NCBI RefSeq assembly: GCF_016863315.1 | Contig: NZ_BOOQ01000010.1 | Span: forward strand, 1 to 64,000 | Length of the DNA stretch: 64,000 nt | DNA from: Planotetraspora silvatica | Lineage (GTDB): Bacteria > Actinomycetota > Actinomycetes > Streptosporangiales > Streptosporangiaceae | Direction of reading: 5' to 3' | In this document: positions 1 to 64,000 of the stretch, piece after piece | Position numbering within the stretch: the first letter of the stretch is position 1 | Layout of the letters: each line of letters opens with the position of its first letter | Program-made: the position numbers and the translations under genes | Notes under the pieces: model-generated | The model's database searches: none | The model's input: the letters and a program-made list of their open reading frames with translations, nothing else | Told to the model about the DNA's origin: nothing

Positions 1-70
1 CCAACGCGGCACAGACCGCTGGGCCTTCACCTACCTCAACCCCTACGCGAATCGTCCGAAGAGAACATGA
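1..70 (+). CDS. 3' end of an unidentified protein
   Basis: Reading from base 2, an open frame of 22 codons ends at TGA 68-70. The C-terminal peptide contains WAFTYLNPYANRPKRT, aromatic-rich and then basic, which looks like a genuine protein end rather than chance. The start lies outside the window. No motif identifies the family. metE follows 233 bp downstream on the same strand behind its own leader, so they need not be one operon. Confidence 0.4.
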   Translation, partial: QRGTDRWAFTYLNPYANRPKRT

Positions 71-213
71 TCGCTGGAGTGGCCGCTGCCGGGCCCGCTT
101 CGCCGCGCTGACCGGCCGGTGAGCCGCTCCCGTGCGCTCATGTCGCCCCCGTGGGGCGTCCACGCATGCCTCGGGACGAGAGTTGCGGCGCGATGAGTCA
201 CGCGCAAGGGAGA

Positions 214-234
214 TCCATAACACGTGCTTATGGA
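214..234. promoter_or_regulatory. Inverted repeat upstream of metE
   Basis: Perfect 7-bp arms TCCATAA (214-220) and TTATGGA (228-234) flank a 7-base centre, CACGTGC. The site lies 70-90 bp before the metE start, where an operator or promoter would be expected. It is AT-rich against a GC-rich background. The binding protein is unknown. No cobalamin or SAM riboswitch signature was recognised in this leader. Confidence 0.45.
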
Positions 235-303
235 CCAAGCGATCGAATGCCGCGGGTGGGCAGGATGCGTCCGTCCGAACCCTGAACGGCCAAGGGAGCC
301 ACC

Positions 304-2727
304 ATGACCGCGCGTCCGCCGACCTTTCCCGCCTCCACAGTGCTCGGCTATCCGAGGATCGGGCCTCACCGGGAGCTGAAGCGCGCATTGGAGTCGTACT
401 GGGACGGCCGCTCGACGTACCAGGACCTTGAAAACACGGGACAGCGGCTGCGAGAGGAGACCTGGCGGCGGCTCGACGGGCTCGGCCTGGGTGCGCTGCC
501 CTCCGGCACATTCTCGCTCTATGACCAGATGCTCGACACGGCCGTGCTGCTCGGCGCCGTACCTGATCGGTATCGCGGCGGCACGGGTGAGGATGCCTAC
601 TTCGCGATGGCTCGAGGCGCGGAGGGAATCGCGCCGCTGCGGATGACGAAGTGGTTCGACACGAACTATCACTACATCGTCCCTGAGATCGGGCCGGACA
701 CCGCCTTCCGGCTCGATGCCGCCAAGCCGCTTTCCGAGGTGCGGGAGGCCCGTGGGCTGGGCCTGGAGACGCGGCCGGTGCTGGTCGGCCCGGTCACCTT
801 CCTCCTGCTGTCGCAGGCCGCCCCGAGCGGGCCGGCCGGATTCGCCCCGCTGGACCGGCTGACCGATGTGCTCGGGGTCTATGAGCGGCTGCTGGCGGAG
901 CTCGCCGCGGAGGGCGTCGACTGGGTCCAGCTGGACGAGCCGGCCCTCGTGACCGACAGAACCGGCGAGGAACTGGCCGCCGTCGCGACCGCCTACGAAT
1001 GGCTGGGGAACCTGACCGACAGACCTGCTCTGTTCGTCGCCTCGTACTTCGGCGATCTCGGCGACGCCCTGCCGGTCCTCGCGGCCACGCCGGTCGAGGC
1101 CATCGGTCTCGATCTGGTGGCCGGCAGTGCCTCCGGCCTCGCATCGCTCGTGGACAAGACGGCGCACGCCGGGGAGACCGCGCACGCCGGGGAGACTGCG
1201 CACGCCGGGGGGGCCGCCCTGGCCGGGGAGAGCGTGCTTGCTCAAAAGACCGTGCTCGCGGGGAAGACAGTGGTCGCGGGCGTGGTGTCGGGCCGTGACG
1301 TGTGGCGCACCGACCAGGAACAGGCATTGGCCACGCTCCGCGCTGTACGCGAGCTGGCCGGGCACGTCGTCGTGAGCACGTCCTGCTCGCTCCTGCATGT
1401 GCCGTACGACCTGGATCTGGAGCCGGGCCTCGATCCCGCCGTCCGGCGGCGACTGGCGTTCGCGGACCAGAAGGTCGCCGAGGTGGTCGAGCTGGCCGCT
1501 CTCCTGGCCGCCGATCCGACCGGCCCGATCTCCACACCCGCCATAGGCACGCAGGCGAAGGCTGCGGTGGTGGGCTCCGCACAGCCGGACCAAGCGCCGG
1601 CACCGGTACCGGGCCAAGCAGCGGAACTGGTACCGGACCAGGCGACCGCACGGGTACCGGGCGAAGTGCCGGTCAGGAGCCCGTACGCGGTCCGGGCGGC
1701 GGCACAGGCCGAGCACCTGCGCCTGCCCTCGCTCCCGGTCACCACGATCGGCTCGTTCCCGCAGACCGGCGAGCTGCGCGGAGCCAGGGCGGCGCTGGCG
1801 GCGGGCGAGCTGGGCGAGGCGGCCTACGACGACCTCGTCCGTGCCGAGATCGCCCGCGTCGTCGCCCTGCAGGAGCGGCTCGGACTCGACGTGCTCGTCC
1901 ACGGCGAGCCGGAGCGCAACGACATGGTGCAGTACTTCGCCGAGCATCTCGACGGTTTCGCGGTCACCCGCAACGGCTGGGTGCAGTCGTACGGCTCGCG
2001 CTGCACGCGGCCGCCGATTCTTCACGGCGATGTCCGGCGTCCGGAGCCGATCACCGTGCGGTGGGCACGCCATGCGCAGTCTCTGACGGATAAACCGGTC
2101 AAGGGCATGCTGACGGGCCCGGTGACGATCGTCGCCTGGTCGTTCGTCCGTGACGACCTGCCCCTGCGGGACGTGGTGTTCCAGGTCGCCGACGCCATCG
2201 GGGACGAGGTGAGCGACCTCGAGGCCGCGGGCGTGCGGGTCATCCAGGTCGACGAGCCGGCGCTGCGTGAGCTCATGCCGCTGCGCCGTGAGGACCAGGA
2301 CGCCTACCTGGAGTGGGCCGTGGCGGCCTACCGCAGGGCCACATCCGGCGCGGGCGACCGCACACAGATCCACACACACCTGTGCTATTCCGACGCCGAC
2401 CAGATCCTTGACGCGATCGACGCCCTCGACGCCGACGTCACGACCATCGAGTCGGCGCGTTCGGGTGCGCGGATCCTCGACGAGGCGGCGATCGGCGACT
2501 TCGAACGGGGGCTTGGCCCGGGGGTGTACGACATCCATTCGCCGCGGGTGCCGAGCACCTGGGAGATCGAGGTCGCGCTGAAGGCGGCCTTGCGGGTGTT
2601 GCCCGCCGACCGGGTCTGGGTCAATCCGGACTGCGGGCTGAAGACCCGGACGTACGAACAGGTTGAGGCGGCGCTCACCAACCTCGTCAGCGCGGCGCGG
2701 CACCTCCGAGGTGACCAGCACTCGTGA
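304..2727 (+). CDS. metE: Cobalamin-independent methionine synthase MetE
   Basis: Transfers the methyl group of 5-methyltetrahydropteroyltri-L-glutamate to homocysteine, giving methionine in the cytoplasm without B12. The N-terminal half opens with TVLGYPRIGPHRELK, typical of the family. The catalytic C-terminal barrel starts near residue 470 (TTIGSFPQT). Zinc ligands are visible as H692 and C694 (HTHLC), E716 (IESARSG) and C777 (NPDCGLK). AAGGGAG sits just before the ATG. At 807 residues it is longer than the usual 750-770; the excess is two in-frame minisatellites, at residues 286-327 (six-residue units) and 428-459 (eight-residue units), both outside the conserved core. The stop codon lies inside a 17-bp tandem repeat. 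Confidence 0.96.
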   Translation: MTARPPTFPASTVLGYPRIGPHRELKRALESYWDGRSTYQDLENTGQRLREETWRRLDGLGLGALPSGTFSLYDQMLDTAVLLGAVPDRYRGGTGEDAYFAMARGAEGIAPLRMTKWFDTNYHYIVPEIGPDTAFRLDAAKPLSEVREARGLGLETRPVLVGPVTFLLLSQAAPSGPAGFAPLDRLTDVLGVYERLLAELAAEGVDWVQLDEPALVTDRTGEELAAVATAYEWLGNLTDRPALFVASYFGDLGDALPVLAATPVEAIGLDLVAGSASGLASLVDKTAHAGETAHAGETAHAGGAALAGESVLAQKTVLAGKTVVAGVVSGRDVWRTDQEQALATLRAVRELAGHVVVSTSCSLLHVPYDLDLEPGLDPAVRRRLAFADQKVAEVVELAALLAADPTGPISTPAIGTQAKAAVVGSAQPDQAPAPVPGQAAELVPDQATARVPGEVPVRSPYAVRAAAQAEHLRLPSLPVTTIGSFPQTGELRGARAALAAGELGEAAYDDLVRAEIARVVALQERLGLDVLVHGEPERNDMVQYFAEHLDGFAVTRNGWVQSYGSRCTRPPILHGDVRRPEPITVRWARHAQSLTDKPVKGMLTGPVTIVAWSFVRDDLPLRDVVFQVADAIGDEVSDLEAAGVRVIQVDEPALRELMPLRREDQDAYLEWAVAAYRRATSGAGDRTQIHTHLCYSDADQILDAIDALDADVTTIESARSGARILDEAAIGDFERGLGPGVYDIHSPRVPSTWEIEVALKAALRVLPADRVWVNPDCGLKTRTYEQVEAALTNLVSAARHLRGDQHS
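1159..1284 (+). repeat. 18-bp in-frame minisatellite inside metE
   Basis: Seven consecutive 18-bp units are visible. The first three are nearly identical (1159-1176, 1177-1194, 1195-1212; consensus peptide TAHAGE), and four progressively degenerate copies follow (GAALAGE, SVLAQK, TVLAGK, TVVAGV). The decay towards the 3' side suggests repeated tandem duplication. The frame is kept throughout, so the protein tolerates the insert, probably as a surface loop of the N-terminal domain. Confidence 0.85.
1585..1680 (+). repeat. 24-bp in-frame minisatellite inside metE
   Basis: Four 24-bp units (1585-1608, 1609-1632, 1633-1656, 1657-1680) encode PDQAPAPV, PGQAAELV, PDQATARV and PGEVPVRS. They lie in the linker just before the C-terminal catalytic domain, so length variation there should be tolerated. 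Unit length and sequence differ from the other metE minisatellite, so the two arose independently. Confidence 0.8.
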
Positions 2728-2820
2728 GGGACCAGCGCTGGTGAACAGTCACCGCTGGTGAACGGTCGCGGCTCGTGGACAGTCATCGCTCGTGAACAGC
2801 TACCGCTCGTGACGGGTCCA
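2719..2820. repeat. Six 17-bp tandem repeats spanning the metE stop codon
   Basis: Units of exactly 17 bp start at 2719, 2736, 2753, 2770, 2787 and 2804. Typical units are CGCTGGTGAACAGTCAC and CGCTCGTGAACAGCTAC. The first unit contains the metE stop TGA (2725-2727); a more degenerate unit may precede it at 2702. No open frame is maintained and there is no obvious terminator hairpin. Confidence 0.8.
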
Positions 2821-2889
2821 GCGCACAGGTCGGCTCCCGACTGGCCGGCCCGTGACAGGAGCCTCGGGTGTTCAGCTCGGGTGTTCAGC

Positions 2890-4110
2890 TCAAGCGTTGC
2901 TCGTCGCCGGCCGCAGGCGCGGCAGGCGGCGGGCCCGCGTGCGGTAACGGAGGACCTGGACGGCGCCGAGGATCCACACGGGGTACTGCACGGCGAACGC
3001 CCAGCGGTAATCGCCCTGAAGATCCATCGAGATGCCGATCAGGGCGATCACCGACATGGAGGCGACGAAGCCGCCGCCGTTGACGATGCCGGTGGCGACG
3101 CCGATCCGCTCGGCCGGGTTGAAGGTCCGCGCGTAGTCGAATCCGATCATCGAGCCGGGGCCGTTCGTCGCGAGCGTGACCATGAGCAGCACGAGCAGCC
3201 ACAGAGGCACGGGGGCCGGCCACAGGAGGACGAGTGTCCAGGCTCCCGCCGTGCTGCCGATGACGGTCAGCACCATCCAGGACCGCCGTAGCGGGAACCG
3301 CCCGGCGAGGAAGCCGAGCAAAGGTCCGCAGAACATCGACAGCACGGTGATCGTGGTCAGCAGCAGTCCCGCCGTCCGCGGAGCCAACCCCTGGCCCTGG
3401 ACCAGGAACGGGTAGCCCCACAGGATCGTGAAGGCCGCGGCCGAGGACTGGGTGGCGGCGTGCGTCCACATCCCGAGCCGGGTGCCCGGCTCGGCCCACG
3501 CGGCCCGCATGGCGGGCGCGGCCGTCTCCATCGCAGGGGGCCGGTCGCGCAACGCCGCGCCGACCACGATGAGAGAGACCAGGCCGAGCGCGGCGGCGCC
3601 GAGAAAGGTAGGTGTCCAGCCGTTGGCGTGCAGGGACGTGATCAGCGGCACGGCCGAGGCGACCGCGCCCAGTTGGCCGAGTAGCCCGGTGATCTGCACG
3701 ATCACGGGATTGCGCCGCGGCGGGAACCACACGCTGACGATCCGGATCACGCTGATGAACGTCATCGCGTCGCCGCAGCCGATGAGGATCCGGCCGGCGG
3801 CGGCTCCGGGCAGGTTCGTCGCCAGAGCGAAGACGAGCTGGCCGAGCGCCATCACCGACGCTCCGACGAGCAGCATGCGTTTGGATCCCAGCCGGTCGAC
3901 CAGAATCCCGACCGGGATCTGCATCGCCGCGTAGACCAGCAGTTGCACCATGGCGAGGACGGACAGACCGGTCGCACCGACCCCGAAGCGGGCCGAGGCG
4001 TCGATGCCCGTGACGCCGAGGGACTGCCGGTGGAACACCGCGATCATGTAGGCGACGACGCCGGCGGCCCAGAAGATCAGGGGTTTGCGTGTTCCACCGC
4101 TTCGTCCCAT
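2890..4110 (-). CDS. MFS transporter
   Basis: A 406-residue major facilitator superfamily protein with about 12 hydrophobic segments. The loop after the second segment carries the family motif as GILVDRLGSKRMLL (around residue 67). The start region MGRSGGTRKPLIFWAAG leads directly into segment 1. The substrate cannot be told from sequence; the general look (nitrate/organic-anion symporter-like, few loops) is only a hint. The gene lies downstream of the MMPL gene on the same strand, but a strong hairpin separates them, so it probably has its own promoter. Its 3' end abuts the region after the metE repeats (convergent genes). Confidence 0.85.
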   Translation of the reverse strand: MGRSGGTRKPLIFWAAGVVAYMIAVFHRQSLGVTGIDASARFGVGATGLSVLAMVQLLVYAAMQIPVGILVDRLGSKRMLLVGASVMALGQLVFALATNLPGAAAGRILIGCGDAMTFISVIRIVSVWFPPRRNPVIVQITGLLGQLGAVASAVPLITSLHANGWTPTFLGAAALGLVSLIVVGAALRDRPPAMETAAPAMRAAWAEPGTRLGMWTHAATQSSAAAFTILWGYPFLVQGQGLAPRTAGLLLTTITVLSMFCGPLLGFLAGRFPLRRSWMVLTVIGSTAGAWTLVLLWPAPVPLWLLVLLMVTLATNGPGSMIGFDYARTFNPAERIGVATGIVNGGGFVASMSVIALIGISMDLQGDYRWAFAVQYPVWILGAVQVLRYRTRARRLPRLRPATSNA

Positions 4111-4137
4111 AGCTGGGGATTTTACCGATATGTACGG

Positions 4138-4179
4138 CTTGCGCCTGGGGCGTCCATCTGGTGGACCTCCAGGCGCAAG
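4138..4179 (-). terminator. Strong hairpin terminator behind the MMPL gene
   Basis: An 11-bp perfect stem (CTTGCGCCTGG / CCAGGCGCAAG) encloses a second 5-bp stem (GTCCA / TGGAC), 42 nt overall. It lies 68-109 bases past the MMPL stop and just upstream of the MFS start, so it most likely ends the MMPL transcript. There is no U-run, as is common in GC-rich actinobacteria. Confidence 0.7.
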
Positions 4180-4247
4180 CCGTGCTGCCGGTCGTGCTGC
4201 CGGTCGCGCCGTCAGCCGTACTGGCAGCTGAACTGTCAGCTGAACTG

Positions 4248-6515
4248 TCAGCCGACGAGGGCGGGAACCCGGTCCTCCCGGACGCCGTCGCCGTCGTCAT
4301 CGCCGTCCTCGTCGTCGTGATCGCCGTGGGAGAGCTGAGGCAGCCAGCCGAGCCAGCGCGGCAGGTACCAGTTCCAGTCACCCAGCAGTTTCATCGTCGC
4401 CGGCAGCAGGACCGCTCGCACGATCGTCGCGTCGATCAGGATCGCGGCCGCCAGGCCTATGCCCATCTGCATGAACGTCAGGAGCGACAGCGTGGCGAAG
4501 GTCGCGAACACCGCCACCATGATGAGCGCCGCGCTCGTGACCACGGCGGCGGTGCTCTTGATGCCGGAGGCGATCGCGTCCTCGGTGCGCATGCCCCTGT
4601 CGTAGGACTCCCGGATCCGGCTGAGGATGAAGACGTGGTAGTCCATCGACAGGCCGAAGAGGATCACGAACAGGAACAGGGGCAGCCAGTTGGTGATCAT
4701 CCCGGTGGAGGTGAAACCGAGCAGGCTCTCGCCGTACCCCCTCTGGAAGACCAGCACGAGCACGCCGTACGCCGCCGCGACGGACAGCAGGTTGAGCAGG
4801 ATGGCCTTGATCGCGACGACCAGCGAGCGGAACGAGATCAGCAGCAGGACGAAGGCCAGCAGCAGCACGAAGCCGAACACCAGCGGGATCGTCCGGCGAA
4901 GCTGCTCGTCGAAGTCCATCGAGCCGGCCGTGCTGCCGGTGACGTGCGCTCCGGGAAGCGTGGCGGGGATGACCTCTTCGCGCAGGGTGTGGACCGCGTG
5001 CTCCGAGACCGCGTCCATCCCGGCGCCTTTGATGCCGATGGTGATCTGGGCCACCGTCTTATCCGGATTTATCCGTACGCTGATCGGCTCGTTCGCCTCG
5101 CCCGTCGCCAGCGCCCGCTTCTTGAACTCCTCGATCGAGGCGGTGAACTGGGGGGTCGTCACGTCGGCGGCCTTGACGACGACCACCGCGGGCTCGTTCC
5201 CGCCCGGGAAGGCCTTGTCGATCCGCTTGAAGGTCTCGGCGATCGAGTAGTTGCCCTGCAGGTCGTCGATGGTCTGCGCGCCGGTTTTGAGGCTGAACGC
5301 GGGGATCGCGAGCGCGACGAGGAGACCGCCGGCGAGGACCACGGAGATGATCGGATGGCGCAGGACCGGCCCGATGATCGCGCCCCAGAACCTGCTCTCG
5401 CCTCCGCGGACCCCGAGGACGCGCCGCCAGCCGACCCTTCCCCTGGTGACGGTCCGTACGGTGCCGTGGATCAACCGGGCGTCGATCTTGTCGCCGATCA
5501 GCGAGAGCAGCGCGGGCAGGGCGGTCAGGGAGCCGACGACGGCCGTCAGGACCACGAGGATCGTGCCCTCGGCGAAGCCCATGAAGATGCCGTTGCCCGT
5601 CAGGAACATCCCGGCCATCGCCACGATGACGGTGATGCCGGAGATGAGGACGGCCCTGCCGGACGTGGCGGCGGCGATCTCGATGGCCCTGCGCTTGTCG
5701 CGGCCCTTCGCTCTCTCCTCGCGCTGCCGCATGACGTAGAAGAGGCTGTAGTCGACGCCGACCGCCAGGCCGATGAGCAACATCACGTTGCTGGTCGCCG
5801 AGTCGACGTGCAGAAGCTGGCTGGTGAGCGCCAGCAGCCCGGTGGCCGAGAAGATCGCCGTCATCGCCAGGGCGACCGGGACCAGAGCGGCCAGCAACGC
5901 GCCGAACGCGGCGAGCAGGATGCCGATGGTGATCGGCAGCGAGAGCTGCTCGGCCCGCACGAAGTCCTTGTCGATCGCCTCGCCGATCAGCTTGTCGGCG
6001 CTCGCCCCGCCGGCCTCCTCGACCCGGAGGTCCGGATGAGCCCGCTGCACGCCCGCGACCGCGTCGAGCACCGGCTGGATCCGCTCGCCGGCGGTCCCCG
6101 CGTCGCCCTTCATGTCGAACTGGACCAGGGTCGTGCGCTGGTCAGGGGTGACGGGTGAGGGTTCCTTGTCGTACGGCGTGCGCACGTTCTCGACCTGGCC
6201 GGTGGCCTCGACCGCACTCTTCACGCCCATGACGGCCTCGCGGAACGCGGGGTCGCCGGTGGTGAGGGTCCCGGTGCGCGACTGCACCAGCACGATCTCG
6301 CCGGCGACGTCCTTGTAGGCCGCGCCGTCCAAGATCTGCTCGGCTAGTCGTGAGTCCCCGTTGGAGCTCTCGTAATTCTTCATCTCGGCCGTGCCCACGG
6401 CACTGCCCAGGAACGTCGCCGCGGCGACGAAAGCGATCCAGATCAACAGAGCCGACCATCGATGGCGGGCACTCCAGCCGCCGATCGAGGCGGCGAGGTT
6501 CTTCCGGCGTCTCAT
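4248..6515 (-). CDS. MMPL-family (RND superfamily) membrane transporter
   Basis: A 755-residue protein with the MMPL layout: one N-terminal helix (residues ~20-40), a large external domain, a block of five or six helices (~190-360), a second external domain and a final helix block (~520-700). GVDYSLFYVMRQREE and GLSMDYHVFILSRIRE are the duplicated conserved membrane motifs with the proton-relay Asp-Tyr. Such proteins export lipids, siderophores or drugs by proton motive force; the substrate here is unknown. GAGGGAGAGC precedes the ATG. The cytoplasmic C-terminus is very acidic (HGDHDDEDGDDDGDG), an unusual tail for the family. No TetR-type regulator is next to it. Confidence 0.88.
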   Translation of the reverse strand: MRRRKNLAASIGGWSARHRWSALLIWIAFVAAATFLGSAVGTAEMKNYESSNGDSRLAEQILDGAAYKDVAGEIVLVQSRTGTLTTGDPAFREAVMGVKSAVEATGQVENVRTPYDKEPSPVTPDQRTTLVQFDMKGDAGTAGERIQPVLDAVAGVQRAHPDLRVEEAGGASADKLIGEAIDKDFVRAEQLSLPITIGILLAAFGALLAALVPVALAMTAIFSATGLLALTSQLLHVDSATSNVMLLIGLAVGVDYSLFYVMRQREERAKGRDKRRAIEIAAATSGRAVLISGITVIVAMAGMFLTGNGIFMGFAEGTILVVLTAVVGSLTALPALLSLIGDKIDARLIHGTVRTVTRGRVGWRRVLGVRGGESRFWGAIIGPVLRHPIISVVLAGGLLVALAIPAFSLKTGAQTIDDLQGNYSIAETFKRIDKAFPGGNEPAVVVVKAADVTTPQFTASIEEFKKRALATGEANEPISVRINPDKTVAQITIGIKGAGMDAVSEHAVHTLREEVIPATLPGAHVTGSTAGSMDFDEQLRRTIPLVFGFVLLLAFVLLLISFRSLVVAIKAILLNLLSVAAAYGVLVLVFQRGYGESLLGFTSTGMITNWLPLFLFVILFGLSMDYHVFILSRIRESYDRGMRTEDAIASGIKSTAAVVTSAALIMVAVFATFATLSLLTFMQMGIGLAAAILIDATIVRAVLLPATMKLLGDWNWYLPRWLGWLPQLSHGDHDDEDGDDDGDGVREDRVPALVG

Positions 6516-6680
6516 GCTCTCTCCCTCAGTGGATGTCTCAACCGTAGAAATCGATCAAGGCGTGCACATCGGGCTCGTTGACCAGATCAGACGTCCTGCG
6601 ACCGGCGTATTACTCTCGTGCTCGAGATCTAGGGGACGTCCCTGAGGCCGCCCTCGGGGAACCCCGGCTAGGCTCCTGCC

Positions 6681-6713
6681 ATGTGCTTCTTCTCCGGCCA
6701 GGCGTCGTCGTGA
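6681..6713 (+). CDS. Candidate leaderless 10-residue upstream ORF
   Basis: ATG at 6681 opens MCFFSGQASS and stops at TGA 6711-6713. A TAGGCT hexamer (6669-6674) lies six bases before the ATG, the usual spacing for a leaderless actinobacterial start. The stop overlaps the GTG (6710) chosen for the NUDIX gene as GTGA, which would couple the two. This is inferred from signals only; with ten codons there is no coding statistic. Confidence 0.35.
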   Translation: MCFFSGQASS

Positions 6714-7177
6714 TCCCCGCGGATGTCTTCTACGCCGGGCTGAGCAAGGTGGTGGCGGCCGCGGCCGGATTCATCACCGACCCCTCCGGCCGTGTCCTGC
6801 TGGTCAAGCCCAACTACCGCGATCACTGGGGCTGGCCGGGTGGTCACGTCGACGAGGGCGAGTCGCCGGACGTCGCCTGTGCGCGTGAGGTGCTCGAGGA
6901 GCTCGGCCTGGAGCCACCGGTGGGCCGCCTGTTGGTCGTTCACTGGGTGCCCCCGATCGAGGAGCGCCCCCTGCCGCTCGTCCATTTCCTGTTCGACTGC
7001 GGCACGGTGGTCGACGGCAACAGCATCGTCCTGCAGGCGGAGGAACTCGACGGGTACGGCTTCTTCACCGCGGAGGAGGCCGCCTCGATCATGCCGCCCT
7101 ACCTGGCGACCCGCCTGACCGCGGCGCAGGCCGCCCGCTCGTCCAACACCACCGCGTACATCGGTTCGTTCTCGTAA
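6710..7177 (+). CDS. NUDIX hydrolase
   Basis: Hydrolyses a nucleoside diphosphate linked to another moiety, in the cytoplasm; the substrate is unknown. The complete Nudix box is present: G-H-V-D-E-G-E, seven residues, then REVLEELGL, with the metal-binding REVLEE. The domain starts around VFYAGLSKVVAAAAGF, so GTG 6710 keeps it whole (155 aa). A TTG 132 bases upstream would give a longer protein, but with an atypical N-terminus. No good ribosome site precedes 6710; coupling to the short frame at 6681 by a GTGA overlap may replace it. A SnoaL-like gene follows after 15 bp and is probably cotranscribed. Confidence 0.8.
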   Translation: MIPADVFYAGLSKVVAAAAGFITDPSGRVLLVKPNYRDHWGWPGGHVDEGESPDVACAREVLEELGLEPPVGRLLVVHWVPPIEERPLPLVHFLFDCGTVVDGNSIVLQAEELDGYGFFTAEEAASIMPPYLATRLTAAQAARSSNTTAYIGSFS

Positions 7178-7192
7178 CCGGAGGCCGGCGCC

Positions 7193-7579
7193 GTGGACAC
7201 CAGGGAGGCCGCAGGCCGCTTCGCCCGCACGTGGGAACGGGGCTGGGCGGCGCACGATGTCGAGCTGATCGTGTCCTTGTACGCCGAGGGCTGCGAGCAT
7301 CGCTCGATGCCGTTCCGTCCGGTCCATCGTGGTCGGGCGAAGCTCGCCGACTACGTCCGCTGGTCGTTCGAGAACGAGCGGGTCGAGAGCGTCCGCTTCG
7401 GTGAGCCGCTCGTCGACGGGGACACGGCGGTGGCCGAGTTCGTCGTCCTGTCGTCCGAGGACGGCAGGCCGGTGACGCTGGCCGGCTGCGTGATCGTCCG
7501 GTTCGACGCGGCCGGGCTCGCCGTGGAGTCGCGCGACTACTGGCACGTCGCCGAGGGACACGTGACCCTCGGCCGATGA
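7193..7579 (+). CDS. SnoaL/NTF2-like domain protein
   Basis: A 128-residue single-domain protein of the cone-shaped alpha+beta NTF2/SnoaL fold. The N-terminal helix (EAAGRFARTWERGWAAHDVE), the LYAEGCEHRSMPF segment and the closing strands ending SRDYWHV are typical of this fold. Members act as small isomerases, hydratases or ligand-binding proteins; nothing here fixes the activity. CGGAGG precedes the GTG start, and the NUDIX stop is 15 bp upstream, indicating one operon. Confidence 0.72.
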   Translation: MDTREAAGRFARTWERGWAAHDVELIVSLYAEGCEHRSMPFRPVHRGRAKLADYVRWSFENERVESVRFGEPLVDGDTAVAEFVVLSSEDGRPVTLAGCVIVRFDAAGLAVESRDYWHVAEGHVTLGR

Positions 7580-7712
7580 GCCGTCGCCTGCCGGGGGATG
7601 TACGGGCGGCCTTCGCCTTGATTGCCGCGATTGCCTTGATCACCTTGATTAACCGGGCGCTCTCGCGGAATAGGCCGGTGGTACGGCCCGAACCGACAAG
7701 GACGGTAAGACG

Positions 7713-7940
7713 ATGGACGACGCCGAGATCAGGGAGCAGCTGAAGGAATTGGAGGCGGAGCTGGCCAGGCTTCGGGCGAGCGCCGCGGACATCCGGCGGG
7801 AGATCGGCGAGCGCTGGGACGCCCCGACGGACGCCGCCGAGATCGCGATGGTGATCACCAACGCGGAGCAGCAGGAGTCGTTGATCGAGACGCTCGAGGC
7901 CAGACGCGAGCGGTTGCTGCAGAAGCTCGGCTCGTCCTGA
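7713..7940 (+). CDS. Small coiled-coil protein of unknown function
   Basis: A 75-residue, highly charged protein made of two heptad-patterned helices (EIREQLKELEAELARLRASA and a second from ITNAEQQESLIETLEARR) joined by a short WDAPTDAAE loop, so it should form an antiparallel hairpin or dimer. There is no signal peptide or membrane segment. GAC-AAGGACGG lies upstream of the ATG. Small proteins of this kind are common in actinobacteria, but I do not recognise a characterised relative. Confidence 0.65.
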   Translation: MDDAEIREQLKELEAELARLRASAADIRREIGERWDAPTDAAEIAMVITNAEQQESLIETLEARRERLLQKLGSS

Positions 7941-7955
7941 GGCGGTCGGCCTGCC

Positions 7956-8080
7956 CGGATCAGTCCGGCCCGGGTCGTGCCCGGCTCGGCCCGCTCGGAT
8001 CGGCCTGCTCGGATCAGTCCGGCTCGGATCAGTCCGGCTCGGATCAGTCCGGCCCGGATCAGTCCCGCCTGGATCAGTCC
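7956..8080. repeat. 15-bp tandem repeats at the stop codon of a kinase remnant
   Basis: Units of the type CGGATCAGTCCGGCT recur, four of them adjacent and nearly exact between about 8010 and 8070, with degenerate copies on either side (first at 7956). The last unit (8071-8080) carries the TCA that is the minus-strand TGA stop of the rhamnulokinase-like remnant (8074-8076). On the minus strand one frame reads as repeated LIRAG pentapeptides, but no credible gene uses it. Confidence 0.8.
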
Positions 8081-8265
8081 GCGGGCAACCGGGCGCCGGC
8101 GCGGGTCCAGGCATCCTGGGCGCCCCTCGGCAGGTAGGTGACCGGCTGCTCGCTTCGCCGTACGAGATCGCGGATGTCGGTGACGGGCAGGCCGGTGGCG
8201 TCCGCGGTCATCTTGCACAGCAGGGCGTTGCGCGCGCCGCCGCCCACCAGGTGGACCTGCCTGGG
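8074..8265 (-). pseudogene. C-terminal remnant of a rhamnulokinase-like FGGY sugar kinase
   Basis: On the minus strand the sequence reads QVHLVGGGARNALLCKMTA and then DATGLPV. This is the signature C-terminal block of rhamnulokinases and other FGGY kinases, where a GGG-S-x-N loop contacts ATP. It is followed at once by TDIRDLVRRSEQPVTYLP to a stop at 8074, which resembles the very end of such kinases. The intervening helix that normally follows DATGLPV (an EATALGN-type segment) is missing, and nothing upstream of about 8265 encodes the first 400 residues. So it is a decayed fragment with a large 5' loss and an internal deletion. Confidence 0.7.
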
Positions 8266-8330
8266 GGTGGGTGCGGGTGGGCGAGTGCGCCGGGCGTTCG
8301 GTCGGGACGCACCGTACGGAGCCTTATGCG

Positions 8331-8527
8331 TGCATGATCACGCTGGGTGTTTGTGCACGTCACACCGTGCCTGCCAGAACCTGTGCATGATCACGAACGG
8401 TGTTCGCGCAGGTCGCGCGATGTATGGAAGAACCTGTGCATGATCACGCCGGGTGTTGGGGCAGGTCAGCCCGTACGTTGCCGAACCTGTGCATGATCAC
8501 GGCCAAGGGGTGGGGGCCGTGGGGAGG
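8331..8527 (-). repeat. 53-bp repeat array 1 (four units)
   Basis: The core GCATGATCACG recurs with its first T (TGCATGA) at 8331, 8384, 8437 and 8490, exactly 53 bp apart each time. Between cores, GCAGGTC and GAACCTG are conserved and the rest varies. Read on the minus strand, the array starts about 27 nt after the stop codon of the LuxR-type gene (8528) and each unit reads CGTGATCATGCACAGGTTC. It lies where that transcript would end. Confidence 0.92.
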
Positions 8528-10864
8528 TCAGGTGGTGTCTTGTTCGGCTTTTTGGGCTGTCATCCACGCCGCGATCTGGGCGCGTGAGGTGTAGCCCAGC
8601 TTGGCCAGGATGTGCTCGACGTGGCCCTCCGCCGTCCGCTGGGCGACCACGAGGGCGGCGGCGATCTCCTTGTTGCTCAGGCCCTGGGAGATCAGTTCGG
8701 CGATCTCCAGCTCGCGCGCGGTCAGCGGCGACGCCGCCGAGGCGGTCGCCCCCGCCTCCTCACTCGCCGGTTCGGCCCCGAGCGCCTCCGCGACGGCCTC
8801 GTCCAGAGTCAGCCGCCCGCCCTGCAGCATCGCGCGGGCGAGCCTCTTGGCACCGAGTTGGTTCTCGAGGACGGCGACGCACTCCTGGTGCTGCTCGACG
8901 TACCTTCCCATCCGCAGCGTGGAGACCCCGACCGTGCGGGCGATGGCGTCGGCCGCCCCGAGCAGGTGGGCCGCCTTCGTGTGGTGCCCCTCCGCGGAGA
9001 GGATCCAGGCCAGGACCTCGACGGCCGTCGCCAGGCTCAGCCTGTCGTCGAACGCCCTGCCGAGCAGCAGGCCCTCGCGCGCTGCCGCCGTGGCGCGTTC
9101 GTTGTCGCCCTGCCGCCACAGGTGGATGGCGAATATCGCCAGGGTCCAGGCGCGGCACCAGCTCTCCTCGCGGTCGGCGGACAACGCGAGCCCCCGCTCG
9201 AACAGTTCTCCCGCGCGTGCCCGGTCCCCGAGGCAGCCGGTCGCGTCCGCCAGGGCGAGCAGCGCGATCGCGACCGCGAAGCCGTCGCCCGCGGCGGTGA
9301 GCAGGGTGACGGCCTCCTCGAGCAGCGGAACCGCCTGCTCGAAGTCGCCGCGGTTGTGTGCCGCCTTGCCGGAGACCAGGCACACCTGGGACAGGCTCAC
9401 CGGATCGTCCAGCTCGCGGGCCAGGTCCCGGGCCTCTGCCAGCAGCGGCTCGCCCGCCGGGGCGTCCCCCTGGGTGAACGCCAGCCATGCCGATGTGCAC
9501 AACGCGTGAGCGCGGGCGGCGGTGCGGTCAGGCTCCGCGTCCAGCATGCGGCCGATCCAGTGGCGGCCCTGGATGAACAGCGAGTTGGGAAGCCAGTGAG
9601 GCCGGTGCAGGTCCGTGGCCATGCGGAGTCCGATCGCGGCCTCTCCGGGCTCCCGCAGGCAGAACTCCAGCGCGGCCCGGAGGTTGGCCTGCTCCTGCCT
9701 GAGCCGGCTGAACCAGGCGACCTGCCGGGGTCCGAACCACTCGGCGGCCGCCTGGCCGGTGAGCCGGAGGTAGAAGTCCCGGTGCCGGCGCGCCAGTGTC
9801 CGGCGTTCGTCCGGGCCGGGCTCCCGGGTCCTGGCGAACTCGCGCAGGGTCTCCAGCATGCGGTATCTGACGTCACCCGCGTGCTCCTCCCTGAGCAGCA
9901 GCGACTTGTCCACCACGGCGTCGAGGAGGTCGAGGACGTCCTCGCGGGCGATGCCGTCGCCCGAGCAGACGGCCTCGGCGGCTTCGAGATCGAAATGGCC
10001 CGGGAAGATCGACATTCGCGTCCACAACGTCCGCTCGGCGGGCGACAACAACTGGAAGCTCCAGTCGATCAGAGCGTGCAACGTCCGCTGGCGCGGCACC
10101 GCCGTACGGCTCCCGCCGGTGAGCCAGCGGTAGCGGTCGTCGAGGCGCTCGACGAGCCCGTCCACCGACAACGTCCGCAGCCGGACGGCGGCGAGCTCGA
10201 TCGCGAGAGGGATGCCGTCCAGCCGGCGGCACAGGGTGGCCACCGCCTCGCGGTTGCCGTCGTCGAGCGCGAACCCGGGCAGGACGGCCGCCGCGCGCTC
10301 GGTGAAGAGGGTGACCGCGTCGTAGCGCTCCAGGGCCTTCAGCGTCCGGGCGCCGTCGGACTCGGGCACGGGGAGCGGAGCGACCCGCATGACACGTTCA
10401 CCCGTGATCCCGAGTGACTGCCGGCTCGTCGTGAGGATCCGGAGCTCGGGGATGCCGCGCAGGAGGGTGTCGGCGAGCGTGGCCACGGCGTCGAGCAGGT
10501 GCTCGCAGTTGTCGAGAACGAGCAACGTCCGGCGGGTGGAGAGGAATTCCGACAGCGCCCGCACGGGGCACCCCGTGGTCTGGTCGCGCAGGCCCACGGT
10601 CGCCGCGACCGTCTGGCCCACCAGAGCGGGATCGTCGAGCCCGCTCAGGTCGGCCAGCCAGACCTCGTCGAAAGCGCGGTGCTGCTCGAAGGCGGCGCGC
10701 AGGGCGAGCCGGGTCTTGCCGACTCCGCCCACGCCGGTGAGGGTCACCAGGCGCGAGACGGACAGCAGCCGCCTGATCTCCGCGAGCTCGTGCCTGCGGC
10801 CCACGAAGCTCGTGACGTCGGCGGGAAGATTGCCGACCTGCCGCGTGAACGCCGTACCGGCCAT
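8528..10864 (-). CDS. NB-ARC/TPR/LuxR-type transcriptional regulator (paralogue A)
   Basis: A 778-residue cytoplasmic regulator. A STAND-type ATPase domain carries the P-loop GVGGVGKT at residues 44-51, followed by LLVLDNCEHLL (Walker B) and a GLPLAIELA-type motif seen as GIPLAIELA. The middle is helical TPR-like repeats (~340-680). A LuxR helix-turn-helix closes the protein (LTARELEIAELISQGLSNKEI). ATP binding probably gates DNA binding; ligand and targets are unknown. A divergent paralogue of the same architecture starts at 10987, so the two share a 120-bp control region. A TAGCGT hexamer lies eight bases before the ATG, suggesting a leaderless mRNA. Confidence 0.87.
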   Translation of the reverse strand: MAGTAFTRQVGNLPADVTSFVGRRHELAEIRRLLSVSRLVTLTGVGGVGKTRLALRAAFEQHRAFDEVWLADLSGLDDPALVGQTVAATVGLRDQTTGCPVRALSEFLSTRRTLLVLDNCEHLLDAVATLADTLLRGIPELRILTTSRQSLGITGERVMRVAPLPVPESDGARTLKALERYDAVTLFTERAAAVLPGFALDDGNREAVATLCRRLDGIPLAIELAAVRLRTLSVDGLVERLDDRYRWLTGGSRTAVPRQRTLHALIDWSFQLLSPAERTLWTRMSIFPGHFDLEAAEAVCSGDGIAREDVLDLLDAVVDKSLLLREEHAGDVRYRMLETLREFARTREPGPDERRTLARRHRDFYLRLTGQAAAEWFGPRQVAWFSRLRQEQANLRAALEFCLREPGEAAIGLRMATDLHRPHWLPNSLFIQGRHWIGRMLDAEPDRTAARAHALCTSAWLAFTQGDAPAGEPLLAEARDLARELDDPVSLSQVCLVSGKAAHNRGDFEQAVPLLEEAVTLLTAAGDGFAVAIALLALADATGCLGDRARAGELFERGLALSADREESWCRAWTLAIFAIHLWRQGDNERATAAAREGLLLGRAFDDRLSLATAVEVLAWILSAEGHHTKAAHLLGAADAIARTVGVSTLRMGRYVEQHQECVAVLENQLGAKRLARAMLQGGRLTLDEAVAEALGAEPASEEAGATASAASPLTARELEIAELISQGLSNKEIAAALVVAQRTAEGHVEHILAKLGYTSRAQIAAWMTAQKAEQDTT

Positions 10865-10986
10865 GATTTTTAACGCTAGGCGGCGGAAAGTGCCTGGTCA
10901 AACCGGATCGGTGTGGTTTGGGGCAGAAATGTACCCTGAATATGGCAGGGCATAATTCGCTCGGGATCGGGGTGGCCGAAAGCGGT

Positions 10987-13338
10987 ATGACCGCGGTGCT
11001 ACCGGGAGCCTCGACGCGGCGGCCCTCAGGGCTGCCCGCCGAGGTGACGAGTTTCGTGGGGCGTCGGCACGAGATGGCCGAGGTCCGAAGGCTGCTGTCC
11101 GGCTCGCGCGTCGTGACCCTCACCGGCGTGGGCGGGGTCGGCAAGACGCGGCTGGCGCTGCGAGCGGCCGTCGAGGCGCGCCGGCAGTTCCCCGACGGCG
11201 TCTGGCTGGTCGAACTCGCCGGGCTCGACGACGCCGACCTGCTCGCGCAGACCATCGCGGAGGGTCTGGAGATCCGCGACTTCTCCCGGATGCCTCCTTC
11301 TGACCTGATCGTCGAGCATCTGGCGGACAGGCAGGCGCTGATCGTGCTCGACAACTGCGAGCACCTGCTGATCGAGTGCGCCGTCCTCGTGGACACGCTG
11401 GTCCGGGCCCTTCCCGACCTGCGCGTGCTGGCGACGAGCAGGCAACCGCTCGGCATCGCCAGCGAGCAGACGCTCCACCTCGCCCCGTTGCCGGTCCGGG
11501 AGGCCTCGCCGCTCGCGTCGGAGGCGCTCGTGGAGTCCGACGCCATCCAGTTGTTCGCCGAGCGCGCGGCGGCCGTGGTTCCGTACTTCGAGGTGACGCC
11601 GGACAACCAGGAGGTCGTCGCGGCGATCTGCCGGCGGCTCGACGGACTGCCCCTCGCGATCGAACTCGCCGCGGCGCGGCTGCGCGCCCTGTCGGCCGAG
11701 CAGGTCCTCGCCCGGCTGGACGACAGGTTCCGCCTGCTCACCTCGGGGTCGAGGGTGGCGCTGCCCCGCCAGCGGACGCTTCGTGCGCTGATGGACTGGA
11801 GCTACGAGTTGTGCACGGAACAGGAGAGGCTCCTGTGGCAGCGGATCTCGGTGTTCGCGGGTGGCCTGGACCTCGAGGCCGCCGAGGAGGTGTGCTCGGG
11901 AGACGGCATCGCGAGGGGGGACGTCCTCGACGTGGTGACCGGCCTGGTGGACAAGTCGGTGCTGGCCAGGGAGGAGCAGCATGGGGCGGTCCGCTACCGG
12001 TTGCTGGAGACCGTCCGGCAGTACGGCAGGGAGCGTCTCGCCGCCACCGGTCAGGAGTCCGCTCTGCGACGGCGGCACTGCGATCATTACCGGGCCCTGG
12101 CCGCCCGCGCGCGTGCCGAGCTGTTCGGTCCCGCGCAGGTGGACTGGTTCCTGCGTCTTTCCACTGAACACGCCAACCTGCGCAACGCCCTGGAGCACTG
12201 CTTCGCCGACCCGAGCGACTGCGGCGAGGGCCTCACGATGACGACCGACCTGCTCTATCACTGGATCAGCGGCTACTACCTCGGAGAGGGCAGGCGCTGG
12301 CTGGAGGAGGGCCTGGCACAGGACACGGTGCCGGATGAGGAGCGGGGCAGGGCGTTGTGGGCCGCCGCCTGGGTCGCCCTGGTCCAGGCGGACATCCCGT
12401 CGGCGGCCGCCCTGATCGAGGAGGCCGGCTCCGTGGCGGAGACGCTCGGGTCCGAGAGCCTGCTCGCCTACGTCACCCTCTTCCAGGGCATGGTCGCCAC
12501 GTGCCGGGGCGAGGCCGAGACCTCGATCAAGCTGCACCACGAGGCGGTGAATCTGCAGCGATGCGCGGGGGACCCGCTCGGTCTCGCGCTCGCGCTCATC
12601 CGGCTGTCCCTCGTGCACTCCGTCGTGGGGGAGGACCTGCTGGCGGTGTCCGACGCCGAGGAGGCCGTGGCGATCTGTGAGGCCCATGGGGAGAAGTGGC
12701 ACCGGGCGTACGCGATGGCGGCCATGGGCATCGGGGTCTGGCGCCTCGGCGACTCCCGACGGGCCGCGGTGCTGGAGAAGGAGAGCCTCAGGTTCAACGA
12801 CGCGCTCGACGACGCGCTCGGAGTCGCGATCGGCCTGGAGGCGCTGGCCTGGATCGCCGCGGGCGAGGAGCGGTACGAGCGGGCCGCCCGCCTGCTGGGC
12901 GCGCTGAAGGGCGTGTGGGGTGTGCTGGGCGCCCCGCTGTCGGGATTCGGCCATCTCGCCTGCTACCACGACGAATGTGAGGCGCGGACGCTTCGAGCGC
13001 TGGGCGAGCAGGACTTCCGGGCCGCGGTCAAGGACGGCGCCGCGTTGCCGTACGAAGAGGTGATCACCTATGCGTTGCAGGAGGAGGCGATCGGCGCGAA
13101 GCCGGTGGAGCCGGCCGCCCGCCTGGCCCCGCTGACGCGGAGGGAGACGGAGATCGCCGAGCTCGTCTCACGGGGACTCAGCAACAAGGAGATCGCGGCG
13201 GCGCTGGTGATCTCACAGCGCACGGCCGAAGGTCATATCGAGCACATCTTGAACAAGCTGGGATTCAACTCGCGGGCGCAGGTCGCCGCGTGGCTCAGTG
13301 AGCGGAGGGGGTACCCGCGGGCAGCTCGAACCACATGA
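10987..13338 (+). CDS. NB-ARC/TPR/LuxR-type transcriptional regulator (paralogue B)
   Basis: 783 residues with the same order as its divergent neighbour: P-loop GVGGVGKT (residues 47-54), IVLDNCEHLL, GLPLAIELA, a TPR-like middle and a C-terminal LuxR domain (LTRRETEIAELVSRGLSNKEI). The ATG at 10987 is chosen because it leaves 15 residues before the conserved LPAEVTSFVGRRHE, matching the 13 in the paralogue; in-frame starts at 10918 and 10942 would add a poorly conserved extension. The two genes are clearly an old inverted duplication. The 3' end overlaps the convergent ATP-binding-protein gene by 44 bp. Confidence 0.85.
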   Translation: MTAVLPGASTRRPSGLPAEVTSFVGRRHEMAEVRRLLSGSRVVTLTGVGGVGKTRLALRAAVEARRQFPDGVWLVELAGLDDADLLAQTIAEGLEIRDFSRMPPSDLIVEHLADRQALIVLDNCEHLLIECAVLVDTLVRALPDLRVLATSRQPLGIASEQTLHLAPLPVREASPLASEALVESDAIQLFAERAAAVVPYFEVTPDNQEVVAAICRRLDGLPLAIELAAARLRALSAEQVLARLDDRFRLLTSGSRVALPRQRTLRALMDWSYELCTEQERLLWQRISVFAGGLDLEAAEEVCSGDGIARGDVLDVVTGLVDKSVLAREEQHGAVRYRLLETVRQYGRERLAATGQESALRRRHCDHYRALAARARAELFGPAQVDWFLRLSTEHANLRNALEHCFADPSDCGEGLTMTTDLLYHWISGYYLGEGRRWLEEGLAQDTVPDEERGRALWAAAWVALVQADIPSAAALIEEAGSVAETLGSESLLAYVTLFQGMVATCRGEAETSIKLHHEAVNLQRCAGDPLGLALALIRLSLVHSVVGEDLLAVSDAEEAVAICEAHGEKWHRAYAMAAMGIGVWRLGDSRRAAVLEKESLRFNDALDDALGVAIGLEALAWIAAGEERYERAARLLGALKGVWGVLGAPLSGFGHLACYHDECEARTLRALGEQDFRAAVKDGAALPYEEVITYALQEEAIGAKPVEPAARLAPLTRRETEIAELVSRGLSNKEIAAALVISQRTAEGHIEHILNKLGFNSRAQVAAWLSERRGYPRAARTT

Positions 13339-13849
13339 CCTTGCCGGTGGGGGTGCGGGACCCGCCCCAGCAGCAGGCCAGTGTGTCGAGCAGGCAGAGG
13401 CCGCGGCCGCCTTCGTCGTCGTGTCCCGCGCAGTACGCGCTCGGCAGCACCGTGCCCGCGTCCTCGACCTCGCAGCGCAGCAGGCCTTCCATGGTCGAAA
13501 GGGTCAGTCCGACCGGTCCGTGCGCGTGGCACAGGGCGTTGGTGACCAGTTCGCTGACGAGCAACTCGGCGACGTCGGCGACTTCCTCCATGCCCCAGGC
13601 CGCCAACCGGTCGCGGGTGAGCCGCCGTGCCCTGGCGACGGAACGGGCGTTGGCCGCCAACGGCCAGAACGACATTTGCACCTCGGGTCCTTCAACCATG
13701 ATCACGCGATGCCGTCGGCGGGTGGCCGTCCAGCGCTCCCGGGCGGCGGCGTGCCGCTCGTCGCGGATGGGCGAGAAACACATGGACGTCCCCACTCGCC
13801 ACGGCGGATTGCCCGCCTTGGCGTGGAGAGACGTCATGATCTGGGTCAT
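13295..13849 (-). CDS. ATP-binding protein, anti-sigma-factor (RsbW/HATPase_c) type
   Basis: 184 residues with the GHKL ATPase fold of serine-kinase anti-sigma factors: an N-box helix VSELVTNALCHAHG (around residue 105), where N binds Mg-ATP, and a G1/G2 region EVEDAGTVLP...GGRGLCLLDTLA. Such proteins bind sigma or anti-anti-sigma partners. The start overlaps the DUF5999 stop as ATGA, which fixes it and implies coupled translation. The first ~60 residues are basic and not part of the fold. A conserved Cys pair (LACCWGG) is notable. The 3' end runs 44 bp antisense into the LuxR-type gene. Confidence 0.8.
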   Translation of the reverse strand: MTQIMTSLHAKAGNPPWRVGTSMCFSPIRDERHAAARERWTATRRRHRVIMVEGPEVQMSFWPLAANARSVARARRLTRDRLAAWGMEEVADVAELLVSELVTNALCHAHGPVGLTLSTMEGLLRCEVEDAGTVLPSAYCAGHDDEGGRGLCLLDTLACCWGGSRTPTGKVMWFELPAGTPSAH

Positions 13850-14040
13850 GCCGCGACGCCCACGCTCGCACGGTGGGCCGGGATGCTGCTTCCGTCGGGC
13901 AGGAGCTCACCGGTGTCATCGAAGAGCACCACGCCGTTGCACAGCAGGCCCCATCCCTGCTCGGGGTGGAAGGCGACCAGATGTGCGGCCTCACGATCGG
14001 AGGCGGTGGCGGGTGGGCACGGAGGCTGGTGCTGGCACAT
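13846..14040 (-). CDS. DUF5999 family small protein
   Basis: A 64-residue protein beginning MCQHQPPCP and containing VAFHPEQGWGLLCNGVVLFD, the pattern of DUF5999 proteins that in streptomycetes sit next to anti-sigma-like ATP-binding proteins, as here. Function unknown; the conserved Cys/His at the N-terminus (C2, H4, C8) could bind metal. AAGGGA precedes the ATG. Its stop overlaps the next start by 4 bp (ATGA), so the two are one operon. Confidence 0.78.
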   Translation of the reverse strand: MCQHQPPCPPATASDREAAHLVAFHPEQGWGLLCNGVVLFDDTGELLPDGSSIPAHRASVGVAA

Positions 14041-14306
14041 GATTCGTTTCCCTTGGTCCTCGCTGAGGATAGATGGGACTTTCTTGACGACGTTTTCAGC
14101 ATCTCGCGTCCGAGTGCTGGTAGAGCACGGGGAAAACCCCCGTATCGGTACCCATTCCGCCCTACGTAGGTAGTGCGTATCCCTGCAAGCACCCCTGAAA
14201 GTAGATCCTATTTCTCCTCTCTACCCATATTTAGCCCAGATTGTCACGATTTGGCGGATCTGAGCCGGTCTGAGAGGGGGTGTGAGGGCTCACTAGAGTT
14301 GACCGT
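14041..14306. promoter_or_regulatory. AT-rich divergent control region with a CCTACGTAGG palindrome
   Basis: A 266-bp gap between divergent starts (14040 minus, 14307 plus). It is AT-richer than its surroundings. It holds a perfect 10-bp palindrome, CCTACGTAGG (14161-14170), and TAGAGT (14294-14299), seven bases before the ATG at 14307, the expected -10 for a leaderless transcript. No gene is seen in it. Confidence 0.5.
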
Positions 14307-14768
14307 ATGAGCCCAAAGATCGCGACCGCGGACACCGTCACCCGTGAGCAGCTTCTCGAATTCCTCCGGGAACGGCACCGGGCGATCGTCATCACGACAC
14401 GGCGTGACGGTCTCCCGCAGGCGTCGCCCGTCACGTGCGGCGTCGACGCGGAGGGCCGGATCGTCGTCTCGACCTATCCCGAACGTGCCAAGACCCGCAA
14501 CGCCCGCCGGTCCGAGCAGGTGAGCGTGGTCGTCCTGTCAGACGACTTCGACGGCCCGTGGGTCCAGGTGGACGGCACCGCCGAGGTCATCGACATGCCC
14601 GAGGCCGTGGAGCCGCTGGTGGACTACTACCGCTCGATCGCGGGCGAGCATCCCGACTGGGACGAATACCGCGCGGCCATGGAGCGCCAGGGCAAGTCGC
14701 TGCTCCGCGTCACCCCCACCCGCTGGGGCCCGGTCGCCACCGGCGGCTTCCCCGCGCGCCTCGCCTAG
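14307..14768 (+). CDS. PPOX-class (F420-dependent type) flavin-binding-fold oxidoreductase
   Basis: 153 residues of the split-barrel fold shared with pyridoxamine-5'-phosphate oxidases. RAIVITTRRDGLPQASPVT, the RIVVSTYPERAKTRN segment and the RVTPTRWGPVATGG end are typical of the actinobacterial PPOX class that uses F420 or flavin. The substrate is unknown. TAGAGT seven bases before the ATG suggests leaderless expression. The stop TAG (14766-14768) opens a 17-bp tandem repeat. Confidence 0.82.
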   Translation: MSPKIATADTVTREQLLEFLRERHRAIVITTRRDGLPQASPVTCGVDAEGRIVVSTYPERAKTRNARRSEQVSVVVLSDDFDGPWVQVDGTAEVIDMPEAVEPLVDYYRSIAGEHPDWDEYRAAMERQGKSLLRVTPTRWGPVATGGFPARLA

Positions 14769-14820
14769 GTTCTCGTGCACCTTAGGTTCTCGTGCACCTC
14801 GCCGAGGTTCCCGTGAACCT
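14766..14820. repeat. 17-bp repeats starting at a stop codon
   Basis: Two identical units TAGGTTCTCGTGCACCT (14766-14782 and 14783-14799) and a third variant GAGGTTCCCGTGAACCT (14804-14820). The first three bases of unit 1 are the stop codon of the upstream PPOX gene. The third unit is an inverted repeat (AGGTTC/GAACCT), so it could fold as a small terminator hairpin. Confidence 0.8.
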
Positions 14821-14923
14821 CACCTGCCCCCGGGGCGTCATCCTTACTGCCCGGTAGAGCCGCCCGTCCGGCATGAGGACGCAGGCCTGCCGGCCGTGAC
14901 CTGACGCGCGGGGAGGGGATGGG

Positions 14924-16132
14924 GTGCGGCTTCGGTCTGGCGTGGCGAGATCGGGGGACCTGGCCGGGTACTACCGTGCCGAGCGGTACCGGTCCGCGCG
15001 CGAGCGGATGGAATGGTCCCTCGCCCGCATCTTCCTGCTGTTCCGCCTGCTGCACGTCTTCCAGATGGCCGGCACCGCCGTCGACATGCTCCATCGGCTC
15101 GACCCGGTGGCGGGCGCCGCGATCCTGGTCATCGGCGGCGCCGAGACGGTGTGGCTGTTCGCCCGGATCGTCCGCAGGAGAGAGTACGGCGGAGGCCTGA
15201 CGGCCGGCGTCGACATCGGCAGCGGGGTCCTGATGCTGGTGATCGCGGGCCTCGGCGCTCCGGCGGCGGATCGGCCGGAGGCGCTCGCCCCGCTGGTCTT
15301 CTGGACGACCGACCAGATCAGCGGCGCCGCGCTGTCCCGCAACCTCCGGATCCTCGTCGCGGGGACCGCCTCCATCACCGTTCTCTATCTCGGGGTCGTC
15401 CTCCTCGGAGTGCCGGCCGAGGCGCTGGAGTCCGCGACCATCATCGCGGCCAGCGGTTTCGTGGTGCTCGCCACGGTGATCGAGCGGGGGGCCGCCTATC
15501 TGCGGCGCACGGCCGCGGATCTGGCCGACCTGAGCCGCCGCGCGGCCGAGGAACGGGCCTATCTCCAGCTCGCCTCCGAGCTGTACAACCATTGGGGCAA
15601 CACCCTGCTCAAGGTCACGGCCCACGACTGCGCCCGCGTCGGCGAGTTCGACGAGCTCCGCCAGATGTTGCGGGCCGACTACGCCCGCCTGCGCGTGTTC
15701 TTCGACACGGGCATGGCCGCCGACCGCACGTCCCTGCTGCGCATCCTGCACAGGGAGATCCTCGACGCCCGTGACAGGCGCCTGATCGCCGAGCCCGTCA
15801 TCTCGGAAAGCTTCCGTGAGTACGCCGCGACCGTGCCGGAACGGGTGCAGCTCATCTTCGCGGACGCCCTGCGGGCGGTCCTGCTGAACGTCACCGACCA
15901 CGCCCGTACGGACCACACCTACGTCCGTGCCGACATACGAGGAGGCAGGGCCGCCGTCGCGGTCACCGACCATGGGCCGGGGTTCCCCGAGAAGCCGGTC
16001 CTGGGCAGCCTCAACGTGATCAAGGCCGGCCTCCAGTCGCTGGGCGGTGACCTGACCTGGCCTTCCATCCCGGGGGACACCAAGGTGATCATCGAGTTCC
16101 CGCTGGCCGCCGTCGCGGAGGAGGCGAGATGA
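14924..16132 (+). CDS. Membrane sensor histidine kinase-like protein
   Basis: 402 residues. About five membrane helices (residues ~35-185) are followed by a dimerisation helix and a C-terminal HATPase_c domain. The ATP site is seen as LLNVTDHARTD (N-box type) and VTDHGPGFPEK (G1). The helix LQLASELYNHWGNTLLKVTAH lies where the phospho-acceptor H-box should be; the histidine near it is not in a canonical LHD context, so autophosphorylation is inferred. GGGAGGGG lies just before GTG 14924. It overlaps the response-regulator gene by ATGA, so the two form a two-component system. The signal is unknown. Confidence 0.78.
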   Translation: MRLRSGVARSGDLAGYYRAERYRSARERMEWSLARIFLLFRLLHVFQMAGTAVDMLHRLDPVAGAAILVIGGAETVWLFARIVRRREYGGGLTAGVDIGSGVLMLVIAGLGAPAADRPEALAPLVFWTTDQISGAALSRNLRILVAGTASITVLYLGVVLLGVPAEALESATIIAASGFVVLATVIERGAAYLRRTAADLADLSRRAAEERAYLQLASELYNHWGNTLLKVTAHDCARVGEFDELRQMLRADYARLRVFFDTGMAADRTSLLRILHREILDARDRRLIAEPVISESFREYAATVPERVQLIFADALRAVLLNVTDHARTDHTYVRADIRGGRAAVAVTDHGPGFPEKPVLGSLNVIKAGLQSLGGDLTWPSIPGDTKVIIEFPLAAVAEEAR

Positions 16133-17013
16133 GCGGTCCCCTCGCCGTGGCCGTGGTGGACGCGCATGCCGCGATGCGCGACGCGATCGTCGAGACGCTG
16201 GACGCGGACGCGCGGTTCGAGGTCGTGCTCAAGGCCTACGACATCCCGTCGTTGTCCGCGTCCACAGCCGAATTCGACGTGTGCCTGCTCGACATGGCGG
16301 TCGACGGCCACCATGAGGACGCCGTCGCCGAGGTGCTGACCCAGCACCCCACGGTCGTCTGGACCGACCGCGTCGACTGGCAGATCCAGGTCCGGGCGCT
16401 CGCCATGGGCGCCCTGAGCGTGTTGCCGAGGGCGGCGGGACACCCCGACAGCGTGGCCACCGCGCTGGTGCGCGCGGGCGAAGGTGAAGCCCACCTTTCG
16501 CCGCAACTCGCGTCCGCGCTCCTGGACGCCGCGGCCTCGGGCACGCTCATCTGGTCGGACCCGCAGACGGCGCTGCTCACGGAACTCGCGTACGGCACGC
16601 GTCCCGATGTCGCGAGCGAGCGCGCGGGGCTGTCCCCGGCCCGCTTCGCCGCGGAGCGGAGTGCGATCGTCGCCGCCTGCCGCGCGACGCCGCTGGAACG
16701 GCTGGACTCCCGGCACGTCGTCCCGATCGGCTCCATGGAACGGCCTCGCCTGATCGAGAGGCTGACCGAGCGGCAGATCCAGATCCTGGCGATGCTGGCC
16801 GACGGGTACAGCAGGTCGGCCGTGGCGGCCGAGTTGCACATCTCGCCGAAGACGCTGGAAAGCCATCTCGCCAACGTCCTGGTGAAGATCCACGTCGCGC
16901 GGGCGTCGACGGCGGAGCGGCTCCTGCTCGCCATGTACTTCACCGAGCGGCACCGCAATCCCCACCGTCTGTGGGAGACCCGAATCGGGGGGCTGATCGC
17001 CGGTGAGGAGTGA
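16129..17013 (+). CDS. LuxR-family response regulator
   Basis: 294 residues. An N-terminal receiver-like domain (AVAVVDAHAAMRDAI, then VCLLDMAVDG with the likely phospho-acceptor Asp near residue 57) and a C-terminal LuxR HTH (LTERQIQILAMLADGYSRSAV). The segment between, about 100 residues, is longer than usual. Translation is coupled to the kinase by an ATGA overlap. The receiver retains few of the usual surrounding residues, so phosphorylation is probable rather than certain. A hairpin follows at 17059. Confidence 0.8.
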   Translation: MSGPLAVAVVDAHAAMRDAIVETLDADARFEVVLKAYDIPSLSASTAEFDVCLLDMAVDGHHEDAVAEVLTQHPTVVWTDRVDWQIQVRALAMGALSVLPRAAGHPDSVATALVRAGEGEAHLSPQLASALLDAAASGTLIWSDPQTALLTELAYGTRPDVASERAGLSPARFAAERSAIVAACRATPLERLDSRHVVPIGSMERPRLIERLTERQIQILAMLADGYSRSAVAAELHISPKTLESHLANVLVKIHVARASTAERLLLAMYFTERHRNPHRLWETRIGGLIAGEE

Positions 17014-17058
17014 CGGGGGCCTTCCGCCGGAGCCGCTTCTAAGATCACAATGCCCTTT

Positions 17059-17075
17059 CGGCCCTTTTCGGGCCG
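17059..17075 (+). terminator. Hairpin after the two-component operon
   Basis: Stem CGGCCC / GGGCCG with loop TTTTC, 46 bp after the response-regulator stop. Short but perfect, and placed where the transcript should end. The rest of the gap to 17211 shows no gene. Confidence 0.5.
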
Positions 17076-17211
17076 ATTAGGGGCTAGACCTCATGCGGGC
17101 ACGGCCGTCAGGGCCTGATCCTGGGTGAGCTGCGTTCGCCGTACGGCCGGTGAACAGACCTTCTGGAGAAAGAGGTAGCGAGATCTTCGGCGACACCCTG
17201 GGGCGGGCTGA

Positions 17212-18456
17212 GTGATTGTCACGCTTGCGGCCTCGGCTGTCGTGGCGGGTCTCGTGATCTGCGGGATCATCGCGTTCGCGGCCAGTGAGAACAGGGGCGT
17301 CCAGTATGTGCGCGGCATGGAGCGGTGGACTCCGCCGCGCGGCGGCCGACTGGGTGCGGGTGGGGACGAGACCCTGCCGGGCGGCACCGCGGGGGCACGC
17401 CCGGCAGGGGCCGTGGCGACGGGCGAGGGCGACGACGCCGCGGATGTGACCGCCCTGATCGAGACCGGCCCGGATGGAAACGGCCCGGATGGAAGCGGCC
17501 CGGATGGAAGCGGCTTGGACGATGCCCAGGAGGTGGATGGCCAGAGTGGCGACGGCCCGGATGAAGCCCACCTGAACGGTGACCAGAACGGTGGCGACGG
17601 GACGGTGGGGGCCGACGATTGGTCCAGCCTGCCGCTGGCTCCGCTGGTGGCCTCTCCGCGTCCGGCGTTGGACGACGGAGTCCCCCGGCGCAGCCCCGAC
17701 GCGATCGAGCGCCGGACCCTGCGCTCGCGGCCTGGAGGGGACCCGCGGCCGGTTCCCCTGGTGAAGTTCGACGCGGCCGGCCGTACGAACGCGGGGAACC
17801 AGGGTGACAACGCGGACGGGTACCTCATCCAGGAACAGTTGATCGCGATGGCCGACGGGATCATCCGGGCGACCGAGAGCCGCTGGGCGTCGGCCCTCGC
17901 TCTCGGGGCGGTCGTGGCCGACCAGGCGGGGGACTCGCTCGATCCGTTGCAGGCGCTCCGCGACAGCCTGGAGTTCGCCAACGCCACCCTGCGCGGGAAG
18001 GGCGAGGAGGCCCCCGAGCTCGCCGGGATGGCGACGTCCCTCGACGTGGTGCTCCTCGCCGAGATCGCCGGTGCGTGGGCCCTGGTCTCCGCGCACGTCG
18101 GCAGCGGGAGCATCTTCCTGTTCACCTCGCCCGACGAGGGAGAGATGCTGACGACCCCGCACTCCGTGGGGCTGGGCCCGATCGTCCGGGCCGTGGGTGC
18201 GGCGGACCAGGTGACCGGCGACGTGGAGAGCACGGCCGTGCGACCGGGCGCCCTGGTGGTGCTCGCGTCCAACGGCCTGACCGGCGTGTTGTCGTTTCCC
18301 GAGATCCAGGCCGTCGTCGGCCGGTACTTCCACGCCGCCCCGCAGGCGTGCGCGGAGGTCCTGCTGCGGCTCGCCTACCGCCACGGCCCGAAGGACGACG
18401 TGACGGTGGTCGTGGCCCGGGTGGTCAGGGTCACCGGCTACGTCTGGGGCTCCTGA
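17212..18456 (+). CDS. Membrane-anchored PP2C-like protein
   Basis: 414 residues. An N-terminal membrane helix (residues 1-24) precedes a long acidic, low-complexity linker and a C-terminal PP2C-like domain (~200-414). Within it NADGYLI, IAMADGIIRATESRWAS (compare VADGMGG), LVVLASNGLTGVLSFPEI (compare SDGLT) and DDVTVVVARV (compare DNITVVV) follow in family order. The Asp of SDGL, a metal ligand in active PP2C enzymes, is Asn here, so it may be a pseudophosphatase or a divergent enzyme. The linker holds a 15-bp repeat (GPDGS units). The GTG start is chosen to keep the helix; the ribosome site is weak. No kinase gene is adjacent. Confidence 0.65.
   Translation: MIVTLAASAVVAGLVICGIIAFAASENRGVQYVRGMERWTPPRGGRLGAGGDETLPGGTAGARPAGAVATGEGDDAADVTALIETGPDGNGPDGSGPDGSGLDDAQEVDGQSGDGPDEAHLNGDQNGGDGTVGADDWSSLPLAPLVASPRPALDDGVPRRSPDAIERRTLRSRPGGDPRPVPLVKFDAAGRTNAGNQGDNADGYLIQEQLIAMADGIIRATESRWASALALGAVVADQAGDSLDPLQALRDSLEFANATLRGKGEEAPELAGMATSLDVVLLAEIAGAWALVSAHVGSGSIFLFTSPDEGEMLTTPHSVGLGPIVRAVGAADQVTGDVESTAVRPGALVVLASNGLTGVLSFPEIQAVVGRYFHAAPQACAEVLLRLAYRHGPKDDVTVVVARVVRVTGYVWGS
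17467..17526 (+). repeat. 15-bp in-frame repeat in the PP2C-like gene
   Basis: Three near-identical units GGCCCGGATGGAAGC (17467, 17482, 17497) and a degenerate fourth (17512) encode GPDGN, GPDGS, GPDGS and GLDDA in the linker between the membrane anchor and the catalytic-like domain. Confidence 0.8.
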
Positions 18457-18503
18457 CCCCGGCCTCGGCACCCGCGATCGCCCTCACGGCCGTCGCCGAA
18501 GGG

Positions 18504-18544
18504 CCGGCACCTGCGCGGGCGGGTGGCCCGCCGGCAGGTGCCGG
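18504..18544. terminator. Bidirectional hairpin terminator
   Basis: Perfect outer stem CCGGCACCTGC / GCAGGTGCCGG (11 bp) enclosing an inner GCGGGC / GCCCGC stem. It lies between two convergent stop codons (18456 plus, 18558 minus), so it can serve both. Confidence 0.75.
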
Positions 18545-18557
18545 TCGCGGAGGATCT

Positions 18558-19487
18558 CTAGGCGTGCGGACAGGTGTCGCGGTACTCCTGGATCGCGGTG
18601 CTCCTCGGCGCAGGGCAGAGGAACTGGTCATAACGGGTGTCGTTGTCGATGAAGCGCTTCATCCACGAGATCATGTACTTGGCCATCGTGGTGTTCGACG
18701 TCTGCGGGAAGAAGTGCGAGGCGTTGTTGAGCTCCATGTACGCCTTCTCCGACGACGCCGGGATGCTGTTGTAGAACGGCTCCGAGTGCGAGGACACCGG
18801 GGCGATGCTGTCCGACTCGCCGCCGATGATCATCGTCGGGACGCGGATCCCGGACCAGCTCTTGGTCAGGTTCCACGGCGCGAGCGGAATCGCCGCCTGC
18901 AGCGACGGCCGGGAGTTCGCGGCCTCGAGCGTGCCGCCGCCGCCCATCGAGTGGCCCGCCACGGCGAGCCTGCTCGAATCGATCCTGCTGCGCACCGAGC
19001 TGGACTGGACGAGGTAGTCGAGCGCGGCCAGCAGTTGCCGCCCGCGGCTGTCCGGCTGGTCGTAGATGGAGTTGGTCTCGATGCCGATGACCACGAAGCC
19101 CTGGGAGGCGAGGCGGGGGCCGAGCCAGCTGAGGCTCGACCAGGACGCGGTGTAGCCCGGGGAGATCGCGATCGCCCCGAAGGTTCCCTGGCTGGTGTCG
19201 GTCGGGTAGTAGATGATGCCGCCGCCGAACCCGGAGACGAGCGAGGAGACCGACGTCTGCGCGGTCGCGAACGGACCGCGCGTGGCCTCGATGCTCGCGT
19301 TGGTGGGAGCGGGGCCGCGCTCGTACGGATTGGCCGCGGCCTGGGCGGGGGTGCCGAAGGCGGCGCCGCCCGCGACCATGGCGAGCGCCAGGCCGACGGC
19401 GGCGACCAGCCGGGCGGCGCGGGAGCGCCGAGCCGGAGCGGGGGTGACGGGATGGACGGAACGGGAGGGGATCATCCGTGACTGCAC
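18558..19487 (-). CDS. Secreted cutinase / PET-hydrolase-family esterase
   Basis: 309-residue secreted alpha/beta hydrolase closely resembling the Thermobifida cutinases and bacterial PETases. A signal peptide (about 1-50, cut after TPAQA) is followed by a mature protein beginning [10 protein letters not shown]. The catalytic triad is Ser180 (GHSMGGGG), Asp226 (ESDSIAP) and His258 (NASHFF). The oxyanion/aromatic clamp residues Tyr112 (PGYT), Met181 and Trp205 are present, and the C-terminal disulfide Cys291-Cys306 is conserved. Such enzymes hydrolyse cutin and short polyesters. AGGGAG lies 10 bases before GTG 19487; an ATG four codons in (19475) is the alternative. A LAL regulator lies 200 bp upstream on the same strand and may control it. 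Confidence 0.93.
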
Positions 19488-19684
19488 GTCGCTTGTGCTC
19501 CCTGCGGTAGGTGGGGAGCCACGCAGGCGGCCGTCCGGTTCCGTGGAGTGGACGGCTCGCGCCGGGTGGGGGTTCCCGATGACTGCTGACCGTCGCAATT
19601 GTTCGGTCGCCGTGTCACCCGGGCATCGGCGAAATCACGTGCCTCGTCACGACACGGTGAGATGACCCGGTGTGGCGGCACCGG

Positions 19685-22420
19685 TCATGACAGCAGCCGG
19701 ACCAGTTCGACGCGGGAGCGGATGCCGAGCTTGGCGAAGATGTTCCTGAGGTGATGTTCGACGGTGCGCGGGCTGAGATAAAGGCGGGCCGCGACCTCGC
19801 GGTTGGTCGCACCCTCCGCCACGAGCCGGGCGATCTGGAGTTGCTGGGCCGTCAGCTGGTCGGTGTTCTGCGCGAGGCCGGGCCGGACCGCCTGGCCCGC
19901 CGCGCGCAACTCGCCCCCCGCCTGCGCGGCCCATTGGCGGGCGCCGAGCCGTTCGAACGTCTCGAGCGCGTCGTGCAGGTGCTTCCTGGCGGCGGTCGGC
20001 CGCCGGCTCCTGCGCAGGGTGCCGCCGAACAGCAGGTGCGTGCGGGCGGTCTCGAACTCGCAGGAGCCCTGCTGGTGCAGGTCCAGGGCGTCACGGAAGA
20101 GCCGCTCCGCCTCGCCGGGGCCGGCGAGGAGAGCGTGGCAGCGCATCGCCAGCGCGAGCCGGTCGGGACTGCGCGTGCTGTCCGCCCAGCGGTCGAGCAC
20201 CCGTAGAGCCGCCATGGCCTGCTCCCGGTCACCTGTACGCGCCGCCGCCTCGATGAAGGTCGGGGTCGCCATGACCCGCACGACGACGTGGTTGTTCCTG
20301 CGCTCGGCCCCCAGGCGGGCGGCGGCGTCGGCCACGCGGCCCGCGGCGAGGTCGAGGTGGGCCAGGGCCCAGTTGCCCAGCGCGGCGGCGACGCCGAGCC
20401 CGTGGGCGTCGGCGAGCTCGAAGGCCGCCTGCGCACGGATCCTGCAGGTCTCCTCGTCCCCCTGGACGGCCGCGGTGAGGGCGAGCCACGCCAGGTGGTG
20501 GCCGGCGGCGTTCAGTCGTCCGGTCTCCTGGGCCAGCCGGAGCCCCTCCATGGCGTTGGCGGCGACGGAGTCGTAGCGGCCCATCCAGATCTCGGCCTGG
20601 ATGACCGATTCGAGCAGGTGCGGCAGCGCCGAGTCGTTCCCCCGGTTGCGCGCGATCTCCACGGCTCTCGTGGCGAGCATGTGGGCGTGCCCGTCCTCGC
20701 CGAGCAGGAGGCTCGCGACGCCCGCCCAGACCGGCATCGCCGGATTCCGCACGGTGGAGGCGAGCCGCAACACCCGGCGCAGTGGTCCGGCGGCCTCGGT
20801 GTGCCGTCCCTTGAAGGTCGCCGCCAGTCCGGCCAGATACTCGAACATGAGCTGCGTGGCCGGGGAGTCGTCGGAACGGCGCACGGCGGCGGCCTGGCGG
20901 GCGATGGCGATGAACCGCTGGTTGTCCGCGGCGAAGTAGCTCGCCTCGGCGGCGCGCACGAGCGCGCGGATGCCCAGCGCGCGGTCGCGGTCGAGGAGCC
21001 ATCCGGCCGCGGCCAGGAACTTGTCGTGGGCGCTCGCCGTCTCTCCCGCGAGCAACTCCAGGCTGCCGTGGAGCAGTTCCGCCCGGCCGCGCGTCTCCTC
21101 GCTGATCGTCAGCGAGCGCAGCCGGGCGAGCAACGACCTGGCGTGCTGGGGCAGGCCCGCGATCGACGCGTGACGGGCGGCCGAGGCCAGCCGTGCCGAC
21201 CTGACGTCACCGTGCTCGGTCAGCTCGGCGGCGCGTTCGAACGCGAGGAACGGCTCGGGATGGCCGCCCTGGCGGCGGGCCGCCTCGGCCGCGGCGGCGA
21301 GTTCGTCGCCCAACTCCTCCGCAGGGCCGTCGAGGGCCGCCGCGCGGTGCCAGGCACGGCGCAGGCGCTGGTGGCCGGGGTCGAGGAGGTTCGCCAGCAC
21401 GCGGTGCGCCGCACGCCTGCGGGCGGCTGAGGCCCCGTCGTAGACCACCGCGCGCATGGCGGGCTCGCTGAAGACGTAGCGGTCGTCGACCGCCTGGACG
21501 ATGTTCGCGCTCTCCGCCGGTTCGAGGCCGATGAGGGGGCATCGCGGACCGGTGGCGCGGAGCAGTGTCGCCGTGTCCAGGTCCGGATCGGCCGCCATGA
21601 GGAGCAGGAGGTCACGGGTGTCGGAGGGCAGGCCCGCCAGCCTGCCGGCGTGGGCACGCCACAAACGCCCGGCGGGAGGCAACGATCCCGGTGGTGCGGC
21701 CGTGCCCGCCAGCTGTTCGGGCGTGAGCGAGCCGACGAGCTCAGTGAGGGCGAGCGGGTTGCCCCTGGCGATCCGTTCCAGCGATGCCCGCAGATCGTCG
21801 CCGAGCCGTACGGGTGCGAGCTCGTCGGCCAGTTCCCGGATCGCGGCCCCGTCGAGAGGGGCCAGCACACGTGAAGGTACGCCGCCCGGGCCGCAGTACC
21901 GGTCGTCCGCGGTGAAGACCAGCACGACGCGCTCCCCGGACACGCGTCGGGCCGCGAAGAAGAGCACGTCCCGGCTGGCCGTGTCGAGAAGGTGCACGTC
22001 GTCGACGCAGACGAGCAGCGGTTTCCTGTCCGCGACGGCCGAGAGCAGGTCGAGCACCGCCGCAGGCAGCGCGAGCCCGGCGTCGGCCACACCCAGCTCG
22101 ATCACCCTCAGCAGGATGGCGGCGCGGGCGGGCGGCAGCGCCGCGAGCGCCGCCGTGACGGGCCGCAACAGGGCGTGCAGCCCGGAGAAGGCGACCTGTG
22201 CCTCCGGCTCCACACCGCAGACCCTCAGCACGGTGAAGTCGTGCGCCTCAGCCGCGGCGAGGTCGAGCAGCGCGGTCTTGCCCATTCCGGTCGCGCCGAG
22301 CAGGACCGCCGCCCCGCCCGATCCGGTGCGCGCCCCGGCGAGCAACCGCCTCAGCGACTCCCGCTCGTCGTGACGGCCGCGCAGCACCGGTGCCTGAACA
22401 GTCCGGGGGGCGCGAGACAC
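19685..22420 (-). CDS. LAL-type LuxR-family transcriptional regulator
   Basis: 911 residues, the size of large ATP-binding LuxR (LAL) regulators. P-loop GATGMGKT at residues 42-49, Walker B LLVCVDDVHLLD near 130, long helical repeats, and a C-terminal HTH (LTAQQLQIARLVAEGATNREV and then LSPRTVEHHLRNIF). Cytoplasmic and ATP-dependent; inducer unknown. GGGGAGC precedes the GTG. It is the nearest regulator to the cutinase gene downstream, but 197 bp separate them and no shared operator was found. Confidence 0.88.
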   Translation of the reverse strand: MSRAPRTVQAPVLRGRHDERESLRRLLAGARTGSGGAAVLLGATGMGKTALLDLAAAEAHDFTVLRVCGVEPEAQVAFSGLHALLRPVTAALAALPPARAAILLRVIELGVADAGLALPAAVLDLLSAVADRKPLLVCVDDVHLLDTASRDVLFFAARRVSGERVVLVFTADDRYCGPGGVPSRVLAPLDGAAIRELADELAPVRLGDDLRASLERIARGNPLALTELVGSLTPEQLAGTAAPPGSLPPAGRLWRAHAGRLAGLPSDTRDLLLLMAADPDLDTATLLRATGPRCPLIGLEPAESANIVQAVDDRYVFSEPAMRAVVYDGASAARRRAAHRVLANLLDPGHQRLRRAWHRAAALDGPAEELGDELAAAAEAARRQGGHPEPFLAFERAAELTEHGDVRSARLASAARHASIAGLPQHARSLLARLRSLTISEETRGRAELLHGSLELLAGETASAHDKFLAAAGWLLDRDRALGIRALVRAAEASYFAADNQRFIAIARQAAAVRRSDDSPATQLMFEYLAGLAATFKGRHTEAAGPLRRVLRLASTVRNPAMPVWAGVASLLLGEDGHAHMLATRAVEIARNRGNDSALPHLLESVIQAEIWMGRYDSVAANAMEGLRLAQETGRLNAAGHHLAWLALTAAVQGDEETCRIRAQAAFELADAHGLGVAAALGNWALAHLDLAAGRVADAAARLGAERRNNHVVVRVMATPTFIEAAARTGDREQAMAALRVLDRWADSTRSPDRLALAMRCHALLAGPGEAERLFRDALDLHQQGSCEFETARTHLLFGGTLRRSRRPTAARKHLHDALETFERLGARQWAAQAGGELRAAGQAVRPGLAQNTDQLTAQQLQIARLVAEGATNREVAARLYLSPRTVEHHLRNIFAKLGIRSRVELVRLLS

Positions 22421-22501
22421 GCTCCCCAGTGTTACGCGCAGATGTCATCCCTAAAAGGGAAATGTCGTTCGGATTCGTTTCTTGGCTGACAACTGGTGAT
22501 T

Positions 22502-22951
22502 TCACCGATGCGCGGGGGTGTCCCCGGGGGACAACCGCCGTGCGAGCGCCTGGAGCATGGCGACGATCTCGGCGACCTGCTCGGGGTCGTCGGTCCCGGC
22601 CGCCGAGGCGATCGCCCCCTCGATCGACGAGGCGCGCACGTGCGCGAGCCGGGCGGAGACCTCCGGCGCGTGCCGGATCAGGACGCGGCGGCGGTCTCGC
22701 GGATCCGTCTCCGTCACGATGGAGCCCGCCTCCTTGAGCCTGGCGACGGCCCCCGACACGGCGCTCTGCGGGAGGCCGGTGCGGGCGGCGATCTCGCCGA
22801 CCGACGTCTCCGGATGCTCGCGCAGGTCGGTCACCACCACCAGGACGGTTCGGACGCTGGTGGTCTGCGGGCCGATGCCCTCGGTCGGCATGGCCTCCTC
22901 CCCGATCTTCATCAGGGTCCGTCCGAGGAGGAAGAGCTCGACACCGTTCAT
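22502..22951 (-). CDS. MarR-family transcriptional regulator
   Basis: 149 residues with the MarR winged helix: helix-turn-helix TSVGEIAARTGLPQSAVSGA (residues ~48-67) and wing DPRDRRRVLIRHAPE. It represses as a dimer until a small phenolic or oxidant ligand binds. It is divergent from an alpha/beta hydrolase (23015); the 63-bp gap holds palindromes at 22961-22995. The start MNGVELF is preferred over an ATG 15 bases upstream, which lies inside the palindrome; GGA lies 6 bases before the preferred ATG. The likely role is local control of the hydrolase and itself. Confidence 0.82.
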   Translation of the reverse strand: MNGVELFLLGRTLMKIGEEAMPTEGIGPQTTSVRTVLVVVTDLREHPETSVGEIAARTGLPQSAVSGAVARLKEAGSIVTETDPRDRRRVLIRHAPEVSARLAHVRASSIEGAIASAAGTDDPEQVAEIVAMLQALARRLSPGDTPAHR

Positions 22952-22960
22952 GTGTCCATG

Positions 22961-22995
22961 ATACATCTAAATAGATGCATCAAGAATGATGCATC
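22961..22995. promoter_or_regulatory. MarR-type operator cluster
   Basis: Imperfect 20-bp palindrome ATACATCTAAATAGATGCAT (22961-22980; 8 of 9 arm positions match). It overlaps the first of two perfect GATGCATC palindromes (22974-22981 and 22988-22995, 14 bp apart). Strikingly AT-rich for this genome and centred between two divergent starts, it is the obvious site for the neighbouring MarR protein. Confidence 0.72.
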
Positions 22996-23014
22996 CGATC
23001 GGAAGGGATTGCTC

Positions 23015-23839
23015 ATGAACACCGCGGAAATGGTGCGCGTGCCCGGCGCGAAGCTCTATTACGAGGTCCGTGGCAACGGGCCGGTGCTGCTCATCTCGCA
23101 GAGCGGCGAGGGAGACGCGGGGCGCAGCCGCGACCTGGTCGACCATCTGGTGGCGGGCTACACGGTGGTGACCTACGACCGCCGCGGCCTGTCCCGCAGC
23201 ACGCTCGACGACCCCGCCGCGGGCGCCACCGTGGCGGAGCACGCCGACGATGTACGGCGCCTGCTGGCCGAGGTCACCGACGAGCCCGCCGCCATGCTCG
23301 GCTGCAGTTTCGGGGCCGTCCTCGGCCTCCACGTGGCGATCGGACATCCCGGGCTGCTGCACACGCTGATCGCCCATGAACCGGTCGCGCCTCGGCTGCT
23401 GCCCGACGAGCTGCGCGTCCGGCAGGAGCGCGAGCTCATCGAGCTGCGGGACCTCTACCGGAAGGAAGGCCTGACGGCGACCTTCGCGGAGGTCGCACGG
23501 GTTCTCGGCATCGACCCGGCCGCCCAGGAGACCGAGCCGGGCATCGCGCGGCATCCGATGGACGACCGCCGGAAGGCGAACTTCGCCTTCTTCGTCGAGA
23601 ACGACTTCGGCGCCGTCGTGCAGGACACGCTGGAGGTCGCCGCGCTGGCGGGCTCGCCGACCCGGATCATCCCGGCGGTCGGCCGCGCCACACCGCGGAC
23701 GGTCTTCGACCACCGCTGTGCGATCGAGCTCGCCGCCCTGCTCGGTGTCGACGTCCAGGAGTTCCCCGGTGGCCACAACGGCAACCTGACCCACCCCCGG
23801 GCGTACGCGGCCAGGATCCGCGACCTGCTGGAGGCCTAG
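23015..23839 (+). CDS. Alpha/beta hydrolase
   Basis: 274 residues of the alpha/beta-hydrolase fold. The strand-turn VVTYDRRGLSRST is the usual early motif, the nucleophile elbow is GCSFGA (Ser near residue 95), and the catalytic His lies in GGHNGN near the C-terminus. The substrate is unknown. GGAAGGGATT precedes ATG 23015. It is controlled, by inference, by the divergent MarR gene through the palindromes at 22961-22995. It converges on the GntR-type gene with a 23-bp gap. Confidence 0.83.
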   Translation: MNTAEMVRVPGAKLYYEVRGNGPVLLISQSGEGDAGRSRDLVDHLVAGYTVVTYDRRGLSRSTLDDPAAGATVAEHADDVRRLLAEVTDEPAAMLGCSFGAVLGLHVAIGHPGLLHTLIAHEPVAPRLLPDELRVRQERELIELRDLYRKEGLTATFAEVARVLGIDPAAQETEPGIARHPMDDRRKANFAFFVENDFGAVVQDTLEVAALAGSPTRIIPAVGRATPRTVFDHRCAIELAALLGVDVQEFPGGHNGNLTHPRAYAARIRDLLEA

Positions 23840-23862
23840 CCGTACTCACCGGGGAGGCGGGA

Positions 23863-24567
23863 TCACGCGCTGTGGATCAGATCGACGTCCTCGGGGGCGG
23901 CGGCGACGCCGTTCTCGGCGGAGACCTGGGCGAGCAGCAACTCGCCCGTGTGGGCGATGTGGGAGCGCATCGCCTGAGCGGTGGCGCCGGCGTCGCCCGC
24001 CTCCACCGCGGCGAGGATGGGCTCGTGCTCGGCGGCGATGTCGGCGAGTGTCCTGGACCGGTCGACCGTGGACGCCCCCAGGGTCATTGTCGCGTCACGC
24101 AGGTTGCCGACCATGCTGACGAGCTTGCGGTTGGCGCCCGCGGCGAGCAGGACCTCGTGGAAGGCGCAGTCGTGCCGCATGAAGCGGGGCTCGTCATGAT
24201 CGGCGGCGGCGGCGCGCATGGCGTCGAGCTCGGCGCGCATGGCCTCGATCAGCGCGGGCTCGGCCCGGCCCGCCGCGACGCGGGCGGCCGGCACCTCCAG
24301 CAGCAGACGGAGGTGGAAGACCTCGGCGATCTCCCTGGGGTCGCGCCCGAGCACGCGGAAGCCGCGGCTGCGTTCGAACCGCACCATGCCGGCCTCGGCC
24401 AGCCGGAGCATCGCCTCGCGGACCGGGGTGCGTGACACGTTGAGCTGCGCGGCGAGCTGATAGACGGAGTAGAGCTCGCCGGGTCGCAGCTCACCGGAGT
24501 GGATGGCCTCGCGGACGGACTCGATGACCTGCTCCGTGAGGCTGGACGCGCCGTCGACCGCTAGCAC
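23863..24567 (-). CDS. GntR/FadR-family transcriptional regulator
   Basis: 234 residues. N-terminal GntR winged helix (YQLAAQLNVSRTPVREAMLR, residues ~36-55) and a C-terminal FadR/FCD helical ligand domain (FHLRLLLEVPAARVAA, then RHDCAFHEVLLAAG and an AEHEPILAAV helix that supplies the metal-binding His of FCD proteins). Ligands of such proteins are often small organic acids. GGAAGG lies six bases before GTG 24567, which is therefore preferred over an upstream TTG. It is divergent from the lactonase-transhydrogenase operon at 24701 and is the likely repressor of it. Confidence 0.83.
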   Translation of the reverse strand: MLAVDGASSLTEQVIESVREAIHSGELRPGELYSVYQLAAQLNVSRTPVREAMLRLAEAGMVRFERSRGFRVLGRDPREIAEVFHLRLLLEVPAARVAAGRAEPALIEAMRAELDAMRAAAADHDEPRFMRHDCAFHEVLLAAGANRKLVSMVGNLRDATMTLGASTVDRSRTLADIAAEHEPILAAVEAGDAGATAQAMRSHIAHTGELLLAQVSAENGVAAAPEDVDLIHSA

Positions 24568-24632
24568 TTGGCACCTTCCGGAACTCGACCCGTGTGGGGG
24601 GACCTTACTCCCGAACGCCGCGATGCTCAATC

Positions 24633-24662
24633 GTTGACATGCAGCATGCTACATGCCAGATT
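24633..24662 (+). promoter_or_regulatory. Promoter with embedded operator for the lactone/hydroxyacid operon
   Basis: TTGACA (24633-24638) is followed 17 bp later by CAGATT, a plausible -35/-10 pair. The spacer contains the 16-bp near-palindrome ATGCAGCATGCTACAT. A regulator bound there would block polymerase, which fits the divergent GntR-type gene. Confidence 0.55.
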
Positions 24663-24700
24663 CGGAAATCTGCTGGTAACAATGCAACGGAGGAGCGGTC

Positions 24701-25501
24701 ATGAAGGTGCATGTCCTCGACTGCGGAGCGATGAGCTGCGACCTGACCTGGCTGCTGCTGAAGCCGGGCCGTTCCATCAGACCAAGAGCCGAGCGCGACA
24801 AGCCGGTCGAGTGGTACTCCTGCACGACGCACGCCGTCCTCGTGGAGACCGACGAGGGCACCCTCCTGTGGGACACCAGTTGCCCCCGCGACTGGGAGAC
24901 CCGCTGGGTCCCCACCGGCCTCCAGGAGTTCTTCCCGTACGACCAGGTCTCCGACGAGCAGTACCTCGACGCCAACCTCGGCCGGCTCGGCGTGAGCCCC
25001 GAGAGCCTCGACTACGTGGTGCTCTCGCACCTGCACTTCGACCACGCGGGCAACGTCCGGACGTTCGCGGGCACCGGGGCCCGCCTGGTCTGCAACGACA
25101 AGGAGAAGGAGTTCGCCTTCGGTTACGAGGGCGAGTTCAACGGGGCGCACCTGAAGTCCGACTACGAGGGACTCGACTTCGAGACGGTGTCCGGCGACAC
25201 CGAGATCCTCCCCGGGGTGACGCTCATCGAGGCTCCCGGGCACACCCCGGGGACCATGGCCATGCGGGTCGACCTGCCGGAGTCCGGCACCATGATCTTC
25301 ACTTCGGACGCGGTCTACATGGGCGACTCCTACGGCCCTCCCGCCACCCCGGCGGCCATCGTCAACGACCTCAGCGCCTGGTACGCCTCCGTCGAGAAGA
25401 TCCGCTCGATCGCGGAGAGGTCGGAGGCCAATGTGATCTTCGGTCACGACGCGGAGCAGCTCCGCGCCATGCGCACGGCTCCCAACGGTTTCTACAGCTG
25501 A
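24701..25501 (+). CDS. MBL-fold lactonase-like hydrolase (AiiA/AttM group)
   Basis: 266 residues of the metallo-beta-lactamase fold. The di-zinc motif H110-L-H112-F-D114-H115 is complete, with later ligands in APGHTPG, FTSDAVY and IFGHD. The layout and the YVVLSHLHFDHAGN signature match the N-acyl-homoserine/gamma-butyrolactone lactonase group rather than glyoxalase II. GGAGGAG precedes the ATG. It is the first gene of an operon that continues with a transhydrogenase, which suggests the lactone opened is gamma-butyrolactone or a relative. A signal-quenching role or another lactone cannot be excluded. Confidence 0.82.
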   Translation: MKVHVLDCGAMSCDLTWLLLKPGRSIRPRAERDKPVEWYSCTTHAVLVETDEGTLLWDTSCPRDWETRWVPTGLQEFFPYDQVSDEQYLDANLGRLGVSPESLDYVVLSHLHFDHAGNVRTFAGTGARLVCNDKEKEFAFGYEGEFNGAHLKSDYEGLDFETVSGDTEILPGVTLIEAPGHTPGTMAMRVDLPESGTMIFTSDAVYMGDSYGPPATPAAIVNDLSAWYASVEKIRSIAERSEANVIFGHDAEQLRAMRTAPNGFYS

Positions 25502-25513
25502 GGGGAGGCGACT

Positions 25514-26800
25514 GTGTACGACGCTCCCAGCAATCCCGAGTCCGTATTCACCTACGGCGCCCCCGCGCTCAAGTTCGGCCCCGGCGCCTCGGCGGAGATC
25601 GGCTTCGACCTCGCCCAGTACGGCGTCCGCCGGGTCCTTGTGGTCACCGATCCCCGCGTCGCGGCCACCGGCGGGCCCCAGCGGGTCGCCGACCAGCTCA
25701 CCGGCTACGGCATGGAGGCGCATGTCTATGACGGCGCGCACGTCGAGCCGACCGACGAGAGCCTGGCCGCAGCCATCGAGCACGCCCGCGCGTCCGGCCC
25801 CTGGGACGCCTTCGTCGCCGTCGGGGGAGGGTCGAGCATCGACACGGCCAAGGCCGTGAACCTCCTCACGACCAACCCCGGCGAGCTGATGGATTACGTC
25901 AACGCGCCGGTCGGAGGCGGCCGGGCCCCGTCACAGCCGCTCAAGCCGCTGGTGGCGGTGCCCACCACCACGGGGACTGGTTCGGAGAGCACCACGATCT
26001 GCGTGCTCGACGTGCTGGAGCAGAAGGTCAAGACCGGGATCAGCCACGTACGGCTCCGCCCCGTCCTCGCGGTCGTCGACCCCGACCTCACGCTGACCCA
26101 GCCCGCAGGAGTGACCGCGGCGGCGGGGATGGACATCCTCTGCCACGCGCTGGAGAGCTACACCGCCAGGCCGTACACCTCCTTCGAGCACAAGCGCCCG
26201 GAGGAGCGGGTGCCGTACTGCGGCTCGAACCCCGTCGCCGACATGTGGTCCGAGCGCGCGCTGCGCCTGCTCTCCGGCTCCTTCCGCAGGGCCGTACGCC
26301 ACGGGGACGACGCGGCGGCCCGGGCGGACATGGCGCTGGCGGCCACCTTCGCCGGCCTCGGCTTCGGCAACGCGGGCGTGCACATCCCGCACGCCAACGC
26401 CTATCCCATCGCGGGACGCGTCAAGGACTTCCACCCGGACGGCTATCCGGCCGACGAGCCGATGGTGCCGCACGGGATGGCCGTCGCGCTGACCGCACCC
26501 GAGGCCTTCCGGTTCACCTTCGAGGCCGAGCCGGAGCGGCACCTGCGTGCCGCCGAGTTGCTCGACCCGGCGGCGGACAAGCCCGACGACCTCGCGGAGC
26601 TCCTTCCCGGCGTGCTGATGAACCTGATGCGGGACATCGGCATCCCGAACGGCATCGGCGGCGTGGGCTACACGGAGGCCGACGTGCCCGCACTCGTGGA
26701 GGGCGCGATGAAGCAGCAACGCCTGCTCGCCACCGCCCCCCTGCCGGTCGGCGAGGACGACGTGGCGGGGATCCTGACCCGATCGATCGCACTGTGGTGA
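25514..26800 (+). CDS. Iron-containing alcohol dehydrogenase, hydroxyacid-oxoacid transhydrogenase type
   Basis: 428 residues. Fe-ADH fold with the nucleotide motif VAVGGGSSIDTAKA (~residue 97) and iron-binding residues in AGMDILCHALESYTA (Asp and His four apart), GVHIPHANAYPIAG and MVPHGMAV. The long insert with RPEERVPYCGSNPVAD and the HIPHANAYPIAG signature are those of hydroxyacid-oxoacid transhydrogenase (ADHFE1 family). That enzyme converts 4-hydroxybutyrate plus 2-oxoglutarate to succinate semialdehyde plus D-2-hydroxyglutarate with bound nicotinamide. GGGGAGG precedes the GTG. It lies 12 bp after the lactonase gene. Confidence 0.87.
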   Translation: MYDAPSNPESVFTYGAPALKFGPGASAEIGFDLAQYGVRRVLVVTDPRVAATGGPQRVADQLTGYGMEAHVYDGAHVEPTDESLAAAIEHARASGPWDAFVAVGGGSSIDTAKAVNLLTTNPGELMDYVNAPVGGGRAPSQPLKPLVAVPTTTGTGSESTTICVLDVLEQKVKTGISHVRLRPVLAVVDPDLTLTQPAGVTAAAGMDILCHALESYTARPYTSFEHKRPEERVPYCGSNPVADMWSERALRLLSGSFRRAVRHGDDAAARADMALAATFAGLGFGNAGVHIPHANAYPIAGRVKDFHPDGYPADEPMVPHGMAVALTAPEAFRFTFEAEPERHLRAAELLDPAADKPDDLAELLPGVLMNLMRDIGIPNGIGGVGYTEADVPALVEGAMKQQRLLATAPLPVGEDDVAGILTRSIALW

Positions 26801-26810
26801 GGTGACGGCA

Positions 26811-27230
26811 ATGGCGATATACGAGCTGCGCTGTGGCGGCGGCCATCGTTTCGAGGTCATCCAGTCCTTCGCCGCGCCCCTGCCGGACTGCCCGGAATGC
26901 GGCGCGGCCACCGGCAAGGTCCCCAGCAGGTTCGGCATCGGCGGCTCCGCGGGCACGCCTCCGCGCGCCGAGATGATGCCGCAGACCTGGCGGGGCACCT
27001 ACGGCGGCGACCGTGAGTACGTCACCCACCTGCGGCGGACCGCCGAGGCCCGCCGTGACCTGGAGGAACGCCATCCCGAGCTGGCGGGGGACCGGCGCCC
27101 GATCATCGCCCACGAGGGCCGCTACGAGAACGCGCCGCTGCGCGCGGGCGACCAGACCCCCGTCCACACTCCCAAGAACGCCGCCGGCCGTACGCACACG
27201 CACGGCAGCGCCGGGGAGGGGGGATCCTGA
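26811..27230 (+). CDS. FmdB-type zinc-ribbon protein
   Basis: 139 residues. An N-terminal zinc ribbon of the FmdB family (MAIYELRCGGGHRFEV followed by CPECGAATGKVPSRFGIGG), here with Cys8, then a CPEC knuckle. The first knuckle has a single Cys (RCGGGH), with His perhaps as the fourth ligand. The C-terminal half is charged and disordered. Such proteins are small accessory factors of unknown mechanism next to amidases and dehydrogenases. GAGGTG lies before the ATG, 10 bp after the transhydrogenase stop. Its TGA overlaps the next start. Confidence 0.75.
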   Translation: MAIYELRCGGGHRFEVIQSFAAPLPDCPECGAATGKVPSRFGIGGSAGTPPRAEMMPQTWRGTYGGDREYVTHLRRTAEARRDLEERHPELAGDRRPIIAHEGRYENAPLRAGDQTPVHTPKNAAGRTHTHGSAGEGGS

Positions 27231-30055
27231 AGCCGGCGGAACTGGCCGCGGCGCTGCGCCGGGCCGGTGTGCGCGACGTCGACGCCACGTCGAGACGCCG
27301 CGCGGAGTACTCCTCCGACGCCTCGCTCTACCGGGTGCCTCCGGCGGTGGTGGCCTTCCCGCGCGACGCGGAGGAGGTCGCCGCCGCCCTGGCGACCTGT
27401 GCAGCCGAGGGTGTGCCGCTGACCTCGCGCGGCGCCGGGACGTCCATCGCGGGGAACGCCGTCGGGCCCGGGCTGGTCCTCGACTTCGCCCGCCACATGA
27501 GGCGGGTGAAGTCGGTCGATCCGGAGACGAGGACCGCGGTCGTCGAGCCCGGCGTCGTGCTCGACACGCTGCAGAGCCGGGCCGCGCCGTACGGACTGCG
27601 CTTCGGGCCCGATCCCTCGACGCACGACAGGTGCACGATCGGGGGCATGATCGGCAACAACGCGTGCGGCTCGCGGGCGCTCGCGTACGGCCGGACGGCG
27701 GACAACGTCGTGGCGCTCGACGTGCTCACCGGAGGCGGTGAGCGGCTGACCGCCGGGCGCGGCACGGGCGGGTCACCCACCCTCACCGCGCTCCAGGGGG
27801 TGGTCCGGGAGAACCTCGCGATGATCCGCACCGAACTGGGACGGTTCCGCCGTCAGATCTCCGGATACTCGCTGGAGCACCTGCTCCCCGAGCACGGTTT
27901 CGACGTGGCCAAGGCCATGGTCGGCACCGAGGGCACCTGGGGTTTGCTGCTCGAAGCCGAGGTCTCCCTGGTCGAGGCGCCCGCGCACACCGTGCTCGTC
28001 GTGCTCGGCTACCCCGACATGGCGACGGCGGCGGACGCCGTGCCCGCTCTGCTGCCCCACCTGCCCGTGGCCATCGAGGGCATCGACGCCCGAATCGTCG
28101 ACGCGGTGCGCACCCGGCGCGGTCCCGGCAGGGTGCCGCCGCTTCCGGCGGGGGGCGGCTGGCTCCTGGTGGAGCTGGGCGGCGGATCCGCGGGTGAGCT
28201 CCACTCGCGGGCGGCCGCGCTGGTGGCGGACGCCGCGGCGGGCGACAGCCTGCTGATCACCGACCCGGCCCTGGTGGCCGCCGTCTGGCGGATCAGGGAA
28301 GACGGCGCCGGGCTGTCGGCGCGCTCTCCCTCGGGGGCGCCCGCGCACGCCGGCTGGGAGGACTCAGCCGTCCCGCCTGAGCGCCTCGGCGCCTATCTGC
28401 GCGCGTTCGAGGCGCTCATGACCGGCTACGGGCTGACCGGCATGCCGTACGGCCACTTCGGAGACGGCTGCCTGCACGTGCGCATCGACTTCCCCTTCGG
28501 CCGTGCGGAGGGTGTGCGGGTCTTCCGCGAGTTCCTGCTCGACGCCGCGCGCCTGGTCGCCTCGCACGGAGGATCGATGTCCGGCGAGCACGGCGACGGC
28601 CGGGCACGGGGCGAGTTGCTGCCGCTGATGTACTCCCCGGAGGCCCTGTCCGCCTTCGCCGCCGCCAAGGCCGTGTTCGATCCCGGCGACGTGCTCAATC
28701 CCGGCGTGATCGTACGGCCGGCCGCGTTCGACGCCCGCCTGCGGCTGGTGCCGCCGCCTCCGGTCACACCGGGGACGGCGTTCCGCTATCCCGACGACCA
28801 CGGGGACCTCACCGCCGCCGTACACCGGTGCACCGGGGTCGGGAGATGCGTGTCCGCGACGCCCGGGGGTGTCATGTGCCCGTCCTACCAGGCCACCCGT
28901 GACGAGAAGGACTCGACGCGAGGCCGCGCACGCGTGCTTCAAGAGGCCGTGAACGGCTCGTTGCCGGGAGGGCTGCGGGCACCCGAGGTGCGCGAGGTGC
29001 TCGACCTGTGCCTGTCCTGCAAGGGATGCAGGTCGGACTGCCCCACGGGTGTCGACATGGCCACCTACAAGGCCGAGGTGCTCCACCAGGCCTACCGCCG
29101 CCGGCCCCGTCCCGCCGCCCACTACACGCTCGGGTGGCTTCCACGCTGGGCCCGCCTGGCCGGGCAGGCCCCGCGGGCGGTCAACGCGGTGCTCGGCGCA
29201 CGGCCCACCGCCGCGCTCGCCAAACGACTGGGCGGGATCGACCGTCGGCGGGCGCTGCCCGCGTTCGCCGAGCGGTCCTTCCACCGGTCCCTCGACCGGC
29301 AGGAACACCACGGGGACGGCACGGGCCCGGCGGTGGTGCTCTGGGTGGACACCTTCACCGACCACTTCTCGCCCGAGATCGCGCGGGCCGCCGTCCGGGT
29401 GCTGAACCGCGCCGGCCTGACCGTGACCATCCCCCGCGCCTCCCTGTGCTGTGGGCTGACCTGGATCTCCACGGGACAACTCGGCACGGCCCGGCGCAGG
29501 CTCCGCCGTACGGTCGACGCACTGGCCCGGCACGCGGAGGCGGGCACCCCGATCGTCGGCCTCGAGCCGTCGTGCACCGCCACGCTGCGTTCGGACGCGG
29601 TGGAACTGCTCGGCGCCGACGACCGTGCCGCCCGGCTCGTCGCCGGCTCGGTCAGGACCCTCGCGGAGTTCCTGAACGGCCTGCCCGTCTGGACGCCGCC
29701 CGACCTCGGCGGTGTCGAGGTGCTGGCCCAGCCGCACTGCCACCACCATGCGGTGATGGGCTGGGACGCCGACAGGGACCTGCTCGCCCGGGCCGGCGCC
29801 TCGGTCACGTCGGTCGGCGGTTGTTGCGGCCTGGCGGGCGACTTCGGCGTCGTCCGGGGTCACTACGAGATGTCGGTCGCGGTCGCGGAGACCCGGCTGC
29901 TGCCGGCCGTACGGCAGGCGGGCGAGGACACGGTCCTGCTCGCCGACGGTTTCTCCTGCCGCACCCAGCTCGACCAGCTCGCCTCCGCGAAGGCGTACCA
30001 CCTCGCGGAGTTGCTGGCCGGGGACGTGGCCACGCCGCCCCCGGCCGACGCGTGA
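27227..30055 (+). CDS. FAD/Fe-S oxidase, D-2-hydroxyglutarate dehydrogenase-like (YdiJ type)
   Basis: About 942 residues. The FAD_binding_4 domain (SRGAGTSIAGNAVGPGLVLD) is followed by the FAD-oxidase C domain with the metal-site motifs GHFGDGCLHV and SGEHGDGRARGE. Next are 4Fe-4S motifs (CTGVGRC...CPSYQATRDE and CLSCKGCRSDCP) and two CCG domains (SLCCGLTW, GGCCGLAGDFG). This is the order of E. coli YdiJ, a D-2-hydroxyglutarate dehydrogenase. It would oxidise the D-2-hydroxyglutarate made by the transhydrogenase back to 2-oxoglutarate. No ATG/GTG/TTG gives the conserved N-terminal helix; a CTG at 27227, with GGGGAGGGGGG just before and a CTGA overlap with the FmdB stop, does. GTG 27269 is the fallback. 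Confidence 0.85.
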   Translation: MKPAELAAALRRAGVRDVDATSRRRAEYSSDASLYRVPPAVVAFPRDAEEVAAALATCAAEGVPLTSRGAGTSIAGNAVGPGLVLDFARHMRRVKSVDPETRTAVVEPGVVLDTLQSRAAPYGLRFGPDPSTHDRCTIGGMIGNNACGSRALAYGRTADNVVALDVLTGGGERLTAGRGTGGSPTLTALQGVVRENLAMIRTELGRFRRQISGYSLEHLLPEHGFDVAKAMVGTEGTWGLLLEAEVSLVEAPAHTVLVVLGYPDMATAADAVPALLPHLPVAIEGIDARIVDAVRTRRGPGRVPPLPAGGGWLLVELGGGSAGELHSRAAALVADAAAGDSLLITDPALVAAVWRIREDGAGLSARSPSGAPAHAGWEDSAVPPERLGAYLRAFEALMTGYGLTGMPYGHFGDGCLHVRIDFPFGRAEGVRVFREFLLDAARLVASHGGSMSGEHGDGRARGELLPLMYSPEALSAFAAAKAVFDPGDVLNPGVIVRPAAFDARLRLVPPPPVTPGTAFRYPDDHGDLTAAVHRCTGVGRCVSATPGGVMCPSYQATRDEKDSTRGRARVLQEAVNGSLPGGLRAPEVREVLDLCLSCKGCRSDCPTGVDMATYKAEVLHQAYRRRPRPAAHYTLGWLPRWARLAGQAPRAVNAVLGARPTAALAKRLGGIDRRRALPAFAERSFHRSLDRQEHHGDGTGPAVVLWVDTFTDHFSPEIARAAVRVLNRAGLTVTIPRASLCCGLTWISTGQLGTARRRLRRTVDALARHAEAGTPIVGLEPSCTATLRSDAVELLGADDRAARLVAGSVRTLAEFLNGLPVWTPPDLGGVEVLAQPHCHHHAVMGWDADRDLLARAGASVTSVGGCCGLAGDFGVVRGHYEMSVAVAETRLLPAVRQAGEDTVLLADGFSCRTQLDQLASAKAYHLAELLAGDVATPPPADA

Positions 30056-30065
30056 CGGCGAGCCC

Positions 30066-31061
30066 TCAGAAATCGTCGTCGAAGCTGACCGTGCCGGTCA
30101 CCCCGACCTGGTAGGCCGAGACCCGCCGCTCGAAGAAGTTCGACAACTCCTGGACGTCCTGGAGCTCCATGAAGGCGAAGGGGTTCTTCGACCCGTACAA
30201 CGGCGGGATGTCGAGCTGCGCGAGCCGCCGGTCGGCCACGTGCTCCAGGTAGGTGCGCATGTCCGTCAGCGACAGCCCGGACACGCCCTGCGCGAGCAGG
30301 TCCTCGGCGAACTGGACCTCGCAGTCGACCGCCTCGGCGAGCATCTCGCTCACCTGGCGCCGCATGTCGTCGTCGAACAGGTCCGGCTCCTCACGCCGTA
30401 CGGTCTCGACCACGTCGAAGGCGAAGGCCATGTGCATCGACTCGTCGCGGAACACCCAGTTGGTGCCCGAGGCGAGGCCGTTGAGCAGCCCGCGTGACCG
30501 CAGGAAGTACACGTAGGCGAAGGCGCCGTAGAAGAACAAGCCCTCGATGCAGGCCGCGAAGCAGATCAGGTTGAGCAGGAAGGCCCGCCTGTCGTCACGC
30601 GTCCGCAGCTCGCGCAGGTTGAAGACCGAGTCGATCCAGCGGAAGCAGAACTCGGCCTTGCGCCGGATGGAGGGGATGTTCTCGATCGCGTCGAAGGCCG
30701 CGAACCGCTCCCGCTCGTCGGGCACGTAGGTGTCCAGCAGGTTCAGATAGAACTGGACGTGCACCGCCTCCTCGAACAGCTGGCGCGACAGGTAGAGCCG
30801 CCCCTCCGGCGAGTTGACGTGCTGGTAGAGGTTGAGCACCAGGTTGTTGGCCACGATCGTGTCGCCGGTGGCGAAGAAGGCGACCAACCGGCTGATCAGA
30901 TGCCGTTCCGCCGGTGACAGCCGGGCGAGGTCCTTGAGGTCGGAGTGCAGGTCGACCTCTTCGACCGTCCAGGTGTTCTTGATCGCGTCGCGGAAGCGCT
31001 CGAAGAAGTGCGGGTAGCGCATGGGCCGCAACGTCAGGTCCATGCCGGGGTCGAGCAACAT
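30066..31061 (-). CDS. nrdB: Class Ia ribonucleotide reductase beta subunit
   Basis: 331-residue R2 protein that holds the di-iron tyrosyl radical for ribonucleotide reduction. Ligands are visible: Asp in FFATGDTIVANN, Glu and His in FEEAVHVQFY (the Tyr four residues after His is the radical Tyr), Glu in CIEGLFFYG, and Glu/His in RDESMHMAF. The C-terminal tail ends TVSFDDDF, as R2 tails that dock on R1. AAGGAGG lies just before ATG 31061; a GTG overlapping the nrdA stop is the alternative. Second gene of the nrdA-nrdB operon, so it shares the B12 riboswitch and NrdR control. Confidence 0.95.
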   Translation of the reverse strand: MLLDPGMDLTLRPMRYPHFFERFRDAIKNTWTVEEVDLHSDLKDLARLSPAERHLISRLVAFFATGDTIVANNLVLNLYQHVNSPEGRLYLSRQLFEEAVHVQFYLNLLDTYVPDERERFAAFDAIENIPSIRRKAEFCFRWIDSVFNLRELRTRDDRRAFLLNLICFAACIEGLFFYGAFAYVYFLRSRGLLNGLASGTNWVFRDESMHMAFAFDVVETVRREEPDLFDDDMRRQVSEMLAEAVDCEVQFAEDLLAQGVSGLSLTDMRTYLEHVADRRLAQLDIPPLYGSKNPFAFMELQDVQELSNFFERRVSAYQVGVTGTVSFDDDF

Positions 31062-31087
31062 CGGGCCCTCCTTGGGATCGGCGGCGG

Positions 31088-33469
31088 TCACTGGCAGGCC
31101 TCGCAGGACTCGGGGTTCTCCAGGGAGCAGGCGACGGCGTCCTCCACGGGAACCGCCGGCCTGGCCACGGCCACCGTGGCCTGCTGGATCCGGGTCGCGG
31201 GACGCGAGCGCAGGTAGTAGGTCGTCTTCAGACCCGACTTCCACGCGTGGAGGTACATCGAGCTGAGCTTGCCGATGTTCGGCGCGCTCATGAACAGGTT
31301 GAGCGACTGGCTCTGGTCGATGTACGGCGCCCGCGCGGCGGCCAGGTCGATCAGCGCCCGCTGGGGCAGCTCCCATGCCGTGCGGAACAGCTCGCGCAGC
31401 TCGGCGGGGAGCGCCTCGATGCCCTGCACCGAGCCCTCCGCCCGCTTGATCGCGTCCCTGATCTCCTGGGTCCACAGGCCGCGGGCCTTGAGCTCGCCCA
31501 CGAGCGCGGTGTTGATCTGGAGGAACTCGCCGCTGAGCGTCTCGCGCTTGAACAGGTTGGACACCTGCGGCTCGATGCACTCGTAGCACCCGGCGATCGA
31601 GGCGATGGTGGCGGTCGGGGCGATCGCGATCAGCAGGGAGTTGCGCACTCCGTGGGCGGCGATCCGCTTCCGCAGCGCCCCCCAGCGTTCGGTCTGCGTC
31701 ACGGTCACGCCCCACAGGTCGGGCTGCAGGTCGCCCCGGGAAACCCGGGTGCGGTCGTACGCCGGGTGGGCGCCGTACCGCTCGGCCAGATCGGCCGAGG
31801 TCTCGAGCGCGGTCAGGTAGATCTCCTCCGCGACGCGCGTCGACAACTCCTTCGCGGCGGGCGAGTCGAACGGCAGGCGCAGCGCGAAGAAGACGTCCTG
31901 CAGGCCCATGACGCCGAGTCCGACCGGGCGCCAGCGGGGGTTGCTCGCCGCCGCCTGCTCGCTCGGGTAGTAGTTGATGTCGATCACGCGGTCGAGGAAC
32001 GTCACGGCGGTGCCCACCGTGGCACGCAGCCGTTCCCAGTCCATCCCGCCGCCGGCCATGTGCGCGGCCAGGTTGATCGAGCCGAGGTTGCACACGGCCG
32101 TCTCGGTGTCGCTGGACACCTCGATGATCTCCGTGCACAGGTTGGACAGGTGGACCACGTCGCCCGGTTCCGCGGTCTGGTTGCACAGCCGGTTCGACGC
32201 GTCCTTGAAGGTCATCCACCCGTTGCCGGTCTGGGCCAGCGTGCGCATCATCTTGCCGTACAGGTCGCGGGCCTTGACCTGGCGGACGTGGCGGCCCTGC
32301 TCCTCGGCCGCGCGGTAGACCGCGTCGAACTCCGCACCCCACAGGTCGGGCAGTTCGGGGACCTCGTCGGGGTCGAACAGCGACCAGATCCCGTCGGCCT
32401 CGACCCGGCGCATGAACTCGTCGGGGACCCAGTTGGCCAGGTTGAGGTTGTGCGTGCGCCGGGCGTCCTCGCCCGTGTTGTCCCGCAGTTCGAGGAACTC
32501 CTCGATGTCCGGGTGCCACGGCTCCAGGTAGACGCAGGCGGCACCCTTGCGCCGGCCACCCTGGTTGACCGCCGCGACCGACGAGTCGAGCGTGCGCAGG
32601 AAGGGGACGATGCCGTTGGACTGGCCGTTGGTGCCGCGGATCAGCGCGCCTCGGGAGCGCACCCTCGACCAGGAGATGCCGATCCCGCCGGCGAACTTCG
32701 ACAGGTGCGCGACCTGCGCGTACCGCTCGTAGATCGAGCCGAGTTCGTCGCGCGGCGAGTCGACGAGGTAGCACGAGGACATCTGGCTGTGCCGCGTCCC
32801 GGAGTTGAACAGGGTCGGCGAGCTGGGCAGATAGGCCAGCGACGACATCAGCCGGTAGAGCTCGATCGCCTCCGCGGGATTGTGGGACAACCCGCAGGCC
32901 ACCCGGAGCAGCCAGTGTTGCGGGGTCTCCACCACCAGCCGGGTGACCGGGTGCCGCAGCAGGTAGCGGTCGTACACCGTCCGCAGGCCGAAGTACTCGA
33001 ACCGCAGGTCCCCCCGGGGATCGACGGCGTCGTCGAGTTTGCGGGCGTTGGCCGCGACGAACTCGGCGGTCGCGTCTCCGATGAGCCCTTCCGCGTGGCC
33101 GATCCGGATCGCCTGGCTGAAGGAGGCGACGCCCTGGCCGCGCACTTCCTTCTCGATGTATCCCGACAGCAGCCGGGCGGCCAGCCGGGAGTACTGCGGC
33201 TCCTCACCGATCATCTCGGCGGCGGTCTGGATCGACAGCCGGTCCAGCTCGTCGGTGGTCGCGCCGTCGTACAACCCACTGATCGTCTTCGTCGCCACCC
33301 GCAACGGGTCGACGTCGTTCAGGTCCCCGGCCCAGTGCTCGACCGCTCGGACGATCTTGTTGACGTCGACCGGCTCGGTGGAACCGTTGCGCTTGCGCAC
33401 CCGCATCTGAACCCGGTGCGGCGTCTCGGTGCCGGCAACCCCTGATGAAACACCCTCTATGACCGTCAC
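31088..33469 (-). CDS. nrdA: Class Ia ribonucleotide reductase alpha subunit
   Basis: 793 residues. The N-terminal ATP cone (QMRVRKRNGSTEPVDVNKIV, residues ~20-40) gives allosteric control. The active site shows SSCYLVDS, NLCTEI (catalytic Cys and Glu), AVCNLGSINL (redox Cys) and the C-terminal swinging pair CEACQ. It reduces ribonucleoside diphosphates in the cytoplasm. AGGGGAGAGCT precedes GTG 33469; upstream in-frame sequence belongs to the regulatory leader. The 390-bp leader carries a cobalamin riboswitch and two NrdR boxes, the arrangement known for Streptomyces nrdABS, where B12 switches the cell to class II reductase. Confidence 0.95.
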   Translation of the reverse strand: MTVIEGVSSGVAGTETPHRVQMRVRKRNGSTEPVDVNKIVRAVEHWAGDLNDVDPLRVATKTISGLYDGATTDELDRLSIQTAAEMIGEEPQYSRLAARLLSGYIEKEVRGQGVASFSQAIRIGHAEGLIGDATAEFVAANARKLDDAVDPRGDLRFEYFGLRTVYDRYLLRHPVTRLVVETPQHWLLRVACGLSHNPAEAIELYRLMSSLAYLPSSPTLFNSGTRHSQMSSCYLVDSPRDELGSIYERYAQVAHLSKFAGGIGISWSRVRSRGALIRGTNGQSNGIVPFLRTLDSSVAAVNQGGRRKGAACVYLEPWHPDIEEFLELRDNTGEDARRTHNLNLANWVPDEFMRRVEADGIWSLFDPDEVPELPDLWGAEFDAVYRAAEEQGRHVRQVKARDLYGKMMRTLAQTGNGWMTFKDASNRLCNQTAEPGDVVHLSNLCTEIIEVSSDTETAVCNLGSINLAAHMAGGGMDWERLRATVGTAVTFLDRVIDINYYPSEQAAASNPRWRPVGLGVMGLQDVFFALRLPFDSPAAKELSTRVAEEIYLTALETSADLAERYGAHPAYDRTRVSRGDLQPDLWGVTVTQTERWGALRKRIAAHGVRNSLLIAIAPTATIASIAGCYECIEPQVSNLFKRETLSGEFLQINTALVGELKARGLWTQEIRDAIKRAEGSVQGIEALPAELRELFRTAWELPQRALIDLAAARAPYIDQSQSLNLFMSAPNIGKLSSMYLHAWKSGLKTTYYLRSRPATRIQQATVAVARPAVPVEDAVACSLENPESCEACQ

Positions 33470-33588
33470 AGCTCTCCCCTCGCGACCCTCTGATCGGTGG
33501 CCCGATCGGCGCGCAGGGTGGCATACCGGCGCATACGCCCCGAGGCGTGCGCCGGAGCCGTCAGCCGTCCCGCGCGGCCTCGGACCAG

Positions 33589-33612
33589 CCGCGCACATGT
33601 GGTCGTGCGCGG
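33589..33612 (-). other. Hairpin behind the riboswitch aptamer
   Basis: Perfect 8-bp stem CCGCGCAC / GTGCGCGG with an 8-base loop, directly after the B12 box on the minus strand. It is the best candidate for the expression platform of the riboswitch. It lies about 120 bases before the nrdA start and lacks a U-run, so whether it terminates or acts otherwise is open. Confidence 0.45.
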
Positions 33613-33835
33613 CGCGCTGGCAGGTCTTCGGACTCATGGGCGGCACGGCGGACGCCGCGTTTCCTACTGGCTGTCGCTTCCCGGACCGTCCCCGGCCCGG
33701 GCCGGATGGATCCAGTGCATGTGACAACGGTCGTTCCCAATCACCGCTGCGGGGCAGTTCCGGAATTGGCGAAGCTCGCGCGCCGGGCACGCGAGCACGT
33801 CCGCACCGGATTCCCTCTTGCCTCGGCCGGCCCTG
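33605..33835 (-). promoter_or_regulatory. Cobalamin (AdoCbl) riboswitch upstream of nrdA
   Basis: On the minus strand the leader reads GAGGGAATCCGGTGCGG, then CCGGAACTGCCCCGCAGC and GGTGATTGGGAAC, and finally the B12 box AGTCCGAAGACCTGCC (33619-33637). These are the conserved core blocks of the cobalamin riboswitch in the right order and spacing. AdoCbl binding is expected to shut off nrdAB, as described for Streptomyces coelicolor nrdABS. Confidence 0.92.
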
Positions 33836-33862
33836 GACGGGCGGCCGAACCAGCTGCAGGGG

Positions 33863-33909
33863 ACACCATATATAGGGGTCTGGAGAAAGTCACACCCAAC
33901 ATGTCGTGT
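33863..33909 (-). promoter_or_regulatory. Tandem NrdR boxes over the nrdAB promoter
   Basis: ACACCATATATAGGGG (33863-33878) matches the NrdR consensus ACACTATATATAGTGT at 13 of 16 positions. ACCCAACATGTCGTGT (33894-33909) matches at 11 of 16. They are 31 bp apart, the spacing typical of paired NrdR sites. The first covers a TATATA -10, and the second lies over the -35 area (TTGGGT on the minus strand). The nrdR gene itself is not in the window. Confidence 0.85.
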
Positions 33910-33945
33910 TGGCGTGTCGTCTGGGTGCTGCCGTGTGGTCGTGTA

Positions 33946-34012
33946 CGGTGGGGTCCCGTCTCCGTGAGGGCACGTGCCGAGCCGTACGGCACGGCGCGGC
34001 GGGACCCCACCG
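33946..34012 (-). terminator. Long hairpin terminator behind the thioredoxin-fold gene
   Basis: Perfect 13-bp outer stem CGGTGGGGTCCCG / CGGGACCCCACCG with an inner CGTGCCG / CGGCACG stem, starting 6 bases after the stop at 34018. It isolates the nrd promoter downstream. Confidence 0.75.
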
Positions 34013-34017
34013 CCCGG

Positions 34018-34743
34018 CTACTTGGTCGCCTGCTGGAGGACGTCGCGAAGGCCGGAGGAGGTCAGCGCGTCGTTGTCGTCGACCTTCTTGCCGTCGAGCA
34101 GAAGCGTGGGAGTGCCCTGGATCGACGCCAGTGCCGTCTGCGTCAACTGCTGGACCTGGCCGGCGTAGCGCTGGGACTCCATGCAGGACAGCACAGCCGG
34201 GTCGGTGATCTTCGCGTCCGCGGCGAACTTCTTGAGGTCGTCGATCGTCAGGGCGACCTTCTCGTCGGGCTGCTTGGCGAACAGGACGTCATGGAAGGCC
34301 AACCAGGAGTTGTTCGGCACGCACTGCGCCGCCGCTGCCGCCCGAAGGGAGCCCTGCGGGTTGACGAAGGCGATCGGGTGGTAGACCACCTTGATCTTGC
34401 CTTCGGCGGCGTACTGCTTGATCAGGCCGCCGTTGATGTGCTCGAACTCCTTGCAGATCGGGCACTGGAAGTCCTCGTAGATGTCCAGCACGGGCTTGGT
34501 CGCCGCGGGCTGGGCCATGGTGACCGTGCCGGCCTCCTGGACCGTGATCGGAGCGATCGCGCCCGAGAAGGACGTCGGCTTCGTCCTGTTCGCCTGTACG
34601 AGGACGCCGGCCACGATGGCGGCGATCACGACCACCGCGATGGACGTGATCACGATGATCCGCCGGCGCTTCTCCTGCTGGGCCTGCCGGATTCGCTCTT
34701 CGCGGACCCGCTCACGGGCCGACTGCCGAGCCGCCTTGCTCAT
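34018..34743 (-). CDS. Membrane-anchored DsbA/thioredoxin-fold protein
   Basis: 241 residues. A charged N-terminus with a coiled-coil-like stretch (RERVREERIRQAQQEKRRR), one membrane helix (residues ~30-50) and an extracytoplasmic thioredoxin-fold domain with active site CPIC (DFQCPICKEFEH). Two further Cys (AAQCVPNN and LSCMESQ) and the cis-Pro loop GTPTLLLDG are as in the actinobacterial DsbA/DsbG-like group. Probably an oxidase or isomerase for secreted proteins. GGAG precedes the ATG. An AT-rich near-palindrome, ATATGGCCGTAT (34791-34802), lies upstream. Confidence 0.86.
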   Translation of the reverse strand: MSKAARQSARERVREERIRQAQQEKRRRIIVITSIAVVVIAAIVAGVLVQANRTKPTSFSGAIAPITVQEAGTVTMAQPAATKPVLDIYEDFQCPICKEFEHINGGLIKQYAAEGKIKVVYHPIAFVNPQGSLRAAAAAQCVPNNSWLAFHDVLFAKQPDEKVALTIDDLKKFAADAKITDPAVLSCMESQRYAGQVQQLTQTALASIQGTPTLLLDGKKVDDNDALTSSGLRDVLQQATK

Positions 34744-35173
34744 GATGCTCCAAATCCTCTAAACCACAGTTCCGACGCTATTGCCGCGATATATGGCCGT
34801 ATGACCTGTTTGTTGAGATTTAGGCGGTCCATGGACAACCGCGTCCGATAAGACGGGAATGGTGACCACCGGTCCGGCGCAGGGCAGCCCGAAGCGGCCC
34901 GGCGCGTACGGCCGGGCGGGGCGAACCAGGTCCATCCACGGGGCGTATGTCCTCCACCGCAGCTCAAAGGCCACGTTGAGGCGAGCCTATAGCTGGAGGC
35001 CTTCGGTCAGAGTAAGGGCGGCCGTTTGTCCCGATGGTGAAACGGCTCGTGCCGGCACCGAGACCCACGCCGTGCGCGAGATCTTGCCCCGGGAGTGGTT
35101 CCACTGGGAGTGGCGGCAGCCGCAAGATTCGTAACCTCCGACGCCGTAGCCACTCAGTCAGTCACCCAAGAGA
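34744..35173. other. 430-bp intergenic region without a recognisable gene
   Basis: Lies between the start of the thioredoxin-fold gene (minus) and the tRNA terminator (minus). It holds the AT-rich upstream region of the thioredoxin-fold gene with the near-palindrome ATATGGCCGTAT. A plus-strand frame ending with REILPREWFHWEWRQPQDS (stop ~35134) has an odd Trp-rich end but no convincing start, ribosome site or family. Nothing else is seen. Confidence 0.4.
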
Positions 35174-35207
35174 TGCAAAAGGCCGGTTCCGAAGATCGGA
35201 ACCGGCC
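35174..35207 (-). terminator. Rho-independent terminator of the tRNA gene
   Basis: On the minus strand GGCCGGTTCCGATC / TTCGGAACCGGCC folds into a 12-bp stem followed by TTTTGC, 18 bases after the tRNA 3' end. This is a classical hairpin plus U-run, rare in this window. Confidence 0.88.
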
Positions 35208-35224
35208 TCTCGGCTGGTACTTCT

Positions 35225-35302
<78 letters not shown>

Positions 35303-35363
35303 CGCGCAGGTCGTCTTGCCCTGCGACTCGGCAAGTCTAGCGGACTTTGTGCGTGCTTGTGCG

Positions 35364-36278
35364 TCAGCGTGCCGGTCGGCGGGGCACCAAGGTCAACAAT
35401 GTGGCCTCGGGCGGGCAGGCGAACCTGACCGGGGCGTACGGCGAGGTCCCGAGACCCGCCGACACGTGCAGCCAGGAGCTTTCGTGCCTGCTCAGCCCCT
35501 TCACACGTGCCCGGTCGATCCCGCAGTTGGTCACGAGGGCGCCGTAGAACGGGATGCACAACTGGCCGCCGTGTGTGTGGCCCGCGAGTAGCAACTGATA
35601 CCCGTCCGCCGCGAAACGGGACATGTTCCGGGGCTCGGGAGAGTGCATGACGCCCAGACGGAGATCGGCGTCGGCGGGCGCCTGCCCGGCGATCTCGTCG
35701 TACCGGTCCCTGTCGATGTGCGAGTCGTGGATTCCGCCCACGTGGACGTCCAGGTCCGCGACCTTCAACCGGGCGGTGGCGTTGTTCATGTCCACCCAGC
35801 CCGCCGTGGTCATGGCGGCCCCCAGTTCCTCCCAAGGGAGGTTCGGGATGTGCTGCCGCGAGTCGTTCTTGGACGTACGCCACAGGTAGCGGGCCGGGTT
35901 CTTCGGCCTCGGAGCGTAAAGGTCGTTGGATCCGTAGACGAACAGGCCGGGCCTGTCCAGCAGCGGCTCCACGGCCCGCATGTACGGCCCGATCGAGTCG
36001 GGGTGAGCCAGCGTGTCACCCGTGTTGACCACCAGATCGGGCTCCAGGGAGGCCAGCGAGCGCACCCAGTTGATGAGCCTGGAGCGCCCAGGGGTGAGGT
36101 GAAGATCAGAGATCTGGAGAATCCTGATCGGGCGCTGCCCGGGAGCGAGCACGGGCACGTCGAACCGTCGAAGGCGGAACCAGTTCCGCTCCACGACGGA
36201 CGCGTAGCCGAGACCGGCCACACCGAGACCGAGGATGGACAAGGGAATCGCGGTGGCTTTCCTCACACAGCCCATCAT
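35364..36278 (-). CDS. Membrane-anchored metallophosphoesterase
   Basis: 304 residues. N-terminal hydrophobic helix (~residues 5-25), then a calcineurin-like phosphoesterase domain: DLHLTPG, GDTLAH, YGSND (GNHD in classical members), a GGIHDSHIDRD loop and GHTHGGQ. The Ser in place of His in GNHD is a common variant in actinobacterial relatives, so activity is probable. Likely acts at the membrane on a phosphorylated small molecule or lipid; the substrate is unknown. The start is taken at the first of two adjacent ATGs, behind GAGGGGGGA. Divergent from the YqeY-like gene. Confidence 0.85.
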   Translation of the reverse strand: MMGCVRKATAIPLSILGLGVAGLGYASVVERNWFRLRRFDVPVLAPGQRPIRILQISDLHLTPGRSRLINWVRSLASLEPDLVVNTGDTLAHPDSIGPYMRAVEPLLDRPGLFVYGSNDLYAPRPKNPARYLWRTSKNDSRQHIPNLPWEELGAAMTTAGWVDMNNATARLKVADLDVHVGGIHDSHIDRDRYDEIAGQAPADADLRLGVMHSPEPRNMSRFAADGYQLLLAGHTHGGQLCIPFYGALVTNCGIDRARVKGLSRHESSWLHVSAGLGTSPYAPVRFACPPEATLLTLVPRRPAR

Positions 36279-36347
36279 GCCCGACCGCTGTCCCCCCTCA
36301 GACATAACCTGGCGAGAAGCGGGCCGCTGACACGGCAAGATGGATCC

Positions 36348-36803
36348 ATGAGTGCGTTGAAGGACAAGTTGAAGGCCGATCTCACGACCTCGCTGAAGGC
36401 TCGCGACGAGGTACGGCTCCGGACGATCCGGATGGCGCTGGCCGCCATCGGCGTCGAGGAGGTCGCGGGCAAGACGGCGCGGGAGCTCTCGGACGACGAG
36501 ATCGTCAAGGTCCTCACCCGCGAGGCGAAGAAGCGCAGGGAGGCCTCCGAGGCCTTCGCCAACGCCGGCCGTGCCGAGCAGGCGCAGGCGGAGCTGGACG
36601 AGCAGGCCATCCTCGACGAATACCTTCCCGCCCAGCTGTCCGACGAGGAGCTCGGCGCACTGGTCGACGAGGCGATCGCGGAGAGCGGCGCGGCCGGCCC
36701 CAAGGCGATGGGGCAGGTCATGAAGGTCCTCAATCCCAAGGTCGCCGGCCGGGCCGAGGGCGGCCGCGTCGCCCAGGCCGTACGTGCCCGCCTCAGCGAC
36801 TGA
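36348..36803 (+). CDS. GatB/YqeY domain protein
   Basis: 151-residue YqeY-like protein, resembling the C-terminal tRNA-binding tail of the amidotransferase subunit GatB. It is helical and charged (LKDKLKADLTTSLKARDEVRLRTIR...AMGQVMKVLNPKVAGRAEGG), the family pattern. The role is unknown; it probably binds RNA or tRNA. The ribosome site is weak. TAACCT (36305-36310) could be a -10. A strong bidirectional terminator follows. Confidence 0.88.
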   Translation: MSALKDKLKADLTTSLKARDEVRLRTIRMALAAIGVEEVAGKTARELSDDEIVKVLTREAKKRREASEAFANAGRAEQAQAELDEQAILDEYLPAQLSDEELGALVDEAIAESGAAGPKAMGQVMKVLNPKVAGRAEGGRVAQAVRARLSD

Positions 36804-36854
36804 GGCCGCCGGCCCACAGGGAAGGGAACCCGTCCCCCTCAGGCCAGGCGGAAC

Positions 36855-36888
36855 AAAGCCCTCCCCGCCACTGGCGGGGAGGGCTTTT
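36855..36888. terminator. Bidirectional intrinsic terminator
   Basis: AAAGCCCTCCCCGCC / GGCGGGGAGGGCTTTT: a 15-bp perfect stem with loop ACT, an A-tract on one side and a T-tract on the other. It lies between the convergent YqeY-like and PBP genes and can end both. Confidence 0.92.
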
Positions 36889-36895
36889 CACATCG

Positions 36896-39115
36896 TCACT
36901 GGGCGGGCGGGACGATCGGGGGAGTCACACCGCCATGGCCCGGGCCGCCGGTACCGGGGTCTCCGGGCCCCCCGGGACCCTTGGGGTCCCCGGGCTTGCC
37001 CTCCTTCTTCGGCGGCTTGGGAGCGCAGGCGCTCCTACAACCGCCGAACCTCGACATGTCGGGCCGGACGAATGACGTCGGGTCGGTGCCCTTCAGCGCC
37101 GCGATCATGGTGGCCTTCCAGATCGGGCCGGGGATCGTCGCGCCGAACACCGAGCCGTACTGATGGCCGTTCATGGTCTCGCCGCTCAGCGGGTACTTGA
37201 CCGGGCCGCGAGGGTCGCCGAGGCTGACCGCGCCGGACAGGTCCGGGGTGTATCCGGCGAACCAGACGGTCCGTGACTGGTCGCCCGTTCCGGTCTTGCC
37301 GGCCGCGTCCCTGCCGGGGATGCCGCCCACTCCGGACATCGTGCCCTTGGTGAACACACCGCTGAGGATGTCACTCGTCGCGTCGGCGATCGCCGGCTCG
37401 ATGACCCGCTTGCACGACGGCTTGAAGGACGTCGTCTTGCCGTTCCGGTCGATGACGGCGGTGATCGCCATGGGCTTGCAGTACTTCCCGCGCGCCCCGA
37501 GCGTGGCGTACGCGGAGGCGACCGTGACCGGGTCCATCTCGTTGGCACCGAGGGTGAAGGTCTGGACCTCGCGGAGCTTCGTACCGTCGGAGCGGGTGAT
37601 CCCCATGTCCTTGGCGGTCTTGACCACGTTGCAGAGGCCGACCTTCTTCTCCAGCGTCATGAAGAAGGTGTTCACCGATCCCCAGGTGCCGGTCTGGAGG
37701 GATTCGAACCCGCCCTCGCCGCCCTCGGAGTTGTGCTGCGCAACGCCCGGGGCCCCGACGCTCTGGCCCTTGCAGTTCTTGAAGTCGGAGTAGGCGTTGG
37801 CCTCGAACGTGCCGCCGACCTTGAAGCCGTCGTTGAACTTGAGGCCCTCCTTGAGGGCGGTGACCAGCGTGAACACCTTGAACGTCGACCCGGCCTGGAA
37901 TCCGGTTCCGCCACCGTGGTCGGAGTTCGCCACGATGTTGTAGGAGATCTCGTTCTTCTTCTTGTTCCGCCCGAACTTGCGACTGGACGCCATCGCCCGG
38001 ATCGCGCCCGTGCCGGGCTGGATGAGCGCCTCGGACGCCACCGGCTTGTCCGAGGAGTGGACGTACTTCTTGATCGCCTTGTCGGCGGCCTTCTGCATCT
38101 TCGGGGTGAGCGTGGTCTTGATGGTCAGGCCGCCGCGGTTGAGGAAGTCCTCACGGGCCTTGGGCGTCTTCCCGAACTGCGGGTTGTTCCTGATCTCGTT
38201 GCTGACGTAGAGGCAGAAGTACGGGTAGGTGCTCTCCTCGCACCCGCCCGGGATCGCCACGTCCTTGAAGCCGAGTTTCTTCACCTTGGACTTCGCCGCG
38301 TCGTCCGGCGTGATGAGCTTCAACTCGGCCATCCGGTCCAGCACCGTGTTACGTCGCTCGAGAAGCTTCTCGCTGGACGCCTTGCCCCGGTTCGGGTCGG
38401 TCGCGTTCGGGTTCTGTACGGCTCCCGCCAGCGTGGCCGCCTCGGTGAGGTTGAGCTGGGAGGCGTGCTTGCCGAAGAACCGCTGAGACGCGGCCTCGAT
38501 GCCGTACGCGCTCGCGCCGTAGTAGGCGATGTTGAGATACCGGTTGAGGATCTCGTCCTTGGAGTACTTCCGCTCGATGGCCATCGCGAAGCGGATCTCG
38601 TTGAGCTTCCGCGAGAAGGTGGGGGCGACGGCGGCGGCCTTGTCCGCGTCGGAGTCGGCCGCGTTGTAGAGGACCTGCTTGACGTACTGCTGGGTGATGG
38701 ACGAACCGCCCTGGGTCACTCCGCCCGTGGTGAGGTTCTTGACCAGCGCGCGGCTCGTGCCTTCGAGGTCGAGCGCGCCATGCTCGTAGAACCGGAAGTC
38801 CTCGATCGCCACGATCGCCTTCTGCATGATCGGCGCGATCTGGTTGAGGGAGACGGATACGCGGTTCTGCCAGTAGAACTGGGCGAACTGCTTGCCGTTG
38901 GCGTCGAGGAACGTCGTCTTCTCGGGCAGCGGAGGTTCGGGCAGGTCCTCCGGGGCAAGCCGCAGCGCCTCGGTCGCCGTCTTCACGGTGACACCCGCAC
39001 CGCCCACGGCCGGCAGGGCGATGGCCGCCGCTATCAGACCGGCCACGCCGGCCGCAGCGATCAGCCGCAGAAGGTTCCAGAACGCCGACGGCCGGCCTTT
39101 GCCCTTAGCTTGCAC
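36896..39115 (-). CDS. Class A penicillin-binding protein (transglycosylase/transpeptidase)
   Basis: 739 residues. One N-terminal membrane helix (~15-40), a GT51 glycosyltransferase (EDFRFYEHGALDLEG and GGSSITQQYVKQVL, catalytic Glu of the ED-F motif), then a transpeptidase with AGSTFKVF (SxxK), a SVNT-type second motif and KTGTGDQ (KTG). A proline/glycine-rich tail closes it. It builds peptidoglycan outside the membrane. It is syntenic with ponA2 of M. tuberculosis, next to whiB4/wblA. GTG 39115 with TACTCT seven bases before it suggests a leaderless start; a TTG 21 bases upstream is possible. Confidence 0.92.
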   Translation of the reverse strand: MQAKGKGRPSAFWNLLRLIAAAGVAGLIAAAIALPAVGGAGVTVKTATEALRLAPEDLPEPPLPEKTTFLDANGKQFAQFYWQNRVSVSLNQIAPIMQKAIVAIEDFRFYEHGALDLEGTSRALVKNLTTGGVTQGGSSITQQYVKQVLYNAADSDADKAAAVAPTFSRKLNEIRFAMAIERKYSKDEILNRYLNIAYYGASAYGIEAASQRFFGKHASQLNLTEAATLAGAVQNPNATDPNRGKASSEKLLERRNTVLDRMAELKLITPDDAAKSKVKKLGFKDVAIPGGCEESTYPYFCLYVSNEIRNNPQFGKTPKAREDFLNRGGLTIKTTLTPKMQKAADKAIKKYVHSSDKPVASEALIQPGTGAIRAMASSRKFGRNKKKNEISYNIVANSDHGGGTGFQAGSTFKVFTLVTALKEGLKFNDGFKVGGTFEANAYSDFKNCKGQSVGAPGVAQHNSEGGEGGFESLQTGTWGSVNTFFMTLEKKVGLCNVVKTAKDMGITRSDGTKLREVQTFTLGANEMDPVTVASAYATLGARGKYCKPMAITAVIDRNGKTTSFKPSCKRVIEPAIADATSDILSGVFTKGTMSGVGGIPGRDAAGKTGTGDQSRTVWFAGYTPDLSGAVSLGDPRGPVKYPLSGETMNGHQYGSVFGATIPGPIWKATMIAALKGTDPTSFVRPDMSRFGGCRSACAPKPPKKEGKPGDPKGPGGPGDPGTGGPGHGGVTPPIVPPAQ

Positions 39116-39373
39116 GGATCCAAGAGTACGTGGCAAAGGTCACTCGATCGGCACCAATTGCACCAGCTTGCATTACAGGTTCGCGAGGAGGACTAGTCAT
39201 TCCCGGCCACATGGCCTGACATGACCATGCGAGAAATTGGTCCCCCCGGGGACTGTCGGTCCGATCGCCTCCTTGCGTACGTTCTCCTCTGCGGCAACTG
39301 CAACAAGGAGGCTCGACGCCCGCGCCCGTCGGCCGAAATGACGACTGACCACCTAAGGGGAGTGGGGTCGAAC

Positions 39374-39670
39374 ATGTGGATCACGGATTGGACCTCCCGT
39401 GCCGCCTGTCGAGGTGCGGATCCTGACGCGCTTTTCGTGCAAGGCGCCGCACAGAACCGGGCGAAGCTGATCTGTCGAGGATGCCCCGTTCGTACCGAGT
39501 GCCTCGCCGATGCGCTGGACAATCGCATCGAGTTCGGGGTGTGGGGCGGAATGACCGAGCGGGAACGTAGAGCGCTGCTGAGGCGACGGCCCGACGTCGA
39601 CTCCTGGCGCGATCTGCTCGAATCAGCCAAGGAAGAGTACGAACGCACCAACGAGTTGATCGCCGGCTGA
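39374..39670 (+). CDS. wblA: WhiB-family Fe-S regulator, WblA/WhiB4 type
   Basis: 98 residues. Four Cys for a 4Fe-4S cluster: C12 (RAACRG), C35 and C38 (ICRGCP) and C44 (TECLAD), then the GVWGGMTERERRALLRR turn. The flanks (DPDALFVQGAAQNRAK, EFGVWGGMTERERR, PDVDSWRDLL) match the WblA/WhiB4 branch. WblA is a global switch of development and antibiotic production in Streptomyces; WhiB4 is a redox sensor in mycobacteria. ATG 39374 gives the usual N-terminus; longer upstream frames are leader sequence. The 260-bp leader to the divergent PBP is long, as reported for wblA genes. Confidence 0.93.
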   Translation: MWITDWTSRAACRGADPDALFVQGAAQNRAKLICRGCPVRTECLADALDNRIEFGVWGGMTERERRALLRRRPDVDSWRDLLESAKEEYERTNELIAG

Positions 39671-39882
39671 ACCCCGACCGGCTGGGCACCACCGCACACC
39701 CTTGCGGAATCTCGGGCCCGAGTCACCATGTCGGGTCAGTCTGATCTCACGGCCGGTACCCCGGCTGTTCGGGTTTCGTGGCAGGCGCTCTCCGCGTCTC
39801 CCCCTCCATCCATCACCGATGCCACGCCGTCACCGCGTGGCATGGTGGCCGCGACGAGAAGACCACCGCGTGCGCGTCGAGA

Positions 39883-39915
39883 CGACGCGACACGACGCTA
39901 CGACGCTACGACGCG
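39883..39915. repeat. 8-bp tandem repeats across the stop of an ArsA-type gene
   Basis: CGACGCTA recurs head to tail at 39893-39900 and 39901-39908, flanked by CGACGCG (39909-39915) and CGACGCGA (39883-39890). The minus-strand stop TAG (39906-39908) is within the second copy. Same pattern, shorter unit, as the repeats at three other stop codons in the window. Confidence 0.7.
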
Positions 39916-41060
39916 AGAAGCCGTCCGATCTGGCGCAGTCCCGCCAGATCGTGGACGTCTTCCGGCATGGCGGGCACCTGGGCGAGCGGCACCGTGGGGT
40001 GCGCCGAGGTGAAGTGTTCCTGCTCCCGCTGCTCACGCGCGGCGAGTTGCATGCGATCGGCATGCAGCCGCAACACGGCCACCGTCAGGTCGTGCTCGCC
40101 GCGCGTCTCCAGATCCTCGGCGGCGGCGTAACTCCGGGCGGAGGACAGCGTGGAAGCCGATGCCTGGTGCACCCGGTTGACCACCACACCGGCCAGGGGC
40201 ATGCGGTCGTCGGCCAGCCGTTCGACGAAGTAGGAGGCCTCGCGCATGGCGTCGCGCTCCGGCGCGGCGACGACGAGGAAGGCGGTGCCCGGCGCCTGCA
40301 GGAGCCGGTAGGTCTGCTCGGCTCGCTGCCGGAACCCGCCGAAGACCGCGTCGAGGGCCGACACGAAGGTCTGGATGTCCTTCAGCACCTGCGCTCCGAG
40401 CACCTTCGTGAGCATGCCCGCGATGATGCCGAATCCTGCGTTGAGCAGCTTGAACGCGCTTCGCCCTCCGGCTTTGGCCGGGGCCGTGAGGATGCGGATC
40501 AGCCGTCCGTCGAGGAACCGCCCGAGCCGTTCCGGCGCGTCCAGGAAGTCGAGGGCGGACCGCGACGGCGGGGTGTCGACCACGATCAGGTCCCAGTCGC
40601 CCGAACGGCGGAGCTGGCCCAGTTTCTCCATGGCCATGTACTCCTGCGTGCCGGAGAAGCTCGACGACAACGACTGGTAGAACGGGTTGGTCAGGATCTG
40701 CTGAGCTCGCTGGGGGTCGGCGTGGGCCTCGATGATCTCGTCGAAGGTCCGCTTCATGTCGAGCATCATCGCGTGCAGTTCGCCGCCGTTCGCCGCGTCG
40801 ACCCGGTCGGCCGCGCTCCCGTTGCCGGTGATCCGGCGGGGGGTGTTGTCGAGCTCGGTGAGGCCCATGGACTGGGCCAGTCGCCTGGCGGGGTCGACGG
40901 TGAGCACCACGACCGCCCGCCCGCGCTCCGCCGCCCGCAGCCCGAGCGCCGCCGCCGTCGTGGTCTTCCCGACGCCCCCCGAGCCGCAGCACACGATGAT
41001 CCGCGTGGCGTCGTCGTCCAGGATCGCGTCGATGTCCAGCGCGGGGGCGGTCCTGCTCAC
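39906..41060 (-). CDS. ArsA/Get3-like ATPase, second of a pair
   Basis: 384 residues. P-loop CGSGGVGKTTTAAALGL (~residue 24), VDPARRLAQ (switch), DWDLIVVDTPPSRSALDFLD (Walker B region). The signature Lys of the deviant Walker A (GKGG) is Ser here (GSGG), unlike its upstream partner, which suggests a heterodimer in which only one subunit completes the other's site. The order matches Rv3679-Rv3680 next to whiB4 in M. tuberculosis, described as bacterial Get3-like. AGAGG precedes the GTG. It lies 40 bp after the first ATPase gene. Confidence 0.88.
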   Translation of the reverse strand: MSRTAPALDIDAILDDDATRIIVCCGSGGVGKTTTAAALGLRAAERGRAVVVLTVDPARRLAQSMGLTELDNTPRRITGNGSAADRVDAANGGELHAMMLDMKRTFDEIIEAHADPQRAQQILTNPFYQSLSSSFSGTQEYMAMEKLGQLRRSGDWDLIVVDTPPSRSALDFLDAPERLGRFLDGRLIRILTAPAKAGGRSAFKLLNAGFGIIAGMLTKVLGAQVLKDIQTFVSALDAVFGGFRQRAEQTYRLLQAPGTAFLVVAAPERDAMREASYFVERLADDRMPLAGVVVNRVHQASASTLSSARSYAAAEDLETRGEHDLTVAVLRLHADRMQLAAREQREQEHFTSAHPTVPLAQVPAMPEDVHDLAGLRQIGRLLAS

Positions 41061-41100
41061 AGATCAACCTCTTCTGTACGGTCGGTCGAGTATGCGGCCG

Positions 41101-42129
41101 TCATGCCGCGCCCTGCTCGTTGATGGCCTCGGCGAGCTCGTAGAGGCCGGTGAGGTCCACGCCGTCGGCCAGCAGCGGCAGGTCGTACCGAGGGGCGCCG
41201 GCGGTGTCCAGGGTGCCGCGCTCGCGCCTTTCCAGCTCCGTACGGCGGGCATGCTCCGAGACCTCCAGGGCGAGGGCCTCGGCGATCAGGGACGCGTCGG
41301 CCTTGCCGTCCGCGAGCCCGGCCGCCTTCAGCCCGAGCGCGAGCTCCGAGAGGTCGAACCGGTCCGCCGCGGCGGCGTCGAGGACGGTGTCCGGCAGGGT
41401 CGTCGGCCGGACCATGTTGATGAAGACGCCCCCGACAGGGAGCTTGGCCGTACGCAACTCGGTGATGCCGTCGAGCGTCTCCTGGACGGGCATCTCCTCC
41501 AGGAGCGTTACGAAGTGCACGGCCGTCTCGGGCGAGGCGAGGACGCTGCGGACCATGTCGGCGTGGTTCTTGACCGGGCCGACCCGGGCCAGCCCGGCGA
41601 CCTCCTGGGTGACGTTGAGGAAGCGGGCGATCCTGCCGGTCGGGGGAGCGTCCATGACGATCGCGTCATAGACCCTCCGCCCGGACTTGTCGCGCCGCCG
41701 TACGGCCTCGCTGGTCTTGCCCGTGACCAGGACGTCGCGCAGGCCGGGCGCGATGGTCGTGGCAAAGTCGATCATGCCCATCCGGGTGAGCGCCTTGCCC
41801 ATGCGCTTGATGCCGTAGAACATCTCGAGGTAGTCGAGCATGGCCTCTTCCGGATCGATCGCCAGCGCGTAGACGTCGCCGCCTCCGGGCGCCACAGCGA
41901 TCTTCCGCTCCTCGTACGGCAGCGGCGGAAGGTCGAAGACCTGGGCGATGCCCTGCCGCCCCTCGACCTCGACGAGCAACACCTTGCGGTTGCCCGAGGC
42001 CAGTGCGAGGGCGAGCGCCGCGGCCACCGTGGTCTTGCCGGTGCCGCCCTTCCCGGTCACGACGTGCAGTCGCACGCCTTCCCAGTCGGAGTCACGGGCT
42101 GTGCTCTTTCTGCCGGCTGGCTGTCTCAC
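41101..42129 (-). CDS. ArsA/Get3-like ATPase, first of a pair
   Basis: 342 residues. Deviant Walker A VVTGKGGTGKTTVAAALA (~residue 25) with the signature Lys, then VEVEGRQGIAQVFD, YDAIVMDAPPTGRIARFLNV and a C-terminal helical region. No arsenic-resistance genes are near, so arsenite pumping is unlikely; Get3-like handling of membrane proteins or metabolites is more probable, by analogy with the mycobacterial pair. GGAGGAGG lies five bases before GTG 42129. First gene of the two-gene operon; divergent from the DUF4177/RidA-like pair. Confidence 0.88.
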   Translation of the reverse strand: MRQPAGRKSTARDSDWEGVRLHVVTGKGGTGKTTVAAALALALASGNRKVLLVEVEGRQGIAQVFDLPPLPYEERKIAVAPGGGDVYALAIDPEEAMLDYLEMFYGIKRMGKALTRMGMIDFATTIAPGLRDVLVTGKTSEAVRRRDKSGRRVYDAIVMDAPPTGRIARFLNVTQEVAGLARVGPVKNHADMVRSVLASPETAVHFVTLLEEMPVQETLDGITELRTAKLPVGGVFINMVRPTTLPDTVLDAAAADRFDLSELALGLKAAGLADGKADASLIAEALALEVSEHARRTELERRERGTLDTAGAPRYDLPLLADGVDLTGLYELAEAINEQGAA

Positions 42130-42409
42130 GTCGCCTCCTCCGGCCTGCCTGACGGGGTCGATGCGCGGGCCCCGCCACAGCTGTGCCGGTCGGCCGGCCT
42201 GCTCCACTCGCCCACGCTTGGAAGGCTACCCAACGGTCATATGCCGATTCATCTCGCCCGACTTCGTGGTGAACCGCGCAGGATGGCTTGCACGTCGATT
42301 TGGCAATACTTGGTCCGGACGGCCGGGGCGATTCGGGTGGCGCCTCATGTGCCCCATGGAACGGCGCAGGCGAGAGCGGCGGGGGCGGCGGCATCGATAG
42401 CCTGTGCAC

Positions 42410-42562
42410 ATGACCAAGTGGGAGTACGTCACGGTGCCGCTGCTGACGCATGCGACGAAGCAGATCCTGGACAACTGGGGAGAAGACGGCTGGGAGCTCG
42501 TCTCGATCGTCCCGGGGCCCAACCCCGAGCAGCTCGTCGCCTACATGAAGCGGCCCAAGTGA
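42410..42562 (+). CDS. DUF4177 small protein
   Basis: 50 residues: MTKWEYVTVPLL at the start and DGWELVSIVPG in the middle, the hallmark of DUF4177 (a small beta-hairpin/helix protein found next to RidA-like genes in actinobacteria). Function unknown. TAGCCT (42398-42403) six bases before the ATG suggests a leaderless mRNA. Its TGA shares a base with the ATG of the next gene (TGATG), so the two are translationally coupled. Confidence 0.85.
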   Translation: MTKWEYVTVPLLTHATKQILDNWGEDGWELVSIVPGPNPEQLVAYMKRPK

Positions 42563-43026
42563 TGGCGACGCCGGAAGAGCGGATCGCCGACCTCGGGCTC
42601 GTGTTGCCCGAGGTCGTGCCCCCGCTGGCCGCCTATGTGCCCGCCGTGCGGACGGGCGACTACGTGTACACCTCGGGCCAGCTGCCGCTGGTCGACGGGA
42701 AGCTCGCCGTCACCGGCAAGGTGGGGGCCGAGGTCTCGGCCGACGAGGCGAAGGAGCAGGCCCGTATCTGCGGGCTCAACGCCCTGGCGGCCCTGAAATC
42801 GGTCGTCGGAGATCTCTCCAAGATCGCCAGGATTGTGAAGGTCGTCGGGTTCGTCGCCAGCGCGCCGGACTTCACCGGCCAGCCGCAGGTCGTCAACGGC
42901 GTGAGCGAGTTCCTGGGAGAGGTCTTCGGGGATGCGGGAAAGCACGCCCGTAGCGCCGTCGGCGTCGCCGTCCTCCCCCTCGACGCCCCCGTAGAAGTCG
43001 AGATCATCGCCCAGCTCCACCCCTGA
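42562..43026 (+). CDS. RidA-family (YjgF/YER057c/UK114) protein
   Basis: 154 residues. VRTGDYVYTSGQLPLVDGKLAV and the C-terminal VAVLPLDAPVEVEIIAQL are RidA-like. The classical catalytic Arg region (CR-V) reads LPLDAPVEVE here, so this is one of the non-canonical Rid subfamilies; true 2-aminoacrylate deaminase activity is uncertain. Syntenic with Rv3678c. A 53-bp repeat array starts 31 nt after the stop. Confidence 0.85.
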   Translation: MATPEERIADLGLVLPEVVPPLAAYVPAVRTGDYVYTSGQLPLVDGKLAVTGKVGAEVSADEAKEQARICGLNALAALKSVVGDLSKIARIVKVVGFVASAPDFTGQPQVVNGVSEFLGEVFGDAGKHARSAVGVAVLPLDAPVEVEIIAQLHP

Positions 43027-43057
43027 CCTTTCCCGCGCGACCGCCACAACCCGCGCG

Positions 43058-43269
43058 TGATCATGCACACCTTCGGAGAAGGGGCCGCTGACCAGCCCCC
43101 TCTCCGGGCGTGATCATGCGCAGGTTCGTGATCAATGGGTCCGAGCTGCGCTGATGCGCTCCGTGATCATGCACACTTTCGTGGTCATGCGGATTGACCT
43201 GCGCCGATGTCTTTCGTGATCATGCACGTGGGTCGACCTTGGCCTTATCGGGCGGCGATATGACGATCG
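43058..43269 (+). repeat. 53-bp repeat array 2, left half (four units, plus orientation)
   Basis: TGATCATGC cores start at 43058, 43111, 43164 and 43217, exactly 53 bp apart. The sense is that of the RidA-like gene, whose stop is 31 nt before the first core. The second unit can pair GCGCAG with CTGCGC, the same arm position where other units pair CAGGT with ACCTG. A degenerate core (CGATCGTGC) at 43264 ends the series. Confidence 0.92.
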
Positions 43270-43282
43270 TGCGCCGACCGCG

Positions 43283-43461
43283 TGCATGATCACGAAGCTT
43301 GTTTGTGCAGGTGGTCAAGGGCGCGGGCGAATGTGTGCATGATCACGGAGAGTATTCGGCCAGGCCAGGGCACACTTGCGCGAACCTGCGCATGATCACG
43401 AAGTGCATCGGCGCAGCTCAGGCGCCTTGATCACGAACCTGTGCATGATCACGCGCGACAG
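43283..43461 (-). repeat. 53-bp repeat array 2, right half (four units, minus orientation)
   Basis: TGCATGATCACG-type cores at 43283, 43336, 43389 (CGCATGATCACG) and 43442, again exactly 53 bp apart, in inverted orientation to the left half; only about 60 bp separate the two blocks. No minus-strand gene ends to its right; the next start is the plus-strand NUDIX gene at 43547. An extra half core (TTGATCACGAACCTG) lies before the last unit. Confidence 0.92.
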
Positions 43462-43546
43462 GTGTGCGAGGGGTGTGTGAATGGGGCGGCGGGGTGAATA
43501 GCATGAGGTTCCGGAAACCGAGTGATGTTCTGCTAGGAGGACGCAC

Positions 43547-44392
43547 ATGGGCATTCCGCTGCCGGGAGAGTTCGGGGAACGCGCGCGAGGCATCCTGGCC
43601 GGTCAGATCATCCCCGTCCCCGCCCGTGACGCCGCCACCGTCGTGCTGCTCCGGGACGATCCCCTCGAGGTCTACCTGCTGAAGCGCAAGGCGACGATGG
43701 CCTTCGCCGCGGGCGCCTATGTCTTCCCCGGAGGATCGGTCGACCCCCGCGACACCGATCACGCCGTCGGCTGGGCAGGTCCCTCGCCCGCCGAATGGGG
43801 TGAGGCGTTCCGGGCCGACGAGCGGACCGCCCGGGGCCTGGTCTGCGCCGCCGTACGGGAGACCTTCGAGGAGTCCGGAGTCCTGCTCGCCGGGCCCGGC
43901 CCGGAGACCGTCGTGGCGGACACCACGGGCGACGACTGGGAGGCCGACCGCCTGGCGCTGATCGACCGCACGCTCTCGTTCGCCGAGTTCCTCGACCGCC
44001 GCGGGCTCGTGCTGAGGTCCGATCTGCTGAAGGCCTGGGCGCACTGGATCACGCCCGAGATTGAGACCCGGCGATTCGACACGCGATTCTTCGTGGCCGC
44101 CCTCCCCGCCGGCCAGCGGACGCGCGACGTCGGCGGCGAGGCGGACGTCGTGGCGTGGATGACCGCGGACACCGCGCTCGCCCGGGCCCGCGCAGGCGAG
44201 ATCATGCTCATGCCACCGACATTTCATACATTGACCGAGATAGCGGCGTTCGAGAGGATCGACCGCGTGTTCGCGAACGACCAGACGATAACGACCTTCA
44301 TGCCGTCCGCCAGAGAGCACGACGGTCAGGTCGTGCTGGACGTCCCCGACATCGACTACCGCCTCCCCGACGTGACGCGGGACTCGGCATGA
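43547..44392 (+). CDS. NUDIX hydrolase, NUDT19-like
   Basis: 281 residues. The Nudix-like region is split: FAAGAYVFPGGSVDPRD...TARGLVCAAVRETFEESGVLL, where a long insert separates the Gly-rich loop from RETFEESG, the layout of NUDT19-type CoA/nucleotide diphosphatases. The C-terminal half (AHWITPEIETRRFDTRFFVA) is also typical. AGGAGGACGCAC precedes the ATG. Its TGA overlaps the MBL start (ATGA), so the two are coupled. Confidence 0.85.
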   Translation: MGIPLPGEFGERARGILAGQIIPVPARDAATVVLLRDDPLEVYLLKRKATMAFAAGAYVFPGGSVDPRDTDHAVGWAGPSPAEWGEAFRADERTARGLVCAAVRETFEESGVLLAGPGPETVVADTTGDDWEADRLALIDRTLSFAEFLDRRGLVLRSDLLKAWAHWITPEIETRRFDTRFFVAALPAGQRTRDVGGEADVVAWMTADTALARARAGEIMLMPPTFHTLTEIAAFERIDRVFANDQTITTFMPSAREHDGQVVLDVPDIDYRLPDVTRDSA

Positions 44393-45180
44393 GCGGACTG
44401 CGGATCCCGGTCGACGGCCCGGACGGATCGGGTACGGCCGGCGCGACCAGCCTGCTCGCCCCCAACCCTTCGCCGATGACCCTCGACGGCACGAACACGT
44501 GGGTCGTCGGACGGTCGGACGACGTGCTGGTCGTCGACCCGGGCCCGGACGACGAGACGCACCTCAAGCGCATAGCCGGTCACCTGGGGGAGCGCAGGGT
44601 GACGGCGATCCTGCTCACCCATGGGCATGAGGATCACAGCGGCGGCGCCGGGCGGTTCGCCGAGATGGTGGGCGCGCCGGTCCGCGCGCTCGATCCCCGG
44701 CATCGACTGGGTGAAGAAGGACTCGGCGACGGGGACGTGGTCACGGCCGGCGGCACGGAGGTCAGGGTCGTCGGCACGCCGGGGCACTCGTTCGACTCGC
44801 TGTGCTTCTGGTTGCCGGAGGACCGGGCGATGCTCACCGGCGACACGATCCTCGGCCGGGGGACCACGGTGATCGCCCACGACGGGGATCTGGGCGACTA
44901 CCTTCGCAGCCTCGACAGGCTCAGGCGCGGCGCCGAGATGCTGGAGGCCGAGGCGCTGCTTCCCGGTCACGGGCCGGTGCTGCCCGAGCCGATCGGCGTG
45001 CTCGACGCCTACATCGCCCACCGGCGTCAGCGGTTGGAGCAGATCCGCGAGGCCATCAGGCAGGGAGCCAAGGACGCCCGCGAGATCGTCGAGATCGTGT
45101 ACGCCGATGTGGACACGTCACTGTGGCCTGCCGCGGAGATGTCGGTCGCGGCCCAGCTCAACTACCTCAAGACGCTCTAG
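44389..45180 (+). CDS. MBL-fold metallo-hydrolase
   Basis: 263 residues of the metallo-beta-lactamase fold with THGHEDHSGG (HxHxDH), GTPGHSFDS, LTGDTILG and LPGHGPVL supplying metal ligands. The C-terminal helical part (VLDAYIAHRRQRLEQIREAI) is that of the LACTB2/RNase-like branch. The syntenic mycobacterial gene is Rv3677c, of unknown role. The start is fixed by the ATGA overlap with the NUDIX gene. The TAG stop is shared, as the palindrome CTAG, with the convergent crp-type gene. Confidence 0.88.
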   Translation: MSGLRIPVDGPDGSGTAGATSLLAPNPSPMTLDGTNTWVVGRSDDVLVVDPGPDDETHLKRIAGHLGERRVTAILLTHGHEDHSGGAGRFAEMVGAPVRALDPRHRLGEEGLGDGDVVTAGGTEVRVVGTPGHSFDSLCFWLPEDRAMLTGDTILGRGTTVIAHDGDLGDYLRSLDRLRRGAEMLEAEALLPGHGPVLPEPIGVLDAYIAHRRQRLEQIREAIRQGAKDAREIVEIVYADVDTSLWPAAEMSVAAQLNYLKTL

Positions 45181-45857
45181 CGCGAGCGGTTGAAGAGCCG
45201 CTCCCTGTCCATGATCACGACGGCCTTGGCCTCGATGCGCAGCCAGCCTCGCTGGGCGAAGTCGGCCAGAGCCTTGTTGACCGTCTCCCGTGAGGCGCCC
45301 ACAAGCTGGGCCAGTTCCTCCTGGGTGAGGTCGTGGTGCACCCGGATGCCGTCGTCGGTCTTCTTCCCGAAACGGTCGGCCAGATCGAGCAGTTGCTTGG
45401 CGACACGGCCGGGAACGTCGGTGAAGACCAGGTCGGCCAGCACGTCGTTGGTACGGCGGAGCCGCTGCGCGAGAGCGCGCAACAGATGGAGGGCCACCTC
45501 GGGACGGCCGGTCAGCCATGGGCGCAGATCGTCGTGCCCCAGCCCGGCGAGCCGGACGTCGGTCAACGCGATCGCGGACGCCGTACGAGGGCGAGGGTCG
45601 AAGAGGGAGAGTTCGCCGAACATCTCACCCGGGCCGAGGACGCTCAACAGGTTCTCGCGGCCGTCGGGGGCTGTTCGCGCTAACTTGATCTTGCCCTCGA
45701 GCACCACGTAGAGCCGGTCGCCCGTCTCGTTCTCGCTGAAGAGGGTGCGGCCCTTGGGCAGCTCGACCTCGGTGACGCTGGTCCGCAGCGCCGCGGCGCT
45801 CTCACGGTCGAGCGCGGAGAACAGGGGAGCCTTGCTCAGTACTTCTTCGGTGCTCAC
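45177..45857 (-). CDS. crp: Crp/Fnr-family transcriptional regulator (Crp/GlxR type)
   Basis: 226 residues. An N-terminal cyclic-nucleotide domain (GETLF-type core seen as GRTLFSENETGDRLYVVLEG and FGELSLFDPRPRTASAIAL, with the phosphate-binding cassette RTAS) and a C-terminal HTH (LTQEELAQLVGASRETVNKAL). It binds cAMP as Crp of Mycobacterium and Streptomyces and controls carbon metabolism and development genes. GGAGGCACC precedes GTG 45857. Divergent from nth, as Rv3676 and nth are neighbours in M. tuberculosis. Stop codon shared with the convergent MBL gene. Confidence 0.9.
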   Translation of the reverse strand: MSTEEVLSKAPLFSALDRESAAALRTSVTEVELPKGRTLFSENETGDRLYVVLEGKIKLARTAPDGRENLLSVLGPGEMFGELSLFDPRPRTASAIALTDVRLAGLGHDDLRPWLTGRPEVALHLLRALAQRLRRTNDVLADLVFTDVPGRVAKQLLDLADRFGKKTDDGIRVHHDLTQEELAQLVGASRETVNKALADFAQRGWLRIEAKAVVIMDRERLFNRSR

Positions 45858-45941
45858 GGTGCCTCCTTTACTGTGGTTCGCGCTCGGTCGTCGGCTCCGT
45901 GCTAGCCATTGTGACCCACGCCTTCCGCATAGGCTTACGGG

Positions 45942-46661
45942 GTGTCCCGCAAAGTCCCATCGGTTGTCGAGTCCCGGCTCGCTCTGGTGCGTCGTGCCCG
46001 GCGGATCAATCGAATCCTGGCCGAAACCTATCCTGACGCTCATTGCGAGCTCGACTTCGGCAACCCCCTTGAACTGCTGGTCGCCACGATCCTCTCGGCG
46101 CAGTGTACGGACAAAAGGGTAAATATGGTTACTCCGGTACTTTTTGCGAAGTATCGGACAGCTGCCGAGTTCGCCGCCGCCGACCGGGCGGAGCTCGAGG
46201 GGATCATCAAATCAACCGGGTTCTTCCGGGCGAAGACGAACAGCATCATCGGCATGGCCCAGGCCCTCTGTGAACGGCACGAAGGAGAGGTTCCCTCCAC
46301 CCTCGCCGAGCTGGTCAAGCTGCCGGGGGTCGGCCGCAAGACCGCGAACGTGGTCCTCGGCAACGCCTTCAACGTTCCGGGGATCACCGTGGACACCCAC
46401 TTCCAGCGGCTGTCCCGCCGCTTCGGCTGGACCACGGAGACCGATCCCGTGAAGATCGAGCACGAGGTCGGGGACCTCATCCCCAAGTCCCAGTGGACGA
46501 TGTTGTCCCATCGGCTGATCTGGCACGGCCGCCGGATCTGCCAGGCGCGCAAGCCCGCCTGCGGCGCCTGCCCGCTCGCCGCCCTCTGCCCGTCGTACGG
46601 CACCGGCCCCACCGATCCCGAGGAGGCCGGGAAGCTGGTCAAGTCCGGTCCGTTCTCGTGA
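45942..46661 (+). CDS. nth: Endonuclease III
   Basis: 239 residues. DNA glycosylase/AP lyase of base-excision repair. HhH motif [12 protein letters not shown] with catalytic Lys (GRKTA), catalytic Asp in [12 protein letters not shown], and a C-terminal 4Fe-4S cluster with the exact CX6CX2CX5C spacing ([17 protein letters not shown]). A TAGGCT hexamer lies just before the GTG start, so the mRNA may be leaderless. Divergent from crp; the gap is 84 bp. Confidence 0.95.
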
Positions 46662-46794
46662 CTCGGGGCGGTCGACTACGGCGCCGCGCACGATTTCCCC
46701 TCAGCGGGAAGCCTGAGCGCCCCGGGATGGTTGTACGGCAGGCTGGTCGGCTCAGGCCCCCGAGGGGCCGAGCCAGCGCTCATCGGAGGTACAC

Positions 46795-47442
46795 GTGGTT
46801 CCCGGCTGGTTGACCGACTTGGCGGCGGGAGCCGTACGGACCCGGGTGCCTGCCGCGTTGCGGCCGCCCGCCAACGGAGACGGCCGGCGCGCGGCGGTGC
46901 TGCTGCTCTTCGGCGAGGGGCCGGAGGGGCCGGACGTCCTGCTCATCCAGCGCAGCTCCAAGGGCCGTGTGCACGCCGGGCAGCCCGCGTTCCCCGGTGG
47001 CGGTCTCGACCCCGAAGACGACGGCCCGATCGGCGCCGCTCTGCGTGAGGCCGAGGAGGAGACCGGTCTCGACCCGCGAGGCGTCGAGGTGGTCGGCACC
47101 ATGTCCGAGTTGTACGTGTCGCGGAGCGACAACCGGGTGACGCCGGTGCTGGCCTGGTGGCACACGCCCTGTGCCGTGCACGCCGCCTCGCCGGACGAGG
47201 TGGAGGCGGTGGAGCGGATCCCCGTCGCCGAACTCGTCGATCCGGCCAACCGGCTCCAGCTCCGCTATCCCGCCGGAGCCGTGTCGCACCCCGCATTCCG
47301 CGTGCGCGGTCTGCTGGTGTGGGGATTCACCGCGGGAGTTCTCGACGGCGTCTTGTCCGCGGCGGGATTCGAGCAGCCGTGGGACAGGTCACGGATCGAG
47401 GATCTGCCTCCCGAAGTCCTTGACCTGGCCTCCCGAGGTTAG
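46795..47442 (+). CDS. NUDIX hydrolase, CoA pyrophosphatase type
   Basis: 215 residues. The CoA-pyrophosphatase (NudL/NUDT7) version of the Nudix motif, AFPGGGLDPEDDGPIGAALREAEEETGL, is preceded by LLIQRSSKGRVHAGQPAFPGG (the UPF0035 CoA signature region). Expected to cleave CoA or acyl-CoA to phosphopantetheine and ADP. GGAGGTACAC precedes the GTG. Syntenic with Rv3672c; the thioredoxin-like gene found between nth and this gene in mycobacteria is absent. The 3' end overlaps the convergent HEAT-repeat gene by 54 bp. Confidence 0.88.
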   Translation: MVPGWLTDLAAGAVRTRVPAALRPPANGDGRRAAVLLLFGEGPEGPDVLLIQRSSKGRVHAGQPAFPGGGLDPEDDGPIGAALREAEEETGLDPRGVEVVGTMSELYVSRSDNRVTPVLAWWHTPCAVHAASPDEVEAVERIPVAELVDPANRLQLRYPAGAVSHPAFRVRGLLVWGFTAGVLDGVLSAAGFEQPWDRSRIEDLPPEVLDLASRG

Positions 47443-48021
47443 CGTCAGGCCGAGCATCGCCCAGTCGGCGACGTCCTCGTCCGTGTCCGACGTCAGGCGC
47501 CGCAGCGCGGAGAGCCCGGTCGGGTCGGGGGGATCACCGATGACGTTGGGCAACGCGTAGGCCGCGCCGTACCGGACCACGGGATCGTCGCTCCCCGAGA
47601 GTTCGATCACGGACGGCAGGGCGCGCACGTCGCGCAGGTGCCCGAACGCGATCAGCACCGAATAGAGCACATGGGAATCGCTCTCGCTCACGGCGAGATA
47701 GCGCAGGACGGGCAGGGTCCTGTCGGCGAACGGGCGGTCACGGCCGAGTTCCCCGAGGATGTCCACGCCGAGCACGCGCTCGCCGGCGGACGCGCTCGCA
47801 CACAGCCGCCTGGCCACGGTGAACGTCTCCAGATCCCCTCGTGCCTGCAGCGCGGTGATGGCCTGCCATCGGGCGGCCCCGTCCGGGTCCTTGTCGTCGA
47901 GCGCCATCCGGATGAGCTCGTCGACACCGGATCCGTGATCGCCGGTCGGCCCCGCAGATCCCTGCCGGGCCTGCTCACGCCGGGTTTCGCCGCCGGCGGA
48001 TCGTCCGTCCCCTGCCTCCAT
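47389..48021 (-). CDS. HEAT-repeat protein
   Basis: 210 residues. After a disordered N-terminus come four or five helical pairs of PBS-lyase/HEAT type (DGAARWQAITALQARGD, SAGERVLGVDILGELGRD, DSHVLYSVLIAFGHLRDVRAL, DDPVVRYGAAYALPNV). A protein-binding scaffold; the partner is unknown. TATCGT six bases before ATG 48021 suggests leaderless expression. It shares a 71-bp divergent promoter with the MarP-like gene. Confidence 0.8.
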   Translation of the reverse strand: MEAGDGRSAGGETRREQARQGSAGPTGDHGSGVDELIRMALDDKDPDGAARWQAITALQARGDLETFTVARRLCASASAGERVLGVDILGELGRDRPFADRTLPVLRYLAVSESDSHVLYSVLIAFGHLRDVRALPSVIELSGSDDPVVRYGAAYALPNVIGDPPDPTGLSALRRLTSDTDEDVADWAMLGLTLTSGGQVKDFGRQILDP

Positions 48022-48092
48022 GACGTCACGATATCGAGCAGACCTGTGGGACGCCTGCACGATGAGGGTCGCGGCTGGATACCGTTGAAACT

Positions 48093-49277
48093 GTGCGCGG
48101 TGATCTCCTGGATCTCATACTGATCGGCCTCGTGGTGGCCTTTGCCGTATCCGGTTATCGGCAGGGCTTCATCATCGGGGCCTTCAGCTTCATCGGATTC
48201 GTCGGCGGCGCCCTCCTTGGGATGTTCGTCGCGCCGCCTATCGCGGGCGCCATCCTGAGCGGCGACATCGAGAGGGCGCTGCTGGCCATCGTGATCGTGT
48301 TCTTGGCGGCGACGGTGGGGCAGTTCGCGTCGTCCACGGTCGGGGCGGTGGTGCGCAGCCACGTGGCCTGGGAGCCCGCGAAGACGGTGGACGCCTTCGG
48401 CGGCTCGGTGGCCAGCGGCCTGTCCGTCCTGCTCATCGCGTGGCTGCTCGGGTCGCTGATGGTCTCGATGAGCCTCGCCGTGATCAAGGACCAGGTCAAC
48501 GGATCGGTGGTTTGGCAGACGGTCGACGATGCCATTCCGAGTGGGGTCCGGGCGCTGCAGAAGCCGTTCAGGGACTTCGTCGACTCCTCCGAGTGGCCCC
48601 AGGTGATCACCTCCATCGGCGGCCAGAACGTCGCGCCTCCCGACGAAGGGGTGCTGACCGGCAGCCCCAACCTCACCCGGGCTCGCAAGTCCATCGTGAA
48701 GGTGCAGGGCACCGCACCTTCCTGCCGCAAGCGCATCGAGGGCACCGGATTCGTCTACGCGGCTCACAAGATCATGACCAACGCCCACGTGGTCGCAGGG
48801 GTGACGCGGGATCTCCGGGTCACCGACTCCACGGGGGCGGGACACGACGCCCGTGTGGTGCTCTACAACCCCGACAGGGACATCGCCATCCTCGACGTGC
48901 CCGACCTTCAGGTGCAGCCCCTCCGCTTCGACTACTCGGCCGAGAGCCGCGACAACGCGGTCATCGCCGGCTACCCCAAGGGGCACGGGTTCACCCCCCT
49001 GGCCGCGAGGATCAGGGTCAAGCAGCGGGCGGAGTCGTACGACATCTACAACCACCGGAAGGTCGACCGGGAGGTGTACGCGATCCGGGGCAAGGTCCAG
49101 CCGGGCAACTCGGGAGGCCCGCTGCTCAGCCCGGACGGCAAGGTGTTCGGCGTGATCTTCGCGGCGGCCACCGACCAGCCGGAGACGGGCTACGCGCTCA
49201 CGGCCGAGGAGGTCCTTCCCGACGCCGAGGACGGCAGCGCCGCGGTAGCCCGCGTAGGCACCCAGGAATGCGACTGA
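48093..49277 (+). CDS. MarP-like membrane serine protease
   Basis: 394 residues. Four N-terminal membrane helices (CvpA-like, residues ~1-130), then a periplasmic trypsin-like domain with the triad His (MTNAHVVAG), Asp (NPDRDIAILD) and Ser (VQPGNSGGPLL). Two Cys (PSCRKR and TQECD) match the disulfide used by MarP (Rv3671c) for activation under acid and oxidative stress. TACCGT seven bases before GTG 48093 suggests leaderless expression. The stop is followed at once by short CAGGCGTGATGCC-type repeats and then 53-bp array 3. Confidence 0.92.
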   Translation: MRGDLLDLILIGLVVAFAVSGYRQGFIIGAFSFIGFVGGALLGMFVAPPIAGAILSGDIERALLAIVIVFLAATVGQFASSTVGAVVRSHVAWEPAKTVDAFGGSVASGLSVLLIAWLLGSLMVSMSLAVIKDQVNGSVVWQTVDDAIPSGVRALQKPFRDFVDSSEWPQVITSIGGQNVAPPDEGVLTGSPNLTRARKSIVKVQGTAPSCRKRIEGTGFVYAAHKIMTNAHVVAGVTRDLRVTDSTGAGHDARVVLYNPDRDIAILDVPDLQVQPLRFDYSAESRDNAVIAGYPKGHGFTPLAARIRVKQRAESYDIYNHRKVDREVYAIRGKVQPGNSGGPLLSPDGKVFGVIFAAATDQPETGYALTAEEVLPDAEDGSAAVARVGTQECD

Positions 49278-49283
49278 CCCCCC

Positions 49284-49603
49284 AGGCGTGATCGCCCTCA
49301 GGCGCGGGTCAGGCGTGATGCCGTCAGGCGTGCGTTGGGCGTGATGCCGTCAGGCGTGATCATGCGCAGGTTCGTGGAAAGGCGGCCTGACCTGGCCACC
49401 CTTTGGGCGTGATCATGCACAGGTTCGGAAAGTGCCGTCCCGACCTGCGAAAACCCCCTCCGTGATCATGCGCGGGTTCGGGAAAACATCGCATCACCTG
49501 CGAAGACGCCATTCGTGATCATGCACGGATTCGGCCAACCTGGGCCAGGCCTGGCCGGATCCAACGCGTGATCATGCACGCCGTCGGGCCCTTGGGCCCA
49601 ACC
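49284..49603 (+). repeat. 53-bp repeat array 3 (five units) with a short-repeat lead-in
   Basis: Cores TGATCATGC at 49357, 49410, 49463, 49516 and 49569, all 53 bp apart, in the sense of the preceding protease gene. Units 2 and 3 keep CACAGGTTCGG or GCGGGTTCGG and CGACCTGCG or TCACCTGCG. Between stop and first core, 49284-49356 holds irregular CAGGCGTGATGCCGT repeats. The array ends at the stop of the convergent DUF309 gene. Confidence 0.92.
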
Positions 49604-50077
49604 TCAGCCCAGATGCCCCACGATGCGGGAAATCGCGATGTCCGCGTCGGAGGTGCCCGAGTCGATCTCAACGATGATCTGATCGGCGGCCAACGTCATC
49701 GCCCGGAGGTCCAGGTCGAACGGCCTGCGAGAGCCGTACGAGCCGAGACGGGCGGCTCCACGGGCCAGGAGGGAGACGGCTCCGGACGGGTTGCCGCGCT
49801 GAATATGGGTCAAGCCAACACATATCTGGGCGAGTCCCTGCCAGAGCTCTCGCTCGTCGGCGGGGCCGGTCTTCCATCGCGCCTCCAGCACTTCATGTGC
49901 GTGGAACGGGCGGCCGGTCTCGAGGAACCGGCGCGCCTCGCGGAGCGCTTGCTGTGCATCCGGGGTGTAGTCGTCCGGAACGCGCGGCACACCTTCCGTG
50001 CCGTACGGCAGGGGCCTGCCGTAGTCGTCCCGGGGTCGGGAGCTGCGTGGTCTGCCTGCTTCATCACGGTCGCGCAT
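49604..50077 (-). CDS. DUF309 protein
   Basis: 157 residues. The DUF309 helical bundle with the signature FHAHEVLEARWKTGPADERE and LAQICVGLTHIQRGNPSGA. Function unknown; the conserved His-Glu pair (HAHEVLE) and Glu/Trp could bind metal. ATG 50077 follows GGAGAAGAC; an earlier in-frame ATG lies inside the last unit of array 4. The gene is sandwiched between array 3 and array 4 in inverted orientation, an unusual arrangement. Confidence 0.85.
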   Translation of the reverse strand: MRDRDEAGRPRSSRPRDDYGRPLPYGTEGVPRVPDDYTPDAQQALREARRFLETGRPFHAHEVLEARWKTGPADERELWQGLAQICVGLTHIQRGNPSGAVSLLARGAARLGSYGSRRPFDLDLRAMTLAADQIIVEIDSGTSDADIAISRIVGHLG

Positions 50078-50090
50078 GTCTTCTCCGCAT

Positions 50091-50286
50091 CGCATGATCA
50101 CGAACAGTGTTCAGCCTGCTCATGGTTATTGATCGAGAACTCTTGCATGATCACGGAGGGGGTTTTCGCAGGTCGGGACGGCACTTGCCGAACCTGTGCA
50201 TGATCACGATCGGAGAGCGGCCAGGTCAGGTGGCCTTTCCACGAACTTGTGCATGATCACGCCCAAGGGGGAGTGGGGCTTGGGGG
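50091..50286 (-). repeat. 53-bp repeat array 4 (four units)
   Basis: Cores at 50091 (CGCATGATCACG), 50144, 50197 and 50250, exactly 53 bp apart. Read on the minus strand, the array starts about 26 nt after the stop of the epoxide-hydrolase-like gene (50287) and runs into the leader of the DUF309 gene. The stop-proximal part (CCCCCTTGGGCGTGATC) resembles that of array 1 (CCCCTTGGCCGTGATC). Confidence 0.92.
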
Positions 50287-51207
50287 TCATCGGTCGGGTT
50301 CGGGGTCGGTGAGCCAGGAGATCAATTCGGCGTCGAACTGGTCCGGCCGTTCCTCGTGGGGGAAGTGCCCGGCCCCCTCGATCTGTCTCCACCGGTACGG
50401 CGCGGCGACGTACCTGCTGGAGCCCTGGGCGGTCCGGGGGAGCACGCACGTGTCGAGGGCGCCGTGCAGTTGCAGGGTGGGCGCCTCGATCTCCGTCCGC
50501 ATCTGCCTGGCGTAGCGCAGCCCGTCGGGCCGGAGCGTTGAACGCCCGAACCAGCGGTGGTACTCCAGAGCCGAGTGGGCGACTCCCGGAATGCGGAACG
50601 CGTCCTGGTACGTGCGTCTCACGTCGCCCGGCGGCCACTCCGGGCCCGCCCAGGCGTCGATCAGCCGCCCCACGAGCGCGCCCCCGTCGGCCGTCAGCCG
50701 CCGCTCGGGCACGATCGGGACCTGGAACCCCAAGGCGTGCCCGCTGGCCCGTATCTGCCCGAAGAAGTCGGTCAGCAAGGCCGCACGCATCCGCAGGGGG
50801 TGCGGAGCGGCCACGGGGACCAGGCGGCGCACCGCCTTCGGGTCGAGCACGCTCATCGTCCAGGCGAGCAGCCCGCCCCAGTCGTGGCCCACCACCACGG
50901 CCCCCGTCTCGCCGAGCGCGCGGATCAGGCCGGCGGCGTCCACGGCGAGCGTGGGCAGGTCGTAACCGCGAGGAGGCTTGTCGCTCGCGCCGTACCCCCG
51001 GAGATCGACCGCGACGGCGCGATAACCGGCGGCGGGCAGGGACGCGAGTTGATGCCGCCAGGTCCACCAGAACTGGGGGAAGCCGTGGAGGAGTAGCACC
51101 AGCGGCCCCTCACCCGCCTCCACGACGTGGAACCGGGTGCCCCCGGCGTGGACGTCGCGGTGGGTCCACGGGCCATCGACCCGGACCACGGACTCGTCAA
51201 GTGCCAT
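50287..51207 (-). CDS. Epoxide-hydrolase-like alpha/beta hydrolase
   Basis: 306 residues. HGFPQFWWTWRHQ carries the oxyanion motif (HGFP), the nucleophile elbow VGHDWGG has Asp in place of Ser, as in epoxide hydrolases and dehalogenases, and the catalytic His is in EGAGHFPHEERP. Tyr residues of the cap (EYHRWFGR) could polarise an epoxide. The syntenic mycobacterial gene is ephE (Rv3670). The start overlaps the holin-like gene by 11 bp, so it is the third gene of nhaA-holin-hydrolase. Confidence 0.87.
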   Translation of the reverse strand: MALDESVVRVDGPWTHRDVHAGGTRFHVVEAGEGPLVLLLHGFPQFWWTWRHQLASLPAAGYRAVAVDLRGYGASDKPPRGYDLPTLAVDAAGLIRALGETGAVVVGHDWGGLLAWTMSVLDPKAVRRLVPVAAPHPLRMRAALLTDFFGQIRASGHALGFQVPIVPERRLTADGGALVGRLIDAWAGPEWPPGDVRRTYQDAFRIPGVAHSALEYHRWFGRSTLRPDGLRYARQMRTEIEAPTLQLHGALDTCVLPRTAQGSSRYVAAPYRWRQIEGAGHFPHEERPDQFDAELISWLTDPEPDR

Positions 51208-51685
51208 CGCTGATGGACTCCCGGTGTGCGCCGACCTGTCCGGCGGTGGGGCCGGTGTACGGGGGAGGAGGAGAGGGCTTGGACGTCGCGGGGGCGGTCG
51301 CGGGCGCCGAGTCGTCCTCTGGGGTGCTCGCGAGGCCCTTCAGCGACCGGGCGGTGCGCTTCATCCCCGACAGGCCCTTGAGACGGCGGTACCCGATGAA
51401 GCTCAGCCCGATGGCGACCACGAGGTAGAAGACCGTGACGATGAGAAACGCGGCCCACGTCCACATCCCGAGCGCGACCAGGCCGTACGCGATGGTGAAC
51501 GAGGCCAGGATCAGGCACAGATGCGCGATGAAGGCGGCGGCCCCGAACAGCCCGGCGGCCATGCCGACCCGCTTCGCGTCGAACTTGAGCTCGGCCTTGG
51601 CCAGCTCGATCTCCGAACGGACGAGGGTCGAGATTTGATGGCTGGCCTGAGCGACCAGCGCGCCGAGCGATTCGTCCTCGGGCAT
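51197..51685 (-). CDS. Phage-holin-family (DUF1469-type) membrane protein
   Basis: 162 residues with two membrane helices (residues ~40-62 and ~72-95) after an amphipathic N-terminal helix (SEIELAKAELKFDAKRVGMAAG) and before a proline/serine-rich tail. This is the actinobacterial phage-holin-family (Holin-X) pattern; it is a chromosomal housekeeping gene, not a prophage. Role unknown, perhaps membrane organisation. AGGAGATC precedes the ATG. 20 bp after nhaA, overlapping the hydrolase. Confidence 0.82.
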   Translation of the reverse strand: MPEDESLGALVAQASHQISTLVRSEIELAKAELKFDAKRVGMAAGLFGAAAFIAHLCLILASFTIAYGLVALGMWTWAAFLIVTVFYLVVAIGLSFIGYRRLKGLSGMKRTARSLKGLASTPEDDSAPATAPATSKPSPPPPYTGPTAGQVGAHRESISDGT

Positions 51686-51705
51686 CAGCGATCTCCTATC
51701 TGCGT

Positions 51706-52908
51706 CTACAGAACATCATGTCGTGTTCGCGCCTGTACGCGCACGTGAAGAAGGGCGGCGGCGAGCGCTGCGGCGATCAGGCTGGCGATCAGCACCGCCG
51801 TGCTCACGCGATCGGAGCCCGGATACGCCCGGTCGCCGATCAACAGCGAGACCGTGAAACCGATCCCGGCGAGGACGGACACCGCCGTGAGATCGTGCCA
51901 GCGCAGGTCGTCGCTGATCCTCGCGAACCCGAGACGCACCGACAGCCAGGCCCCGCCGAGCACCCCGGCGAACTTGCCGACGACCAGCCCGACGACGACG
52001 CCGAGGGCGATCCTGTCAGTGAAGACCGAGCCGAGTGACGCCGGGTCCAGCTTCACGCCCGCGGCGAGGAACGCGAACACGGGCACCGCGAGACCGGCCG
52101 AGAGGGGACGTGTGAAGTGGGCGGCACGTGCGGCGGGAGAGGGCCGGCCGTCCGTTTCGCTGTCGGTCCTGGTCAGCAGCCCGCACAACACCCCGGCGAC
52201 CGTCGCGTGCACACCGCTCTCGTGCATGAGCGCCCAGGCGGCCACGCCGAGCACCACATAGACGACCACGTGGCGGAACCGCCGCCGCTGGAGGAACCAG
52301 TACAGGGCGAGGACGGCCGCGGCCCCCAGCAGCGGCAGAAGGCGCACCCTGTCGCTGTAGAACAGGGCGATCACGGTGATCGCCCCGAGATCGTCCACCA
52401 CGGCCAGCGTGAGGAGGAAGGCGCGCAGCGCGGCGGGCATCGCCGAAGCCGTCACGGCGAGCACGGCCAGGGCGAACGCGATGTCGGTGGCCGTCGGGAT
52501 CGCCCACCCTCGGGCGGCGCCTGGAGCGCCCCAGCTCACCGCCAGATAGAACAGCGCCGGTACGGCCATGCCCGCGAAAGCGGCGATCACCGGCAGGGCG
52601 GCGCGTTTGAGGCTCGTCAGCTCCCCATGGACGAGCTCTTCTTTGACCTCGATGCCGGCGACGAAGAAGAAGATCGCGAGCAGGCCCTCCGCGGACCACT
52701 CGTAGAGCGTCAGGTCCATCGGGCCGACGACGGCATTCCTGAGGGCGTCGTACGAAGGGCCCCACGGGGAGTTCGCCCAGACCAGCGCCATGGCGGTGGC
52801 GGCCAGGACCACGACGCCGCCGATGGTCTCCGCCCGCAGCGCCTCGGCCATCCGCTGGGCGTACCCGGCGGCGGATCTGGGCGGCCGTCCCTCGGTGGGT
52901 CGGTCCAT
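51706..52908 (-). CDS. nhaA: Na+/H+ antiporter NhaA
   Basis: 400 residues, about 12 membrane helices. NhaA hallmarks are present: GIEVKEELVHGEL (helix II), IPTATDIAFALAVL (Asp of helix IV), VVDDLGAITVIALFYS (the two adjacent Asp of the ion site) and a conserved Lys region in the C-terminal half. It extrudes Na+ for H+ and controls cytoplasmic pH. ATG 52908 is preferred over GTG 52920 because GGGAGAGACA lies just before it. First gene of a three-gene operon. Confidence 0.93.
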   Translation of the reverse strand: MDRPTEGRPPRSAAGYAQRMAEALRAETIGGVVVLAATAMALVWANSPWGPSYDALRNAVVGPMDLTLYEWSAEGLLAIFFFVAGIEVKEELVHGELTSLKRAALPVIAAFAGMAVPALFYLAVSWGAPGAARGWAIPTATDIAFALAVLAVTASAMPAALRAFLLTLAVVDDLGAITVIALFYSDRVRLLPLLGAAAVLALYWFLQRRRFRHVVVYVVLGVAAWALMHESGVHATVAGVLCGLLTRTDSETDGRPSPAARAAHFTRPLSAGLAVPVFAFLAAGVKLDPASLGSVFTDRIALGVVVGLVVGKFAGVLGGAWLSVRLGFARISDDLRWHDLTAVSVLAGIGFTVSLLIGDRAYPGSDRVSTAVLIASLIAAALAAALLHVRVQARTRHDVL

Positions 52909-53037
52909 TGTCTCTCCCACGGATCGGCGTCTGTCAGTTCGCCGACCAGACTTCCCGGCACACCTGGGGACAAGGTTACCGAAGCACGCGAAGAGGCGCG
53001 GGTGCCCAGCACCCGCGCCCCAGGTGAGCCGACCGGC

Positions 53038-55014
53038 TCAGTCCTCGCTCTTGGCGCTCGGCAACTTCTCGGAGATGAGGTTCATCACCGAGCTGTCGGT
53101 GAGCGTGGTGACGTCACCGAGCGAGCGGTTCTCGGCCACGTCGCGGAGCAGGCGACGCATGATCTTGCCGGAACGGGTCTTGGGCAGCTCGGGCACGATC
53201 ATGATCTGACGCGGCTTGGCGATCGGGCCGAGTTCCTTGGCCACGTGGGCGCGCAACTCGGTGGCGATGTCCGCGCCCTCCTCCGCGTTGCCGCGCAGGA
53301 TCACGAACGACACGATGGCCTGGCCGGTGACGGGGTCGGTCGCCCCCACCACGGCGGCCTCGGCGACCTTCGGGTGGCTGACCAGCGCGCTCTCGACCTC
53401 GGTGGTCGAGATGTTGTGGCCGGAGACCAGCATGACGTCGTCGACGCGGCCGAGCAGCCACAGGTCGCCGTCCGAGTCGCGCTTGGCGCCGTCGCCGGCG
53501 AAGTACATCCCGTCGAAGCGTGACCAGTAGGTGTCGATGTACCGCTTGTCGTCGCCCCAGATCGTGCGCAGCATCGACGGCCAGGGCTCGCGGACGACGA
53601 GGAAGCCGCCGCCGCCGTCGGGCACGGACACGCCTTGGTCGTCGACCACGTCGGCCACGATGCCGGGAAGCGGTCGCATGGCCGCGCCCGGCTTGGCCGC
53701 GGTGACGCCGGGCAGCGGGCTGATCATCATGGCGCCCGTCTCGGTCTGCCACCAGGTGTCGACCACCGGGCAGCGCTCGCCGCCGATGTGCTCGCGGTAC
53801 CAGACGTACGCCTCGGGGTTGATCGGCTCGCCGACCGACCCGAGCACACGCAGCGAGGACATGTCGTACTTGGCGGGGATGTCGTCGCCCCACTTCATGA
53901 ACGTCCGGATCGCCGTGGGGGCGGTGTAGAGGATTGTCACGCCGTACTTCTGCACGATCTCCCAGAACCGGCCGCGGTGGGGAGTGTCGGGCGTGCCTTC
54001 GTAGATCACGCTGGTCGCGCCGTTGGCCAGCGGGCCGTACACGATGTAGGAGTGCCCGGTCACCCAGCCGATGTCGGCCGTGCACCAGTAGATGTCGCTC
54101 TCCGGCTTGAGGTCGAAGACCGCGTGGTGCGTCCAGGCCGCTTGGGTGAGGTAGCCGCCGGTGGTGTGGAGGATCCCCTTGGGCTTCCCGGTGGTGCCGC
54201 TCGTGTAGAGGATGTAAAGCGGGTCCTCGGCGTCGTGCGGCACGGGCTCGTGCTCGGACGGCTGGCGGTCGACGATGTCGTGCCACCACACGTCCTTGTC
54301 GGTGGTCGCGACGTCCTGGCCGGTCCGGCGGACGACGAGCACGTGCTCGATGCCCGGGCACTGCTCCACCGCCTCGTCGACCGTCGGCTTGAGCGCGCTC
54401 GGCGCCCCGCGCCGATAGCCGCCGTCGGCCGTGATGACGATCTTGGCGTCCGCGTCGTCGATGCGGCTCTTCAGGGCCGCCGAGGAGAAGCCGCCGAACA
54501 CCACCGAGTGGATGGCGCCGATGCGCGCGCAGGCGAGCAGCGAGATCGGCAACTCGGGGATCATCGGCATGTAGATGGCGACCCGGTCGCCCTTGCGGAC
54601 GCCCAGTTCCTCGAGGGCGTTGGCCGCCTTGGAGACCTCCACCTGGAGGTCCGCGTACGTGATCGTCCGGCTGTCGCCCTCCGGCTCGCCCTCCCAGTAG
54701 TAGGCGACCTTGTCGCCCCTGCCGGCCTCGACGTGGCGGTCGACGCAGTTGTAGGCGACGTTCAGCTTGCCGCCGATGAACCACTTGGCGAAGGGGGGAT
54801 TCCACTCCAGGGTGGTCTCCCAGGGCTTGGCCCAGGTCAGCCGTTCGGCTGCGCGCTCCCAGAAGGCGAGCCGGTCCTCGGCCGCCTCCTCGTAGGCGCT
54901 CGCCGTGATGTTCGCGGCCGCTGCCAGGTCGGCCGGTGGTGCGAACCGCCGCGTCTCACTCAGCAGGTTCGACAGCGTCTCCTGGGTCTCGTGACCGGGG
55001 GTCTCGGGGGCCAC
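53038..55014 (-). CDS. acs: Acetyl-CoA synthetase
   Basis: 658 residues. Activates acetate to acetyl-CoA through acetyl-AMP. P-loop-like [11 protein letters not shown], the ATP/acetate motif [10 protein letters not shown], adenylate motif [13 protein letters not shown] and the C-terminal [14 protein letters not shown] with the Lys acetylated by Pat enzymes in regulation. AAGGAG lies just before GTG 55014; GTG 55029 would place that ribosome site inside the protein. Syntenic with Rv3667. A 280-bp gap separates it from the divergent Fic-like gene. Confidence 0.96.
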
Positions 55015-55295
55015 TCCGTACTCCTTCACAGCGTTGTGGAATCACTTTCGTTCGGCCGCCTCGGCCAAGCCATGGATGTGTGTGTCCCACTTCACCAGGC
55101 CAGGGGCGCAAAGTACAAGTAATCCAGATCGGTCCACAGGCAGCCTACGACGAGCCGGTGTGACCACCTCTTGTCTTCGTTAATAGCGCTGTGGCTGGGA
55201 AATCAGTCTTTTAGAGGGACAAGTGAGCATTTCCTGCGCTCAGCGGCTCGACCGGCTCGCCGAACGACCCCTACTGGCCGGTAAGGTCGGTCCCT

Positions 55296-56072
55296 GTGAA
55301 CGACCCACTGGCCGCCGTCGCCGAGTTGCCTGGTGTGCCCCAGGCCGTCCAGGAGGCGCGGGAGGCGGTCGACCGCCTCTACGGACACCGGCTGCTCCGC
55401 CGTCGGAGCCCCGAGGTGTCGGCGGAGTCCGCCCTCCGCGGCGCGCGTGCCTCGGCGTCGCTGGAAGGCGTCGAGGTCGGCCTGGAGCCGCTGCGGCTGG
55501 GCGAGGTGACCGACCCGGTCGTGCAGGGCGCGTTGCGGGCGTCGGCCGAGCTCGGGCGGCTCGGCAAGACCTGGCGATCGGCCCCTCCCCAGGTGCTCGC
55601 CCGCCTGCACACCCTGGCGGCGACGGGCCTGACCTCTGATCCCGGCCGGCCGAGGACCGGGCCGACCTCCGCGGACCCGCTCGGGCTCGGCACGGCGCCG
55701 GGTCCTGAGGAGGCCGCGGCGCGGATGGCCGCCCTGGCGGAGCTGGTCTCGGCGACCTCGCAGGCGCCGGCCCTCGTCCTGTCGGCGATCGTGCACGCCG
55801 AGCTCGCCGTGCTCCGGCCGTTCGGGGTGGTGGACGGAGTGGTCGCCCGGGCGGCCGCGCGGCTCACGCTCGTGGAGCACGGGCTCGATCCCAAGTCGCT
55901 CGTCGCCGTCGAGGTGGGTCACGCCGATCTCGGTGACGCGTACGGCGAGAGCCTGCGGGCCTATCTCACGGGCACCGCCGAGGGCGTGGGGACATGGGTG
56001 CGGCACTGCGCCGCGGCCACCGTCCTGGGAGCCCGCGAGACCACCGCCGTCTGCGAAGCGCTGTCGCGCTGA
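55296..56072 (+). CDS. Degenerate Fic-like protein
   Basis: 258 residues, largely helical. The central IVHAELAVLRPF and the GVVDGVVARAAARL that follows align with the Fic motif HPFxxGNGRxxR, but the catalytic His is Arg, and the Asn-Gly-Arg of the nucleotide loop is lost. The N-terminal SALRGARASASLEGVEV corresponds to the inhibitory-helix region S-SxxIEG of Fic proteins. AMP transfer is therefore unlikely; it may be a binding protein. TAAGGT eight bases before GTG 55296 suggests leaderless expression. The position, between acs and ssd, is conserved in actinobacteria. Confidence 0.65.
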   Translation: MNDPLAAVAELPGVPQAVQEAREAVDRLYGHRLLRRRSPEVSAESALRGARASASLEGVEVGLEPLRLGEVTDPVVQGALRASAELGRLGKTWRSAPPQVLARLHTLAATGLTSDPGRPRTGPTSADPLGLGTAPGPEEAAARMAALAELVSATSQAPALVLSAIVHAELAVLRPFGVVDGVVARAAARLTLVEHGLDPKSLVAVEVGHADLGDAYGESLRAYLTGTAEGVGTWVRHCAAATVLGARETTAVCEALSR

Positions 56073-56556
56073 AACGGATGGCGAAAGGGGAGAACGTGGA
56101 GCCGCGCAAAGCCGGGAAACGGCACGAGTCGCCGCCGGGCCCGGTTCCACCGGAGAAACGGAGAATCAGCTGGGGGCAAAGCGGACGGCGTCCCTGGGAT
56201 GGAACGCCGTCGCCTGTACGTCACACTGGGTTACCAAGCGTGCACCTCGAATTTGCCGGACCGGGTCAAGCCCGTCTCGGCACGCCTCCCGCGGCTGGTC
56301 GCGCGTGGGTGCCCGGCGGCCGTACGCGGACCTTGCGGCCCGTAAGCCCTTTCTACGTCCGATTGCTGCGGTTGGAAACCCCGGGACCAAGACCTTTACG
56401 ACGATCACGCTCTTCCGGAAACAGGCATTCGTATGGTCTTATGGCGGTAAGGGGGAGTCGTCGTAGTTGGGGCTCACTCGACCGATACGGGTTGCTGGTT
56501 TCACTCGGTGTGACCGGTGGCCCTACCGGAACCGGAAGTGGATGTCCACAGTCGAG

Positions 56557-56587
56557 ACTGACTCAGTGAAAAAAACTGACTCAGTTT
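56557..56587. promoter_or_regulatory. Pair of ACTGACTCAGT palindromes
   Basis: ACTGACTCAGT (56557-56567) and AAACTGACTCAGTTT (56573-56587, perfect 7-bp arms about one central base) are 18 bp apart centre to centre. Together they look like a repressor operator pair in the 870-bp gap between the Fic-like gene and ssd. No cognate repressor gene is adjacent. Confidence 0.65.
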
Positions 56588-56658
56588 AGAGAGGATGCTC
56601 GACGAACCTCATATCGATCGGGCAGCATACGGTGTGTCTCTTCCTAAGGAGGCCTAGC

Positions 56659-56706
56659 ATGTGCACCTTGTCACGCGGTGGCCTCCTACTTAAAGCTTTC
56701 TTCTAA
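56659..56706 (+). CDS. Candidate 15-residue ORF with a strong ribosome site
   Basis: ATG 56659 follows TAAGGAGGCCTAGC, a textbook ribosome site, and opens MCTLSRGGLLLKAFF before TAA 56704-56706. It ends just where the 6C RNA begins, so a longer transcript could carry it as a leader peptide. It may also be chance, since the same bases can serve as the 6C promoter. Confidence 0.3.
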   Translation: MCTLSRGGLLLKAFF

Positions 56707-56792
56707 TACGGAGCCGGCTCTACCCCCCCAGAGCCGGACCGGTTGGCGACCCCCGCTCTCCCCCCCAGCGGGGGTCGCCTGCTTTCTCTTCC
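56697..56792 (+). ncRNA. 6C small RNA
   Basis: Two adjacent stem-loops, each with a loop of seven C: CCGGCTCT-A(C7)-AGAGCCGG (56714-56737) and GGCGACCCCCGCT / AGCGGGGGTCGCC (13-bp stem, 56745-56779) with loop CT(C7). The second is followed by TGCTTTCTCTT. Two hairpins with at least six loop C each define the actinobacterial 6C RNA, whose C-rich loops pair with G-rich ribosome sites. In M. tuberculosis and S. coelicolor it lies next to ssd, as here. TTGTCA and TAAAGC, 17 bp apart, are a possible promoter. Confidence 0.9.
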
Positions 56793-56940
56793 ACTTTCCG
56801 CTGTACGGCCTGAGCCGCCGCGGCCGTGGGGACGACCCCGTCGTCCACAGGCCGGCCCTTTTCCACAGAGCCGCGTTCGGGCGCCGGGCGGGAAGGCGTG
56901 GCGGCGCACGGTGGTCTCCCCGACCGACAGGGAGAGACCG

Positions 56941-57975
56941 ATGCACCGGCCCTTGGCCATCACCGACGACCAGGATCTCCTCGACGATCTGCTGCGCATC
57001 GCCGCAGCCGCCGGAGTGGAGATGGACGTCGCCCACGCGGCAGACCACGCCCGGCCGTACTGGACCCGGGCCCCACTCGTGGTCGTCGGAGGTGATCTCG
57101 CCGACGCCCTCGCCGCTGTCTCGCCGCCTCCCCGGCAGAACGTGCTGCTCGTGACCCGGGTGCGCGACGATCCGGACATGTGGCGCAGATGCGTGGCCGT
57201 GGGGGCGCAGGCCGTGCTCGAACTGCCTCAGGAGGAGCGGCTTCTGGTCGAGGAGCTGGGAGAGCTGGCCGACCCTGTGACCAGGTCGGGCACCGTGGTG
57301 TGCGTCGCGGGCGGGAGGGGAGGCGCCGGCGCGACGGTCCTGTCGGCCTCGCTGGCCCTCACGGCCTCCCGCGCCGGAGCCAGGACGCTCCTCATCGACG
57401 CCGACCCTCTGGGCGGGGGCATCGACGTCGTCCTCGGTCAGGAGGAGGCCACCGGGGCCCGCTGGCCGGACATCGTCGGCCGGGAGGGCCGGGTCAGCTT
57501 CGCCGCGCTCCAGGACGCGCTGCCGACGTTCGGCGAGCTCACCGTGTTGTCCTGGCATCGCGGCGAGCCGGCGGACATTCCACGGGAGGCGATGCGAGCC
57601 GTGCTCGACGCCGCCAGGCGCGGGTGCGATCTGGTGGTCGTCGACCTCCCGCGAACCGTCGGGGAAGGGGAGGCGGAGGCCCTGTCCAGGGCGACGGCGA
57701 CGCTGGTGGTGGTCCAGGCCGATGTCCGGGGGACTCTCGCGGCGGCCCAGACGCTCGCGCTGCTCCGCCGCCACACCGGCGACCTGCGGGCGGTCATCCG
57801 CGCGGGGACGCTCGAACCGGATGTCGTCGCCACAGCACTGGACCTTCCCTGCGCGGGGCTCGTTCCCGAGCTGCGCGGTCTCGTCGAGACGCTGGATCGG
57901 GGCGATCCGCCCCCGCTCGGCCGCACCCCGCTCGGCCGGTTCTGCTCCGAGCTGCTGTCGGAGCTCGCGCCGTGA
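56941..57975 (+). CDS. ssd: Ssd/CpaE-like septum-site/pilus ATPase
   Basis: 344 residues. A degenerate receiver-like N-terminus (residues 1-100), then a MinD/ParA-type ATPase fold with VCVAGGRGGAGATVLSASLA, where the P-loop Lys before the last Thr is Ala (GAGAT), LLIDADPLGGGIDVVLG and LVVVDLPRT. The degenerate P-loop is typical of Ssd (Rv3660c). It is thought to link septum placement or Tad pilus position to the cell cycle. GGGAGAG precedes the ATG. First gene of the ssd-tad operon; its TGA overlaps the tadA start (GTGA). Confidence 0.87.
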   Translation: MHRPLAITDDQDLLDDLLRIAAAAGVEMDVAHAADHARPYWTRAPLVVVGGDLADALAAVSPPPRQNVLLVTRVRDDPDMWRRCVAVGAQAVLELPQEERLLVEELGELADPVTRSGTVVCVAGGRGGAGATVLSASLALTASRAGARTLLIDADPLGGGIDVVLGQEEATGARWPDIVGREGRVSFAALQDALPTFGELTVLSWHRGEPADIPREAMRAVLDAARRGCDLVVVDLPRTVGEGEAEALSRATATLVVVQADVRGTLAAAQTLALLRRHTGDLRAVIRAGTLEPDVVATALDLPCAGLVPELRGLVETLDRGDPPPLGRTPLGRFCSELLSELAP

Positions 57976-59138
57976 CCTCGGTGAACGCCGTCTCGGCGGA
58001 GCTGACCGAAGCGGTCAGGGTACGGCTGTCGCGGGCCGGAGCACCGCCCACCGCGGCGCAGGTGGCCGCCGCACTGCGAGCCGAGCGTGCGGTGCTCGGA
58101 GACGCCGAGGTCCTCGCGATCGCCCGTGTCCTGAAGGCGGAGCTCATCGGCGCCGGTCCTCTCGAAGGACTGTTGGCCGAGCCTGGCGTGACAGACGTCC
58201 TGGTCAACGGGCCGCGCGAGGTGTGGATCGACGACGGCAACGGGTTGCGGCGCACGTCGGTCACCTTCCCCGGCGACGGAGAGGTCCGCCGGCTGGCCCA
58301 GCGTCTCGCGGCAACCGCCGGGCGGCGGCTCGACGACGCGTGCCCCTACGTGGACGCGCGCCTGGCAGGCGGCGTGCGCCTGCACGCGGTGCTGCCGCCC
58401 ATCGCGCCCGACGGCACCTGCCTGTCGCTCCGACTGCCGTCACGTCGCGTCTTCACGATCGAGGAGCTCGTCACGGGATCCGGGGCGGCGGTCCTGCGGG
58501 CCATCGTGGCCGCGCGCCAGGCGTTCCTCGTCACGGGCGGAACCGGCACGGGGAAGACGACCCTTCTGTCGAGCCTGCTCTCCCTCGCCGATCCGGGAGA
58601 GCGCCTGATCCTCGTCGAGGACTCCGCGGAGCTGCGCCCCCACCACCCTCACGTGGTGCGGCTCGAGGCCCGGCCGCCCAACCTCGAAGGCGCCGGAGGC
58701 GTCGGTCTTCAAGACCTGGTACGGCAGGCCCTCCGCATGCGGCCCGACCGTCTGGTAGTGGGCGAAGTGCGCGGCCGTGAGGTCGTCGATCTGCTGGCCG
58801 CGCTCAACACGGGTCACGAGGGTGGTTGTGGCACTCTGCACGCCAACAAGGCGACGGATGTGCCCGCCCGGCTGGAGGCGCTCGCGTGCGCGGCCGGTCT
58901 TTCCCGTGAGGCCGTGCACAGTCAGATCGCGGCCGCCCTCGATCTCGTGGTCCATCTCGTCCGGGAGCCCGGCGGCGGCCGTCGCCGCGTGGCGGAGGTC
59001 TGCCTGCTCGAACGCGAAGCCTCCGGGCTGGTGGTCGCCGTGCCCGCGCTGACGTTCGCGGCCGGCGGACGTGTCAGTCCGGGCCCAGCACTGGACGCGC
59101 TGAGCCGGCGGTGCCCGGAGATCTCATGGTCGCCGTAG
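57972..59138 (+). CDS. TadA/CpaF-type secretion ATPase
   Basis: 388 residues. Type II/IV secretion ATPase: N-terminal helical part, GVTDVLVNGPREVWIDDG, Walker A GGTGTGKTTLLSS (~residue 190), ILVEDSAEL (Asp box), RPDRLVVGEVRG (Walker B) and GHEGGCGTLHANKA (His box). It powers Flp/Tad pilus assembly. The start is the GTG overlapping the ssd TGA; longer upstream frames are ssd sequence. It overlaps tadB by 13 bp. Confidence 0.93.
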   Translation: MTSVNAVSAELTEAVRVRLSRAGAPPTAAQVAAALRAERAVLGDAEVLAIARVLKAELIGAGPLEGLLAEPGVTDVLVNGPREVWIDDGNGLRRTSVTFPGDGEVRRLAQRLAATAGRRLDDACPYVDARLAGGVRLHAVLPPIAPDGTCLSLRLPSRRVFTIEELVTGSGAAVLRAIVAARQAFLVTGGTGTGKTTLLSSLLSLADPGERLILVEDSAELRPHHPHVVRLEARPPNLEGAGGVGLQDLVRQALRMRPDRLVVGEVRGREVVDLLAALNTGHEGGCGTLHANKATDVPARLEALACAAGLSREAVHSQIAAALDLVVHLVREPGGGRRRVAEVCLLEREASGLVVAVPALTFAAGGRVSPGPALDALSRRCPEISWSP

Positions 59139-59959
59139 CCGTCCTGACCGCCATGGTCGCGGCCTGGGTCGGCGCGGGCCCGAGTGTGCAGGCCGAGAGA
59201 TTGGCCGCGGTTCTCGGTGTGCGTGCTCCGAGACCCGGCCGCGCCGTGTGGAAGGCGCTGGTGGACCGCCGGCGTCCGCTGGCCGAGGCGGCGGCCTGGC
59301 GCGCGGCGTGCATCGAGCTGTGCGAGGGCGTGGCCGCCGAGCTGGCCGCGGGAAAGCAAGCGGGCGAAGCGCTGGCGAGGGCGGTCTCCGCCATGACCGT
59401 GCCTGACACGGCCGCCCTGCTGCCGGTGGTCGCCGCGGCCCGCGACGGCGGCGACGTTCCGGTCGCTCTCGCTCGCGCCGCACCCCTTCAAGGTGGGGAA
59501 GGTCTTGTACGGCTCGCCGCCTGCTGGCAGGTGAGCGTGACCGTGGGCGGCGACCTCCTCACGCTCGTCGAGCGTTTGGCGGCGTCTCTCCGCGCCGAGG
59601 AGTCTCATCGGCAGGACGTGGCCGCACAGCTCGCGGGTCCGCGGGCGACGGCCCGCATGCTGGCCGGCCTTCCCCTGCTGGGCTTCCTCATGGCGGCGGG
59701 TCTCGGAATGAGTCCCGTGTCGTTCCTGCTGGGCAGCCCGGCCGGGCTCGGCTGCCTGACCATCGGCCTCGCGCTCGACGCGACGGGTGTCTGGTGGACC
59801 GGTCGTCTCGTCGCCGGAGCGCAGGGACGGTCCTCGAGGGAACGAGAGCCGGGCAGGCGTGACCCGGGTGGTCGGATGACGAGCATGCGGAGATCGGTCG
59901 ATCTGGGGCAGGTCGATCGGGAGCCGCGTACGCGGGTGCTGGGAAGGCGGGCGACATGA
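59126..59959 (+). CDS. TadB-like membrane protein
   Basis: 277 residues of the T2SF/TadB type: an N-terminal helix (MVAVAVLTAMVAAWVG), a cytoplasmic helical T2SF domain (CIELCEGVAAELAAGKQAGEALARAV...ARDGGDVPVALAR) and C-terminal helices (MLAGLPLLGFLMAAGLGMSP). It anchors the Tad assembly platform. ATG 59126 has GGAGATCTC before it. ATGA overlap with tadC. The charged C-terminal ~50 residues are low in conservation. Confidence 0.85.
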   Translation: MVAVAVLTAMVAAWVGAGPSVQAERLAAVLGVRAPRPGRAVWKALVDRRRPLAEAAAWRAACIELCEGVAAELAAGKQAGEALARAVSAMTVPDTAALLPVVAAARDGGDVPVALARAAPLQGGEGLVRLAACWQVSVTVGGDLLTLVERLAASLRAEESHRQDVAAQLAGPRATARMLAGLPLLGFLMAAGLGMSPVSFLLGSPAGLGCLTIGLALDATGVWWTGRLVAGAQGRSSREREPGRRDPGGRMTSMRRSVDLGQVDREPRTRVLGRRAT

Positions 59960-60690
59960 TCGTGATTACCGCGATGGTCCTCACCGCGCTCGCGGTGCTG
60001 GCCTGGCCGGCTCCGATGTCCCCGGTGGAGCGGCTCCGCAGAATCCGCGCGCCGAGTGGGCCCGACCCGACGGACGGCTCTGGCCGTGATGTCCCTGTGC
60101 CGTCGCTCGCGGTCGCGGCGCCGGTGGGGTTCGTCGCCTTCCTGCTCGTGGGCGGTCTCCCGGGGGTGGTGACGGGCGTGCTGGCCGCGGGCGGCGTGTT
60201 CGTGATGGTCGGCAGACGGGAGCCGGCCGAGGTGCGCCGTCGCCGCGAGCGGATGACCGCCGATCTTCCGTTCGCGGCCGATCTCATGGCGGCCTGCCTC
60301 CGGGCCGGTCAGCCGTTGAGCGGGGCGATCGAGACCACGGCGGACGCCCTTGGCGGCCCTCTCGGCGAGAGGCTCTCCTGGGTGGCGGCCCAGGTGCGGC
60401 TCGGAGCGAACCCGGAGGACGTCTGGGCAGCCGTCGGGAGCGAACCGCCACTGGGCACGCTGGCCCGGACGATGATCAGGGCCGCGCGGAACGGGGCTCC
60501 CGTCGCCGACGCGCTCACCCGGCTCGCCGATGACGCGCGCCACGCCTCTCGGGCCGCTTCCGCGGCCGCCGCTCGCAAGGTCGGAGTCCAGGCCGTGGCT
60601 CCTCTGGGTCTTTGCTTCCTTCCCGCGTTCGTGTTCCTGGGGATCGTGCCTGTGGTCGCGGGTTTGGCGACGCAGATCCTTCTGCCGTGA
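59956..60690 (+). CDS. TadC-like membrane protein
   Basis: 244 residues of the second T2SF platform protein: helices near residues 1-20 and 50-85, the T2SF domain (TADLPFAADLMAACLRAGQPLSGAIE, then MIRAARNGAPVADALTRLADD) and C-terminal helices (FLPAFVFLGIVPVVAGLA). It partners with TadB in the inner membrane. Start fixed by the ATGA overlap. A 299-bp gap with repeats and TCCACA sites separates it from the pilin gene. Confidence 0.85.
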   Translation: MIVITAMVLTALAVLAWPAPMSPVERLRRIRAPSGPDPTDGSGRDVPVPSLAVAAPVGFVAFLLVGGLPGVVTGVLAAGGVFVMVGRREPAEVRRRRERMTADLPFAADLMAACLRAGQPLSGAIETTADALGGPLGERLSWVAAQVRLGANPEDVWAAVGSEPPLGTLARTMIRAARNGAPVADALTRLADDARHASRAASAAAARKVGVQAVAPLGLCFLPAFVFLGIVPVVAGLATQILLP

Positions 60691-60715
60691 CCATTGATGC
60701 GGTCCCGGTGTGAAG

Positions 60716-60756
60716 CGCGTCGGTCCATCGCGTTGATACGCGTCGGTCCATCGCGT
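60716..60756. repeat. 18-bp direct repeat downstream of tadC
   Basis: CGCGTCGGTCCATCGCGT occurs at 60716-60733 and again at 60739-60756 with five bases between, 26 bp after the tadC stop. Each copy is itself partly symmetric (CGCG ends). Confidence 0.75.
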
Positions 60757-60778
60757 CGCGCGTAAAGCCGTCCAGGCG

Positions 60779-60896
60779 TTGTGGACAGCGTCTTCCACAG
60801 CTGTGGACAGTCGATGTGGCCAGCGGCTGGTCGATGCCGCTTCATCTGGGGCTTTGTGGAATCCACAGGTGCGGCTCAGGAAGCGGCTCATCCACA
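60779..60896. promoter_or_regulatory. Cluster of DnaA-box-like TCCACA/TGTGGA sites before the pilin gene
   Basis: Six hexamers in 118 bp: TGTGGA at 60780, 60802 and 60855; TCCACA at 60794, 60862 and 60891. They form the perfect palindromes TCCACAGCTGTGGA (60794-60807) and TGTGGAATCCACA (60855-60867). Two extended sites (CTGTCCACA on the minus strand) match the actinobacterial DnaA box TTGTCCACA at 8 of 9 positions. The gap 60691-60989 otherwise holds no gene. Confidence 0.6.
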
Positions 60897-60989
60897 GATG
60901 CCGATTCGCCGCGAAGAAGGCGACGCGAAATCCAGCAACGTGGCTCCGGTCGCGGGCGGATGGTCCGCCCCAGGGTGTCAGGAGGACCG

Positions 60990-61427
60990 ATGGTCAGTTG
61001 GAGAGCGGAGCCCACATCCCTCGGCGTCGAGCAGGCGCCGGCTCAGTTCATTCGGCGTGTGGTCGGCGCCGTCCGGACCGCGGCCCACCGGGCGGGGGTG
61101 CAGTGGACGCTTTTCGTCTGCGCCGAGACCCGCGCCCGAGGCCGGGCGGGAGTCCAGACCGGGGGCCGGGAGGGGGCTCAGGCGGAGGCTCCGGCCGGAG
61201 CGCCCGCTGACGCCCCTTCGCGAGTCGCGGAAGGAACACAAGTCGAGGAAGGAACATTCGCGAGAGCCCGTGCGCGGGCCGAGGCCGGCATGTCGACGGC
61301 GGAGTACGCCGTCGGGACGATCGCCGCCTGCGGATTCGCCGCGCTGCTGTTCAAGATCGTGACCAGCGCCGAGGTGAGGTCGATGCTCTCCGCGCTCATT
61401 CAGAAGGCGCTCAAGCTGGCCGGCTGA
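60990..61427 (+). CDS. DUF4244 Flp-type pilin with long N-terminal extension
   Basis: 145 residues. The C-terminal part EAGMSTAEYAVGTIAACGFAA (~residues 96 on) is a class III prepilin: cleavage Gly before MSTAEYA with Glu at +5, then a hydrophobic helix. The syntenic mycobacterial gene is Rv3656c. GGAGGACCG precedes ATG 60990. Typical relatives are 60-80 residues; here about 95 residues of Arg/Gly/Ala-rich sequence precede the processing site, possibly to be removed by the peptidase. A later start is possible, but this ribosome site is excellent. Confidence 0.8.
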   Translation: MVSWRAEPTSLGVEQAPAQFIRRVVGAVRTAAHRAGVQWTLFVCAETRARGRAGVQTGGREGAQAEAPAGAPADAPSRVAEGTQVEEGTFARARARAEAGMSTAEYAVGTIAACGFAALLFKIVTSAEVRSMLSALIQKALKLAG

Positions 61428-61478
61428 ATGGGGCGCGCCGCAGATTCCGGAAGAGAGTCCCGATGGGAGGAACAGGGC

Positions 61479-61934
61479 GTGCACAGGATCGTGGCGGCAC
61501 CTCGGAACGTGGGCACTCCGGGGCCCGGCACCTCGGCCGATGCGGTCTCGGCACAGCCGGGACCGGTGAGCACCGGCAGGCCGAGGCGAGAGCGGGGCTC
61601 GGTGACGGCTGAGACGGCCGTCGCCCTTCCGGCTCTGGTGATCGTGCTGGCCGCTTCGCTGTGGGCGGTCACCGTCGTCGGCGTGCATCTCCAATGCGTG
61701 GACGCGGCCCGGGCGGGCGCCCGGGCCGCCGCGCGAGGCGAGCAGGCCGAGGCCGTCCGCGAGGCCGTCGCCCGGTCGGCCCCGGCGAACGCGAGGATCG
61801 ACGTCTCCTCCAGTGCGGAGGTCGCCCGTGTCGAGGTCTCCGTCCGGGTCGAGCCTCCATGGGGTCCGATGTCGCCCGCCGTCGAAGTCAAGACGTCGGC
61901 CGTCTCCATGCTCGAGCCGGGCGTACGGCCATGA
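61479..61934 (+). CDS. TadE-like pseudopilin
   Basis: 151 residues. RGSVTAETAVALPALVIVLAASLWAVTVV is a TadE-type prepilin helix (residues ~40-65; Glu at the usual place), followed by an external domain. The syntenic gene is Rv3655c. GGGAGG lies eight bases before GTG 61479; ATG 61428 would add 17 residues. It ends in an ATGA overlap with the next gene. Confidence 0.82.
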   Translation: MHRIVAAPRNVGTPGPGTSADAVSAQPGPVSTGRPRRERGSVTAETAVALPALVIVLAASLWAVTVVGVHLQCVDAARAGARAAARGEQAEAVREAVARSAPANARIDVSSSAEVARVEVSVRVEPPWGPMSPAVEVKTSAVSMLEPGVRP

Positions 61935-62296
61935 GGCGGTCGGGGCGCCCGGACAAGGGCTCCGCGACGGTGTGGATGATCGCGATCATGGCGGTGGTCT
62001 GGATCACGACGATGGCCGTCGTGGACGTGGCGGTCGCTCGCGTGGCACGACACCGCGCGCAGAGCGCGGCGGATCTCAGCGCGCTCGCCGCGGCGGCCCG
62101 GGCGGCGTCCGCCTTGGAGGACGGCTGCGCGCGGGCGCGGACGGTGGCGAACGCCAACGGGGCGCGAGTGCACCAGTGCTCGATTTCGGACGGGATCGCC
62201 ACCGTCGCGGTCTCCGTGCGTTTCGCGCTCCCGGTCTTCGGCAGTCGTACGGCTGCCGCCGTGGCGAGGGCCGGACCAGTCGACGTGAAGCCGTGA
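61931..62296 (+). CDS. TadE/TadG-like secreted protein (Rv3654c type)
   Basis: 121 residues. GSATVWMIAIMAVVWITTMAVVDVAVA (residues ~10-36) is the single helix, followed by RVARHRAQSAADLSALAAAARAA, the actinobacterial TadG-like N-terminal pattern in the Rv3654c family. Two Cys (DGCARAR, HQCSIS) may form a disulfide. Last gene of the tad operon; the start is fixed by ATGA. Confidence 0.85.
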   Translation: MRRSGRPDKGSATVWMIAIMAVVWITTMAVVDVAVARVARHRAQSAADLSALAAAARAASALEDGCARARTVANANGARVHQCSISDGIATVAVSVRFALPVFGSRTAAAVARAGPVDVKP

Positions 62297-62487
62297 GCGG
62301 CCCGATGATCCTGCTACGGGGAGGTTTACCGGGATATGTGACCGTGGATGTTCGTCGCAAAAGAATCACGACTTCTTGGACGCGGTGTCTAAGAGTGGAC
62401 GACTGGCTAAGGTTTCGGATACTCCCGGTCATCCTGAAGATTCTTCGGGATCGGGTCCCAGGCCGGTTCTTGGCGGAAGGATGGGTC
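62297..62487 (+). promoter_or_regulatory. 191-bp leader with a symmetric element before the FN3 gene
   Basis: AT-richer than its surroundings. Contains the near-perfect inverted repeat ATCCTGAAGA / TCTTCGGGAT (62431-62451), 36 bp before the next start. It could be an operator or an RNA hairpin. No gene is seen in it. Confidence 0.45.
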
Positions 62488-63996
62488 GTGACCGCGCTTC
62501 GCAGCCTGGCCGTGGCGGCGGGAGTCGTGCCGCTCGCGACGGTATCCGTTCTGATGGTCGGCGTCGCTCCCGCGAGCGCGGCACCCAGCGGCATCACCTC
62601 TCCATCGGCTGGAGAGGTCATCAAGACCTCGGGTCCGGTGACGATCTCGGCCAAGACCGGTCTTCTGCAGTTGAGCATGGGCCTCTACGTCGAGGGACCG
62701 TCCGTACCCCGGCGGAGGGTCGCCCAGGGCGGTCTCAATCAGACGATCAAGGGCTCGTTCGATCCCGGGGCCGTTCCGAACGGGGTCTTCACGGTGTCTC
62801 TCCGCGGAGAGATCACGGCGAAGACCTACAAGACGTCCACGTTCACGGTCAGCAGGCCTCCGGCCGCGCCCTCTGCCGTCAACGCCGTGCTCACGGGCAC
62901 ATCGAACGTGGTCGTCACGTGGGCCAAGGGGTCCGAACCCGACCTGCGGTCCTACACGGTCTCCAGCACGACGGCGGCGAAGTCGGGCGCCCTTCCACTG
63001 GCCACGGCGTGCTCGGGCTCGTCCTGCCGTGCGAGTCTCACGGTTCCCGCGGGGGCGGCGGGTCAGCGGGTCGGGTTCTCCGTGAAGGCGGTGCGTTCCG
63101 ACGGCTCGGGCGGCACCATCGCGTCGGGCGGATCCGCGGTCTCCTATCTGAACATGCCGGCCGCGGCACAGCCGACTCCGACCGCGACGGCATCGGTGGT
63201 GACGTCGCCCTCCGCGACGTCACCACCCGCGACGTCGTCCGTCCCGACTCGGGGCTCGACGGCCGCGACCGGATCGCAGTCGGTCCAGCGACTGACCGGG
63301 GACACCTCGAAGGCCGGTCTCACTCTTCCCGACCTGCCCGATGCGGACGCGACCCCACCGGAGGTCGCTCCTCCAGGTTCCATGGCGGGCGAACCCGCCC
63401 TGGAGCCGTCCGGTTCGCTGCTCAGCGGACCCGGTTACGGCATCCTGCTCGCTCTGGTCGGCGCGGCGCTGCTCCTGGGCGCCCACGTGCGCGGCCGGTT
63501 GAAGCGCCGCAAGGGCATCTACGCGCCTGCGGGTGCCGGAGCCGTGGCGGCGGTGCCGATCGGCACCGCCGCCGGCGTGGCCCGGCCTGCAGGGGCGGGC
63601 AGCCGCATCTGGACGGGCGGGGTGCGTGCCGCCGCTCCGGGTTCTGCCGGTGGCGGGACGGGCGTTCCCGCCCTGGCACCGGCGGCCACGCGGCATCATC
63701 CGGGACTGGCGCCGACGATTTCGGGAATCTCCGCGACCACCACGTGGGGGCTGGTCAGGGGCACCGCCACCACGATCGCCAGGCGCCCCTCCATCGTGCT
63801 CGTCAGCGGGGCGCGAAGGTCGCAACCCGCGCTGGTGGCCTCCCCCGTGCCCGCGGACGTCGATCGAACCGGCCCCCTCGAGCAGGTTCCGGCGGAAGGC
63901 TCGGCCGACCGGGGGAGGTTCGACCGACCGGCAGAGGGCGAATGGATCGGGGACGATGACGACCCCTACACCGGACGGCGCCGCAGGGAACCGTGA
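62488..63996 (+). CDS. Secreted, C-terminally anchored FN3-like protein
   Basis: 502 residues. Signal peptide (MTALRSLAVAAGVVPLATVS... cut after APASA, ~residue 33), an Ig-like beta domain (~36-125), a fibronectin type III-like domain (PPAAPSAVNAVLTGTSNVVV with VVTWAKGSEPDLRSYTV, ~130-215), a Thr/Ser/Pro stalk (~225-290), one membrane helix (GYGILLALVGAALLLGAHV) with a basic stop RGRLKRRKG, and a cytoplasmic Ala/Gly-rich tail ending RRRREP. GGAAGGATGGGTC precedes the GTG. It follows the tad pilin genes, so a surface adhesin or pilus accessory is a reasonable guess; no enzyme motif is seen. Confidence 0.78.
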   Translation: MTALRSLAVAAGVVPLATVSVLMVGVAPASAAPSGITSPSAGEVIKTSGPVTISAKTGLLQLSMGLYVEGPSVPRRRVAQGGLNQTIKGSFDPGAVPNGVFTVSLRGEITAKTYKTSTFTVSRPPAAPSAVNAVLTGTSNVVVTWAKGSEPDLRSYTVSSTTAAKSGALPLATACSGSSCRASLTVPAGAAGQRVGFSVKAVRSDGSGGTIASGGSAVSYLNMPAAAQPTPTATASVVTSPSATSPPATSSVPTRGSTAATGSQSVQRLTGDTSKAGLTLPDLPDADATPPEVAPPGSMAGEPALEPSGSLLSGPGYGILLALVGAALLLGAHVRGRLKRRKGIYAPAGAGAVAAVPIGTAAGVARPAGAGSRIWTGGVRAAAPGSAGGGTGVPALAPAATRHHPGLAPTISGISATTTWGLVRGTATTIARRPSIVLVSGARRSQPALVASPVPADVDRTGPLEQVPAEGSADRGRFDRPAEGEWIGDDDDPYTGRRRREP

Positions 63997-64000
63997 GCGG

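What the first reader, a model, noticed from the sequence alone, without database searches (positions are those of the whole stretch)
8331..50286. A family of intergenic arrays in strict 53-bp register around a TGATCATGC core
Seen: five blocks at four loci carry cores exactly 53 bp apart: 8331/8384/8437/8490; 43058/43111/43164/43217; 43283/43336/43389/43442; 49357/49410/49463/49516/49569; 50091/50144/50197/50250. All 16 within-block intervals are 53. Besides the core, units keep CAGGTTCG and about 12-20 bases later CGACCTG, which can pair as a hairpin; in unit 43111 both arms differ yet still pair (GCGCAG with CTGCGC). The core occurs nowhere else in 64 kb. Inference: spacing and core are under constraint while the rest drifts. 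53 bp is five helical turns, so a protein could bind every unit on one face; alternatively each unit is an RNA hairpin in a 3' UTR. Several M. tuberculosis MIRU repeats are also 53 bp, but I recognise no sequence match.
Basis: partly seen in the sequence, partly recalled or inferred. Interest (0 to 1): 0.88.

Follow-up and report, generated by a model that had tools for sequence, protein, structure and literature searches.

The report
Phased DNA arrays at gene ends
A soil actinomycete and some related genera carry rows of 3-6 copies of a short DNA signal, usually spaced 53 base pairs apart and often placed just after genes; they look like docking rails for an unidentified DNA-binding protein that may stop transcription at gene ends.

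Summary
All 21 TGATCATGC cores in the window lie in five blocks with 16 of 16 intervals of 53 bp; three blocks are on the minus strand. The genome (genus Planotetraspora) holds 644 exact-core pairs at 53 bp, 26 at 52, 2 at 54. In 1.565 Mb examined: 59 arrays of 3-6 cores (52 of 59 have 4 or 5); 22 of 22 neighbouring arrays face each other; 39 of 57 testable arrays begin near the stop codon of a same-strand gene (random positions 28 of 450), in 10 the core's TGA is the stop codon. Leaders are on average C-rich and G-poor. Between species the core hardly changes (7 of 537 sites) while arrays as a whole diverge more than fourfold-degenerate sites. A second genus with another core keeps 53 bp; a third uses 41 bp. 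The hairpin reading fails: pairing is no better than chance at 8 of 8 positions in 252 non-redundant units. AA/TT interchange at fixed positions points to DNA-shape recognition. Best reading: binding arrays for an unidentified protein at gene 3' ends, most likely a directional roadblock terminator (function inferred, about 40%). I found no description in the paper searches made.

The parts
8332..8499 (-). [quoted passage not shown]
8500..8527 (-). C-rich leader between the stop codon and the first core of array 1
43027..43057 (+). Leader between the stop codon of the YjgF-family gene (42562-43026) and array 2
43058..43225 (+). Array 2, four cores at 53 bp, left arm of an inward-facing pair
43284..43451 (-). 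Array 3, four cores at 53 bp, right arm of the pair; no same-strand gene end found beside it, the next gene (43547-44392, weak NUDIX match) runs the other way
49278..49356 (+). 79-nt leader of array 4 with degenerate CGTGATGCC-type repeats
49357..49577 (+). Array 4, five cores at 53 bp, after a gene with Colicin_V and trypsin-like domains (48093-49277)
50092..50259 (-). Array 5, four cores at 53 bp, after an alpha/beta-hydrolase gene (50287-51207, minus); faces array 4 across an ORF with a DUF309 match (49604-50101, minus)
50260..50286 (-). C-rich leader between the stop codon and the first core of array 5

Best explanation
Each array is a row of binding sites for a sequence-specific DNA-binding protein (not identified), laid from the 3' end of a gene in the direction of transcription. 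Shown: position, polarity, fixed period, 3-6 cores, leader that is on average C-rich and G-poor, slow change of the core and of most TTCG and GACCTG positions, and no support for an RNA hairpin within units. Inferred: the protein occupies successive cores cooperatively at near-integral helical phase and forms a polar roadblock that stops RNA polymerase just after the stop codon; the G-poor leader lets Rho load on the nascent RNA and finish termination. Inward-facing arrays serve both genes of a convergent pair.
For: 39 of 57 arrays start within -60..+100 nt of a same-strand gene's stop codon (random positions 28 of 450); 22 of 22 neighbouring arrays convergent. Leader C 0.56/G 0.16 (398 nt) against 0.40/0.34 at convergent and 0.37/0.32 at tandem gene ends without arrays. 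Columns 0-8: 7 substitutions at 537 aligned sites between this genome and P. mira, against 0.15-0.33 in many free columns. No within-unit pairing beyond chance, strong correlations only between close columns. AA/TT interchange: columns 42-43 AA 74 (50 expected), TT 53 (22), AT 4 (25), TA 14 (44) in 252 units, though AT is the commonest of these four in intergenic DNA; AAA/TTT interchange in a second genus (TTT 22, AAA 17, ATT 5, ATA 4 of 62 units). The TTCG offset is the same in 570 of 570 units, and in 17 of 20 scored 52-bp units the missing base lies between TTCG and GACCTG. Genus g34 keeps 53 bp with another core (62 of 70 distinct steps; consensus). Two terminator-like sites against 4.7 expected in 20 kb. 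Rho in 10 of 10 genomes.
Against: No protein, footprint, RNA 3'-end or expression data. 18 of 57 arrays have no same-strand gene end called at their start, 14 have none on either side; 3 single arrays in an earlier count lie only at the end of an opposite-strand gene. 27 of 263 exact cores in 1.565 Mb lie outside arrays. G003 has only 127 pairs and has lost units, so the arrays are dispensable there. Arrays themselves are hardly C-over-G skewed (0.323/0.291), so only the leader is rut-like. Single arrays have somewhat more predicted RNA structure than control intergenic DNA (z -2.16, reverse strand -1.34, control -0.71). One of the two terminator-like sites lies inside array 4 on the minus strand and a promoter-like match lies in array 2. 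Rho is nearly universal, so weak support. The 41-bp and irregular relatives weaken the five-turn argument.
Confidence: 0.4

Rival explanations
1. The arrays are topology or nucleoid sites: gyrase or a nucleoid protein binds them at gene 3' ends to handle supercoils from convergent transcription, as proposed for REP/BIME clusters.
For: Position at gene ends and facing pairs; a paper on REP families says E. coli REPs are targeted by gyrase and that cleavage at ORF 3' ends may relieve supercoiling (passages of PMC3733652).
Against: Strict polarity with the gene and stop-codon adjacency are not needed for a supercoil sink; the conserved bases are long and specific.
Confidence: 0.2
2. Selfish or decaying repeats with no host function, kept in register because they arose by tandem duplication.
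For: Patchy distribution; whole-unit losses in G003; fast divergence of free columns; two loci at which a relative lacks the array.
Against: 19 of 19 P. mira arrays examined have orthologous arrays here; core substitution far below fourfold sites; polarity with genes; no Y1 transposase in this genome; 0 stretches in the viral-contig collection for the 52/53-bp pattern; no match for the one array tested against plasmids and the one tested against phages, at a sensitivity that would miss diverged arrays.
Confidence: 0.15
3. The arrays act as RNA: tandem hairpins or a long inverted-arm hairpin in 3' UTRs that terminate or stabilise transcripts.
For: 13 inward-facing loci fold as RNA with mean z -15.5, range -7.6 to -27.7; some arms are near-identical in the same unit order (6 of 41 same-index pairs at 70% or more, 4 of 118 different-index, against 28 of 2066 same-index pairs between loci).
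Against: Within-unit arms do not covary; swapped arms from different loci pair nearly as well as real ones (mean -162 against -176 kcal/mol, 14 pairs); 11 of 40 arrays have no partner; AA/TT interchange.
Confidence: 0.12
4. Polar replication-fork barriers or replication-transcription conflict guards, with transcription termination secondary.
For: Sal boxes downstream of mammalian rDNA arrest forks and bind a termination factor (passages of PMC5368702); the arrays have polarity.
Against: No fork-barrier protein identified here (none was searched for); forward and reverse counts are balanced (329/315), as expected if polarity follows genes.
Confidence: 0.08

Closest known systems
Mammalian Sal-box arrays bound by TTF-I; yeast Reb1 sites (passages of PMC5368702)
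   Same: Repeated protein sites just downstream of a transcription unit
   Different: Eukaryotic rDNA; here hundreds of exact-core pairs in a bacterial genome, fixed 53-bp period, protein unknown
REP/BIME elements
   Same: Extragenic, at gene 3' ends, many copies, clustered, often between convergent genes (PMC3733652, abstract and passages)
   Different: Not a 20-40 bp palindrome, no hairpin covariation, no Y1/RAYT-type gene in this genome, polarity tied to the gene, strict 53-bp register
Mycobacterial MIRU repeats (recalled)
   Different: MIRUs are recalled as lying mainly between co-directional genes; here often convergent gene ends. No sequence comparison made; my one paper search for MIRU with 53 bp returned 0 papers

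Membership tests
REP/BIME | Palindromic unit forming a hairpin | tested here: not met
   At 8 of 8 arm positions pairing is no more than chance in 252 non-redundant units
REP/BIME | Associated RAYT (Y1 transposase, PF01797) | tested here: not met
   No match in this genome; 8 of 20 genomes searched have one, among the array or motif carriers in that search only G004, G091 and G120
REP/BIME | Location at gene 3' ends | tested here: met
   39 of 57 arrays same-strand, 43 of 57 either side
REP/BIME | Gyrase or IHF binding | not testable with these tools
   needs ChIP or footprinting
Intrinsic terminator | GC hairpin followed by a T run | tested here: not met
   2 terminator-like sites in 40000-59999 against 4.7 in shuffles; one of them lies inside array 4, minus strand; no supported unit hairpin
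Sal-box-like roadblock terminator (works like) | Tandem sites downstream of the transcription unit with fixed polarity | tested here: met
   39 of 57 arrays, 22 of 22 neighbours convergent
Sal-box-like roadblock terminator (works like) | A bound protein arrests RNA polymerase | not testable with these tools
   no protein identified
Known RNA family (Rfam 15) | Match at the gathering score | tested here: not met
   3 matches in the window (cobalamin riboswitch, tRNA, 6C RNA), none at the arrays; at E<=1 in 42950-50400 only miRNA-family hits far below their gathering scores, at 43166-43347 and 49503-49587 on both strands
CRISPR array | Long near-identical repeats separated by unrelated spacers, with cas genes | tested here: not met
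   The shared run is about 11 bp (cores were selected as exact) and the stretches between share TTCG and GACCTG motifs; cas genes not searched
MIRU | Sequence match to mycobacterial MIRU | not tested
   definition recalled only

The most novel reading that the evidence does not exclude
A genome-wide, DNA-encoded termination system in bacteria: an unknown protein polymerises on phased site arrays laid from the stop codon onward and acts as a polar gene-end insulator, a bacterial counterpart of the rDNA Sal-box/TTF-I terminator, present in several genera of one family with period variants (53 and 41 bp).
Probability: 0.3. Interest if true: 0.93.

Novelty: new variant of a known kind. Interest (0 to 1): 0.8.

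Why it matters
Bacterial transcripts are taught to end by hairpin-plus-T signals or by Rho. A DNA-bound array that marks the ends of many genes with fixed polarity and helical spacing would be a third, protein-roadblock mode used genome-wide. The sequence makes firm predictions (where transcripts end, what a four-core probe pulls down), and the group offers natural comparisons: species with full arrays, one with eroded arrays, and relatives with 53-bp and 41-bp versions.

Tried and rejected
Within-unit RNA hairpin: rejected by pair counts in 97 and then 252 non-redundant units and by 17 of 97 units folding that way. In 24 units of G062 the same 8 pairs are also at or below chance; a high z at columns 9-37 there goes with 0.08 paired and I took it as small-sample noise. 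A second candidate pairing (columns 11-13 with 42-43) in genus g34 gave a hint at n=48 (13-43 paired 0.62 against 0.44) and is not among the top distant pairs in g1. Inter-arm pairing as the designed structure: real arms pair only slightly better than swapped ones (which replaces, where incomplete end pieces were counted). Stop codons in all three frames as the reason for the period: 53 and 52 cycle the frame, but 54, which does not, occurs 2, 17, 1, 3, 25 and 10 times in six genomes (a few of these rows are other repeats), so I dropped it. REP/RAYT: dropped. Mobile element: thought unlikely; the loci where a relative lacks the array are not clean insertions. Conservation of array position between genera: of 35 array-side genes from G062 and G054, 5 had a hit and 1 a clear orthologue (85% identity) in the held stretches of this genome, with no same-strand core downstream and one core within 700 bp; no conclusion. 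The binding protein was not found; I could not compare whole gene contents.

Rows dropped before counts: one palindromic overlap array (C2 346755 minus); arrays with fewer than two exact cores, and 2 of its 59 arrays too near a stretch end for the gene test; 52- and 54-bp units left out of the column profile and of the covariation sets; near-duplicates removed at 70-72% identity. In one search the step counts repeat overlapping loci; one search recounts them without repeats. One search was a script that stopped half-way; one search is its corrected form with a wider search range. In one search steps of 53 were allowed up to 2 core mismatches, 52 and 54 one, other steps from 45 to 61 none.
Full report
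WHAT IS THERE. The window is C10:1-64000 of an 8.66-Mb genome. Its genus is Planotetraspora: a strict pattern scan of named genomes returned 73 stretches, all titled Planotetraspora (the window's own record may be left out there). The family name Streptosporangiaceae is recalled. Contig lengths identify G002 as P. mira, G001 as P. kaengkrachanensis and G062 as Planotetraspora sp. A-T 1434; the genome search places G062 in another genus (g59) than the window. G003 is probably P. phitsanulokensis (not verified). All 21 exact cores are in the five blocks of the finding. Three blocks are on the minus strand, so four of the five arrays form two inward-facing pairs.

PERIOD AND SIZE. Whole genome: 644 exact-core pairs at 53, 26 at 52 and 2 at 54. 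In 1.565 Mb examined there are 59 arrays; 184 of 192 steps are 53, 7 are 52, 1 is 54; other steps from 45 to 61 were allowed for exact cores and none was found. Cores per array: 3 (5 arrays), 4 (36), 5 (16), 6 (2). Of 263 exact cores there, 27 lie outside arrays. If exact pairs per array are alike elsewhere, about 230 arrays exist (672 pairs, 175 exact-core steps per 59 arrays; inference). Distribution is uneven: 136.6 pairs/Mb in the first 849 kb, 27.9/Mb in 322 kb from 20 other places, 74/Mb overall.

GENE CONTEXT. With a home-made codon-bias gene caller, 39 of 57 arrays start within -60..+100 nt of a same-strand gene's stop codon (28 of 450 random positions do), median 19 nt; in 10 the TGA of the first core is the stop codon; 43 of 57 touch a gene end on either side and 14 none. 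All 22 pairs of neighbouring arrays converge; the gap is 15 or 16 bp in 8 of 22. Counting single exact cores too, one minus-plus neighbour pair exists (C2 346755). The leader is on average C-rich and G-poor (0.56/0.16 over 398 nt, against 0.40/0.34 and 0.37/0.32 at other gene ends). Leaders listed for G054 and 47 distinct 40-nt leaders of g34 and G120 (0.50/0.21) look alike.

SELECTION. The 19 P. mira arrays examined all have an orthologous array in this genome. The core (columns 0-8) changed at 7 of 537 sites; many free columns changed at 0.15-0.33. Arrays as a whole differ at 0.111 per site, other intergenic DNA 0.053, genes 0.029, fourfold sites 0.068 (61,015 sites). Indels per substitution are fewer in arrays (0.058) than in other intergenic DNA (0.133). 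So register and core are guarded while the rest evolves fast. Some of the extra change looks like exchange between facing arms: 6 of 41 same-position unit pairs are 70% or more alike, against 28 of 2066 between loci; template switching at imperfect palindromes is my recalled explanation, not tested.

DNA OR RNA. In 252 non-redundant genus units (from 501 distinct), the 8 hairpin positions pair no more often than independent columns would (for example 12-35: 0.631 against 0.629; 9-38: 0.095 against 0.123). Strong correlations are only between close columns (12-13, 42-43). At 42-43 AA and TT are favoured and AT and TA avoided, unlike intergenic background, where AT is the commonest of the four. 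Genus g34 shows AAA/TTT interchange at 11-13. AA and TT are alike to DNA-shape readers but not to RNA readers (inference). TTCG sits at a fixed offset in 570 of 570 units, and in 52-bp units the missing base falls between TTCG and GACCTG in 17 of 20 scored, of 22. Inward-facing loci do fold as RNA very strongly (13 loci, mean z -15.5), but arms taken from different loci pair almost as well, so a shared consensus explains most of it.

RELATIVES. The 18-mer GTGATCATGCANNNNTTC is at 0-3 per genome in 140 of 150 family genomes, but 156-725 in the five genus genomes, 542 in G062, 146 in G053, 105 in G092, 34 in G091 and 16 in G054. In a 246-genome class sample, none of the 224 genomes outside the family exceeds 2. 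With a looser core (TGATCNTGC) further carriers appear: G086 (233 pairs) and G037 (50), both genus g34, and G120 (34); G054 has 126. In the g34 stretches 62 of 70 distinct steps are 53, in G120 5 of 9, and g34 has GACCTG at the same columns. Opposite-strand neighbours there are also inward-facing (19 of 19). These stretches were chosen because they hold arrays. G054 uses 41 bp (52 of 59 steps) with CAGGTC, the reverse complement of GACCTG. G053/G092 stretches are irregular (31-45 bp, one 70). G003 lost units: worked out by hand from the alignment ends, three loci differ by 212, 106 and 106 bp, exact multiples of 53, another (C2 244071) by 481, which is not.

MECHANISM. Binding of a protein to phased DNA sites under selection is my firm reading (about 80%). 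The roadblock-terminator function is inferred (about 40%): position, polarity, a rut-like leader, few terminator-like sites (2 against 4.7 expected, one of the two inside array 4) and presence of Rho (10 of 10) fit it; no experiment bears on it. Rivals are gyrase or nucleoid sites, selfish repeats, RNA function and fork barriers.

LITERATURE. Searches showed no description of these arrays. I saw search listings and starts of abstracts only; (the string GTGATCATGC) 10 of 48 papers were listed; most subscription papers are not held. I read passages only of PMC12306157, PMC3733652 and PMC5368702. MIRU features and quasipalindrome mutation are recalled, not read.

Noticed in passing
actinobacterial genomes sampled: GTGATCATGCAGGACTTC, an 18-mer that would encode VIMQDF, is the usual single match in many genomes across the class, probably a conserved coding stretch; it sets the background of the motif search.
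   Followed up: no
window 7946-8081 and 17436-17514: Two 15-bp tandem repeats sharing a CCCGGAT stretch, possibly another repeat family.
   Followed up: no
window 49283-49358: Degenerate 26-bp repeats with CGTGATGCC between the gene stop and array 4, resembling worn cores.
   Followed up: no
window 33602-33869, 35228-35301, 56708-56783: Cobalamin riboswitch, tRNA and 6C RNA by Rfam.
   Followed up: no
G001:C32:22144-22233: 27-bp tandem copies that carry the core (TGATCATGCACGAGCGAACCTTGGGTG), half of 54 bp.
   Followed up: no
G091 C31, C56, C106: Three back-to-back inverted pairs of the 18-bp motif, 3 bp apart, among the 26 sites listed for this genome; the others listed are single.
   Followed up: no
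genome G000: Arrays are unevenly spread: most of 20 sampled places have no pair while contigs C1 and C2 and the window are rich.
   Followed up: partly
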